Notes under the pieces: model-generated
Told to the model about the DNA's origin: nothing
The model's input: only the letters and a program-made list of their open reading frames with translations
Database searches by the model: none
Program-made: the position numbers and the translations under genes
Assembly: GCA_009746045.1 (NCBI GenBank)
Contig: RPFO01000213.1
Location: 1,306,078-1,370,077 of the forward strand
Direction: 5' to 3'
DNA length: 64,000 nucleotides
DNA from: Mesostigma viride
Taxonomy: Eukaryota > Streptophyta > Mesostigmatophyceae > Mesostigmatales > Mesostigmataceae
In this document: positions 1 through 64,000 of the stretch, in pieces
Numbering within the stretch: the stretch's first letter is position 1
Layout of the letters: each line of letters starts with the position of its first letter

Positions 1-957
1 CGCGACAAGGACAACCGGGGTGAGGGCGATGGGCCGCGACAAGGACAACCGAGGTGAGGGTGATGGGCCGCGACAAGGACAACCGAGGTGAGGGTGATGG
101 GCCGCGACAAGGACAACCGAGGTGAGGGTGATGGGCCGCGACAAGGACAACCGAGGTGAGGGTGATGGGCCGCGACAAGGTCAACCGAGGTGAGGGTGAT
201 GGGCCGCGACAAGGACAACCGGGGTGAGGGCGATGGGCCGCGACAAGGAAGTGGGGTGAGGGCGATGGGCCGCGACAAGGACAACCGAGGTGAGGGTGAT
301 GGGCCGCGACAAGGACAACCGAGGTGAGGGTGATGGGCCACGACAAGGACAATCGAGGTGAGGGTGATGGGCCGCGACAAGGACAACCGAGGTGAGGGTG
401 ATGGGCCGCGACAAGGACAACCGAGGTGAGGGTGATGGGCCGCGACAAGGACAACCGAGGTGAGGGTGATGGGCCGCGACAAGGACAACCGAGGTGAGGG
501 TGATGGGCCGCGACAAGGACAACCGAGGTGAGGGTGATGGGCCGCGACAAGGACAACCGAGGTGAGGGTGATGGGCCGTGACAAGGACAACCGAGGTGAG
601 GGTGATGGGCCGCGACAAGGACAACCGAGGTGAGGGTGATGGGCCGCGACAAGGACAACCGAGGTGAGGGTGATGGGCCGCGACAAGGACAACCGAGGTG
701 AGGGTGATGGGCCGTGACAAGGACAACCGAGGTGAGGGTGATGGGCCGCGACAAGGACAACCGAGGTGAGGGTGATGGGCCGTGACATGGACAACGGAGG
801 TGAGGGTGATGGGCCGTGACAAGGACAACCGAGGTGAGGGTGATGGGCCGCGACAAGGACAACCGAGGTGAGGGTGATGGGCCGCGACAAGGACAACCGA
901 GGTGAGGGTGATGGGCCGCGACAAGGACAACCGAGGTGAGGGTGATGGGCCACAACC
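1..957. repeat. 34-bp minisatellite array
   Basis: About 28 head-to-tail copies of a ~34-bp unit (ATGGGCCGCGACAAGGACAA followed by a GAGGTGAGGGTG-type half) with a few point changes. The array starts before the window. Long open frames on the minus strand through it are a by-product of the repeat and show no domain. No gene is supported here. Confidence 0.95.
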
Positions 958-1034
958 AGGAAGTGGGGTGAGGCTGGGCACGCAGGCGCATGCGTCGGCA
1001 TTCGTATGTGCCTGTGTGTGCGCACATGCACAGG

Positions 1035-1110
1035 GACACACACACACACACACTCGTTGGCCGTGTGCGTGTGTGTGTGTGTGTAGGTGCGTGTGTGTGT
1101 GTGCACATCA
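1035..1110. repeat. CA/GT microsatellite tract
   Basis: Runs of (CA)n followed by (GT)n, interrupted by TTGGCC and GTAGGTGC, directly after the minisatellite. Nothing coding is seen between here and 1,630. Confidence 0.85.
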
Positions 1111-1649
1111 GACTCTTTTTCTGTAAACAAGCATTTCAAAAAAACATGCACCGGCATGTGCCATTGGTGGCGTGGGGAGTATACCAGCACAAGTGTGTCG
1201 GGTGAGATGTTTTCCCCCGTTGGATAATAGGCTGCAAGTTCTGCGCTAGAGAGTGGCGATGCAAGAACACAGCAAAGCAAGAGCGAGGCGCTGGGCCATC
1301 CGGAGCCGTTTCAAGGCGTGCGGACAAGCGGTCTATCTGCTTCCGTTTATGTTTATGCCTTGGCATTTAAATACAGTTTAATGTATGTTTTGATGGCATG
1401 TCATCGTAGCGATGTCGCCACCCCAGGATGTCACTCTAAGGGGTGGGAGTGCATCCGTGCGCTTTTGTTATAAATGCTGTACTGGATTTATATATGTTTT
1501 TATTGAATTCAAAACCTGCCGCTTCGCAATACGATTCTAGCTTGGGGAGGACAGGGACAAGGATATGTGCCAGGTGCCAGTTGTGCCACCACATTGGCCT
1601 GACTGGTCGCGCAACGTCACGCCATATTCGTTTTCACGGAATGCCTGAT

Positions 1650-1954
1650 GTCCTGCCCTCCGCCCCCCCCCCCCCGCCCCCCGCCCCCTCGGCTTGTGCC
1701 TGTGCCTTTTTGTTTGCCTCCACAGACTCGCTCGCAAATTGGGCCACCACCAAGGGAGCCTCCTTTGGTCTGACGGGAAAGAACTTCCTGACGTGCGTGT
1801 CCAACCCAAAGCCGCTTAAGTTTTTGTGGGCAATCACCCATTCTTTAATTGTGCCGACAATGTCAAACGTAGCCCCCAAGACACTCATCTGCATTTGCGC
1901 AAGGTACCCCGTGACTCGCCCAAACAAGGCGGGTGAATGAACAAATGAAGGCAA
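1650..1954 (-). CDS. possible orphan exon, unknown protein
   Basis: A minus-strand frame beginning MPSFVHSPALFGRVTGYLAQ has non-repetitive, protein-like composition for about 85 residues, with a stretch predicted amphipathic around FDIVGTIKEWVIAHKNL. It then runs into a G-rich tract (about 1,665-1,690) that looks like intron or junk. I do not recognise the protein and find no continuing exon downstream. It could be a first exon, a gene fragment or chance. The support is only composition and an ATG in a sensible place. Confidence 0.25.
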
Positions 1955-2105
1955 GATTGAGTAAATCTGGCGTGTTACTGGAAGCAGCCGACTGCTGAGG
2001 CCTGTAGCTCCTGCTGCTAGCTCTGGGACTGGCGACGATTGATGCCCATGTTTACGTGTAAATTAATGCATGCCCGTGTGCGCGACATTACCGTGGCTTA
2101 TGGAG

Positions 2106-3992
2106 TATTTCCCCTTTGTTTCTGGTTGATGGCTCATGGGCCATTTCCCCTTTGTTTCTGGTTGATGGCTCATGGGCCATTTCCCCTTTGTTTCTGGTTG
2201 ATGGCTCATGGGCCATTTCCTTTGTTTCTGGTTGATGGCTCATGGACCATTTCCCCTTTGTTTCTGGTTGATGGCTCATGGACCATTTCCCCTTTGTTTC
2301 TGGTTGATGGCTCATGGACCATTTCCCCTTTGTTTCTGGTTGATGGCTCATGGGCCATTTCCCCTTTGTTTCTGGTTGATGGCTCATGGACCATTTCCCC
2401 TTTGTTTCTGGTTGATGGCTCATGGACCATTTCCCCTTTGTTTCTGGTTGATGGCTCATGGGCCATTTCCCCTTTGTTTCTGGTTGATGGCTCATGGACC
2501 ATTTCCCCTTTGTTTCTGGTTGATGGCTCATGGGCCATTTCCCCTTTGTTTCTGGTTGATGGCTCATGGACCATTTCCCCTTTGTTTCTGGTTGATGGCT
2601 CATGGACCATTTCCCCTTTGTTTCTGGTTGATGGCTCATGGACCATTTCCCCTTTGTTTCTGGTTGATGGCTCATGGACCATTTCCCCTTTGTTTCTGGT
2701 TGATGGCTCATGGGCCATTTCCCCTTTGTTTCTGGTTGATGGCTCATGGACCATTTCCCCTTTGTTTCTGGTTGATGGCTCATGGGCCATTTCCCCTTTG
2801 TTTCTGGTTGATGGCTCATGGACCATTTCCCCTTTGTTTCTAGTTGATGGCTCATGGACCATTTCCCCTTTGTTTCTGGTTGATGGCTCATGGACCATTT
2901 CCCCTTTGTTTCTGGTTGATGGCTCATGGGCCATTTCCCCTTTGTTTCTGGTTGATGGCTCATGGACCATTTCCCCTTTGTTTCTGGTTGATGGCTCATG
3001 GGCCATTTCCCCTTTGTTTCTGGTTGATGGCTCATGGACCATTTCCCCTTTGTTTCTGGTTGATGGCTCATGGGCCATTTCCCCTTTGTTTCTGGTTGAT
3101 GGCTCATGGACCATTTCCCCTTTGTTTCTGGTTGATGGCTCATGGACCATTTCCCCTTTGTTTCTGGTTGATGGCTCATGGACCATTTCCCCTTTGTTTC
3201 TGGTTGATGGCTCATGGACCATTTCCCCTTTGTTTCTGGTTGATGGCTCATGGACCATTTCCCCTTTGTTTCTGGTTGATGGCTCATGGGCCATTTCCCC
3301 TTTGTTTCTTGTTGATGGCTCATGGGCCATTTCCCCTTTGTTTCTGGTTGATGGCTCATGGACCATTTCCCCTTTGTTTCTGGTTGATGGCTCATGGACC
3401 ATTTCCCCTTTGTTTCTGGTTGATGGCTCATGGACCATTTCCCCTTTGTTTCTGGTTGATGGCTCATGGACCATTTCCCCTTTGTTTCTGGTTGATGGCT
3501 CATGGGCCATTTCCCCTTTGTTTCTGGTTGATGGCTCATGGGCCATTTCCCCTTTGTTTCTGGTTGATGGCTCATGGACCATTTCCCCTTTGTTTCTGGT
3601 TGATGGCTCATGGACCATTTCCCCTTTGTTTCTGGTTGATGGCTCATGGGCCATTTCCCCTTTGTTTCTGGTTGATGGCTCATGGACCATTTCCCCTTTG
3701 TTTCTGGTTGATGGCTCATGGGCCATTTCCCCTTTGTTTCTGGTTGATGGCTCATGGGCCATTTCCCCTTTGTTTCTGGTTGATGGCTCATGGACCATTT
3801 CCCCTTTGTTTCTGGTTGATGGCTCATGGGCCATTTCCCCTTTGTTTCTGGTTGATGGCTCATGGACCATTTCCCCTTTGTTTCTGGTTGATGGCTCATG
3901 GGCCATTTCCCCTTTGTTTCTGGTTGATGGCTCATGGACCATTTTCCCTTTGTTTCTGGTTGATGGCTCATGGACCATTTCCCCTTTGTTTC
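2106..3992. repeat. 36-bp minisatellite array, about 52 copies
   Basis: A very regular 36-bp unit (core TTTGTTTCTGGTTGATGGCT) with one common G/A variant (CATGGGCC or CATGGACC). Because 36 is divisible by three, several frames stay open on both strands and give 12-residue repeats (for example MSHQPETKGKWS on the minus strand). These have no flanking coding sequence, no splice context and no recognisable domain, so I treat the array as non-coding DNA just upstream of the Pierce-like gene. Confidence 0.9.
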
Positions 3993-4089
3993 TTGTCGCT
4001 ATTGGCCATTTCTCAACCCTGCTGCCGCCACACCATATTTGTTTTTCCTATTTGCGCTCACACACATGCTCCCTTGCTTTAGAGCACGC

Positions 4090-7000
4090 ATGTCTCCTCG
4101 CAAGTACCACCCTGCCTGGTATGCGCCCAACCCAAGATCACCACAACATTGTGGCCCATGTGCCCTTGCTATCACTGCCCCCGCCACGACCAGCACTACT
4201 GCAATTACCACCGCCGCCGCCGCCATCCCAACCTCGTGGCTCATGCACTGGTGGCCTTCCCCCTCCCTTCCCCCCCTTTCCATGCTCCCCCCCCCCCCCC
4301 TTCCTGGATCCGCAGCAACGGCACCTGGGGTAGCAGGGCGGCCCATCCGCTGCAGGACGTGCAGACCTTTGTGGAGGCCCAGGGTGTGCCTGAGAGCCTG
4401 GTGAGTGATGTACTGGCGTTCGCATTGGGAAATTTCGAGAATATTTAGCGTTGTATTCCTCATAGTCGAATGCACGGCAGATCTTGGCATTTGTGCAGAG
4501 CAGCGGGGGTCGTTGGTAGCCTCATTTGGTGATTCAGTGAACGAACATTGTTGGCTGCAATCAACGAGCATCGTTGGCTTCAATTAACGAGCAACATTGG
4601 CTTCATTTGCGAGCATTTTTGGTTTTATTGATGAGCATTGTTGGCTTCTTTAAACGAGTACTATTTTCTTCGATTAACGAGCATGCTTCGCTTCAATTTC
4701 CGAGCATTGCTGGCTTCAATTTTCGAGCATGGTTGGCTTCAACAACGAGCATTGCTGGCTTCAATGAACGAGTATTGCCGGCCTAAATGAACAACAGGTT
4801 GCATCGGGTAGGGGCGTGGCATCGATAGAATCAGAATCCGATCATTTCTAATTAGTAAAATGGGTGCTTTGCGAAACTGTGGGTCTATATGGTGGGTGAT
4901 GCTAGAAAATGGAGAAAATGGGGGTAGGACGAGAATATCAACAGTTTCAGCAGGAAACACTGGGTGATGCTGGCTCTTTATGCTGGCTTACGTACACTAG
5001 TCACATTGGTGTGGGTCGACACTGGTCAGCTTACTGGTGCTGGGGATGGGATTACACAGATGTCGTGCGGGGAGAAGTATCATCCCCTGCCAGCCCAGAC
5101 AACACGTTCAGCGCGCCCTCGGCTATACTTTTCCAGCTGCCCGGTGGACTTTAGGCAGCCATATGTTTGATTTAATTAGATGTGCTTCATCTTCCCTTCC
5201 CCTATCTACTTGTCGATCTGATCCATGTCGGGTGCACGCCTCAGCCACTGCTGGGGTAGAATGGGTGCCCATGCAGCTGCATACTGCCTATGGCTGTCTC
5301 GCACACTCCCACCTGCAAGACTTTGACTCGTCCAAGATAGATGAGACATGTATTTTCTACGTCTGTCGCTAGTCTCACCCCTGTATCAGCAGTGGTATCA
5401 GCAATAGCATCACCTTTTAGTATCAGCTTTTAGATCACCTCTTAGTATCAGCAGCAGTATCACCTTTTGCCATGGTGCCCTCCCCACCCACCCCCACCCA
5501 CCCCCATCCACCCCAGGTGGTCATGTCCGGCGATGTGCTGTGGTACCCCGACTTTGGCCTCAAGCGCCTGGTGGAGGCATCGCTCACACGCGGCAAGGAC
5601 GTGGTGGCCTACGTGGACGTGGCGCGCGTGAGTAGTCAGTGTGGTTGGGGATGTGGCGCGCGTGAGTGGCTGGATTGATGGGGTAATGAGTGGAGTAATG
5701 AGTGGAGTAATGAGTGGAGTAATGAGTGGAGTAATGAGTGGAGTAATGAGTGGAGTAATGAGTGGAGTAATGAGTGGAGAAGTGAGTGGAGAAGTGACAT
5801 GGCCTACGTGAGTAGGTTGTGGTGACATCGAGCGCGTGAGTAGGATGAATGGGGTGGGGTGGCGCACAGGAGTTGGAAGTTGGAGTGATGGGGGCTCGAA
5901 TGATGGGTCGAGTTGGGACATGGCGCGCGGGGGCAGGGTGCTTCACATCAATTGTTAATGAAGACATGTTTATCAGGTACAGACGACATACCACATGTCA
6001 TTCACAGAAGACGCTAATGAGTGATCATTCACAGGAGAAGCTGATGGGTGGGAGCGGCGGCCTGAACATGACGCGCCTTGCACCGGTTGGCTCCTGGGCC
6101 GTCGGATCGTGGTTAGCGTTCGCTGACACGTGCGTGCTGCACACTTGGCCTCCTTACTTGGCGGGTCGTCATCGCCTTTTCATGTGATCGCCACAGGGTG
6201 ACTTCCATAACGATGCCGCGCTGCCGTTCCGCCTGCAGCTTGACCCCCAGACAAACGTGAAAGTCAGCCCCCGGGTGAGTACGGGTATGCGGACTGTGGC
6301 CCATAGAGCCACTATTTCCATGTCCTTGAGTACGGGCATGCTTTCACGGTCTTGTATCGAAGAGACAACCACAGCAGGCCACAACTCTTGAAGAATCCGG
6401 ACCATGGTAGCTCGAGCCTGCTGTTATCCGCTTTTGTCGAGTCCTTCAGGGTGATTGAAATGAATGATCTTGTATGCTTGTACACACACAAGTTTACTCC
6501 CTGGAGCACACGCACGCACATTGGTTCTTTCGCTCTTTTTTGGCATGAAGGTTTTCCTGGCCCTTCCTGTTGCAGCCTGTGGGCACGGTACCACCCTCTC
6601 TCTGGGGCGTCGTGCCAATGTTTGCTTGGTGAAACTGGAAACATTTATAACTGCATGGCCAGCCATTCAAGCTCGAGCCTCGACCCTGCTTCTCTGTCTG
6701 CAAATGCGCAGTGACGAGGTATAGAATAATATTTTAAACCACACGCAACTAGATGCCGCTCATCGGCTGTCGTGCGAGGTTTCCCAATGCCTTGCCCGCG
6801 CGCATCGCAGGTCACCTCCATCGGCCCTGTGGAATCAACTGACTCAGACTATGCGCTCGCCCCGCTGTGAGTGCCCGCTGCTGCCACGCGAGCTCCTCCC
6901 CCCCCCCTCTCGTCCTCTAAATTTGCTCATGTGTGTCGTGCACATCCACTTGTCTTGCTTGCTTGTCTTGCTTGCTGCCCTGGAGGGAGGAGCCCAGGGG

Positions 7001-10000
7001 CCCACCCGCAGTTTAATCAGTGCATGCATGAACAGAAGTAAGGGACAGGCAGTAGGAAGCAGGCAGAAGGACGCAATCCATGGAAGGCAAGCAGGCGGGC
7101 AAGGTAGAAGGAATGGGTACGGTGGATCACCAAAACAAGTAGTTGTGTTTGGATCATGGGCTCAAGGCAGGGCGGATGCCCATGCCAATAGCCACACCCA
7201 CTCACAGGTGCCAGCACTGCTGTGCCTATCGGCCTGTCGGTCTCTTGAGCTCTTGAACTCTATGTTTCTAGGCTTCTGAGTGCCTGGGCATGTGGCCCTC
7301 TTGGCGCCTATTCCCCAGCGCAACCAAGCCCATGCACTTGCTTATGTCAACTGACCACAGCTGAGAACATCATTGTGCCTTGCCCGGCCTTACTGCGGAT
7401 GGCGCCCTTTCTTTAATCCTAACTTCAGTCCACGTGGCGCCCCTTGCCTTCCCCTCCCTTAAGCCCACATGGCGCCCTTACCTCGCCCGCACCTTACCCT
7501 TACCTTAACCCACCTGGCACCGGGTATATGTCCTTCCCCTTGCACACACACGGCGCGCGCGCCTTACCCTGCGCCCCACACGTAGTAGCACCCTCACCGC
7601 GCCCTAACCATACCCTAACCCTACCCTAACCCTACCCTCACCCATACCCGTTGCGTGGTGCCAGGCTGGCGCTCTGCCCCGACACGCTGCGGGAGCGGGT
7701 GGGCGAGTACGCGCACGGATGCCGCCCACCGTCGGAGGCGCCTGTGGTGCCCTACCCCTACTCCGAGGCGCTAGGGGGATTCGTGCAGTCTCTACTGCGC
7801 AAGCAGGTGCGTGGGGCCGCTTGCGCGGCCACGGCGGCTTCCTCAGCCATGGGTATCAATGCTGCAGAACGTTTGCGGACATTTGTAAAGCTTCCTATCT
7901 CTTTTCTAGATCTCCCTAAATTTCCTGGGTAGCAGTAGACATTTCTAGATGTTCCTGGACGTTTCCAGACCTTTTAAGATACATCCAGAAGCTTCTGAAC
8001 GTTTTTGTAGTTAACATTTCTGGGTGTATCTGGAAGTTTCTTCATGCTTCTAGATTTTTCAAAGTGTTTCAAGGTTTTCTACATTTTTTTTCTAGATAGT
8101 TTCTAGATGCTTGATGAAGAAGAACGGAAGAGGACATTACCTGCAAACGCTGATCCATGGCGAAACGCAGGACAAACATGGTTGTCAGAGAAAGGCATCC
8201 GGCGCCGGCGAATGGCGTCATCACCCTGCCTGGATAGCTCCCCATTGTCTTTGGCATTGCTGCACATAGCGCAGCACAGATTACGTCAACGATGGCGTGG
8301 CCTCTTGCCCCCATTGCAATCTTCCCCCCTTCTTCCCCAGGTCCCCGTGTATGCGCTGGGATGCGTCGGCCTGTGCGGGCTTGGCCACCTCAAGGACGTG
8401 GAGTACACCGACACGTTCATCGAGGTGAGATGGGGGGAGGGGGAGGGGGAGGGGGAGGGGGGAGGGGGAGGGGGAGGGGGGAGGGGGGAGGGGGAGGGGG
8501 GAGGGGGGAGGGGGGAGGGGGAGGGGGAGGGGGGAGGGGGAGGGGGGAGGGGGGAGGGGGGAGGGGAGGGGGGAGGGGGGAGGGAGGAGGGGTTTGCCTA
8601 TGGGGGGGGGGGAGGGAGGAGGGGTTTGCCTATGGGGGGGGGGGGGGGGGGGGGCAGGAGGGGCGTCGAGAGCAGCCCGGCACCTGCTTTGGTCTGCTTT
8701 CGCTTGTCAGAAATGAGAAGGCGTAACCGGCCAAGTGGACAGGTGAGAGGGTCACGTGGAACTTATGTCCAGGCGACGCGCACAACGCAAAGCAGTGGAA
8801 GAGCAGGGGCAGCAGGGGTTATGAACACAATCTTAACCAAGAAGCACGCCATGCTGATAATGCCCAGCCAAGAGCCACGTCGGGCACGTGAGTGAGTGTG
8901 ATGCTGGCAGCTACGGAAAAATCGGAATCGGAGCGCTGATTGCTTCGTGTTCGATCCTTGTGTCGACTCATCTGTTTGCTTATGGATCAATCCATCTGTA
9001 GGTTGAGCAGCTTTTGAATTGATCATTTAGGCCCCTCGGACGCTTGACCGCCCGGAACCATTTCTTTCAAGGGCTTTGTCCCGACCTGTCCCATTTTTTT
9101 TTGTGCTAAGGACAAGCACCTTTTCCTCAGTGAATTCCGGTTGACTGATGTCCTTCTTCGCATCCAAATGCTCAACTTTGTTGTCGTAAAGCTACGGCAC
9201 GTGCGGGAAAGTCGTGTGCAGCTGAACATAAACCTAGAAGATCGGACTCATAACTACGTACCAGGTATGGTACATTTGTAAGGACGCATGACTTTGTTCA
9301 GTACACGTTCAGAGCAGGCCTATTAACCTCACCCTATATACCCTCCTTGTCCCGAGCCCAGGCGTGGGACAAGCCAAAACTGGTGTCGCCCAGCCAAGCG
9401 GCAGGGAGACGGGCTGATACAAGTTCGAAACTGGGAACCTCTGCGGCCAAGCGTGAGAGGACGGAGCGGAAATAGGGTGACTTTTGGCCAAGCGTGAGAG
9501 GGTACTGCGGGAAATAGGACGTTCCCCTGAAAAAAATTGGTTCCGGACCCCAGCGTGAGAGGGGCCTTAATAATGATGCGGGTAAATGGGTTGATCCATT
9601 CCTAGGTGGGATGCTTCAGCCTTGTTTCATCCGTGGCTGAGCAAATCCCTTGGCTTGTGTCCGGCCTCCAAATCGTCACCATCTTGTCTGCCCGTCACCC
9701 TGCCCCCCACCCCACCCCACCCCACCCCACCCCACCCCACCCCACCCCACCCCACCCCACCCCACCCCACCCCACCCCACCCCACCCCACCCCACCCCAC
9801 CCCACCCCACCCCACCCCACCCCACCCCACCCCACCCCACCCCACCCTACCACCACCACACAGTTCTACACGCGGCAGCGCAAGAAGCACCAGCGCACCA
9901 CCAAGGCCACCGCCAAGATCACCAACTATACCAAGCCGGATATGTTCGCCCTCCTCTCTGACGACGCAATGCTTGCCGATGAGAAGAAGGCGACCGCGTC

Positions 10001-11679
10001 GCCCAAGGCGGGCGCAGCGGCCAATAACGACCCTGAGACCGAGAGCTACCGCGTGCAGGTAGGCGGGCGGCTGCATGGTTGAATGGTCTCATTCACTCTG
10101 ACCCCTCAGAATAGATAGCCCCATTCACACCACCCCCAAGTTTTCTATTGTGGGGTGGGGGGCATCAAATGAGACAATCCATTGTGACCGCCACAGCACC
10201 AATCTTATGAAGGCCGGAAAAATTGGCCCTTTCCTCGCTGCTTCTGTATAAGATCTCACAGCAACAACCAGAGTGACAAGAACACCATGTGCATCATCAC
10301 CGTCCGTGTCAACCAGACTCCTGTGCTAACAAGTACCTGTCCATCGGCGCTCTCTCTCATGCAGTCCCTGTTTCCTGTCCCCGTCTCTGGTCGCCTGCTC
10401 GCTCATCCAATTGCCTGTTCTTGGCCCTCTTTCCTCTCCGCCCCCGGCCGGCACGTTCCCTTGGTGGGCGGATGACCAGATCGGCGACGACAGCCCCTTG
10501 TCGGTGCTGCCCGTGCTGGACGAGTTCAAAAAACAGCTGTCATCCGGCACCGCCACAAAGCTGTCCCTGGAGATGTCGGCAAAGCTGCCCTCCCGTTTCA
10601 CAGGGGAAGGTGCGCCTAGAAACGTATAACCCAGCGGGATCTTTATAACCCAGCGAGAAACGTATAACCCAGCCATGGGGGTTAGGGGTTGTCGTTGTAA
10701 CACACGTGAGGCAGTGCGCAGATCATGCCCCATCTCGGCCCAGGCGGTCGCCCACCAAGGAGGGGCTGCATTTTCCAAGTAGCAGTGGAAGGATAGTTGC
10801 GTACAAGGTGCGAGTACTTGTGCAGTAGCGGGAGGCGCCGTCTTGATTTGGCCATCATAAAGCATGGAACCTTCTAGATGGTGCATTGCAGGTGCTCGCA
10901 GAATGCACTTGGTGGTTCTATGTTTCCCACGCCAGTTACTTTGAGCGGAAGCACGGTTGCTACACGACATAAAGGAGGAAGACTTGTGCTCCGCAGGATG
11001 AATCGGCTGGGCTGAGCAGGCAAGGGGAGCACCCCTGGCTTCCCGGACGCCAACAACATGGCCATCATTTCGTGTGCTTGGTGTGTGCGTGCACAGGGAT
11101 TCCGTTGCTTGTTTGCACAGCTGGTCCATGCTGTGTGCCGGTGATGTTGGGGGGTACAGAGGACCGTGCTCGGTTCGTGCTTACCTCAACATCTCGTGAG
11201 GAATGGCTTACTGGTCTTCTGTGGTGCCAATTGTCACGCCCAGTCACCCACGGTGAAGTGGAGTCATGTGTGTGGACCAGCCACCATGCCGCTGTGCAAG
11301 GGGTAGAATATTCTTAGGTTGGCTGCACCTTTGCGCTCTCTTCGATCATCCTCCCCTCACCCCTGTCTGTTCCTGGCCCCCTGGTTCATGGCTCGCTTAC
11401 TACTGGCTTGCTCGTTGCCGGCATGCTTGCTACTGGCTCCTCGGCTAATGTACAGAGCCCATCGTGTACAAGACGAAGCAGCAGCACCCGATGTACCAGA
11501 CGGCCAACGCGACGTACGGGGCGCGCGCGCCCTCCCTGCACGAGATGCCCGTCTCGTACGCGGGCATGACGGGCAAGTTCACGACCGGCTTTGTGGGCGG
11601 CTCCATGTTCCGCATCTCGGGCTTTAACACCAACACTACCAAGTCGCGCGTCCACAGGGAGCTGGACGACCACTTCTAG
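4090..11679 (+). CDS. Pierce1/2-like ciliary protein, 10 exons
   Basis: Ten exons join with matching phase and GT-AG borders: 4090-4118, 4316-4400, 5517-5627, 6197-6274, 6811-6866, 7665-7806, 8341-8424, 9864-10058, 10480-10609, 11456-11679. They sum to 1134 nt, 377 residues plus TAG. The start ATG at 4090 (MSPRKYHPA) was chosen because exon 1 ends in phase 2 and exon 2 supplies the missing base. The last exon carries YKTKQQHPMYQTANATYGAR, then RAPSLHEMPVSY, a short spacer, GGSMFRISGFNTNT and SRVH. This order resembles the Pierce1/Pierce2 microtubule-inner proteins of ciliary doublets (family knowledge, recalled not searched). Those proteins are usually near 100-150 aa, so the ~300-residue N-terminal part, containing LWYPDFGLKRLVEASLTRG and VYALGCVGLCGLGHL, is extra and unrecognised. 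A role in axoneme structure is inferred from the C-terminus only. TGTAA about 30 bp after the stop could be the poly(A) signal. Confidence 0.8.
4560..4790. repeat. degenerate ~24-bp tandem repeat in intron 2
   Basis: About nine diverged copies of a unit containing AACGAGCATTGTTGGCTTCAA lie inside the second intron of the Pierce-like gene (4,401-5,516). The remainder of that intron shows no feature apart from short ATCACC/TATCAGC repeats near 5,390-5,465. Confidence 0.75.
5680..5800. repeat. 12-bp tandem repeat in intron 3
   Basis: Roughly nine copies of GAGTGGAGTAAT directly after exon 3 (ends 5,627). Further copies are diverged (GAGTAG, GAGTGGC). It is intronic and explains the open minus-strand frames with ITPLITPL repeats. 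Confidence 0.85.
7592..7650. repeat. interstitial telomere-like CCCTAA tract
   Basis: Imperfect CCCTAACC-type repeats (CCCTAACCATACCCTAACCC, followed by more ACCCTAACCCT and CCCTCACCCATACCC) sit just before the acceptor of exon 6 at 7,665. They form part of the pyrimidine-rich region of the intron. They resemble plant/algal type telomere repeats, but the copy number is small. Confidence 0.55.
8425..8660. repeat. G-rich purine tract in intron 7
   Basis: Over 200 bp of GGGGGA/GGGGAGG repeats begin right at the 5' splice site after exon 7, ending in runs of up to ~18 G. The tract is purine on the plus strand and so may form triplex or G-quadruplex structure (inference). Neighbouring intron sequence 8,660-9,700 holds no gene I can support. 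Confidence 0.85.
9704..9846. repeat. CCCCA pentanucleotide array in intron 7
   Basis: About 28 copies of CCCCA, immediately 5' of exon 8 (9,864). The C-rich strand is the transcribed sense strand, so the array forms an extended pyrimidine-rich stretch before the CACACAG acceptor. Confidence 0.9.
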
Positions 11680-12385
11680 GCATGGGCCAATTGTGAGGTT
11701 GGCCAGTTTGTAATCACTGTGACAGCAGCACTTCTAGGCTTGTACCGTAATCAACGCCAACACGATTACCGGAAACAGCCACGAATACTGATGGCTTCAC
11801 CCCGCACTGGATCCTTCGTATGCCCTGTTCGGCGCATGAACAACGGCGCAGCCTGAGTGTCACTGGAAGCTCTCGACGGGGCCAGTACAAGGGTTGTATT
11901 AGTTCTTCCGCCTTTAAGGCCTGTCTACCTTAGTCTTGTTATTGCTTAGCCACGTACAAACGGTTGAAATTCCATGGCTATTGGCGGTGCACTTGGAGCC
12001 GCTGCTAGTATTTAGAATAGGAGTAATTTGAACATGCACAACGACCGAGAGCAGTGGGCACTCCCAACTGTGCGATCTCTGTGAAAACATGTTATAACTG
12101 ATCAATAGTGAGAGTGCGTGAATGTCAATACCTAATTGTATGCCTATGCACTGTGATATCATATCAACTTCTGCAGCTAGGTCGATCTGTGAGATGAGAG
12201 GCGGTAGTCCCTGCACCTTATACATTATATGGCTTGTACATCAGGTTATCAGCCAGGGATGAACCTAGGGACCTATCGTGCTCCTGTTGGGGAGACACGG
12301 ATCGAGCACTGTCCCCGATGGTGGATGAATGGAGGCAAACAATCCTACCGTGGTACGTACATGCTATTCATTAATTAGTTAATTA
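11680..12385. other. no gene seen
   Basis: The 3' flank of the Pierce-like gene: TGTAA near 11,709, then AT-richer sequence with no frame, RNA or repeat I can support. Confidence 0.5.
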
Positions 12386-13186
12386 GGAACATAACTCCGT
12401 TGGGAGTATATGTAGCGCATAGCCCTTGAGAAGGGGCATATGGCCTATAATCCATACAACGGCGGATGTCGGCTGTCCGCCTCCCCCGCGCGCGGGGGAA
12501 GGCTGGCCCGGCACCCGTGCTCCTCACCTTTAAGTACATGGCGGACAAGCTGGCGTTCCTTAAATGCCGCAAGATCGAAGCTCTCGGAGGCTCGCTTCAC
12601 GCTGGACGACGACTTGCCCCTGGCCCAGCAACAGCGGCGACGCGAGCTATGGCCGACCTACCTTCAGCTCCGGCAGAGCGCAGGGGGGAAGCCGGTATAC
12701 TGGAGGGGGGACGTCATCCACGTTGACCACAAGCCCTGGCAGGCACCTCCTGCCACCTCAGACTAGGGAATATATACCAGTAGTGTAGATTAGTCAGGCT
12801 TAGCCTAGCATGTGGCCCACGCGCATGTGCGCCCATAATTGCCCCCATGGATGATGCCTTCAGAATTAAGCCAAGCCATGCCTATATGGGACCTCCCATG
12901 GATGCTGCATTAATTTAGCCATGCTATGCCTATGCAGAGAGACGCTCTCTGTCGACTAAGCCATGCCCTAGCTCTTGTATAGCCATGATGATCTTCCCCC
13001 CCCATGACAGGCTCGCCTTAGCTGGGTTGAGCTTGAGAGATCGTGGTGGTGCAGGTGCCTTTGGGCACCCAGAGCAAGTGTCGTTTACATTCCCACCCTT
13101 GCAGGAAGTAGCTTAGAATGTAATAATAGCCATATGCCCTTTCTCTGGGATATGTGCTACAGATACTCCCAACGGAGTTATACTCC
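12386..13186. mobile_element. ~800-bp TIR element carrying LINE ORF1 debris
   Basis: The left end GGAACATAACTCCGTTGGGA and the right end (inverted, 13,133-13,186) match over about 50 bp, including TGTAGC-CATA and AAGGGGCAT versus AAAGGGCAT. The flanks are TTAATTA-type on both sides, compatible with a TAATTA or shorter TA duplication. Internally it holds an ORF1 C-terminal fragment (separate entry) and, at 12,970-13,135, a block shared with 22,600-22,770. A further inverted copy of that block lies at 13,205-13,340. No transposase is present, so it looks non-autonomous, MITE-like. Confidence 0.65.
12500..12766 (+). pseudogene. LINE ORF1-like fragment, frameshifted
   Basis: One frame reads PVLLTFKYMADKLAFLKCRK. 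After a shift of frame the next reads SEARFTLDDDLPLAQQQRRR and then PVYWRGDVIHVDHKPW before a stop. The pattern (a strand-helix segment, then a DDLxPAQxxxR helix, then a YWRG-containing strand) resembles the C-terminal domain of L1-type ORF1 nucleic-acid chaperones. Two other copies of the same tail occur on the minus strand at 13,575-13,700 and 15,240-15,560, which supports a dispersed retroelement. It is broken and not expected to function. Confidence 0.6.
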
Positions 13187-13204
13187 TAATTAATTAATGG
13201 CCTA

Positions 13205-13440
13205 TATAATACATTCTAAGCTACTTTCTGCAAGGGTGGGAATGTAAACGACACTTGCTCTAGGTGCACCAGGGCACCTGCACCCCCCAGAGTCTCGGGC
13301 AACACCCAGCTAAGGGGAGCCCGTCATAGGGCCGGGGGGAAGATCAGCATAGCTATACGAGGGCTAGAGCGTGGCATCTCAGCAGAGAGCAACTCTCTGT
13401 ATGGGCACAGCATAACTAGATAAAGCTAGGCATCATCTGG
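13205..13440. repeat. inverted partner of the 12,970-13,135 block
   Basis: The sequence around GCTACTTTCTGCAAGGGTGG through GGGCAACACCCAGCTAAGG is the reverse complement of 12,970-13,135, with modest divergence. A hairpin with ~130-bp arms separated by ~70 bp results. This fits one more copy of the same TIR element family, inserted in the opposite direction. Confidence 0.7.
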
Positions 13441-13569
13441 AGTGTGGCACATCATAGGCACACATGTACATGGCTAAATAATACTCGTGAATCAGCTGCA
13501 TGGTATAGAGCCTGCAGGAGGCTTACATGTACATGGCAACGGTCTAACTATTCTACACTACTACTGCTG

Positions 13570-13742
13570 TATTCCCCTAAGCTGGGGTGTCTGGAGTCAC
13601 GGGGGCCGCGGGGGTCGCATGCCAGGGCTTGTGGCCGACGTAGATGGCCGCCCCCTTCCAGTACACCGGCTGCCCCGCCTTGGTCTGCCGGAGCTGGATC
13701 CCAGCCCCAGATCAGAACACGCCGCCCATCATTGATAAACAT
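13570..13742 (-). pseudogene. LINE ORF1 C-terminal fragment
   Basis: The minus strand reads LRQTKAGQPVYWKGAAIYVG then HKPWHATP and a stop. This is clearly the same protein tail as at 12,660-12,766, with residues conserved at PVYW.G..I.V.HKPW. Only about 40 residues survive. Confidence 0.6.
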
Positions 13743-13744
13743 GG

Positions 13745-15239
13745 TGCATTATAATCTGGCCAAGGAAAGAGGTTGAAATACTTACCAACAGTCCGCTAAA
13801 GTGGAGCCCCAGCAGCGTGTTGTATGGCCTGTTAAAGCTGGATAAGCTCCAGGGTTGCACATCAACACACCTATATGTGCTGACTGTTGAATACATGTAC
13901 AGGACATGTATGTACCTTCTGTTTGTTGCCTTCAGGCTCAGCTTCCTACGCCATGAATTACACTTGGAAGAATGAACAGGCGCACATCACGCTGTTTGGG
14001 GAGGCTAGTGGCCATGGCTTACGTCGCCCTCTCGAGCAGCGATGCTTGACGAGGCGTCCGGCGTAACATGAACGAGGCCGGCGCTATCACAAGCCTCGGG
14101 GAAAGAGACAGGCAGAAAATCTGGATGGGGAACGGGGCGGGCTTCATGCACCCTACCTTGGATCCGGATGCCGAAAAAGCAGGTTCCACTGTACAGCGTC
14201 GACTCGACCAGCGCAATGCGTATTCATGCGTCATTTCGCAACGATCGCAGGCGATATTCAGTGATGAGCGCACTGCGGGTCTACATTACAGAGCCAGCAA
14301 AAAATCAGGCTGGGCTTCGCTCTAGAAGTTGTTGAAGCGCCCTGCGCAAATGGGATGACAAAAATGAAAGAAACGAGGGAGTGGCATATTTTTACGTGCG
14401 TTGCCATGATCAGCCCCGCACGCACCCTCTTGGCAGCTCCAACTGCTGCGGCAACGAGGCATTTACAATGGCAGTCGTTTTAACAAAAAGTTTTTCGGTC
14501 AAAAATTTTTGAATTAGTCATAGAATCGTGCGAGCGGCTTACCTCGAACTACACTGTCGCCGTTTTCGATAAGTTTCCGGTGTGACTTTTTGGGGGTCCA
14601 CTGCAAAATGCAGCGGACCTGACCCGACCTCGCGAAAATGCCCGCCCTTTTTCTGTTTTCCTGAAAAAATGGGCCGATTTCTTTAGGATAAAAAAATATC
14701 TACGTGAAGTAGATGAGTTATGAAGGCTCAAAATGAATTCGCTGTCCGTAATGTGTTCTCAGGACGGTCGCTAGGATTTTCACGGCCGCCATGGGTGCTG
14801 CGTGACTTTTTGCCTCGTCGTTACCTTCCCGCCCACCAGATTTTCGGGATCTCGCGCCAATTTGGTGACGGAATAAGATGGTCGTTTTTGGCGGGGCTCG
14901 CACCGTTGTGCAATCGGACACGATAGACGATCCGGTGAAGTTCTGTGGGTGCAATAAGACCCATGCGAGCATACCATAACAAGGAGCGTGGGCAAGTAAT
15001 CTGATCATAGCCAGGACGTAGCATGGCTGTACAAGGGCTAAGCTAAGGCTATGGCTGGTTGTGTACCGTGCGCTAGCGCGGTGCACGTGACTAGGTATGG
15101 TCACTGGCACGGCTAGGCAAACATTCTAGGCATGGCTGCCATGCACTGACGACATGGCGGCATGCGGTGACTACCAATTATGATCACAAGCTATTTTAGC
15201 CCGCATGGGGCGTCCACATCAAGATTGTGGTTGATCATA
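13745..15239. other. no gene seen
   Basis: Short frames on both strands (for example 14,019-14,273 minus and 14,720-14,926 plus) have no recognisable domain and no splice partners. A C-to-G rich stretch at 14,560-14,640 and palindromic TTTTTGA/TCAAAAA near 14,490 are visible, but nothing decisive. Confidence 0.4.
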
Positions 15240-16660
15240 TCAGGTCCCCGCCCCTCCAGTACACCTTGGGCTTCTGGGCCGGGATCCTGCTAATTGTGGC
15301 GGGGTATTCCCGGGCAACAGGTCGCGTCGCTGCTGCTGCTGAGCGGGGGTCAGGTCGTCATCTAGCGTCCAGGTGAGGTCGTGCAACCCGTCTTGCGACG
15401 AGAAAGAAATTAACCGCTGCTTCACTTCCGGCTCAGGGGAGGCCGGGAAGGTGAGCAGTCCACTCAGTGGCGGGGGAGCCCGACCTTGTCCCGTGAGTGG
15501 GGAAGGCGGACGGCGGTGCCGCACCCGCGCAGTTTCTACCTCACCTACCAGGCCCATGAGGGTAAGAAGCTAGCTGGCCGGTCCTTGAGCTCGTCGGCAA
15601 GGTTGGATCAGCCGTCTCCCCCGGGGCTTCTGGGGGAAACGACGCAGCACCACTCGGCACTCGCGGCGGGCGCGATCGGTGGCCTCCCTTTGTTCGGCCT
15701 AGCGGTAGTCCTCCAGCTTCGAGTTTCGTGGCGATGGCGTCAATGGTTGAGGCGGTCGCTCATGCACATGTGTGACCGCAGCAGGTCCGCATAGGAGAGC
15801 GGCGGGAGGTCGCCGCAGCGTCCTGCCGGGGAGGCTGGGATGCGATGGTGGCCGTCTGCGCCGCCGGCTATCTTTGGGACCTGCGTGGCCAGCGCCTCGG
15901 TGTGGGCGGTGATGGCTTAATTCAAGCTTCTTCATGAGCACACCGCACTTGCCCTCTGATGGATGCCGGAGAGGAGGGCGGCATGTGCATCAGAGGCCTG
16001 CGCCGCGGTCTGCAGCGCCGTGAGCTGAGGTTGAAGCTTGTGCATGGGCGACGTTAGTTTCCGTATTGGAGACCAATTGGCCTCCACCGTGTTGAACGCC
16101 GTGGTCATCGATGTCATCTTCTTGGCCAGCGGCCAGGTCACGTGCTCCTCCAGCACTGCTCGGATGTCAACCTTGCAGAGGGAGGAAGCCGATGTGGCTG
16201 CCGGCTGCGCAGGCCGGGCTGGGTTGCGGAGCTTAGCGCCGGACGCGAGGTCGCGCGCGTAATCAGTTAGCTGGAAGAAGCTGAACAGGATAGCGAGGCA
16301 ATCAGGGTTGAGCTCTGGCCGGGCGAGGAACCTCTCCAGGTTGTCGGCGGGGATGGGCCAAATGGGCCTATGGAGCGTGCCTTCCTGTGCTAAGAACTGG
16401 AATATCTCGCGGCAGCGGCAGCGCGCGGCAGGGCCGCCACCCGTGGACTTTTCGTGATAGACTCGGCATGGACATGTGCTACACTAGACGTGACGGGCTC
16501 ACCCCCGGGCAGCCTCCTGGTTTGTCTGTAATATGGAGGCAGATGGTGCGCAAGGATAGATGGCAAGTAGTGATGAAGGAGACCACCCCCAAGCCTGTGG
16601 GGGCTCCGCGTGTGACCAAGTATGGCATTCATAGCGATTCGGGCCGCGGTGCCCACACCC
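15240..16660 (-). pseudogene. decayed LINE ORF1, minus strand
   Basis: Several minus-strand frames line up as one broken protein. The upstream part (15,932-16,260) is helix-rich, with MTSMTTAFNTVEANWSPIRK and LQPQLTALQTAAQ, like the coiled-coil of an ORF1p. The downstream part (15,240-15,557) contains LTWTLDDDLTPAQQQQRRDL and, in another frame, a YWRGGDLI tail. Frameshifts and stops separate them. The same tail is found at 12.7 and 13.6 kb. The plus-strand open frames in this stretch are shadows. Confidence 0.55.
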
Positions 16661-16763
16661 CTGTAACTAGGACCTAGATAGCTTATACCATCCATTCCAT
16701 CCCATGTTCCCCTCCCACTGAGGACTTATGCTCACGTGACGCAGTCACGTGTCTATTAATTAA

Positions 16764-17084
16764 TTAATGAATTAATCTCGCGGCGCATTCTTCCTTGGTC
16801 AGTTCCAGCCAGTTGCTGAAAGAAAAGCGTTCGTAGCCTGGTAGGTAATTTCGCCATTTGTGTTTGTGGCAGGGTTTCTTGGGCTCGATCGCGAGGCGCT
16901 TGGCGATGGGTTCAGTTGCGGGTATTCCAGGCGGCTGGGCGAGCCGCGAGAACAATGGCGAGTGGGTTGGGCTGGGAGCCGGAAAGCTCCTTTTCCATGG
17001 ACCGCGTTTAGCTTTCGGAGTCGTCATAGCCTGAATCTTGTCAGGTGCGTAACTTTTTCGATACTGCGTTTCAGCCGTAACCAA
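16764..17084 (-). CDS. hypothetical 106-aa frame, unrecognised
   Basis: A minus-strand frame, basic and proline-rich at the centre, with a C-terminal part PGYERFSFSNWLELTKEECA that looks protein-like. It lies in transposon-rich DNA just 5' of the LINE ORF1 relic on the same strand, so it may be another retroelement scrap. No domain is recognised. Confidence 0.2.
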   Translation of the reverse strand: MVTAETQYRKSYAPDKIQAMTTPKAKRGPWKRSFPAPSPTHSPLFSRLAQPPGIPATEPIAKRLAIEPKKPCHKHKWRNYLPGYERFSFSNWLELTKEECAARLIH

Positions 17085-17696
17085 TTATACTAGCGGGTGC
17101 GTCGAAGACGCATCGAAAGCAAGTGATCTGACTGAATTTGGGGCTCAGACGCAAAAGTTCTGAGCGCCGCCGTCAGCCATGGATACTGTCGTCAGCCATT
17201 TGCGTGAAAAGTGCTCCGTGGCATGCGCGTGAAAAGTACTCCGTGGTATGCCTAGAACAAGGGGGCGCTTTATAGTATGAACATGTACAATATGCATTGT
17301 CTCATTTATATACCAAAACTATGTTGAGAAAAAAATTATGGAGGGTGCAGGACAAGTTACTGGACATGACCAGCTGCCAGTTCTGCCTAAACTGGGTGCA
17401 TGGCATGTAGATATGTTGTAGTCAGCAAAGTAAATTGATAAAGAAGAATATAATAATGATAACAAAGTTGATCTTTGCTTCCTAGCTTGAAACAGCCGTT
17501 TTCAACATGCATGCCACATTCTACTTTCATTTGCATGGTTGCATGCTTTGGATCGGCCACGGGCTCGCCCCAACATCAGTCAGCTCAACCACTGAATCAC
17601 GGTGAGGGTGGCCTAGCCGGCGTCAATTTTCAGGTGGCAAAGTATCAGAATTGCGTGCCTTCTTTTACGTGCCCAACCATCAGGCATGAAGCCCCA

Positions 17697-20600
17697 TCAC
17701 GATGCCAGCTTGGCGCACGCCTCCCGGTGCCCCTCCTTCCAGTGCTTCTTCTGGCATTCCCGCGAGCAGTAATGCACCAGCCGGCAGCGCCCACACTGCG
17801 ACAGCGATGCCGCTCGCGCACCACAGGTCACACATGCCTTCTTGGCTGCGCCACCGCCTCCCCCTTGGCTGGTGGAGGGGGCACCTGCCCCTGCTGCCCC
17901 CGACCCCCCAGCCACGCCCTCACTCCTTGAGCCAGCCGGGTTGTCCCCGCGACTCTCCTCTTGCGCCGCTGGCCGCGCCCTTGTCGCCGCGCTCGCAAAA
18001 GCGGACAGCACGGCATCATCCGGCCAAGCCTCCCCTAAACCTGCCAGCGCGTCCAGGCTCATCCGCATCAACAGGGGGAGGGACTGCTCGGGGAACAACG
18101 GCTGAAACACAGGCAGACGCGCATTCATCGCCCGGTCTGCCTCCTCCAGCACTCGGTACAAATCCCCGGGCCGACTCCCCTCCCCCACTAGGGGCCCGAA
18201 CTCTGGCATCATGACTGCATAGGCAAAGTCAGAGTAGGACTCAGGCAGACCGCACGTGTCCTCGGGCACGCCCTGCTGAAAGCGCCGGAAGTGGGCCAGG
18301 GACGCCCTGGGCTGACCCAGCTCGACCTTGCAGCGGCCAGTGTCGTACTCCAGCGCAGACGCCATGGCCTTGCGGAGAGATTTCAGCTCCTCCGATGCCC
18401 AAGTGCAACCCTCGTCTGACAACGCTGACAGTGCCGAAGGAGAGGGCGATGGCGAGGGCGGCGCAATGGGCACGGGAGGCGTCGATGCCGCTACTAGTTC
18501 CTGCGGGGTGTACGGCCACAGCGACGTCCTGGCATCATCACGCAGCAACTTGCCAGCAGCAGCAGCATCGGCCAGGGCGGTGCGATGGTCACCGAGCTCG
18601 AATGCAAAAGCTCCCCGCCATCGTTGCAATGCAGGGACAAGGTGGGGGGGAGCAGCCCGGAGCGCGGAGTCAGCCAACCGGACGCGGTCCCCGCTATCCC
18701 TCGCCGTGAACATCTTGACCACGGATGCCTGGAAATATCGGGAAGCCGGCGATGATGGAACGTGCCAGCCGCTGGCGATCCCCTCGTTGGCTCTGCCAGA
18801 ATCTAGATTAGTACTCCCAGACGAGCCACCGCCGCCTGGTGAAGGTGACGAAGATGAGTCAGCCGGCGGCCCCCCTGCAAGCTCGCGATCGACCGCATCC
18901 AGCAGTGCCTGCAAGGCCGGCAGCTCCCTCAAGCGCCCGTGCACGGATGCGGGAATGAACACCCCCTTGCTGTCAAACAGATACGCAAAGCACAGCTCCG
19001 AGATGGCGGCCGCATAATCTCCACGCACGAGTGCCAGCAGAGTGCGCTGGAAGTGCCGCAGCGAGTACAGCAGGGACCATCCAGAGAGCGAACCGGTGTG
19101 ACTGCTGACGTATGCCTCCAGCATCGGGATGTGCACCTCGGGGCCGCCAGGGACAAACACAGCGTCCTCGTCCACGTGGGGATGAATCAACTTCAGAAGA
19201 TCCCACACCGCCCTCAACTCCTCATCCGTAGCACCCCCATCACTACCCCGCTCGGCAAACCCCGCCGCATCCCCCCCCTTTGATCCGGCAGCCCCCCCTC
19301 CAACCCCCGCCTCGTCATCACTATCATCATCATCATCACCATCATCCACCAGAGGGAACAGGTCCCCCCTGCCCAACCGTGCCGTCAGGGCATCCAGGTC
19401 ATCCTGCGCCCCTGGGACCTCCCTGGCCGCCGCCTGCGAGAGTAGCCGCCGCGCTGCCCGCAGCTCCCTGCCCGACTTGGCCACCTCGGCCAGGTAGCGC
19501 CCCGCCACGTGGCACGACTGCGCGTCGCCCATCTTGGCCGCCGGGCGAAAAAACCGCGTGTGCGCCTCCGCGGTCATCCCCTTGGCCTCCAACAATTTAC
19601 CCACCGTAAACAGAAGGCCCACAATGAAGACCAGGCTCGCGGCAATCGCGCCCGGTTCAGCCATGGAGGCCACCACCAGCTTGCCCGCTTCTTCTGCCAA
19701 CCGCGCCGCCTCGAGCTGCAACTCGGTTGGCTTGCGGCGCCGCCGCACCCGCTCCAGCAACAGCGCCTTGTAGTCCTCCCCCGAGAGCATAGTGATCGGC
19801 TTCCCCTTCAAGAACTCGGTCAGCGTCGGCGGCGTGTCCCCTCCCGCCAGCAGCTCTCGGAACAGCTCGCCTTGGGACTTGCGAATGTCACGAGCATTCT
19901 GGATATCCAGGCACAGCGACGCCTCGGCTCCCAACGTGGCCCCCCGCACTCCGTTCGCCGCGCCGCTTTTATGCGTCTTCCACGACCGGACGTGGCGTCG
20001 GGCAGCCTCCAGCAGCACCAGCCCTTCGGACAGCCACTGGCGGGACAGAAACACCAAGCCCTTGACCGCCAGCATGCTACCCGCGCCGGCCGCCTTGTGC
20101 AGCCACCTGGCCGCCTTGTCAAAGTCCCGGGCGCATCCGTTGCCGTCCATGAGCCGCGTGCCCAGGCTGACCATGGCGGGCACGCTGCCTGCCTTTGCCG
20201 CGCGACGGAACAGCACGGTGGACTCCTTGGCCGGCCGGCCCATCTCCTTCCACAGGAGGGCTAAACTATTGATGGACGTCACGAGCCCTGCATCTGCTGC
20301 CGCACGCACCCACCGCTCCGCCTGGACGATGTCCTGATCCAAACCACAGAACCCGTGCTGATACGCGCCGCCCAGAAGGTCCTGCACGCGCGCCACGTCC
20401 TGGTCGGGCAGGCCGAGGCCCTTCCAGTAGGCGTCCGGCCCGCTACGGATGCAGCGTCTCGCCCACGATATAAATTTGGGGGGGTCGGACGGCACGCCGA
20501 TCCCGCACAGGTACACGCGGGCGAGGTGGAGCATCGCCGCCGTGCAGCCCGCCTCGGCCTCCCTCTCGTACAGGGCCATCACGTCGGGCAGGTCGCCCTG

Positions 20601-21254
20601 CGCACGCAGCTCCTCCGGCACCCGGTTGCCCAGCTCGACTGCGCGGCACACTATCTCGCGGCGCGCGAGCGCGCGAAAGGTCTCGTTGTCGGCCTCGTCT
20701 GATTGCGCGGCGCCCCGGCGAATAGAGTCAAAGTGCTCCTCTCGCCGCCGCATGAGGCGCGCGTGGGCCTTCTCCGTGGCGGCCCGAATCGAGGGCTCGA
20801 AGAACATGCCAGTTGCCAGGTCGCTGGCGAGCGGACCCTCCGGCGCGTTGGCGACCAGCAAGGGCAGATGCGGGTCCAGATGCAGCTGCTTGGCGACGGC
20901 GATGCACGCATCTTGCAAGAGGGACTTCAGCGCGGGGCTTGGCGCGGCGCGCAGGCCTTGCAAGGCAAGCGCTTCGGCCTCCTGGTTGCGGCGGAGGGCA
21001 AGCAGGCACTGGGCGCCAACTTCGTAGCCGCGCGACCAGCGCGGGTCGAGGTCGATGCTCTCCAGGCACAGGTCGAGCGCCGCGGCATGTTTGTGGAGGT
21101 GGAAACGGCATGTCGCGCGGTGGGTGAGCCACTTGGCGCAGCGGGGCTCAGCTCGTGCCAGCCGCTTGTACTCCACGGCGGCCTCCGCGTATTTCCGGGC
21201 CGAGAAGAGCAGGCGTGCCCTTTCCTGGACATTCGCAGTATCCATCGACGGCAA
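17697..21254 (-). CDS. TPR/Sel1-repeat protein with C-terminal MYND finger
   Basis: A single uninterrupted frame of 1185 residues. Residues ~5-115 form TPR-like helices (ARLLFSARKYAEAAVEYKRL). Residues ~230-410 are Sel1-like repeats, seen in AAMLHLARVYLCGIGVPSDP, AERWVRAAADAGL and ARWLHKAAGAGSMLAVKGL. An acidic run (DDGDDDDDSDDEAG) lies near residue 650. The last ~45 residues are a MYND zinc finger with all expected ligands: CVTCG, CGRCRLVHYCSRECQ and HWKEGHREAC. TPR and Sel1 repeats are protein-binding scaffolds and MYND fingers bind proline-rich peptides, so an adaptor role is likely; no enzyme domain is seen. The start at 21,254 gives MPSMDTANVQE; the second Met, three residues on, is also possible. 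No introns, unlike the neighbouring genes. Confidence 0.85.
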   Translation of the reverse strand: MPSMDTANVQERARLLFSARKYAEAAVEYKRLARAEPRCAKWLTHRATCRFHLHKHAAALDLCLESIDLDPRWSRGYEVGAQCLLALRRNQEAEALALQGLRAAPSPALKSLLQDACIAVAKQLHLDPHLPLLVANAPEGPLASDLATGMFFEPSIRAATEKAHARLMRRREEHFDSIRRGAAQSDEADNETFRALARREIVCRAVELGNRVPEELRAQGDLPDVMALYEREAEAGCTAAMLHLARVYLCGIGVPSDPPKFISWARRCIRSGPDAYWKGLGLPDQDVARVQDLLGGAYQHGFCGLDQDIVQAERWVRAAADAGLVTSINSLALLWKEMGRPAKESTVLFRRAAKAGSVPAMVSLGTRLMDGNGCARDFDKAARWLHKAAGAGSMLAVKGLVFLSRQWLSEGLVLLEAARRHVRSWKTHKSGAANGVRGATLGAEASLCLDIQNARDIRKSQGELFRELLAGGDTPPTLTEFLKGKPITMLSGEDYKALLLERVRRRRKPTELQLEAARLAEEAGKLVVASMAEPGAIAASLVFIVGLLFTVGKLLEAKGMTAEAHTRFFRPAAKMGDAQSCHVAGRYLAEVAKSGRELRAARRLLSQAAAREVPGAQDDLDALTARLGRGDLFPLVDDGDDDDDSDDEAGVGGGAAGSKGGDAAGFAERGSDGGATDEELRAVWDLLKLIHPHVDEDAVFVPGGPEVHIPMLEAYVSSHTGSLSGWSLLYSLRHFQRTLLALVRGDYAAAISELCFAYLFDSKGVFIPASVHGRLRELPALQALLDAVDRELAGGPPADSSSSPSPGGGGSSGSTNLDSGRANEGIASGWHVPSSPASRYFQASVVKMFTARDSGDRVRLADSALRAAPPHLVPALQRWRGAFAFELGDHRTALADAAAAGKLLRDDARTSLWPYTPQELVAASTPPVPIAPPSPSPSPSALSALSDEGCTWASEELKSLRKAMASALEYDTGRCKVELGQPRASLAHFRRFQQGVPEDTCGLPESYSDFAYAVMMPEFGPLVGEGSRPGDLYRVLEEADRAMNARLPVFQPLFPEQSLPLLMRMSLDALAGLGEAWPDDAVLSAFASAATRARPAAQEESRGDNPAGSRSEGVAGGSGAAGAGAPSTSQGGGGGAAKKACVTCGARAASLSQCGRCRLVHYCSRECQKKHWKEGHREACAKLAS

Positions 21255-21259
21255 AGCTG

Positions 21260-22285
21260 TTGTGATTCACAGTTGTAATTCCCAGGTGAACCTCGGAGCT
21301 CTAATCTCAGAGAGCGCCAGACGATAGCCAAAACTGTAAATCATGAGGATTGAGAAGAAACTAGCACATGACTGCGGAATGAAGGTACGCGTCTACAGGC
21401 AAGTTGGAGTCCTGCATTTTAGTAATGCATCAGGAAGCGGCGACAAACAATTCCACCACCCAGCATCTCGGAAGTTTAAGGTGCTCTGAGTAGCCACGGA
21501 TGGCTGCCAATGCTGACCAAGGAGAGCGCGTTAAAAAACGTTCACCGGCGGTGTCAAAAAGCATGCATGGGAAGGTCATTTTCTAGATAATGCCGTCGTT
21601 ATGTAGCATGCGCTTCTTGTCCCAGGCAACATTCCCTGGCTTCCTCTAAAGCCATTAGAGGTGATATGATAGAGAGAAAGGTGATCTATTGCCGAGCAGC
21701 TCACTGCACTGTCTCCCCGCTGCGCAACATCCAGGAACTAAGCATGGTATTTGCCCAAACCAAAGCCGCCAACAGGGCACTATCAGTTGCGTCACGTATC
21801 CGCTCGCCCTGCGCGGATTAATACAGGGAACACCCCTGCAGCAACTGCAGGCTCCATGTCCGTCTCCGAGGATCGTGAAACTCTTTTTTTGTAGGTGGTA
21901 AGTATAATGAAGGTACCAATGTCCGTCGCTTGTATCACATGCCACGTGAGGAGGCCGCGGGGCAGGTGACAGGTACTAATCGAGATCTCGAAGCGTGGAA
22001 ATGACAGCCAGGCGTCAGCCGCCTCAGCTGCGTGTGGCCATGGCGTTCACGTGGGGCGTGACGGTCGAGCAAAAGTTACCTTCCAATTTCCATCGATAGC
22101 ATATCAAGCAACGATTATTACCGATACGCAAATTACATATGTAGGCCGAGAAATCCATAAGGTTCAAGCAGCCTATTTATTGCCTATTCATAAAGCAGCT
22201 TCAGTCGGTATCGATAACTTAGCAACGGCTATGCGGCATACTGATACATATCAATAAAAGGCATAATATATATTAAAAAAAAAAA
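21260..22285. other. 5' flank of the MYND gene, no gene seen
   Basis: About 1 kb upstream of the minus-strand MYND gene. Only short unsupported frames occur and no obvious core promoter motif can be identified. Confidence 0.4.
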
Positions 22286-22293
22286 AATTAAAC

Positions 22294-22895
22294 TATAACA
22301 TGACTCCGTTGGGAGATCATGTAGCACATATTCCCGTTGATGGATGGAGGGGGGGGGCAAAGCCGCGAAACCGAACTAATCTAACTCTAAGCTAATCTAA
22401 TCTAGAAAACCCTACTTATTCTACTCAGCAGTACTGTAACTGATATATATATCAACCATCAATTAAATCACTCAGGCAGATTCCTATTCACTTTTCTTCA
22501 GGGTTCTTCTCCTTTTCGGGTTTTCCCTTATGTTGCATGCCCATCTCACACCTCCGTAATCTATCATTCTCAATGAATAACTGATATATATCAACCACGC
22601 TCTAGCTCTTGTATAGCCGTGATGATCTTCCATGACTCCCCTTAGCTGGGTTGAGCTTGATAGATCGTGGTGGTGCAGGTGCCCTAGGTGCACCTAGAGC
22701 AAGTGTTTTTTACATTCCTTGGGCCACCCTTGCAGGAAGTAGCTTAGAATGTATTAAAAGCCATATATATTATGCCCTTTCTCTGGGATATGTGCTACAT
22801 ACACTCCCAACGGTCGAGTTATGTTCCCAATTAATTAAGTAAGTGTATGTAGCACATATCCCAGAGAAAGGGCATTAATTAATTAATAGGAACAT
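22294..22895. mobile_element. second copy of the TIR element family
   Basis: The left end TGACTCCGTTGGGAGATCAT and the inverted right end (22,772-22,828; ACTCCCAACGG) match the termini of the element at 12,386-13,186. An extra inverted terminus (22,843-22,895, TGTAGCACATATCCCAGAGA) abuts it in TTAATTAA-rich DNA. The internal block 22,600-22,770 is shared with 12,970-13,135. It appears to be a nest of two insertions with no coding capacity. Confidence 0.6.
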
Positions 22896-22920
22896 AATAA
22901 TAATTAATATCACCCTTCGC

Positions 22921-24020
22921 GCCGTGCACCCCGATCTCGGCCCGGCGGATCTGCAGGCCATGAGCTGCTACCGCTGCCCGGAGACCCACTGCCAGCGCGT
23001 ATATTCCGTTCACGGACGGGCCCGGCATGCCCGCAGTTGCTCCGGGCAACGCCCCCTCAACAGGCCGGCCGTCCCGGCCGGCCCCCTCCCCCCCTCCCTC
23101 CTCCTCGGCACCGCTCGCGCGGCTCCCAGGCCCCGTCGCTTAGTGATTACTCGGCTGGCTGGCGCTGGCTCGACACGGTTTCCTGGGAGGCATGTGCCAT
23201 CCACTGACCCGGCGTCCACCCTGGCCGACCTTAGTTGGACCCCACCGTGCGCGCAACCTGTTCACACAATCATGCGCTCGCGTTTCTTTGCAGCGCATGC
23301 ACGCCGCTCCGGGTGACCCGCTTGGGTTCAAACTTTACCTGGTGACCCCGGGCCGCTTGCTCCTCACCCCGCTCGGGCGCGGCGTGCGCGGCCTCCAGGG
23401 TGCGGTTATCGCCTGTTGTCGGTCACCGCTTTCTGCAGGGGAACTGGGAGGGGCTGTTCATTTGGCGTGCCGCCCCCGCGCCCCGCCCGGCTGTCGGGGG
23501 AGGTCTCCTTCGACCGCGTGGCCGCTGATGTCCTCCGCCTCGTCCGTGAGGGTCAGCTTCGCCGGGCCATGACCCGCCTGGTAAAGGCCCAGCTGGCGGC
23601 GCTGGAGGCTCGTCACCCCGCGGAGGCGCCCTGGGTTTCAGCTCCCCGCGCCCGACCCGGCCCCGCTAGCGCCCCTCCTGCTGGACCATGATGACTGCTT
23701 CTTGGAGGTGCTCCGTGTGAACATCCACGGGCTTCCTCCACGGGGCCATTGGGCTGGCACTACGAGCACTTGGAGGTGCTGGTGGGGCACGGGGCGCCCG
23801 AGGACCTTCTCTTTGACACCCTCACCGACCTGGCGGCAGGTCGCGTGCCCCCCGCTGCGCGCGAGTAGCTTGCGGGCGCGCGCCTCCTGGCTCTATACTC
23901 AAGGGTGTCCTGCCCCCCCCTGCGGGCAAGGTGCGCCCATCGCATGCGGGGAGGTGCTCCGCAAGCTTGTGGGCAAAGTGATTTTCCACCAAAAGGCTCC
24001 CGAGCTCCGTGAATTTTTCT
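22921..24020 (+). pseudogene. decayed non-LTR reverse transcriptase
   Basis: The 5' part reads PADLQAMSCYRCPETHCQRV and HGRARHARSC, a Cys/His finger of the sort found at the N-terminus of some non-LTR RT proteins. A helix follows (VAADVLRLVREGQLRRAMTR). Around 23,745-23,880 an alternative frame reads HYEHLEVLVGHGAPEDLLFD then LTDLAAGRVPPAARE, and at 23,930-23,985 PIACGEVLRKLVGKV. This order matches the start of a reverse-transcriptase fingers domain. Frames change at least twice, and the palm with its catalytic DD is not found. It may belong with the ORF1 fragments at 12-16 kb. Confidence 0.6.
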
Positions 24021-25755
24021 GCCCTCCCCTCGCTACGGGCGCGACCTCATTTGCACAGCAACTCGTCAGCAGAGCTTGTGAGCTCCTGGTCTTGCTGGCT
24101 GGAATGCATGACCCTAGCTAGGCTGCTGGCTAGCAACCTTCATTATCCTCACACCAGGCCTACGACCCTCGATAGGCTCGCCACTCGTCGTGACGACCAA
24201 GGTTCGTGTGTGAAGACGCTCCGAGTTGCCTCGTTGAGCCTCGAGCTATATGCAACCTCGTTCCATCCTTGTTCCTTGGTCATGAGCAACGCTGTGCAAC
24301 GCTACTTTGCCAGAGCCTCGTATCGCTGCCCTGCATCCTTGTTGCAGGCAGCATACAGGAATCTCTGGCTATCCTGTGTCTAGCTAGGTTAGCACAGGAC
24401 CTGCCACAGTTCTGCATGCATGGACTTACATCCTTGCAGACCTGCATGCTGGCTGGCTACTGGCTTCTACTAGCCACAGGACCGTTGCGTCCTCAGTACA
24501 CTGTGTCCCAGTCACGTGATGGTTCAGGCTAAGCCAGTGCAGGCCCTGCCTGCCACGTGTCCTGTCCACTGTGCCCTGAGAGTGCACCGCCACCGCCGGC
24601 CCACCGGTCGGTCGGCAGTACTTCGGGACCTGATATCTCTCTAGTCCCTCGTCTGTTCTAGGCGGTTGGCACGGCGTTGGAAAGGTCTCCTCAACCTGCA
24701 TCCATCTAGCACATTGGTGCCCCAATATGCTAACTCCAACCCTTTCTTGTTTTGGAGCTTGGACCAGCCTGAGAACCTATTATCAGCCACTGCCCCCACA
24801 AGCCTTCAGACATTTGATCCCTCCCAGAGAACAGACTTGCCTTTTTCTTTGGAACCTAGCTGAGGTGCCTCGATCCAAATATTAGCTAGGCCTGCTAATT
24901 GGTTCAAAGGCTGCCCTCTGACCCACATGACATCCCAACCCGGCTTTTCTTTGGGAACCTGGTGTAGATTAAAGTTAGGTCTTCACTTAGTCAGAGGAGT
25001 TTGGATAGCGGAGGAGTCCACAGTGAACGTACTATTGTGAGTTCCTGGTCTTCCAGAATTATCACAGGCGCCCGTTCATGTGGCGCCCGCCACGGCCGGA
25101 GCCTCCCTTATCTTTTAAATCCTTCCAAAGACTGAGAGAGCCCTGACAAATGTTAGCCAACACATGGAGAGCCCATGTCCTCACTGATGAGTGATCTGAA
25201 GCTCATTATTCACACATGCCAGGCTGAGGTCAGCTGGGGAATCGAACCCCACCCCATATCATCCAGGTTTGGATCAGATCCTGGAACTGAACATTACAAA
25301 CAACATGACATGACAATAACATCAAGGAGACAACCAGCGCACGCCAGAAATCGGGAGAATGATTATGTTTTATTAGATAAAGAAGTATAACCCATAGTGA
25401 GGCCCCGGGCAACCACGTCCAACATGGTCACACAACCAGGGTTTTATTAGCATGCAACAGGTTGGTTACAGAGATCGAATATATACAAATGTACAGCAAC
25501 CTGTTAGAGCCAACACTTGGGCTGCCCTTTCAGGGTCCATTCCATGAAGACCCAAGGCCCATAACAAAGTCCTTATAAAGACTCTTCTGCAACCCCATGA
25601 CAGGGTCAGGCAAAATTCTCACTATTGGGGCAGCCAGGGGAGTGACTCCACCCTGACCCCTGTCCACCAGAGTGTGTCTGAACTCTGAAGAACCTGCTGG
25701 ACATCAGCCAATACTTGGCTGCCCAGCCCACTGGGATGCCTCCCACCTAGAGCAA
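24021..25755. other. no gene seen; possible retroelement flank
   Basis: No supported frame. Being next to the 3' end of the Copia relic (minus strand), part of it could be a decayed LTR or 3' untranslated region, but I could not find a matching second LTR near 62 kb. Confidence 0.35.
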
Positions 25756-25759
25756 GGCT

Positions 25760-26689
25760 GTTTGGTCTACTATGGCTCTCCCCCCTTGGAAGCCATGATG
25801 AGCCCACGGAGCAGAGGGTACTGCAGCTCAGCCTTCTCCTCCAGCTTGGTGAGAGCATCTGCAGGGTTGTCCACGCCAGCCCGCATGCTCAATGTTAGCT
25901 AAGCAAAACATTTCCTTGAGCAACAAGTAATCAAGGTCCCTGCTCCTCGCCATGCAGCTGCCTGTGCACAAACTGCACCATGCCCATGCTGTCAGTTCTT
26001 ACCGCCAGTCATGTGTGCATCTGCAACCGACAGGAAGCCACTTGACATAGTAGATAGCTGGTAAAATAGCTACCTCAAGTAAAGAGCAGTATGAAGCCCT
26101 TCACAGATTGCCCTGCACTCAGCAATGTCACTGCTGGGAGTTACCCTGTTCTGCAACCGACTGTACCAGCAGACCAGAGATGACTGTTCTTGCACCAGGG
26201 ATATTAATGCTGCTGCCCGGCCCCTGACCTCTGTGACCTTCCTACTATCCATAGAACTGTCCACATATAGACAATCATGTCAAAAGGCCTGTACAAATCC
26301 AGAGGACCCAGCATGAGAGGGGGAGACATGCGAACAGCCTCTACCACACTCTCAGCACCCACCTCAACCAGCTGGGAATCGGTCAACCGACTCCGTACCA
26401 ACAGGTCAGGAGCACACATGCTGGCCAGCCATGCCAACGTACCCCGTATTAATGTTGCACACCTGGCCTGAGTGATGGGCTCCTGCAATGCATCTATGAT
26501 CTGCTGGGGATAATCCTTACCACCCTCCAGCTTGATGGACCACGTACCCTGCCGATGGATCAATCATTGCCTGCATTCCACAAAACACCATGGGCTCATT
26601 CTCAACCATGTACTGGATCTTACCCAGCTCAAACCGCCTTTGGATCCTGGCCAGAGTCAACTCTTGCCAGGTGGGAGGGCCCAGGAGAT
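25760..26689 (-). pseudogene. Copia-like relic, 3' half (RT end to RNase H)
   Basis: Read on the minus strand from 26,689 downward: HLLGPPTWQE, then ARIQRRFELGKIQ, then RGTLAWLASMCAPDLLVRSR, then RLQNRVTPSSDIAECRAICE and finally NPADALTKLEEKAELQY. This is the order seen after the catalytic DD box of Copia polyproteins: the RT thumb, the RNase H core with its conserved acid (AECRAICEGL), and the C-terminal ADxLTK motif. Several stops and shifts interrupt it. It begins abruptly at the catalytic box, where the giant element starts, and its other half is at 60,863-61,993. Confidence 0.7.
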
Positions 26690-26758
26690 GGGCGTCCCCA
26701 ACATCTACTGCTCCAACCTAGGGCCATTGCTGGTACTTTTGACGTCATGAAAGCAGCG
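26690..26758 (+). repeat. left terminal inverted repeat of giant element
   Basis: The first 27 bases match the inverse of the right end exactly. A 10-11 bp insertion (CCTAGGGCCATTGC region) interrupts the match, after which GGTACTTTTGA is shared. Preceded by AGAT. Confidence 0.85.
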
Positions 26759-27251
26759 TTTTGGACTAGTGGAATATGATTTTACAGCATAAAAAGTCCA
26801 TTTTATCATGAATGAACATGGCCAACAACCCCAAGTGCCCCTAAATTTCTCAATATTTGTAGATAAATGCTACTTCTCATAAGCTAAACCTGCACAAATG
26901 CACAATTTGGGGCATGCATGTGAAAGTTTGAAGTACAAATTCGCAATAAGGTTTTACATTTTTCAATTAATAATGGTATCTCATTCTTCAATCAATCAAT
27001 TTGCAATCGTCCAAACAATTTATTCATTTCATACATGTCCGAATATGTTTAAAGAACACATGCAAGTGCTCAATCAGCGTGGATCCCCTTCGACGCGCCG
27101 CACCATATATACATTCGACACGTCAACCCTTCTACTAAACTGCCACTTCCAGAAGTCGCGGTCACTGATCGAACTACTATGTACATCTGCATTTCTCAAT
27201 GTTGCGGTGGGCAAACGTGCAAAACGCGACTTCGTGCAAAGTCCTTGCCCA
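26759..27251. other. left subterminal region, shared with the foldback
   Basis: AT-richer, non-coding. The stretch around TTTTATCATGAATGAACATG through AAGTGCCCCTAAATT to GGGCATGCATGTGAAAGT (26,770-27,000) is clearly similar to 45,360-45,590 inside the foldback and to its inverse at 53,130-53,335. The rest of it is the 3' flank of the cargo gene ending at 27,252. Confidence 0.7.
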
Positions 27252-30200
27252 TCATCGCTTGCCAGGTCGATGTGAAGGAATGTTGTCCCAGCTGGCGCCT
27301 TCCTTCAGGAGAGTAACATGTTCGCTGGCGAACTTCAGGGGGAAACGAAACCTTCTCTCGCTCTCATCACTCCGACCGAGTTCGTACCCTTCATCAAACC
27401 ATCTGATCACCACCTTCTCCTTCTCGCGGCCCAGGAGGGTGCCAAAGAGCAGAAAATCTTCCTTGTTGGGGTACTTGTGCTGCCAGTTTAGCCACATGTC
27501 CTCTACCCATTTCGAAGTCCAACCTCCGCGACCCAGTTTCGCGCCATCCATAAAGCGCATCCGGACGTCTGGCTCAACGTCCCTGATTGGGTCGACCGCT
27601 GTGCAAACCGCCCCCTTTTCCGCAACTGGCAGCCCCCCACCATCTCTGCCCTGACCACCACCCTTCTGCGGCTGTGAAGGTTCGTCGGCACCCTCCGTCT
27701 CCTGCCCCGCCCCTCGCCTGCCCCCTCCCCGACGTTTTGCCTTCTGCCCCTGCGCAGCCGCCGCCTCTGCCATCAACTCTTCGTACGTTTTTTCTGGCTG
27801 ACCGCACGGTAAGGGTGGTGCGTGGGGTGCGTTGGGTGGGAGGGAGGCCCCTCCCGCCCCCGGTTGTGCAACTGGTGCGCCGACCGCGGCCTGGCCAACA
27901 ACACGGCCGGCCTCTCCGGACACAGTCCCAGACGCGGATCCACGGGGAAACCGAACTGGAGTTTCTTCTTCGCCTTTCCCTGCACGTAAGCACATGCCAA
28001 TTAACATGAATACGGAAGGGTCGTGTGAGAAATCAATGAAGCCATGGACTGATGCAAAAAAACTTATGTAGAAATATATTAAGGTACTTATTAAACTCGT
28101 TTATTGAAAATGAAATTTACCGGCCGAATGTACCGTTGGAGCGTGGAAGGGCATCCTTGGTCGATCGAAGATATCCGTCAATGCGGTCAACGGTGCGGTC
28201 GATGTCCCTGGCGGCGCCTCAACATCGACCACCTCAGTCGGGCGCATCAATCCGGCAAACGCCGGCCCTCCATCTGAGACTGTCGGCGGACCCTCCACGT
28301 TACGAGCCTCAAATACCCTCTTCTGCAGTGGGGTGCTCGCAACAAAATCCGTGTCAGCCGACGGGACCGGATCGTCATCCTCATTCAGCAGTATCGTGTC
28401 CGGGCATTGCTCCATCCCCGTCGGGCGGGGGGGCAAAGTCATCACAACCGTCCTTCCTGACGACGGTACGGGATCGTCATCCATACCCAAAGAAACCGAG
28501 GCGAGGGCGGGGGTCCCCTCAACCGGGGGTCCCCATGAATCCTGACGAGGCCTCATTCCCATCTGTCGGACACGACCGCCTCCCGTAAATCGGGAACGCC
28601 CGCCGGCGCTACCAGTAACAGGCCGCGAGCCTGCTTCCTGCTGGCGATCCCCATCCACATCACAGATACGCCCGCCGGCGTTACCAGTAACAGGCTGCGA
28701 GCCTCCTTCCTGCTGGCGATCCCCCTCATCACAGATACGCCCGCCGGCGTTTCCAGTAACAGGCCGCGAGCCTCCTTCCTGCTGGCGATCCCCCTCCTCA
28801 TCACAGATACGCCCGCCGGCGTTTCCAGTAACAGGCCGCGAGCCTCCTTCCTGCTGGCGATCCCCCTCCTCATCACAGATACGCCCGCCGGCGTTTCCAA
28901 CGACAGGCCTCGAGTCTCCTTCACCAGCACGCTGGCGCTTACCTCCCCCCCTTTTGTCTTCATCCCCCCCATTGTCTCCTCCCGCGAGCCTCCAGCATCC
29001 CGACTGCGCTTTTTCCCTCCCCTTCCATCTCCTCCCCCGTCCCTCTCCTCCTGGCCATCCCCTTTCTCCTCCTCGCCATCCCCTTTCTCCCCCTCCGCCT
29101 CGTCCCCCTCCTCCCCGGGCGGGTGCCCATCAGCATGATCCTCCTCCTCGTCCTCCTCGTCCTCCTCGTCCTCCTCGTCCTCCTCGTCCTCCTCGTCCTC
29201 CTCATCCTCCTCCTTCTCATCCTCATCCTCATCCACCTCCCCCACTTCCTCCTCCCCCTCTTCCCCCTTCTCCGAATCATCACCCTCATCAGACGAAGAT
29301 CGTCGTCGTCGGCAAAGTAGGCGAGGTCTGTCCACCCAGTTTTACGAAGCCGATATTTGATAAGGCGGACCAGGCGCTTCCACCGGCGGATATGGGCGGT
29401 CTCCCCGAACACCAGCAGAACTCTGCAGGGTCCCCTAAAAAGGGCGTTGGTCATGTTGTCAACCACATCCCACACGACCGGGCTGAAATGCGAGGAGGGT
29501 TTGGGCATGTGGCTGTCCTCCGGAATGCAGTCTGGGTCCCACTTGCGCAGGTTCCTCCACTTCTCGTTCCTGTCAGCTGCCAGGTCCAGCAGAGCAAACG
29601 CACGGTCCTTCAGCGACCGAGGAATTTTGTCAGACCCCGTGTACAACTCGTCCACCACCTTCGTCACCACCAGATCCTTTCTTTTTTCGTCTTCCTTCCA
29701 TATCATTGTCCTGTATGCGATCCATTCGGATCCCATCCTCACCCCCTTCCAATCGCTGTAGCCTTCCAACCTGTCCCGCCACCCCTTCTTGGCCTTGGTA
29801 GTCCCCTCCTCCGCCGCCTCCTCGACCTCCTTCTCGACCTCCGCCGCCGCCTCCTTTGGCACACCCAGCAGATGTTTGGTCTTCACCCCCAAATCGTCAT
29901 ACAAATGACGGGGGTGGGAAGCGAGCAGCCCTCTCGGGAACTTCCAGTCCTTCTGGTCGACCACTTTCCTTTTAGCCGGCGGAAGGTCCCTCAGCGTGAG
30001 AATGATCGCCCTCGTGGCCGTGACGACCACCCGCCAAAAGTCTCTGGTCAGGCGGCAGTCGGCGATGAACTTGTCGAGGTCCGTGGCGAAGGTGCCCTTC
30101 AGCTTCACGCCAAACACGTGCTCCCTCACCAATACGGGGTTGAAGGTCCCGTCTAGTTGTTTGCAAGCGGCCATCAGGGGGGGTTCTCCAGGAACTTGAT

Positions 30201-33200
30201 GTGGGCGAATTGCACGGCCGCCTCTTTCAAATTCTTGGCGACTTCCATTATTTTTATCAGGTTGCTGGGAGGGGCCTCACAGGACATGATCGGCGCTTGG
30301 ATCAGGCTGTCGAAGTACTGGAAACTCGCAAGTTCCCGATGCGCGGTGAAAATGGACAGTTCGTGCGCCTTGTCTTTAGGGCGCGCGTCAAGGAAGTCTT
30401 GCCGAGCCGCGATATCCTGTGCGATCGCCGGCTTGCCGTCGACAACGGGCTTCAAAGGGTCCTCACACCAGAACAGCCAGCGCTGCATGAAGTTCTTCTG
30501 GTCCGGCCCCCACTTGTCGGTCTCTTCAGCCCCCCTGCCTTGTCGCCGGCGCCGTCCCCTTCGGCCTTGGCTTGCTCTCCTTTCTGCCAAAAGGGCTTCA
30601 CAATCGCCCAGATCTTGCCGTACAGAGGAGTTGGGAGAGACACGCCCTTCCCTCTCTTGACGGGTCCATATGCCTGGTAGGCCCGGTGCACATCCCCCAG
30701 CGCTGAGCCCCACGTTGCCTTGGCTTGGGCTGTGTCCTCCGCGTTCATGGCGTTCCCGAGCTGCCTGACAATGCCGATCATCTCGCCGACTCGTTCGGAA
30801 ACCTGCATCGCCGTATGGCAAAAACGCGCAGAGACACATCGACAGTCCTCCCAAATAAGCACAACTCAACTGAGAACAATAAAGCGACTCACAGAAACGC
30901 CGGCGGTCGCATCTTGACCAAAATATGGCATACTAAGGTGGAACATGAAAACCCCTTATAGAAACGCCGGCGGTCGCATCTTGACCGAACTAATGGCATA
31001 CTGAAATTAACACAAGAAAACCACTTATAGAAACGCCGGCGGTCGCAACCTGGCTTACCTTCTGTTCACGGATCTGCCACCAGGTCGGCAGGATGGTCTC
31101 ACCCTTGAGCATCTGCACGTCCACCCCCCCGAAATTCGTCCAATCAGTTGCCCACTCCTCCAGCTTCGCCGCGGCCACGGTCTTCGTGACCTCCTGCTCC
31201 TTCCCTCCCCGCGCAACGACCCTGAGCTTTTCCGCCTTCATGAAACCATTCAGCATTGCCTTGTACCACACAGATCTTTGGTCCACGGTCATATTTGGGG
31301 TGACCAGTTCGAATTTCACCGATTTGATGAGTGTGGTAAAGTGGTTCCCGTCCAGCACGAGAAAGCCGCAAATGGCTGGCGGCAACGGTGGCTTTCTCTC
31401 GAGTGGAGCCATCTCCCAGGCGGACTTGCACAAACTGTCCAAAAGCGCGGCCTTTCTCACGTCCACGGGCTTAAGATCGTCCAGAATATCGGCCGGTCCT
31501 GTCAGAACCGCGGTGGAAGCAGCTTCGGCCATCTCCTTGGCCGAGCTCGTTCGCAGGTAGATATCAATCTCTTTGTCAGTCATTGCGCGAGCGTAGCCAG
31601 CCTTCATTGTCCGTGCCCCCCCCATCTCCCCGAAGAGTTGCGCGAGCTGACGCTGGGTACCTTCCTTTTTCGTCCATTCATGAAAACTGTTGGGGCACCG
31701 GTCAGCCAAAAACTGGAACGAGTACCGCCACACAGGAATCACCAGCTTGTCGTGGCCGTAGTCGGACTCCGAGTTTGCAAAAATGGTGGCGTTCTGCTCG
31801 GCTCTAGACAGATGCAAGTCTCGTGCGAGGAGCTTCTGAGGCCCAACGAACAGGTTCCTTGTCCACACCCGATTTCGATGCACCAAGGCCTTGGACATGT
31901 CATCGAGGTCCCGAGGCTGAACGGCAAGCTGCTTCCGCAACCGTTTGCCCTTCGCGATCTCATCGTTCACATCCAGGATGTCATCATCATCCTGCGACAC
32001 CGGGGACTTCTCCCATTTCTCAAGCAGAGACACGGGAGCATCCGCAACCTCCACCTCCTTTCCTTTCCCCTTTCCCTTCAGCGCCTTCCCCTTGTGGGTC
32101 GCAAGTGCTTCGGAGAGTCCCTTCTGGAATTCGTCGACGGCAGCAGTCCACGTACTCGCTACTTCCACATCCGAGCTGCGCGCGTGCTGGTCGAGGCTGA
32201 TTGAGTACAGGATGGCCGCGTGGGTCGCCCTCTCGGCCTGCACGTACTGCAGTGATGCGAAACAATCAGGAAAGCATAACCAAAAGGAAAAAGTAAATGT
32301 CACACTTGAGAAACGCCGGCCGTCGCAACCTACATGAAACCTGAACCTCAACATCAAAGCCCCCCTCACAACAGAGGTATACTTACCTCGTTCCCTTAAC
32401 AATGATATGAAAAAATCAGGAAAGCATAACCGAAAGGAAGTGTCACACTTAAGAAACGCCGGCCGTCGCAACCTACATGAAACCTGGATCTCAAGAAGCC
32501 CCCTCACAACAGAGGTACACTTACCTCATTCCCCTTAACAATGATAGGAAAAAATCAGGAAAGCATAACCAAAAGGAATAAAGTAAATGTCACACTTGAG
32601 AAACGCCGGCCGTCGCAACCTACATGAAACGTGGACCTCAAGAACAAAGACCCCCTCACAACAGAGGTAGACTTACCTCATTCCCCTCAACCGCTGCTGC
32701 TTCAGCCGCTTTCTTCGACCCCTTCGCGTCTTCGGAGACTTGTCCCGGCGGGCATCGTGTTCCTTCAACATCTTGATCAGAGTCTTGGCGTCCGCCATCG
32801 TCACCGTCAACAGTTTACACTTCCTCTCCTTCGCTTTGCCCTCGAACAGGTTCTCCTGCATCCACTTTATCAAGGCCTTGGCGCTCGGGATCTCCTCAGG
32901 CTGTGTGGCGCCATCGGGCGCGCACGCATTCTTCACGATCAACTCAGCGACTTGATGGAGAGTCATCATCTGGTTCCGTACCTCAGGTGGGGCTGTTTCC
33001 GTTCTCACCTCGGCCACAACCCGCTTTGCCAACGTCCTCAGTTTATAAGCATCCGCTTGCTCCTTAAAGCGTGTCATTTTCGCAGTATCGCCGTCGCTTC
33101 CACCCACGCCCTCTGACACAGGCTCACCGACAGCGATAGCCCCCTCTCCCTGGAGATTTGCCCCACCCTGACGACCGGCTTCCTGCAAGAACATTATCAA

Positions 33201-34363
33201 CGGAAGATCAAATAATGTAAGAAAAGTGTAAAGAAACGCCGGCCGTCGTAACTCTGTCCATTGAGGACGAACCTAAACTTTCGATTACTAAGTCAACGGT
33301 AACTTACCCTTCCCCCCTCTGCAGTGGAACCACCGTAAGATCCACTTCCCCTCCTCTCACCGCCCTCCTGCTGCTCGAACGGACTTCCCTGTAAAAATAG
33401 CAAACGCGATTGTCCATTCACAAGAAAAAAATTACTACAAAAATAAACAAGGATATACGCACGCAAACCATTTCATTACAAGTAAACTGCGGAGAGGAAT
33501 CTGACGCACTCATGTACCTGGGTGCTTCCCGCCATTGAGCGGGCTTCTCTTGCACCCACATCCTCTTGCCGGCCCTGCGAACATTTCAACGGAAAGTAAA
33601 AATCCGCTTAGTTGTCGGAAATGACATGTCTGGCGAATATTGCAAAAAAATGCTTATTGTATTTCACGACATCAATTAAATGGGCAGAGACTTACGAAGA
33701 TCGGCCCGCCACCTTCCAAATTGCCCGGCGTCATTCGAAAACATCGAGGTCTTCCCCTCCATCGACCCCCTTCCCCCTTCCCCTTGGCCGCGGCGGGGGC
33801 ATATCGCCCGTCGCGACCGGCTTGGAAGTCGCGGGGGGATCCCTTGCGGTTGAGGGCACTGCGGCCGACTCGTGCACACTCTCCCCCCTCTTTTGGGCTA
33901 CTGCGGCAGGCGCGGCATGGGAGGGCGCGGCGGCTAGTGTCTCTGGCGCATTCTGAGCCAACCGACGCAACCTTAGCTCCTGCTGGAGCAGGGTTTCGAA
34001 ACGAGGCATGAATTGCGCTTGGAGGATAAGGCACCTTGGCGACTTCAGGTTTGTCATTAAGGATGTCTTGGTACAGCGCGAATTGCTGTTCACGAGTGCC
34101 ATTCGCGAGTCGCTCAAACCGCTCAATCTGAATCCGCTTAACCGGATCGTCCACCATCTCAAGACCACCGTGGTACTCATCCTTCCCAGTGACCGCGGCA
34201 AAGCTGACACCAGATTCCACCATTGGGGGCGGCGCCCTCCCTTGCACGCTTGTGAGGAGGCTGTTGTGAGGAGGCGCCTTGGGCCTGAACTGCTTGCCCT
34301 TCACGCTTCCCCCCTAGGGGGAGAGTCGCCGACCACCTGCGATGTAGGGCCGCCCTTTTCCAT
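27252..34363 (-). CDS. very large cargo gene, 7 exons, unknown function
   Basis: Minus-strand exons inferred from GT-AG borders and frame: 34363-33696, 33574-33518, 33388-33308, 33182-32677, 32246-31059, 30802-28121, 27979-27252; about 5.9 kb coding, ~1970 residues. The ATG at 34,363 follows an acceptor directly (TTGCAG/ATG). Junctions NE/YVQAERATH, EQK/VSERVGEM and the phase-1 join at 28,121/27,979 are in frame. Frames shift at about 34,315 (C6), 34,020, 32,715, 30,535 (G6), 30,180 (C7) and within 28.6-29.3 kb. Homopolymers account for some of these, so sequencing error is plausible. Visible features: KGKALKGKGKGKE basic stretch, an acidic EDEEDEED tract at 29.1-29.3 kb, a ~70-bp in-frame tandem repeat (28.59-28.91 kb) and a C-terminal globular-looking part (KYPNKEDFLLFGTLLGREKE). 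No known domain is recognised. Confidence 0.55.
28585..28915. repeat. ~70-bp coding tandem repeat containing the dyad
   Basis: Five copies of a unit encoding, on the minus strand, ETPAGVSVMRRGIASRKEAR with GLLL. Each carries ACGCCCGCCGGCGTTTCC on the plus strand, close to the dyad motif of the element's introns but in the orientation opposite to the gene. Confidence 0.75.
30894..31049 (-). repeat. three tandem dyad copies in a cargo-gene intron
   Basis: Within the intron 31,058-30,803, three ~67-bp units each hold TGCGACCGCCGGCGTTTCT on the minus (sense) strand at 31,049, 30,980 and 30,913. The spacers (ATAAG...TATGCCAT) are shared as well. Confidence 0.85.
32310..32619 (-). repeat. three tandem dyad copies in another intron
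   Basis: The intron 32,676-32,247 contains three ~145-bp near-identical units, each with GTTGCGACGGCCGGCGTTTC on the sense strand (positions 32,310-32,329, 32,453-32,472, 32,600-32,619). A single copy is in the next intron upstream (33,233-33,252). Confidence 0.85.
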
Positions 34364-34749
34364 CTGCAACAACAAAAACAAAAATTGGAAAAATCATACG
34401 AGTCAGCAGGAAGATGCGCCCCACGTCGCAACTCAATACAAAAAATGCATCATTATGTCAAGGTACAAACAACGTTATAATTCAGAAAGAACAGAGATTC
34501 ATAACAAGAGAACGACGCACTAAAAGATGCGACCGCCGTCGCAACTTTCGTCAATTCACTCACTATACAAACAACTCTATGTCCCTCATAAAGAATCATT
34601 TGGCAAGGAAATGCAAAAAATTTCGGTTACCAACTCCGTCGACCCATAAGTGGTTCGCGAATGGGAAATCGCTGCTGATTTTCGGTCGGGCCCTTCATGG
34701 TATTTTCGAAATCTCGAGGCAAGGTTGCGCGGAAGAGGGCCCTCCTTAA

Positions 34750-35317
34750 TCATGCGTGCGATCGGACTGGCCATGGAAAGGGATACCTGGTTCCTGGACT
34801 GCCTTGCAGGTCAACCATCTTGAAACTTCCCCTAAGAAGGAAATCAGACGTCAGACGGTTGAATATGCGTACGTCAAGATTTGACCAACCCATCATCCAT
34901 TCAACCACCTTCTCCGCGGCATCATGGAAGACCTGGCTCTCATCCGCCATTCCTCCAGACCCAAACAAACAATCGGCCGTGTTGTCGTCGTGCCTCCTAA
35001 GGCGAATGTTCACGTCCTCTTTGTCATCATCCATTTCCGACAGCCGAATTACAGCCCTTTTGGCTCCGTCCACTCCATCCTCAAGAAGGACGTCCATCTG
35101 CGCCCCTCCCACACAATTGTTGTCAACGTATTGTTGCAATGACGGGAAATCATGTCCTTTCCAAAGCTACGATGTGTTCCCCACACAGACCCATGTCGGT
35201 AATTGACAGCTTTTTACATTTCCTATCCCGGCACTTCTTTTCGGGATCCTTCTCAAAAATCCGGAAAACAGCGTCCTGATATGGACGTCCCCTTATGTCG
35301 ACCGTCAGACTGGACAT
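34750..35317 (-). CDS. cargo protein with CxxxxCKK zinc-type motif, frameshifted
   Basis: An acceptor (TTTCGCAG) directly precedes ATG at 35,317. The protein starts MSSLTVDIRGRPYQDAV and has KCRDRKCKKLS followed by GLCGEH, that is C-x4-C-KK...C-x2-H, like the neighbour at 35,598-36,462. It then hits a stop at about 35,150, but a shifted frame continues (HDFPSLQQYVDNNC, then DGAKRAVIRLSEMDDDKED) to a stop at 34,750. I read this as one protein with an apparent 1-base shift. A zinc-binding role is inferred from the Cys/His spacing. Function unknown. Confidence 0.5.
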
Positions 35318-35432
35318 CTGCGAAACCAGAACATACCGGCCGCGAGTAGTTTATATTATTAAAAAAAACTGGCATTTATTAAGTCATCTTCATCTATTTA
35401 TGCGAGCTAAAATTTGAAGAAAATGCAACAAA

Positions 35433-35592
35433 GAAACGCCCTGGGGCGCAACTTCCTCAACAACCACTTTCTACGTACAAACGAATGGCAATCACATCGA
35501 CTACGATTGTCACTACATACGAATGTCCAGACAATATAATGTGTATGTAGAGGGGGGGCATTCAACACCAGAGAAACGCCGGCGGGCGCAAC
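35433..35592 (-). repeat. two dyad copies in a cargo spacer
   Basis: GTTGCGCCCCAGGGCGTTTC (35,433-35,452) and GTTGCGCCCGCCGGCGTTTC (35,573-35,592), both on the minus strand, lie between the stop at 35,598 and the acceptor before 35,317. The CGCC/GGCG arms are constant while the central four bases differ. Confidence 0.85.
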
Positions 35593-35597
35593 TCATA

Positions 35598-36462
35598 TCA
35601 ATATAGACTGTCCCGCGACTCGTTCCACTCTCTGCAGGTTTTGCAACAACCGATCGAGCGAACTCTCGGAACCTCTTTCGCCGCCATTTCATCGACACGA
35701 GCGAACATCTCTTCTTTGGCGGCCACCAACTTTGCCTCCTTGTTGCCGGTGTCAGGATAGATTTCGGACCTCCTCGTCTTCATCGGGGCCACTCTCTCCA
35801 AATACTCTGCACACAGAGAATCCTGCTCCTCCTCCACAATCGCCTTCACGCCGGATACAATCGCTTTGGCTTTTGTTTCCACGCGAAAATCGAACTCTCG
35901 TTGAGTTATCAGCGGAATGTCGGCGAGTGCAAAACACATACGCCGATAAAGTTCGCTTACATCCGTGTCACGCGAGTCGGCAAAAGGTGTCGTCATCAAA
36001 AAGCATCTCAAGCTACTCCAACCATTTTCTTGGGCGCCGGCAACGTAGCCTCCCTTTGCCAAGTCCGCACCTGTCGCGGAGTCTTTGACTATCCAATCTT
36101 CAAGGAAGTACTCGTCTCCCCTGGTGAAATCAAAATTTACACCCAACCTCTCCGACAGTCATGTCCAGGCGAAGTCGCAGGGCCCCCCCCGCCAATCCAG
36201 GTCCGAGGGCGCCCGCCATTCCAAGTCCGCGACTGAGGGCATTTTCGATGTGACGAGAATGTTCTTCGTGCTTTCGGCAATACAAGTCAAATCCGAGAGC
36301 GGTTTTCTTGCAAGTGGACACATCACACTTGCGCGGCGCCCCTATTGAGCGAGCAACACTCTGAATGACAGTGGCAACCGCTTGGTGTTGTTGAAGTCGT
36401 TGCCAATCCTCCATCAGGAGGTGACTAGACGAATCGGACGAATCTTCCGTCGAACCGGACAT
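35598..36462 (-). CDS. cargo protein, paralogue with CxxxxCKK motif, frameshifted
   Basis: Starts at ATG 36,462 immediately after GTCGCAG: MSGSTEDSSDSSSHLLMEDW. The finger-like KCDVSTCKKTALGFDLYCRK-H matches the spacing in the protein at 34,750-35,317. Near 36,185 there is a G8 run; beyond it the first frame ends (VGEVGCKF) while another opens with FDFTRGDEYFLEDWIVKD and runs to 35,598, with ELYRRMCFALADIPLI and a Lys/Glu-rich tail. A homopolymer indel or a small intron would join them. Function unknown. Confidence 0.5.
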
Positions 36463-36573
36463 CTGCGACAAGTTACGATAACATACCGGCCCCGGAAAAT
36501 AAAATTCAAAAAACGTTTTGAAATTTTTTTATTGTACTTGTTTATTAATACGAAGGTTTAAATTTGGCGCAAA

Positions 36574-36593
36574 GAAACGCCCCAAGGCGCAAC
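36574..36593 (-). promoter_or_regulatory. single dyad copy in a cargo spacer
   Basis: GTTGCGCCTTGGGGCGTTTC on the minus strand, 34 bp after the stop of the 66-aa frame and about 110 bp before the acceptor at 36,463. Arms CGCC/GGCG, centre TTGG. Confidence 0.6.
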
Positions 36594-36626
36594 TTGTCGA
36601 ACAGCAATATGGCGATAAAACATTAT

Positions 36627-36827
36627 CTATTCAATGTGCGATTGATGTGCTGAAACCTTCCAGACTTTGACACTGTCCGGTATCACCGGACTCGGACGAG
36701 GAGTCGAGTCGGAAGCGAGCCAGTAATCCTCGACTATTTTTTTGATGTACAATGGAAGACTCCTTCCATTATGTCGAAGTGTGTCGGTCCTTTGCCTTTT
36801 GGCCAAACTCTCCTTAACCTCCACCAT
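36627..36827 (-). CDS. small cargo protein, 66 aa
   Basis: MVEVKESLAKRQRTDTLRHN to SAHQSHIE, stop at 36,627. The ATG lies 4 bases after an acceptor-like TACGCGCAG. A KRQR basic patch is present. It may be a stand-alone short protein or the last exon of a longer one. No family recognised. Confidence 0.45.
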   Translation of the reverse strand: MVEVKESLAKRQRTDTLRHNGRSLPLYIKKIVEDYWLASDSTPRPSPVIPDSVKVWKVSAHQSHIE

Positions 36828-36920
36828 TTCCTGCGCGTAGGAGGAAAATGATACGTTATAAACATTAATTATTAAAATAACATCATATAAACAAGTTATT
36901 ACTCTACATTTCAAGTTTTT

Positions 36921-37676
36921 CTAAGAGGCAGAGCCGTCGTGGAAGTTGAAGGAGAAGTCGACATCAGACCCCATAGTTTTATCCAGTATCGTCGTCACGT
37001 TAACCCCCCACTTCACCCCTGCCAGCACCTCCCTCGCTTGCCTCAGACGTTCGCATCTATCCTTATGCCTACTCCAGTCCGCACGCTGGCACTCCTCACT
37101 GCAATATCTGGCATCCCTACATCCTCTACACCACTTGATATGAGGTCCTGTTTCGCACCCACACCCCTCCTTGGAGCACTTTCGCGTACTACGCATGCGA
37201 TCCCCATCCCTCACGATCGGGTCAGAGAGCAAGAAAAAGTTCATGTTGAGGGGTACTGCCCCTACACATGCATCAGCCCTCACGCGCAGAGAATGCGTAA
37301 CATTCGGGTAAAATGCGCGCCCGTAGGTGCACCCAAGCTGAGCCCCTTCCTCTTCCCCCAACTCTATCTTTGGCCCCTTTGTAATGAACGACACCAAAAG
37401 GCGGAACTCCGTCCTTGGGTCTATGGGCACTCTTAGATCCATCTGTGGTCTGAAAAAACCCTCTTGAATACAGAAGTTCATATCAGCTAGCTGGGCGTAC
37501 ATAATTCTCTCCATTTGGCTGAACGAATCAAACGCCAATAAAACGGCCAAGTGGCGGCCTGTCCTCTCCTGCGCGACTCGAACTTCCTCGAATATGACAC
37601 GCGACAGAAAGCGAACTTGTTTGAAAACGTTTTGAAGGACGCTTCCGTAGACTTCATTCACGATCTCGGACTCCAT
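36921..37676 (-). CDS. MYND zinc-finger cargo protein, 251 aa
   Basis: The start ATG at 37,676 (MESEIVNEVYG) directly follows CTGAAAAAG; an in-frame Met eight codons upstream is also possible. About 170 residues of unrecognised sequence (FLLSDPIVRDGDRMRS at its end) are followed by a complete MYND finger, CSKEGCG, then WCRGCRDARYCSEECQRADW and HKDRC. MYND fingers bind short peptides in other proteins. The tail is rich in Asp and Phe (SDVDFSFNFHDGSAS). It sits in the minus-strand cargo train between two small proteins. Host-derived origin is possible since a MYND protein also lies at 17.7-21.3 kb, but only the finger is similar. Confidence 0.75.
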   Translation of the reverse strand: MESEIVNEVYGSVLQNVFKQVRFLSRVIFEEVRVAQERTGRHLAVLLAFDSFSQMERIMYAQLADMNFCIQEGFFRPQMDLRVPIDPRTEFRLLVSFITKGPKIELGEEEGAQLGCTYGRAFYPNVTHSLRVRADACVGAVPLNMNFFLLSDPIVRDGDRMRSTRKCSKEGCGCETGPHIKWCRGCRDARYCSEECQRADWSRHKDRCERLRQAREVLAGVKWGVNVTTILDKTMGSDVDFSFNFHDGSAS

Positions 37677-37740
37677 CTTTTTCAGGGAAAAAACGAACAA
37701 AAAAATTCATAAACATTAATTTATTATTTTATAATAACAA

Positions 37741-37983
37741 GTTACTATTCCTCGGAATAGTTTTTTTTTATCCATTCCACAAACGCGTTTGTCACAAACA
37801 CCTTCCATGCTTTCTCAAGAACTTGTCCCCCTGATGTTTTTGAGTATTCAAACTCGTCATCCGAAGAAACCAACTCCGGCACATCCTCCGAGAGGGTCTC
37901 TAAATTGTCATCGGCTTTCCTTTTGCGCTTGTGGTTTCCGAAGCATTTTTTTGTTCTTCTTCTGACATTTGTTCTGCAACCAT
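37741..37983 (-). CDS. small basic-acidic cargo protein, frameshifted at A7
   Basis: From ATG 37,983 one frame gives MVAEQMSEEEQK. After a run of seven A another frame gives HKRKRKADDNLETLSEDVPE, then SDDEFEYSKTSGGQVLEKAW and VEWIKKNYSEE, stop at 37,741. KRKRK looks like a nuclear localisation signal. About 80 residues if joined. The piece may be a terminal exon, since an acceptor-like GGTTGCAG precedes ACAAATG, and five dyad copies lie just upstream. Confidence 0.4.
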
Positions 37984-38094
37984 GGAGTCATTTCGAGGGG
38001 GGTGTGGTTTAACGGGTGCAGATTTAAAGTAATTTGTTTTAGGTGAACGATGGTAAAAACTTCATTAGATATTTTAAACGAACGAGAAGCAACA

Positions 38095-38496
38095 GAAACG
38101 ACGGCGGGCGTAACTATCATGGGAAACTTTGATATCACAAGATCACAATGGACACGAACGCGCTGCAACTTTCACGACATATTCTTCGACATCGAAAATA
38201 AAAAAGAAACGACGGCGGGCGTAACTATCATGAAACATTGATCTTACAAGAAGCTGACGGGGATGCAACTTTCACGACAAACACTTCGACATCGAAGATG
38301 CAAAAGAAACGACGGCGGGCGTAACTATCATGGAAAGATTGAGCTTACAAGATGACAAGTTAACTGACGGGGGTGCATCTTTCCGAGATATATTTCGACA
38401 TCGAAAAGGCAAAAGAAACGACGGCGGGCGTAACTAGCACAACCAATGTTGGTCATGTGCTCTTCCAGTAAGACAAGAAACGACGGCGGGCGTAAC
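38095..38496 (-). repeat. five-copy dyad array
   Basis: Five copies of GTTACGCCCGCCGTCGTTTC (minus-strand reading) at 38,095, 38,206, 38,306, 38,415 and 38,477, spaced 62-111 bp, with shared spacers (CTTTCACGACA, TTCGACATCGAA). Reads in the sense of the cargo genes; probably lies in the intron or leader upstream of 37,983. Confidence 0.85.
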
Positions 38497-38559
38497 TATC
38501 ACACGGTCCAGGAAGAGTGACGTTGGCAGAATTATGGTGTTTGTAAAAGGGGGGGGGGT

Positions 38560-38848
<289 letters not shown>

Positions 38849-38885
38849 CGTCAGCTTCTTGTAAGATCATGTTTTGCATGATAGT

Positions 38886-39000
38886 NNNNNNNNNNNNNNN
38901 NNNNNNNNNNNNNNNNNNNNNNNNNNNNNNNNNNNNNNNNNNNNNNNNNNNNNNNNNNNNNNNNNNNNNNNNNNNNNNNNNNNNNNNNNNNNNNNNNNNN
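38886..39000. other. assembly gap (115 N)
   Basis: Unknown bases. The sequence after the gap (39,001-39,310) repeats 38,270-38,560 with scattered single-base indels, so the size and true order here are unreliable. Confidence 0.99.
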
Positions 39001-39310
39001 GCGGGGATGCACTTTCACGACAAACACTTCGACATCGAAGATGCAAAAGGAAACGACGGCGGCGTAACTATCAGGAAAGATTGAGCTTACAAAGATGACA
39101 AGTTAAACTGACGGGGGTGCATCTTTCACGAGATATATTTCGACATCGAAAAGGCCAAAAGAAACGACGGCGGGCGTAACTAGCACAACCAATGTTGGTC
39201 ATGTGCTCTTCCAGTAAGACAAGAAACGACGGCGGGCGTAACTATCACACGGTCCAGGAAGAGTGACGTTGGCAGAATTATGGTGTTTGTAAAAGGGGGG
39301 GGGTAAGAGG
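39001..39310. repeat. duplicate of the pre-gap sequence
   Basis: Same order as 38,270-38,560: dyad copies (39,050, 39,161, 39,233), the GTCCAGGAAGAGTGACGTTG stretch and the start of the GA tract. Small indels in homopolymers (GGAAACGACGGCGGCG with a base missing) look like uncorrected reads. Confidence 0.85.
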
Positions 39311-41380
<2,070 letters not shown>

Positions 41381-41399
41381 GGTTTAGCCACATCGTGTT

Positions 41400-42200
41400 T
41401 TGTTCTTGGATTGATGACGCACCGCACGCAACGCTCGTGACCTGCACCCGCAGGCGAAAAAGAACGAACCACAATGATAGCATGGTTGTGAGTGACAATT
41501 GACGACATCACGCTACAAGGAGCATGACGCAAAAGGGATTAAAAATCGGCATGAAAAACCTGGTGAAAAATAAGAGGGAGAGGGGGGGAGAGGGAGAGGG
41601 AGAGAGAGTCGTCGTTCAGGAAGCCGGCATGACGCAAAATGGGATGAATACTCAACATGACAGGTGAAAAAACATGAGAAAAACAACGTACATAAAATCC
41701 CGCAACTCACTCTTGTTGTTGCTGATGCTGCTGTCGTTGTTCTTGTTGTCAGGCCCGTTGTTCTTGATTTCCAAAGAAGAAAGCCGTGAAGCTGCTCGTA
41801 CGCAACGACCGTGACCTGCACCCGCAGGCGAAAAAGAACGAACCACAATGATAGTATTGTTGTGAGTGACAATTGACGACATCACGCTACAAAGAGCATG
41901 ACGCAAAAGGGATTTAAAATCGGCATGAAAAACCTGGTGAAAAATAAGAGGGAGAGGGGGGGAGAGGGAGAGGGAGAGAGAGTCGTCGTTCAGGAAGCCG
42001 TCATGACGCAAAATGGGATGAATACTCAACATGCCAGGTGAAAAAAAATTAGGAAAACCACGTACGTAAAATCCCGCAACTCACTCTTGTTGTTGCTGAT
42101 GCTGCTGTCGTTGTTGTTGTTGTCAGGCCCGTTGTTCTTGATTTCCAAAGAAGAAAGCCGTGAAGCTGCTCGTACGCATTATGGGGGCTGCACCCGCAGG
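41400..42200. repeat. ~375-bp direct repeat
   Basis: The unit containing GACCTGCACCCGCAGGCGAA, then ATGACGCAAAAGGGAT and a GGGAGAGGGGGGAGAGG piece, occurs at 41,425-41,660 and again at 41,805-42,030. The partner stretch TGTTGCTGATGCTGCTGTCG is at 41,715 and 42,088. No gene seen. Confidence 0.8.
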
Positions 42201-42296
42201 CGAAAAAGAACGTGGACCACAGTCGGTCACTGGACGTGCGGTGGCGGGCGTGGTGGGCGCATCCGGCGGTGCGCGCCTGCAAAACACCGCATCAAT

Positions 42297-43066
42297 TACC
42301 TGGGCGGGCAGGGTGCGCACCTTCCAAAGTCCCTGGTGTGTGTCAGTGCAGCGTCGACATGGCATGCGTGGAGGATATTTGCGTACGTACGACGAATCAT
42401 GTGAAACGACTGGTCCAACCTGAAAAATTTTAAATTTTTTCCGTGTCCAGTAACGGTCCTAGGTTGCACCCGCGGGCCGTTCCGACAGCTGTACAGAAAA
42501 GATCACAAAGATACGCCGCGCAACGACGCCTGTGCCCGGCAAATCATTTGTGAGCCCGGAACTGAACAGTCACTGCAAATGTCGAGTATTTATTGCTCCA
42601 ACCCCACAAAAAAGCGTTCCGGACCTGTTCGAAGCGAAGAGCACTGACAGGGATCGGACCCGAGCCAGATTTGTGTGCGGACCATGATGGCTGGCCTCCC
42701 TCACTCCGCAACCTCACTCTGGACGCAGGTTCGAATCCTGTCAGTGCTATTCGCTTCGAACAGTTCCGGAACGCTTTTTTTGGGGGGTGGAGCAATAGAT
42801 TTTCGACGTTTGTAGTGACTGTTCAGTTCCCGACTCACATTTGCCGGGCACTGGCGTCATTCCGCGGCGTATCTTTCTGATCTATTCTGTACAGCTGCCG
42901 GAACGGCCCGCGGGTGCAACCTAGGACCGTTACTGGACACGGCAAAAATTCAAAATTTTTCAGGTTGGACCAGTCGTTTCAGATGATTCGTCGTACGTAC
43001 GCAAATATCCTCCACGCATGCCATGTCGACGCTGCACTGACACACACCAGGGACTTTGGAAGGTGC
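42297..43066. repeat. ~770-bp palindrome with tRNA-like centre
   Basis: The left arm (ACCTTCCAAAGTCCCTGGTG... to about 42,655) is the inverse of the right arm (about 42,720 to ...CAGGGACTTTGGAAGGT). Arms are ~90% alike by eye over ~350 bp. The centre has GCACTGACAGG pairing with CCTGTCAGTGC. The right half contains GCAGGTTCGAATCCTGTCAG, a T-loop-like box as in tRNA 3' ends; the left half has a diverged version in reverse. I see no convincing D-arm or anticodon arm. Confidence 0.75.
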
Positions 43067-43998
43067 CGTAAGAATTGTCTTGCGAAATGAAAGCTTAGCC
43101 GTATGCACTGTTCTGAAAAATCTGATTTGTAAAAATGGAGAAAAAAAAAAAAAAGGGAAAAAAACAAAAAAAAAAGAACCCTGAAAACTGACATGCCGCG
43201 AAAAGGATTCGACACGGCGACTGCCGGTCTCATCCAGGTATTGGAGTAGGGTGTAGATCCCCACCGGGGGTGTAGATCCCCCTGCTATTCGCTCGAACAG
43301 TTCTGGATGTACCATTCTACATGCTATTGTACAATATATAGTGGTAACGGAGAAAAAAAAATGAAGAGACGACAAAAATGCCTTTGCACCAATAGGAGTC
43401 GACACTGCGTGTTCAGACTCCAAGTACTCGGGCACCCACACCTGCCGGGGGAGTACATTGTAATGCTATTCACTAGAACAGTTCCGGATGTAGCGTTAGT
43501 GATGATGTTGTACAATATATTCCAATCACGTTTGTCAGAGTGTGCGTTTTTCCGACATGTAGGGCAGGTTGTACAACATTCTGTGCGCCAACCATGTGTA
43601 CTACATGTATCGATTAGTATCACTACATGTATATTCCGTCATGATCGCAGGATTAGTAACTACTGGGCTACATGTTAGTGTACCCTTACTAGGCTACTAT
43701 GTAGAACCTTCAGAACCTGATTCTACCTTCCAAAATTCTAATTATGCGCCATGGATCAGTTCTGAAATGTAGAACGAGCCTACGTGGAGGGCATGACATC
43801 AGTCCAGCTGGCACCGCCGCGCACCATGACCGAGGGAACACGCCGTCACGTGCATGTAATGCAATGTTTGGAGACGACGGGCATGCATGCATGGTTAATT
43901 TTTGGCGGCGAATATTTTCCGCGCCAAAAAAATTCCGCGGTACCCTCCGTACCGTGAAAAGTGGGTGCACGGTGCGCGCACCCCTTGCGGAAGTGGCC
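43067..43998. other. no gene; diverged copies of the palindrome centre
   Basis: Two diverged pieces, GCTATTCGCTCGAACAGTTC (43,277) and GCTATTCACTAGAACAGTTC (43,463), resemble 42,748 in the palindrome. The rest is unrecognised. Confidence 0.5.
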
Positions 43999-45179
43999 AT
44001 GGCGACTGCTTTTAGACGAAACGTGACAAATCTGGCTCGCGGAAAGCAGAAAAAATGCTCGATTCTTGGAGAAAATTAGTTACTGATTCTAATTTATGGT
44101 GGGATAGTTGCGATCTATAATGTCGCGGGCTCTTTTTCTTTACCATCGGCAGGGGGGTCCGGCCTGAATTTCTGTCGGGATGAATAAAGTATAATGGATG
44201 CCTGCAGGTGTGATTGTCGATTGTTGCCAGTTTTGATGGTCCTAATGGAAGCTAGTTTAATGATGTTTCTAAAGCCGTAAAAATTCCCGCTGCTATCTTT
44301 ACCTTTCCCGTCATTTTGCGGTAAGATAACATTAGGCCTGCGCCATGCGCGCCCGACCTCTCCATGAAAGGGTGGCCTTTCTTGTGCGCCTGGGCACGAA
44401 TAAATGCCCGTTATGGTACGTTCTTGTATTAAACGTCCTAAGATAGCGCTTTCCTGCTTTCTTACCTCGTTGAGCGTAAGCTTTTTGCCTTCTTTCCGGC
44501 CAGATGCAGCCATGAAGTTGCGGGTCCTGGCGCTGCATCGCTGGATTCCTGGATGTTTTTAAGCAAGTTCGTCTGTGACGTGGCTGGCTTGCTGCAGCGC
44601 GTGGCCCACAACCTGTCGGGAAGGTGTAATGCTTTTATTTCCATGCTTCTCTGAAATTTCTTTTGCTTTATAGACAGTTGTGTTCGAGGAAATTCACGCG
44701 GTCTTCCTAAGCAGCGGCATCATTTTCCCCAGACACTGACGAGCTGGCACCTGTCTCCTAAAGAGAGCGGCTCGTGCTTGTTAGAAAGGAGGCAGTGTGC
44801 ATTTTGCGGGACACAATGCTTTGGTGGCACATGCGTCAGGTAGGCTGTTCCAATGGTCTCTTCACCTTTCCCACTGAGTAAATGTTAGCATTTGTCATGC
44901 TAACCAGAGCAGCTAGCCACAGGTTGGCTGGATAAAAAGTCAGCTTATTTTCTCTTTATATACTGCGTGTGTGGTCCTCCACGTGTCCGGCTTGTTGGGC
45001 ATTTTGGAAGAGGGTTTATAATGTGTTGTTGGGTGGAACAACTTGGTTGTTGGCACAAAATCACACATTATTAGCCTGAGATAGGCATGACATATGCTGC
45101 TCAGGCGTGTCGTCCTACCAGCCTTGTTGTTAAGGGTAGACTCACAAGGCTGGCTGTGCCGATGGAGGGGTGGGGCGTG

Positions 45180-45325
45180 CTAGCCCCCCCCCACACCCAC
45201 GCATGCATGCTAGCCCACCCCCACACCCACGCATGCATGCTAGCCCCGGCCCCGGCCCCCCCACACCCACGCATGCATGCCAGCCCACCCCCACACCCAC
45301 GCGTGCATGCCAGCCCACCCCTAGC
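45180..45325. repeat. ~30-bp GCATGCATGC array, left arm
   Basis: Five copies of CCACACCCACGCATGCATGC plus a variable spacer. Its inverse in the right arm (53,380-53,870) has about 16 copies, so the arms have expanded unequally. Confidence 0.85.
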
Positions 45326-45595
45326 TTGAGCGTGCTTGTAAAGTTTTTGCATGGTTTATTAAAATGAGTGGAATATGTATTTATTGCATAATGTTAATTT
45401 TATCATGAATGAAAATGGTCAACATTGCCGAAGTGCCCCTAAATTGCTCAATATTGTGTGCTCAAGAATTCAATGAGGATTGTCATCATGGAAACCCGCA
45501 CAAATTCACGATTCCGGGCATGCATGTGAAAGTATCAAGAACAATTTTCAATTAAGAATGGTATCTCATTGTTCCATGAATCAATATGACTCCAT

Positions 45596-48405
45596 GTACG
45601 TAGACAAGCCATGATGACCCCATGGGAGCCTAAATCCTCATCATTAAATACATAAATGCCACCCATGTACGTAGACGGGCCATGATGACACCAATGGAGC
45701 CTGAATCCTCATCATTAATTACATAAATGCCAACCATGTACATACACGGGCAATGATGACACCATGGGAGCCTGAATCCTCATTATTAAATACATAAATG
45801 CCAACCATGTACGTAGGCCAGCCATGATGACACTATGGGAGCCTGAATCCTCATCATTAATTTCATACATGCCAACAACACGTAGACGGGCCATAATGAC
45901 ACCACGGGAGCCTGAATCCTCATCATTTATTTTATGAGACATCCATGTACGTAGGCCAGCCATGATGACACCATGGGAGCCTGAATCCTCATCATTTTTT
46001 TTCTGAGACATCCATGTACGTAGGCCAGCCATGATGACACCATGGGAGCCTGAATCCTCATCATTAAATACATACATGCCATCCATGTACGTAGACAGGC
46101 CATGATGACACCATGGGAGCCTGAATCCTCATCATTAATTACATAAATGCCAACCATGTACGTAGACGGGCCATGATGACACCATGGGAGCCTGAATCCT
46201 CATCATTTTTTTTATGAGACATCCATGTACGTAGGCCAGCCATGATGACACCATGGGAGCCTGAATCCTCGTCATTTTTTTTTCTTTGACATCCATGTAC
46301 GTAGACGGGCCATGATGACACCATGGGAGCCTGAATCCTCATCATTAATTACATACATGCCAACAATGTAGGTAGACAAGCCATGATGACACCATGGGAG
46401 CCTGAATCCTCATCATTTTTTTAATGAGACATCCATGTACATACGTAGGCCAGCCATGATGACACCATGGGAGCCTGAATCCTCATCATTTTTTTTTCTT
46501 TGACATCCATGTACGTAGGCCAGCCATGATGACACCATGGGAGCCTGAATCCTCCTCATTAATTACATAAATGCCAACCAGGTACGTAGACAAGCCATGA
46601 TGACCCCATGGGAGCCTAAATCCTCATCATTAAATACATAAATGCCACCCATGTACGTAGACGGGCCATGATGACACCAATGGAGCCTGAATCCTCATCA
46701 TTAATTACATAAATGCCAACCATGTACATACACGGGCAATGATGACACCATGGGAGCCTGAATCCTCATCATTAAATACATAAATGCCAACCATGTACGT
46801 AGGCCAGCCATGATGACACTATGGGAGCCTGAATCCTCATCATTAATTTCATACATGCCAACAACACGTAGACGGGCCATAATGACACCACGGGAGCCTG
46901 AATCCTCATCATTTATTTTATGAGACATCCATGTACGTAGGCCAGCCATGATGACACCATGGGAGCCTGAATCCTCATCATTTTTTTCTGAGACATCCAT
47001 GTACGTAGGCCAGCCATGATGACACCATGGGAGCCTGAATCCTCATCATTAAATACATACATGCCATCCATGTACGTAGACAGGCCATGATGACACCATG
47101 GGAGCCTGAATCCTCATCATTAATTACATAAATGCCAACCATGTACGTAGACGGGCCATGATGACACCATGGGAGCCTGAATCCTCATCATTAATTACAT
47201 ACATGCCAACAATGTAGGTAGACAAGCCATGATGACACCATGGGAGCCTGAATCCTCATCATTTTTTTAATGAGACATCCATGTACATACGTAGGCCAGC
47301 CATGATGACACCATGGGAGCCTGAATCCTCATCATTTTTTTTCTTTGACATCCATGTACGTAGGCCAGCCATGATGACACCATGGGAGCCTGAATCCTCC
47401 TCATTAATTACATAAATGCCAACCAGGTACGTAGACAAGCCATGATGACCCCATGGGAGCCTGAATCCTCATCATTAATTACATAAATGCCATCCATGTA
47501 CGTAGACGGGCCATGATGACACCATGGGAGCCTGAATCCTCATCATTAATTACATAAATGCCATCCATGTACGTAGACGGGCCATGATGACACCATGGGA
47601 GCCTGAATCCTCATCATTAATTACATAAATGCCATTCATGTACGTAGACGGGCCATGATGACACCATGGGAGCCTGAATCCTCATCATTAAAAAAGTACA
47701 TGCCATCCATGTACGTAGGCCAGCCATGATGACACCATGGGAGCCTAAATCCTCCTCATGAATTACATAAATGCCAACCATGTACGTAGACAAGCCATGA
47801 TGACACCATGGGAGCCTGAATCCTCATCATTAATTACATAAATGCCATCCATGTACGTACACAGGCGATGATGACACCATGGGAGCCTGAATCCTCATCA
47901 TTTACTATTCCTTGACATCCATGTACGTAGACGGGCCATGATGACACCATGGGAGCCTGAATCCTCCTCATTAATTACATAAATGCCAACCAGGTACGTA
48001 GACAAGCCATGATGACCCCATGGGAGCCTGAATCCTCATCATTAATTACATAAATGCCATCCATGTACGTAGACGGGCCATGATGACACCATGGGAGCCT
48101 GAATCCTCATCATTAATTACATAAATGCCATTCATGTACGTAGACGGGCCATGATGACACCATGGGAGCCTGAATCCTCATCATTAAAAAAGTACATGCC
48201 ATCCATGTACGTAGGCCAGCCATGATGACACCATGGGAGCCTAAATCCTCCTCATGAATTACATAAATGCCAACCATGTACGTAGGCCAGCCATGGAGAC
48301 ACCATGGGAGCCTGAATCCTCCTCATAAATTACATAAATGCCAACCATGTACGTAGACAAGCCATGATGACACCATGGGAGCCTGAATCCTCATCATTAA
48401 TTACA
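45596..48405. repeat. ~71-bp tandem array, left foldback arm
   Basis: About 39 copies of a unit with GATGACACCATGGGAGCCTG, AATCCTCATCAT, a variable A/T-rich linker and CATGTACGTAGRC. Higher-order repetition is visible: the block 45,600-46,350 recurs at 46,590-47,250. Confidence 0.9.
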
Positions 48406-51400
48406 TGGATGGCATTTATGTATTTAATGATGAGGATTCAGGCTCCCATGGTGTCATCATGGCTTGTCTACCTACATGGTTGGCATTTATGTAACCTGAA
48501 TCCTCTCATTAAAAAAATGAAGAGGATTCAGGCTCCATTGGTGTCATCATGGCTGGCCTACGTACATGGATGTCAAGGAATAGTAAATGATGAGGATTCA
48601 GGCTCCCATGGTGTCATCATGGCTTGTCTACGTACATGGTTGGCATTTATGTAATTAATGAGGAGGATTCAGGCTCCCATGGTGTCTCCATGGCTGGCCT
48701 ACGTACATGGATGGCATTTATGTATTTAATGATGAGGATTCAGGCTCCCATGGTGTCATCATGGCCCGTCTACGTACATGGATGGCATTTATGTAACCTG
48801 AATCCTCTCATTAAGAAAATGAAGAGGATTCAGGCTCCCATGGTGTCTCCATGGCCCGTCTACGTACATGAATGGCAAGTATGTAATTAATGATGAGGAT
48901 TCAGGCTCCCATGGTGTCATCATGGCCCGTCTACGTACATGGATGGCATTTATGTAATTAATGATGAGGATTCAGGCTCCCATGGTGTCATCATGGCCCG
49001 TCTACGTACATGGATGTCAAGGAATAGTAAATGATGAGGATTCAGGCTCCCATGGTGTCTCCATGGCCCGTCTACGTACATGAATGGCAAGTATGTAATT
49101 AATGATGAGGATTCAGGCTCCCATGGTGTCATCATGGCCCGTCTACGTACATGGATGGCATTTATGTAATTAATGATGAGGATTCAGGCTCCCATGGTGT
49201 CATCATGGCCCGTCTACGTACATGGATGTCAAGGAATAGTAAATGATGAGGATTCAGGCTCCCATGGTGTCTCCATGGCCCGTCTACGTACATGAATGGC
49301 AAGTATGTAATTAATGATGAGGATTCAGGCTCCCATGGTGTCATCATGGCCCGTCTACGTACATGGATGTCAAAGAAAAAAAAATGATGAGGATTCAGGC
49401 TCCCATGGTGTCATCATGGCTGGCCTACGTACATGGATGTCTCATAAAAAAAATGATGAGGATTCAGGCTCCCATGGTGTCATCATGGCCCGTCTACGTA
49501 CATGGTTGGCATTTTGTAATTAATGATGAGGATTCAGGCTCCCATGGTGTCATCATGGCTGGCCTACGTACATGGATGTTTCATAAAAAAAATGATGAGG
49601 ATTCAGGCTCCCATGGTGTCATCATGGCCCGTCTACGTACATGGTTGGCATTTATGTAATTAATGAAGAGGATTCAGGCTCCCATGGTGTCATCATGGCC
49701 CGTCTACGTACATGGATGTCAAAGAAAAAAAAATGATGAGGATTCAGGCTCCCATGGTGTCATCATGGCTGGCCTACGTACATGGATGTCTCATAAAAAA
49801 AATGATGAGGATTCAGGCTCCCATGGTGTCATCATGGCCCGTCTACGTACATGGTTGGCATTTTTGTAATTAATGATGAGGATTCAGGCTCCCATGGTGT
49901 CATCATGGCTGGCCTACGTACATGGATGTTTCATAAAAAAAATGATGAGGATTCAGGCTCCCATGGTGTCATCATGGCCCGTCTACGTACATGGTTGGCA
50001 TTTATGTAATTAATGAAGAGGATTCAGGCTCCCATGGTGTCATCATGGCCCGTCTACGTACATGGATGTCAAGGAATAGTAAATGATGAGGATTCAGGCT
50101 CCCATGGTGTCATCATGGCTTGTCTACGTACATGGTTGGCATTTATGTAATTAACGAGGAGGATTCAGGCTCCATTGGTGTCATCATGGCTGGCCTACGT
50201 ACATGGATGTCAAGGAATAGTAAATGATGAGGATTCAGGCTCCCATGGTGTCATCATGGCTTGTCTACGTACATGGTTGGCATTTATGTAATTAATGAGG
50301 AGGATTCAGGCTCCCATGGTGTCTCCATGGCTGGCCTACGTACATGGATGGCATTTATGTATTTAATGATGAGGATTCAGGCTCCCATGGTGTCATCATG
50401 GCTTGTCTACCTACATGGTTGGCATTTATGTAACCTGAATCCTCTCATTAAAAAAATGAAGAGGATTCAGGCTCCCATGGTGTCTCCATGGCTGGCCTAC
50501 GTACATGGATGTCAAGGAATAGTAAATGATGAGGATTCAGGCTCCCATGGTGTCATCATGGCCCGTGTACGTACATGGATGGCATGTATGTAATTAATGA
50601 GGAGGATTCAGGCTCCCATGGTGTCATCATGGCCTGTCTACGTACATGGATGTCAAAGAAAAAGAAATGATGAGGATTCAGGCTCCCATGGTGTCATCAT
50701 GGCTGGCCTACGTACATGGATGTCTCATAAAATAAATGATGAGGATTCAGGCTCCCATGGTGTCATCATGGCTTGTCTACCTACATTGTTGGCATGTATG
50801 TAATTAATGATGAGGATTCAGGCTCCCATGGTGTCATCATGGCCCGTCTACGTACATGGATGTCAAAGAAAAAAAAATGACGAGGATTCAGGCTCCCATG
50901 GTGTCATCATGGCCCGTGTACGTACATGGATGGCATTTATGTAATTAATGATGAGGATTCAGGCTCCCATGGTGTCATCATGGCTTGTCTACGTACATGA
51001 ATGGCATTTATGTAATTAATGAGGAGGATTCAGGCTCCCATGGTGTCTCATGGCTGGCCTACGTACATGGATGTCAAGGAATAGTAAATGATGAGGATTC
51101 AGGCTCCCATGGTGTCATCATGGCCCGTGTACGTACATGGATGGCATGTATGTAATTAATGATGAGGATTCAGGCTCCCATGGTGTCATCATGGCTGGCC
51201 TACGTACATGGATGTCATAAAATAAATGATGAGGATTCAGGCTCCCATGGTGTCATCATGGCTGTCTACGTACATGTTGGCATGTATGTAATTAATGATG
51301 AGGATTCAGGCTCCCATGGTGTCATCATGGCCCGTCTACGTACATGGATGTCAAAGAAAAAAAATGATGAGGATTCAGGCTCCCATGGTGTCATCATGGC

Positions 51401-53105
51401 CCGTGTACGTACATGGATGGCATTTATGTAATTAATGATGAGGATTCAGGCTCCCATGGTGTCATCATGGCTGTCTACGTACATGGATGGCATTTATGTA
51501 ATTAATGATGAGGATTCAGGCTCCCATGGTGTCATCATGGCTGGCCTACGTACATGGATGTCAAGTATAGTAAATAATGAGGATTCAGGCTCCCATGGTG
51601 TCATCATGGCCCGTCTACGTACATGGATGGCATTTATGTAGTTAATGATGAGGATTCAGGCTCCCATGGTGTCATCATGGCCCGTCTACGTACATGGATG
51701 TCAAGGAATAGTAAATGATGAGGATTCAGGCTCCCATGGTGTCATCATGGCCCGTGTACGTACATGGATGGCATGTATGTAATTAATGATGAGGATTCAG
51801 GCTCCCATGGTGTCATCATGGCTGTCTACGTACATGGATGGCATTTATGTAATTAATGATGAGGATTCAGGCTCCCATGGTGTCATCATGGCCCGTGTAC
51901 GTACATGGATGGCATTTTGTATATAATGATGAGGATTCAGGCTCCCATGGTGTCATCATGGCCCGTCTACGTACATGGATGGCATTTATGTAATTAATGA
52001 TGAGGATTCAGGCTCCCATGGTGTCATCATGGCTGTCTACGTACATGGTTGGCATTTATGTAATTAATGATGAGGATTCAGGCTCCCATGGTGTCATCAT
52101 GGCTGGCCTACGTACATGGATGTCAAGAATAGTAAATGATGAGGATTCAGGCTCCCATGGTGTCATCATGGCCCGTCTACGTACATGATGGCATTTATGT
52201 AATTAATGATGAGGATTCAGGCTCCCATGGTGTCATCATGGCCCGTCTACGTACATGGATGTCAAAGAAAAAAAAATGATGAGGATTCAGGCTCCCATGG
52301 TGTCATCATGGCCCGTCTACGTACATGGATGTCAAGGAATAGTAAATGATGAGGATTCAGGCTCCCATGGTGTCAGATGTCATGGCCTGTCTACGTACAT
52401 GGATGGCATGTATGTAATTAATGATGAGGATTCAGGCTCCATTGGTGTCATCATGGCTGGCCTACGTATGTACATGGATGTCAAAGAAAAAAAAATGATG
52501 AGGATTCAGGCTCCCATGGTGTCATCATGGCCCGTCTACGTACATGGATGTCAAGGAATAGTAAATGATGAGGATTCAGGCTCCCATGGTGTCATCATGG
52601 CCTGTCTACGTACATGGATGGCATGTATGTATTTAATGATGAGGATTCAGGCTCCCATGGTGTCATCATGGCTGGCCTACGTACATGGATGTCTCAGAAA
52701 AAAAATGATGAGGATTCAGGCTCCCATGGTGTCATCATGGCTGGCCTACGTACATGGATGTCAAAGAAAAAAAAATGATCAGGATTCAGGCTCCCGTGGT
52801 GTCATTATGGCCCGTCTACGTGTTGTTGGCATGTATGAAATTAATGATGAGGATTCAGGCTCCCACAGTGTCATCATGGCTGGCCTACGTACATGGTTGG
52901 CATTTATGTAATTAATGATGAGGATTCAGGCTCCCATGGTGTCATCATTGCCCGTGTATGTACATGGTTGGCATTTATGTAATTAATGATGAGGATTCAG
53001 GCTCCATTGGTGTCATCATGGCCCGTCTACGTACATGGGTGGCATTTATGTATTTAATGATGAGGATTCAGGCTCCCATGGGGTCATCATGGCTTGTCTA
53101 CGTAC
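48406..53105. repeat. ~71-bp tandem array, right foldback arm (inverted)
   Basis: Same unit as the left arm in reverse (ATGAGGATTCAGGCTCCCAT, GGTGTCATCATGG), about 65 copies, with 1-base indels more frequent in 51-52.4 kb. Confidence 0.9.
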
Positions 53106-53379
53106 ATGGAGTCATATTGATTCATGGAACAATGAGATACCATTCTTAATTGAAAATTGTTCTTGATACTTTCACATGCATGCCCGGAATCGTGAATTTG
53201 TGCGGGTTTCCATGATGACAATCCTCATTGAATTCTTGAGCACACAATATTGAGCAATTTAGGGGCACTTCGGCAATGTTGACCATTTTCATTCATGATA
53301 AAATTAACATTTAATGCAATAAATACATATTCCACTCATTTTAATAAACCATGCAAAAACTTTACAAGCACGCTCAAGC

Positions 53380-53870
53380 TAGGGGTGGGCTGGCATGCAC
53401 GCGTGGGTGTGGGGGTGGGCTGGCATGCATGCGTGGGTGTGGGGGGGGCTAGCCTGCATGCGTGGGTGTGTGGGGGGGCTGGCATGCATGCGTGGGTGTG
53501 TGTGGGGGCTAGCATGCATGCGTGGGTGTGGGGGGGGCTGGCATGCATGCGTGGGTGTGTATGGGGGCTGGCATGCATGCGTGGGTGTGTGTGGGGGGCT
53601 AGCATGCATGCGTGGGTGTGTGGGGGGGCTGTCATGCATGCGTGGGTGTGGGGGGGGCTGGCATGAATGCGTGGGTGTGGGGGGGGCTAGCATGCATGCG
53701 TGGGTGTGGGGGTGGGCTAGCATGCATGCGTGGGTGTGAGTGTGGGCTAGCATGCATGCGTGGGTGTGGGGGGGGCTAGCATGCATGCGTGGGTGTGGGG
53801 GGGCTAGCATGCATGCGTGGGTGTGGGGGTGGGCTAGCATGCATGCGTGGGTGTGGGGGGGGCTAGCACG
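53380..53870. repeat. ~30-bp GCATGCATGC array, right arm
   Basis: About 16 copies of GCATGCATGCGTGGGTGTG with a G-rich spacer of variable length. Self-complementary GCATGCATGC cores. Confidence 0.9.
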
Positions 53871-55063
53871 CCCCACCCCTCCATCGGCACAGCCAGCCTT
53901 GTGAGTCTACCCTCAACAACAAGGCTGGTAGGACGACACGCCTGAGCAGCATATGTCATGCCTATCTCAGGCTAATAATGTGTGATTTTGTGCCAACAAC
54001 CAAGTTGTTCCACCCAACAACACATTATAAACCCGCTTCCAAAATGCCCAACAAGCCGGACACGTGGAGGACCACACACGCAGTATATAAAGAGAAAATA
54101 AGCTGACTTTTTATCCAGCCAACCTGTGGCTAGCTGCTCTGGTTACCATGACAAATGCTAACATTTACTCAGTGGGAAAGGTGATCATGAAGAGACCATT
54201 GGAACAGCCTACCTGACGCATGTGCCACCAAAGCATTGTGTCCCGCAAAATGCACACTGCCTCCTTTCTAACAAGCACGAGCCGCTCTCTTTAGGAGACA
54301 GGTGCCAGCTCGTCAGTGTCTGGGGAAAATGATATTGCCGCTGCTTAGGAAGACCGCGTGAATTTCCTCGAACACAACTGTCTATAAAGCAAAAGAAATT
54401 TCAGAGAAGCATGGAAATAAAAGCATTACACCTTCCCGACAGGTTGCGGGCCACGCGCTGCAGAAAGCCAGCCACGTCACAGACGAACTAGCTAAAAGAC
54501 ACCCAGGAATCCAGCGATGCAGCGCCAGGAACCGCAACTTTCTGGCTGCATCTGGCCGGAAAAAAGGCAAAAAGCTTAGGCTCAACGAGCTAAGAAAGCA
54601 GGAAAACGCTAGCTTAAGACGTTTAACACAAGAACGTACCATAACGGGCATTTATTCGTGCCCAGGCGCACAAGAAAGTCCACCCTTTCATGGAGTGGTT
54701 GGGCAGTACGCATCGCGCAGGGCTAATGTTATCTTACCGCAAAATGACGGGAAAGGTAAAGATAGCAGCGGGAATTTTTACGGCTTTAGAAACATCATTA
54801 AACTAGCTTTCCTTACGACCATCAAAACTGGTAACAATCGACAATCAACCCGGCAGGCATCCATTATACTTTATTCATCCCGACAGAAATTCAGGCCGGA
54901 CCCCCCCTGCCGATGGCAAAGAAAAAAAGCCCGCGACATTATAGATCGCAACCATCCCGCCATAAATTAGAATCACTAACTAATTTTCTCCAACAATCGA
55001 GCATTTTTTCTGCTTTCCGCGTGCCAGATTTGTCACGTTTCGTCTAAAGGCAGTCACCGCCAT

Positions 55064-56160
55064 TAAATCAGCCGACATAGCTTTTGGGCCTCAATTTGCA
55101 CCGAAATTTGGTCCGTACCGTCCAGCTCAGTCGGATTATGTATGTGGATCGGCCGTGTTGGTTGCATACGCAGGTATATTAATTCTTGCATTCGCCCCGG
55201 ACCTTCCCCAGGACAGGTCAGGTTATAACAATAATTCTTGCATTCGCCCCCGCCCTTTCCTATGGCCTGGTCAGGTTTGGGCGCGACGCCACTAGCGCGG
55301 CGCCCGCGAAAGAGTGGCCAGGCTCGAGCACGTTTTCTGGATCCCAAGCACCGGATTGGACACTGTCCGAGGACTGGACAGGAATTGGCTGACCAATCGG
55401 ATGCTTGCTCGTCGTCTCCAAAAACATATATAAAGAGCCAAATTGCGCGAACTACGCAATGATCCTTTAAGCAGCGTTACTCTGCCGAAATGTCAACCTA
55501 GACCGGTCAAGTGACGCCGAGGTGTTCACCGATAGTTCAGGTCAGCCACAGCGCGCCTTCGAATCTAGGCACGGTCGCATTTTTTTTTAGGAAATGTAGA
55601 ATTGTTGTCGACCAGCTACCAACGCCCGACCGGACCCATAAAACGGAAACATCAAGGCGATGTGATGGTGTAGGTGTGTCTCATTTATTAATACACAGCG
55701 TCGTGAATATAATATATAATAATATTATATAATATACTATAATAAAATATAATTTAAATTTTATGTTAATTTTAATGTTATTTCATATAACATAATATAA
55801 TATAATAATATATATAATATAATATAATATTATATAAAATAGTAAATAAAAAATTAAATGTAAAAGAAAAATATCTACCTTATTGCTGTTTAATGTTCCT
55901 TTCCAGTTCAGCATAAGTACACTCTTGAGTGTGTGCAATGTTTGGTTATACGCCATTGTCTTAAAATAGCTACCAATGTAAACCTCCGTCCTAACCACAT
56001 TTGGATACAATAAAGACATTGATGCCTGACACATACCATTCATTGCTTGAAATACCATGCATATTTTGTGTCAATGTTCTGCAGACCACAGCTTCAAGTG
56101 GGCATACTTCGCTTTCCTCAATATAATGGCGACATGGCATTTGGTGAAAGTGGTGAGTGC
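55064..56160. other. no gene; AT-rich stretch
   Basis: Between the foldback and the dyad array. 55,190-55,260 has a short duplication (ATTCTTGCATTCGCCCC twice). 55,700-55,870 is nearly pure A/T with TATAATAT repeats. No frame is supported. Confidence 0.5.
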
Positions 56161-56166
56161 CATTAA

Positions 56167-56717
56167 GTTGCGCCGGCCGTCGTTATCCATGATGAACTGA
56201 ATGGGTTTCGTGCAAATCAAGTTTTTTGTTTTGGTGTTCCAGTTGCGCCGGCCGGCGTTTCCAATGGTATCTTGCGCGCACTTGCAAAAGCTTGCACGCT
56301 TATCAACATTTTGTGTTGGTAAACATTTTATCACCTCTGGGATTTCCGCCTTCACTACCTGAGTTGCTTCTTTGTGGTTTTCAAATGCAACCGAGTTACG
56401 CCGGCCGTCGTTACTCATGACAAATTGTAGGGGTTTTGTGCAAATCACTTTTGTATGGTTTACATGCATCCAGTTGCGCCGGCCGGCGTTTCCAATGGTA
56501 TCTTGCAGTTGCGCAATCAGGCCCGATTACCAAAATTGTGTTTGTACATCTTTTTTACACCTGAAGGATTTCTGCCCGCATATCCTGAGTTGCTTCTTAA
56601 TGGTTTTTAATTGCGCCCGAGTTACGCCGGCCGTCGTTATTAATGACAAACTGTATGTGTTTCATAAAATCACTTTTGTATGGTTTACATGCATCCAGTT
56701 GCGCCGGCCGGCGTTAT
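56167..56717 (+). repeat. six-copy dyad array upstream of the transposase
   Basis: Three ~228-bp units, each with two dyads: GTTRCGCCGGCCGTCGTTAY (56,167; 56,395; 56,621) and GTTGCGCCGGCCGGCGTTTC (56,242; 56,473; the last, 56,698, ends TTATT). All read on the plus strand, the sense of the transposase gene. The array ends ~85 bp before an acceptor (CATCCTCAG, 56,800), so it is probably a leader intron or promoter region. Confidence 0.85.
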
Positions 56718-56861
56718 TAATGACGCTTGTCGTTCTTGTTTGATGCCCATCGTTTTCGTCGTGTCTTTAATGGTGATTATTTATCATTACTCATCCTCAG
56801 GGCTTTCGGTGCCGCGGGATTAAGAGGCGAAAAAAATCAGCTGCCGTCTGACCAAAGTCTG

Positions 56862-59800
56862 ATGGCGCAATCGGGGCGGGGGGCCGTTTCCGACGGTTCG
56901 CGTCCCTTGTCCAAGGACGACCGGGAGCCTGCACTTTGCGGTCCCTGGAGCGACAAGTACATCGAGAACAAGGGGTACAAAATTGCCAATGACATCTTTC
57001 CTATCATGGCGGAACACGTGAAAGCAAACAACCACAGGACGCCAGAGATGAGCGCGGAGGTTCTGTCTTGCGCAGCTTCAAGACTAAATGCCATGGTGGC
57101 GGAGAGCAACGGCATTAAGAAGAGGAAGAACTGTGACGACGGGCTTCCTGAAAGTTGGGCGGAATCTCTTCGGGATACCATCAAGAAGGCTTTTGGCGAC
57201 TTGGGAACATCTGAGAAGGATCGTGGGCTTAGGTGGGCCTTGTGTGGACTTGTTACGAAGGCAATGGAGGGCGTCCCGGACAGGATTGTGGAGCGCGCGT
57301 TCGGGATTGACAGGCGCTTTGTCGCAACTGTTCGGGGTCACAGGGATGGAATGGAAGAAGGGGAGGACGACCTTTTGCTGAGTGCGCCAGAGAGGAGAGG
57401 AGGAAAAACGAGCTTCCGACGGAAGTCATTGCCCTGATACAAGCGTGCTGGAGGGATGATAACTTGACGCGGGCGTCTCCGAACATGAAGGATGTTCATT
57501 GTGAATGGACAAGAAAGGATTACAAACATACACTAGCGTTTTCGGAGGGTGCGCGCTACTATACTGTCTCCAAGTCGAAGATTTACGAAGTGTTCATTTC
57601 CCGCCATCCGGAGTTGAAGCCACCGCGGCGGATGGACAGTAGGGAGGGGGGGGGGGGAGGGAGAGGAGGGTGTGAGGGGGGGAAATCAGGTGATTTTGGA
57701 GACGGAGGCAGGGATGTCAATGCTACGCACGAATCAGAAGAGCACAGTTCATGTGGGATACACTACTTTTTGCAAGCATATGCCCGCATGCGTCAAGGGG
57801 CGGTGGAAAATGCGGAACTTGTGCGCATGCCAGCACCACACTACCATGCAGTCCATGGTTGGGGGGTTGGCCAAATTTCGTGCAACTTTTCATGCCAGAT
57901 GCGAGTGCGGACCTGAATGCCACGCGTGCGATCATGGTAGCCAGCTCGACGTGGGGTCGTCCGTGCCCACATGTTCCATTTTCAAAGCCACTCACACGAC
58001 AGAGTGGGTGAACAAGTTTACTTGTGAGGTGGAGGGGATGAGGGAGGGGGGAGGTTCGAGGTCGTCTGTGGGGTCGTCGCGGCCGCAGGTTCAGCCTTTT
58101 CAGGGCGAACTTGAGGATCTGCCCATGCATGGGAGGGTGCTGGACGACGAGGAAGGGGTGCCCGATCATGACCTGGGCGAGGAGTTGGGGGTTTGCTCGA
58201 TCCGGCGTAAGGCTTGTGTGTTGGGCACTTGCCTGGCTCCCAAGTGTGGAATTCGGAACTTCATGTTATGCGAACGGGAGGAGGCTTCCAACCACCTGAT
58301 TTCATGGACCAGATACGAGATGCAGGATGTGCCGCCGGGTGCGGTTCTTGGGCCAGAGGTAATTTTTAGTGGAGTGGTTGCGCCCCAAGGCGTTTCTTTT
58401 GCAATGTTTCCTGAGGTTCTTGGGCCAGAGGTAATTTTTAGTGGAGTGGTTGCGCCCCAAGGCGTTTCTTTTTCAATTTTTCCTGAGGTCCTGTCTTTTT
58501 TCTTTCTACAGGTCATTGGTGGGTCGAAGTTGATGTCTTTTCTGTATGTGCACACTGCGCATATGCAGGACGACTGTGACGAGATCGCAAAGGCTGGTGG
58601 GCAGCGATTGACGCAAGTCGACGTCAAGTCCACACCAACGGAGCTAAAGGAGGCAATTGTGGACAAGTGGCCGGACTTCATCCAGCATTGCTTCAACGCG
58701 TGGTGGCAAGCGGACGCCTCCAAGGAATGTCTCTCAAGGATGCGGGTGGGGGACCTTGTATGCCACACAGATTACGCCGAGAACTACCAGTCTTACACCT
58801 ATCACAATCTCCAAGCACAGTATTGGCATCCAGTCACATTCGTCCTTATGCCCTGGATCGTGCGCTACTTGGATCCAGCGTCGGGAAAGGTCGTGAGAAG
58901 GGAGTTTCACTTCATCGGACAGGGCGGAATGAAAAGGGACGGGCGGGCCCTCCGTTTTGCTATCCTCAAAATCCTGGCGACACTACGGTCAGAAGGGGTA
59001 GAGGTGAAGCGCTTCATTGGGTGGTCGGACAATTGCTCCATGCAGTTCAAGTCAAGGAATGTGATCGCGGAAGTGGCCCGGCTGCTGACGGAGGATCCGC
59101 ACCTGGAGTCATTTGAGTGGAATTACTTTGGGGAGCAGCACGGAAAGGGGGAGGTGGATGGAGCTGGTGGGACTGTGAAGTGCATGTTGAGGAGGTGGCA
59201 CATCAGGGAAGAGAACCAGGACAAACAGACGGCCGCCCAGTTGGTGGAGAATCTGGCGTCGGGGGCGGTGGGCGGGACCACAACGACCAGGCGTAACTTC
59301 TTCGAGTTCCCCGAGGTAATTAAGTGTACAGTCCTCGTTCAGGGAATAGTTACGCCGGCCGTCGTTTCTAGGGCGTTCTTGGAGTCCTGGCGATCAGGAG
59401 TGCTTAATAAAACACAACTAGCTCGATGGTCTCGTAACTTCAACTTTCCCTTGTGCAAATCTTGTCTTCGACGCGCAGGTGCTTCCTTACAGCCCAGGGC
59501 GCGGCGAAATCAAAGGAGTGAAGAAGGCGCACTGGTGGCGCATGGACAAGTCGAATGTGACGCGCTTAATGCTGCGCCAGTATTCCTGCTATTGTGGCGG
59601 TGCGTGCGCCGAGGAAAGGTGGTGGGATTGTCGAAAGGAGTGGACCGACATGGACGGCTGGAATGTGGGAGGTGCTCGGATGAAGCTCCACAAACTGGGG
59701 GAGCCAGTGCAAAGGAACCCAAACGGACAAGGGGGGCACGCAGGGACGCGACTGAACAGACTACAGGCAGAGAGGACGATGATGGGAAGGAGACTGAAGC

Positions 59801-60210
59801 TGCGAGACATTTTTGCCGTCGAGTCCTACTCTGGTGATGAGTCCCACGATCCAGATCATCCATATTGGCTAGCGGAAGTCTTGCAGGAGCCTTATCAGGT
59901 GGCCGCTACTTTCGTGAGGCGAGTGGCCGACAGAAACGGCAAGGTCGATAGGGAGTTGTTCCGTAAGGGACAATGGGTGGTGGGGGTGCGCTACTGGGAC
60001 AGATTTCCGGGTATGGCGACGATGTTCAAAATGGACGCCGATGCGCAAGCTGAACAGCCAAACTTGGTCAATTGCTACCTGTGCATGGACGCGGGGTTCG
60101 AACACACCATTGTTGTCAACCCAGCTAACAATCGCCAGGCCATCTTGACCATTCCGACAGACGTCGAGAAACGGCTCACGAACTTGGCCAAGAAGAGACC
60201 TGTTGAGTAG
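56862..60210 (+). CDS. DDE-type transposase, Sola-like (inferred), 3 exons
   Basis: Exons 56862-58358, 58512-59315, 59479-60210, both introns GT-AG in phase 0; about 1010 residues, stop TAG. The first exon needs two compensating frame changes, near 57,390 and at a G-run near 57,645. A DNA-binding/zinc-like part has VGYTTFCKHMPACVKGRW, NLCACQHHTT and CECGPECHACDHG. The catalytic region shows CHTDYAENYQ (Asp at 58,770), GWSDNCSMQFKSRN (Asp at 59,028) and FGEQHGKGEVDGAGGTVK (Glu 59,151 or Asp 59,157), giving a D-86-D-41/43-E/D spacing typical of DDE/D transposases. The HGKG-VDG-GGTVK pattern is one I associate with large transposon families found in cnidarians and insects; together with the 4-bp duplication this suggests Sola. 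The C-terminal half contains a Cys cluster (CYCGGACAEE-WWDC). It is the only candidate enzyme for moving the element. Confidence 0.75.
58343..58486 (+). repeat. 72-bp duplication across exon end, donor and dyad
   Basis: Two copies (58,343 and 58,415) of GTTCTTGGGCCAGAG/GTAAT, each followed by GTTGCGCCCCAAGGCGTTTC. Both have the same donor (58,359 and 58,431). Use of the second would add 24 in-frame residues. Confidence 0.85.
59349..59368 (+). promoter_or_regulatory. dyad copy in transposase intron 2
   Basis: GTTACGCCGGCCGTCGTTTC, 33 bp after the donor of intron 59,316-59,478, sense orientation. Confidence 0.65.
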
Positions 60211-60835
60211 GCCAGCTCGCCCGGGCTTGGTTGGACGAGGTGGACAGCCTTGAGAGCACGTGCTTCGTTGTGAGCACTTGCCTTTCAGCCGTGATTTGCA
60301 AACGAGTTCCTTGTCCTGAATTGTAAAGCTCGATTCATGCTCTTTTAAGGAAGTGTATAATATTATCCAGATCATGTATATATTTAGATCTAGACCTGAG
60401 TTCAAATAACATTTCTTAGAGGGCTGAGATGCGCGAGGTCCAGCATACATGTATATATCCATGGAGACATGTTACAAACTCAAATGTTTCATTGTACGTA
60501 CCACTAGCTCGTCGACGGGGGTATCCCATGTAATGTATGATTTATGAATTAATTAATCGCTTAATTGTACAATTTAAATGGATCATGAACTTGTCAAGTG
60601 GCCTAATTTGGTTTATTTGGTTCATCATTTATTGATGTCAATCATTCTTAATTGAATCTCGAGCAATAGCAATCGTGAAGCAGATCCTAATCATGTGATT
60701 CGCATAATGAGAATAGGCAACAAGTGCTACTTTGAGGAATGCGGGGTTGGTCAGGTTATTATAGAGCTAGAGCTACAAACGGCACATATACTGCAAACTT
60801 TGCGCTCCAGGCATGGAATTTCAAAAGTACCAAAA
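60211..60835. other. right subterminal region
   Basis: AT-rich 3' flank of the transposase gene with TGTAA at about 60,320, a candidate poly(A) signal. No gene. Confidence 0.5.
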
Positions 60836-60862
60836 TTGGAGCAGTAGATGTTGGGGACGCCC
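60836..60862 (-). repeat. right terminal inverted repeat of giant element
   Basis: Inverse of 26,690-26,716, followed by AGAT (60,863-60,866). The inverted similarity also includes TCAAAAGTACC a little further in (60,821-60,831). Confidence 0.85.
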
Positions 60863-61993
60863 AGATGCAGATCATCACCATGCAGGGAGGCAAACGCTGG
60901 CAGCCCATCATGGCTACCCTGAAACAGACAAGGATCAACTGGAGACACTGAGAGACCACAGACAGACCTGAGGTACTTCTCCAAGCTCTTCGATCCTCCA
61001 GATGATGGGACTCGATCTAAGGCCTTCCACGCCTTTGAGGATCCTCAGATACCTCGTCTTCAGCTCTGCCTTCCACACTGCAGGCACCTTAACAAAGAAA
61101 GGGGGAATTGTGCGCCAAGTATCCTGCAGGAAGCACATGTGCTTCCTGCTGATCACCCTTCAGAAAAGCCCTTTTGAAATCTACCAACACAGAGCTATAG
61201 GGTATACCCTTGGCCAGGAAAGACAAATAAATGCACAACAAAATCCTCCAAGTATCATGCAGCATCCCTGGTGTGTAAAGCTCCTCATCTGCTAACTGTC
61301 CAGTGCATGCCATGGTACTCAGTCACAACTGGTCTAACATGTGGCACCTGCACGCCATCCACCTCCTTGAGCTTGAGGACAAACATCAAACTGAGCAGCT
61401 GATGATCCTCAGGCCGGAGGACATGCACAGGCTCTGCACAGTTGGCAACTATCCACTCATGCCCAGAAGCAACAAAGCCAAGAGTCCATGCCTTAGCCAT
61501 CTTGGGGCTTTGCATCATCTCCACTAGCTTGCGCCAAGGTACAGGACTCGTTCCTGGGATCTGGTACCTCTGCACACCCAACTGACGTGGGTCAAACGTA
61601 GTAGGGAGGATCAGCAGGTCCCCAGCAATGGGCTCCTTTGTATCAGGACCCTCTGCCTCTTGACCCCTCACAGCCCTTACAGCCACGCTAAGACCCTGGG
61701 AGTAGCGATATCTCTGCAAGGGAAGGCGGCCCTGCCCCTCTAATGCTAATTCCTCAGAGGATATCCTCACCCCTGGCAAGCACAAGAAGTTCTGACCTAG
61801 AATGGCAGGCCCCTGCATGATACCCTTCTACCACACTGAACGTGGTGGGCACCCCCAGGATAGGCACACTCACCTCTCCCAAGATCTTAATGGACACATT
61901 TCCAGAGAAATTGGAAATTTCATGTACAAAGCATTTTTCCACCGATTGACCGATATCGAGCTGCCTGTAGCTCATTAATATCACGTATGCCAA
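60863..61993 (-). pseudogene. Copia-like relic, 5' half (pre-RT and RT start)
   Basis: On the minus strand, in order: a region with LAKAW/TLGFVASGHEWIVANC, then VLKLKEVDGVQVPHVRPVV, VDFKRAFLKGDQQEAHVLPA (the RT motif before the catalytic box), and DPCLFQGSHDGLPAF followed by LHGDDLHLG, where the GDD box is cut by the giant element at 60,863. Stops and frame changes are frequent, so it was or became inactive. The continuation is at 26,689. Confidence 0.7.
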
Positions 61994-62301
61994 AGCGGGC
62001 CCTGGCCGACCCGCAAAAAATAAAATCTAGGTGCGATAGATTGTCACCATTGAGTTAAATGTTGGGGTGCTGACATGCATGCGTGCTTCAGCGTCAGTCT
62101 TGATCCTGATGAAAAAACATGAACTTACAACTGACTTAGTAAGTGGTAACCAATGAAACCGCTTTGCAGTTTGATCAATATAGAAAACAATTGTTGCCTG
62201 TTGATGTTGGGGTTAAATTGTTGAAAACCTTGGCCAGCACTTGGTTGACCACCTGCTGGCCAAGTAATGTTCACTTGGTAGAACACACAGCAAATAACTC
62301 G
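61994..62301. other. no gene seen
   Basis: Spacer between the Copia relic and the GT29-like gene. Possible Copia leader or LTR remnant, not demonstrable here. Confidence 0.4.
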
Positions 62302-63856
62302 TCACCTATGAATCACAACATGCTCGTGCAACGCCAGAAGCTGCATGATGGCCGACTCCTGCTGGAAGTCAGGCACCCCCGACATCTCAGGAGACCCTGG
62401 CGCCGCACCCAGCGCGTAATACTTTGGATTCACCAGGTCGAAATAGTCATTGCTGGCGTCCTCTACAAAATACGGCCGCCGCAGCCGCAGCATCTCCAGC
62501 ATCTCAGGGCTCATGCTCCCATCCGCCCCCGTCGCGTTCGTCCCATTCCCATCCCCACTAAGATCCACCTCTAGCGGTGGCGGTGGCGGCACTAACCCGG
62601 CCTTCTTGGCCCTCCGCTCCTCCGCAGCCGTCATCCTCGCGCCCACCATGCCCGGCTCGCGTGACGTCGACCGGAAGCCGTACACGTCGACCTGGTCGCA
62701 CACCTGGATCGCAAACATAACGCCCAGGTACTCGGCCGAGGGGTCGCCAGGGGCGACGGGCTCGATCTGAACCGCGCGTGCCAGCAGAAACTTCTTCCAC
62801 TTCTCCTCATCCACGCCGGGGTACCCGCCCCGGATGACATCGGAGGGAGACATATCGCTTTCCTCGATATCGACCAGAACGTCACCGCCCTCATCCTCGC
62901 CCTCGCCTTCCCCCTCGCCTTGATCGCCCCCTGGAGCCTCTTTGCTATCCTTGTCCCCAGCTTGCCCCGCGCTCGCACCCTTGCTCCCACCCCCGCTCGG
63001 TGGTGCCACCATCTTGTTTTTCCGTAGCAGCCGCCGCTGCCCGAACACAGCTTCCCGGAAACCTGCCCTGGACGCCCTCTCTGCGAGGGTCAACCCTTGT
63101 TTGACGTGTGAGCCCGGCACGCCTTGCTGCAGCAAGGGTTCCTGCCCAGCAGAATCTCCCACACCCATCCCATCCCTGGATGCATGCCCCAGCAACCTGC
63201 CTAACGCATCTTCCCGAAGACCATCCCGTTCGTGTCCCAGCAACTGCCGCCGTCGCAGCCGCCGCCGCTCCTGCTCCGCACCCATGGCCAGCCGTTCCCG
63301 GATCTCCGCCAACACCACGTTCTCGTCTTGTTCTTCCCGCCGCGACGTTTCGTTCTTGCCTGGCCCAACCCCATGCTTGTCGCCCCCCGCATCTGCCGAC
63401 GGGCCCCCTCCGATCCCCAGGTCCCTGAACCGCCGCAACAACTCCGAGTGGACCGTGCGCAAGTTGCCAACGAGGCCGCGGGACACAAACAAAAAGTTGT
63501 TGCGCGCGAACGCGTGTCGAAGCGCGACAAACAAATCCTGTGCAAACATGCTCCAAACGATGATCGTCGCCGAGGGCTCCGGCCTCCACGGTCGTCGCTC
63601 ACCGCTTGTGGGCGCCCTAGCCAGCAGCGAGCGCATGAACTCGGGCTGCCAGAAGCGGAAGTCGGTCCTTTTCCCCACGTGGCGCGCAAACCCTTCGGTC
63701 GGTGCGTTGTTGAATCGGAACACGGCGGATGCGGCATCGATGGCGCGGCCGCGCGCGGATGCCAGCAGGGACGCCCCGTTGCCCACCACCGCACACTTGT
63801 CAAAGCGCTGCGTCAGGTCGACCTCGGGAAGGGCGGCACGTAGCTCGGGGGGGATG
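62302..63856 (-). CDS. sialyltransferase-like (GT29) protein, C-terminal exon
   Basis: The exon probably begins at 63,856 after CACGCCCGCAG and runs 518 codons to a stop at 62,302. It opens with PEVDLTQRFDKCAVVGNGAS, then IDAASAVFRFNNAPTEGF and VGKRTDFRF. This is the sialylmotif L pattern (VVGNG...ID...V.R.N.AP..GF...VG..T) that binds the CMP-sialic acid donor. Much later AIQVCDQVDVYGF matches sialylmotif S, and a YFD plus a terminal HEHVVIHR could correspond to motifs III and VS. Between L and S there is a long Gly/Glu- and Arg-rich insertion (about 250 residues). Family members act in the Golgi as type II membrane proteins; the signal anchor would be in exons beyond the window. The donor sugar in this organism is not known. 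Confidence 0.75.
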
Positions 63857-63914
63857 CTGCGGGCGTGTGTGTGGGGGGTGGGGGTGATGGTGGAGGATTG
63901 TTGTAATTGTTGGC

Positions 63915-64000
63915 TGTGATGGTGGCGGCGGCGGCGGCGGCGGCGGGGGTGGTGGTGGTGGTGGTGGTGGTGGTGGTGGTGGTGGTGGTGGTGGTGGTGG
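63915..64000. repeat. GGC/GGT trinucleotide repeat
   Basis: (GGC)n then (GGT)n to the edge of the window, i.e. (CCA)n before the acceptor of the GT29-like exon on the minus strand; presumably intronic. Confidence 0.9.

Follow-up and report, generated by a model that had tools for sequence, protein, structure and literature searches.

A giant terminal-inverted-repeat transposon inserted in a Copia element of Mesostigma viride, and evidence for a widely dispersed family

The 64-kb stretch of Mesostigma viride DNA analysed here (the window) contains an inserted element at positions 26690–60862, whose 27-bp inverted ends match exactly and which is flanked by a duplicated AGAT target site; it lies inside the reverse-transcriptase (RT) box of a Copia element. 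We interpret it, with a probability of roughly 0.9, as a copy belonging to a family of giant cut-and-paste DNA transposons that is of autonomous type and has spread recently. The left terminal inverted repeat (TIR) occupies 26690–26716 on the plus strand (an L-type end, followed by CCTAGGGCC) and the right TIR occupies 60836–60862 on the minus strand (an R-type end, followed by TTTTGGTACTTTTGA). Past the 27 bp, an indel is followed by a short GGTACTTTTGA match between both ends. AGAT was read directly outside each border (26686–26689 and 60863–60866). A preliminary description of this DNA had reported the same termini, the extra similarity after an indel and the AGAT flanks, all of which were borne out by reading the window. 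The 27-bp terminus has no match elsewhere in the 64-kb window with fewer than 10 mismatches. One assembly gap, of 115 N, lies within the 34-kb element at 38886–39000.

The interrupted Copia element provides an independent ruler for these borders. We joined 100 bases of left flank, including AGAT, to the 102 bases that follow the right AGAT, and searched the assembly with the resulting 202-nt query. All 40 scored places match at 96–98% (746 candidates at first pass); the matched length is exactly 202 bases in 37 of them, 204 in two and 197 in one. In each of six loci read, the Copia junction is continuous and AGAT is present once. At one of these empty sites (locus L070), an open frame runs through the junction, places an HGDDL motif there and matches RVT_2 (Pfam, E = 5.6e-18). 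The preliminary description was therefore right to use the host sequence as a ruler and to join the two Copia halves in frame at the RT GDD box, and the empty sites that it proposed to look for exist. The window's own Copia copy carries stops and frame changes elsewhere, on either side of the insertion; its short pieces gave no Pfam match on their own, and one piece searched against the PDB gave none. Other features of the window lie outside the element. These are a 36-bp tandem array at 2094–3993 (53 units at 97%, with several frames open), an uninterrupted host open reading frame (ORF) of 1189 aa at 17697–21266 on the minus strand, with a MYND-type finger visible by eye at its end, and inverted repeats at 12371–13696 and 22595–22875 that are 71–94% alike and probably represent another repeat family. 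Rfam returned no match in the 64-kb window.

The terminus is abundant in the M. viride assembly. At up to three mismatches it has 555 matches (292 + 263), compared with none (0 + 0) for the reversed terminus used as a control. There are two end types, L (CCTA...) and R (TTTT...), both present in the window; the 42-base R end occurs 275 times (152 + 123), which by subtraction from 555 leaves about 280 L ends. The matches listed include at least 15 adjacent convergent pairs, 24–110 kb apart, and 11 of these 15 carry the same 4 bp on both sides: AGAT (34.2 kb, the window element), CGAT (110 kb), TGGC (77.6 kb), AACA (62.6 kb), ATTC (28.7 kb), a second AACA (23.8 kb, the smallest matched-flank pair), CTCA (25.6 kb), TACT (24.3 kb), TGCA (41.0 kb), a second TACT (38.2 kb) and GAAT (35.5 kb). 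Inverted repeats at both termini, a target-site duplication (TSD) of fixed length and an empty site, which are among the features by which a TIR transposon is recognised, are all found here. The remaining four pairs lack matching flanks (C2:5535062, C156, C190 and C366); among divergent neighbouring ends, taken as a control, one of four has matching flanks (TGCA). Three widely spaced pairs on contig C1 (2821411–2931542, 6191710–6269304 and 11580882–11643521) span 63–110 kb with identical 4-bp flanks; these could represent enlarged variants or contain nested insertions. The left-hand 8 bases of the C190 pair are identical to those of a 41-kb copy on C224, which raises the possibility that short contigs represent alternative haplotypes or misjoins and that the copy counts are inflated. 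Taking 275 copies of 30–40 kb, we estimate that the family makes up about 2% of the 440-Mb genome. The search for inverted terminus pairs with 4-bp duplications, suggested at the outset, thus reveals many copies, and the accompanying view that giant cargo-bearing elements are rare fails in this genome, given 275 right ends and a second giant family (see below).

Five further copies were examined from end to end as assembled; the copies read range from 24 to 41 kb. In all five, the leftmost 12 kb and the rightmost 3.5–10 kb keep their order, and four of the five contain N gaps of 4.4–8.8 kb mid-element. Over the final 3.5–4.2 kb at the right, these copies differ from the window by 10–16 mismatches and a few indels, and the spacing from the transposase gene to the right end is constant. 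The left half of the window element and that of one copy (E41) are near-identical as far as about 35.7 kb, with the exception of three repeat-rich intervals of 500 bases. The remaining four copies diverge from the window element by about 1–9% per interval up to 35.2 kb, three of them by about 20% in one interval, and then show almost no difference from 35.2 to about 38.7 kb. On these sequence comparisons, the window copy may combine segments of two subfamilies as a mosaic. E41 itself is packed with indels at 36.2–38.7 kb and appears unpolished there.

Most of the left half is occupied by a gene block of many exons at 27255–35139, transcribed outward on the minus strand, encoding multicopy proteins and present in all five other copies. 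A query from 31.0–32.2 kb found 59 protein clusters, every one of them Mesvir1, which map to 27.3–36.0 kb on the minus strand. Nine gene models of this block have no Pfam match above cut-off. Values of pN/pS are mostly 0.65–0.9, with 0.27 in one exon and 1.45 in one comparison; one exon shows zero synonymous changes. Additional outward ORFs follow on the same strand at 35598–37706, including one (36921–37706) with a MYND zinc finger (PF01753, 2.5e-7), and a purine-rich (AG)n tract at 38561–41608 contains the 115-N gap.

The centre of the element is a large inverted repeat. Its left arm (44001–45590) and right arm (53111–55058) are related by two alignments, 44001–45318 to 53742–55058 at 94.7% and 45175–45600 to 53101–53517 at 95.3%. 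Between the arms lie a 71-bp tandem array of about 40 units in one orientation (45591–48406) and another of about 65 units in the reverse orientation (48516–53110). Both arms of the array are visible in one of the five other copies, E41, which has about 176 + 36 units; the other four are gapped (N) there. We considered a nested foldback transposon at this position. However, there is no second copy of the terminus, no convincing flanking duplication by eye, and the structure recurs in E41; we therefore treat the central inverted repeat as part of the element. A stretch of about 240 bp beside the array (53113–53336) is 72.7% alike, in inverted orientation, to the left subterminal region (26768–27003), which suggests at the sequence level that the element's core and end have a common origin.

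A 20-bp motif, approximately GTTRCGMSGGCCGKCGTTTC, is found about 30 times when up to four mismatches are allowed and, in the window, only within the element. Its copies follow the sense strand of the two outward gene blocks, at 28593–39223 (minus) and 56167–59349 (plus), and sit for the most part in the intervals between exons and within intron units repeated in tandem; its near-palindromic core yields antisense matches too. At five mismatches, matches outside the element appear as well, and shuffling gave 2–12. The positions recur in other copies of the element, and the motif may have a role in splicing, intron spreading or protein binding.

This internal architecture bears on how much of the 34 kb belongs to the family. 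Unrelated host DNA could have been caught, together with nested elements, between the ends of a smaller transposon, leaving most of the unit as passenger. The MYND-finger ORF, the purine tract and the satellite arrays do look heterogeneous, and matched pairs spaced 24–110 kb apart allow for extra DNA in some copies. We nevertheless consider such a composite origin unlikely, because the left and right portions recur in order in all five other copies and the central array is found in E41, the sole other copy free of a large gap. The preliminary description had envisaged a self-contained mobile unit carrying several protein genes as cargo, together with nested repeats. What stands is a giant TIR transposon that has a 4-bp TSD, splits a Copia host and occurs in many genomic copies; the protein genes and repeats are present too. 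Captured cargo and nested insertions are not supported, since the layout, and the left block in particular, recurs in every copy read. We conclude that what was described as cargo and as nested repeats consists for the most part of fixed components of the family, among them the central palindrome of 71-bp repeats.

The transposase gene lies at the other end of the element, on the plus strand at 56862–60210, and stops 0.65 kb short of the right end. Its inferred exons are 56862–57638, 57712–58358, 58512–59315 and 59479–60210; in gene model P0001 the third exon resumes at 58566 rather than 58512. The predicted protein has 986 aa. The window copy is frameshifted in exon 1, and the gene is open in four of the five other copies. 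The exon at 58512–59315 probably encodes the catalytic domain with an RNase H-like fold, with candidate acidic residues in HTDYAENY, WSDNCS and HGKGEVDG. A predicted model of moderate quality agrees in topology and structural neighbours with an RNase H-like DDE/D core; another model, of 707 aa, has a pLDDT of 32.6, too low for use. Some animal proteins may carry similar DFAENY and HGKG..DG..GG motifs. A search of 5.8 billion proteins matched only Mesvir1 gene models, and protein searches, viral contigs and prokaryote genomes yielded no relatives beyond Mesostigma, with the proviso that these searches rely on shared exact words and distant relatives could escape detection. P0001 has no Pfam match at E ≤ 1, and solved structures searched with the transposase sequence gave nothing convincing.

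Large size, inverted ends and two outward-facing gene blocks are also features that an integrated virus-like or self-replicating element, of the Polinton/Maverick or herpes-like Teratorn kind, might show, and protein P0042 has a weak match to Herpes_US8A (0.016, under cut-off). Pfam scans of a subset of the element's ORFs and proteins do not support a viral origin: no polymerase, capsid or other viral domain scored above cut-off among those scanned, and the 4-bp duplication likewise argues against it, so that we regard this origin as highly improbable. A misjoining of repeats by the assembler, suggested by gaps in the purine tract and centre and by the unmatched flanks of four of the 15 pairs, is hardly credible given empty sites, 4-bp flanks at 11 loci and a constant gene-to-end spacing, which misjoins would not be expected to produce.

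For the cut-and-paste transposon that we favour, we propose the following mechanism. The transposase, with its probable RNase H-like DDE/D core and encoded beside the right end, would bind the 27-bp ends, excise the whole unit and insert it at a target cleaved with a stagger of 4 bases, which would yield the 4-bp duplication. Because the window transposase is frameshifted, this copy would have moved before the frameshift arose or been mobilised in trans by a copy whose gene is open. Both the left genes and the central palindrome belong to the family itself.

Loci L072–L095 belong to a second giant family, which has ends of its own (GGCCGGGCCC...) and whose 739 terminus matches outnumber those of the window family. 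Its terminus, GGCCGGGCCCACTTCGAATGTTCC, was counted at up to two mismatches (365 + 374; control 0). Among the matches listed there are at least 27 convergent adjacent pairs, 23 at 20–37 kb and four at 52–136 kb, and 4-bp flanking duplications were found in six of seven pairs read (the exception is a pair on C1). The first exon of its transposase is found in 45 rows at 97–100% (45 scored of 1621 candidates). In most rows of the last exon there is one TGA, which may reflect an unspliced intron.

Giant cut-and-paste elements are usually held to be limited by their size and by inter-copy recombination, according to one study (PMC12477816). Here, a single genome near the base of the plant lineage holds two families with units of 20–40 kb, hundreds of terminus matches and open transposase genes, which indicates that very large elements of cut-and-paste type can spread widely within a genome. 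These families offer a testable system for asking how a unit of over 30 kb is moved by a transposase, and whether the element can do without its extra genes and central palindrome.

Several known groups share some of these properties. Polintons/Mavericks encode a protein-primed DNA polymerase and an integrase and make a 6-bp TSD, unlike the 4-bp TSD seen here, and neither polymerase nor integrase domains appeared among the element proteins scanned by Pfam. Starships of fungi are likewise giant, mobile and rich in genes. The Starship captain is a tyrosine recombinase, whereas the Mesostigma element has paired TIRs and, by our reading, a DDE-type core; no captain gene was found among the element proteins scanned by Pfam. 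EnSpm/CACTA ends start with CAC and have a TSD of 2–3 bp, in contrast to the Mesostigma ends, which begin GGGCG and have a 4-bp TSD. Zisupton (KDZ) elements make an 8-bp TSD, as opposed to the 4-bp flanks in the pairs read. As regards the KDZ transposase domain, the Pfam search with P0001 gave no match at E ≤ 1. Sola elements (Sola1) have a 4-bp TSD, with which the Mesostigma element agrees. In the sibling protein P0002, the catalytic stretch has a weak match to DUF7869 (PF25273; E = 0.12), a likeness under the curated cut-off that establishes no homology and was not found for P0001.

Giant TIR elements of KDZ, EnSpm and Sola-1 type have been described in Ectocarpus (PMC12477816). The same study describes giant KDZ elements of up to 30.3 kb in Ectocarpus and one of 31.7 kb that is mobile in Chlamydomonas; these resemble the Mesostigma element in size class, accessory genes and abundance in an alga (PMC12477816). 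The Ectocarpus Sola-1 giant, Sola1-1_Ec32 (21.5 kb), is similarly an algal giant DNA transposon, whose accessory gene and transposase lie on opposite strands (PMC12477816). It differs from the 24–41-kb Mesostigma copies in size and in their central palindromic satellite, and the likeness is one of description, not of sequence. The Ectocarpus accessory gene is described as ParB-like/methyltransferase (PMC12477816), and neither type was found in the Mesostigma proteins scanned. As judged from titles and the openings of abstracts, the Mesostigma transposon literature searched mentions no such giant element; the parts seen of two Mesostigma genome papers give transposable elements as broad classes only, and these families, their transposase and the palindromic satellite core were not met in the portions of the literature searched. 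The window family is possibly Sola1-like, a comparison made by description rather than sequence. More speculatively, and with considerable doubt on our part, both families could constitute a new superfamily of giant DDE-type elements with a 4-bp stagger, so far seen only in this early streptophyte, to which the window family would add two outward multi-exon blocks in which GTTRCG-N8-CGTTTC recurs as an intronic motif, and a central palindrome of 71-bp satellite, built into the unit, that possibly serves the element in end pairing or as an origin. Giant algal TIR transposons are already known, and against that background the Mesostigma family, with its unplaced transposase and palindromic core, looks like a new variant.
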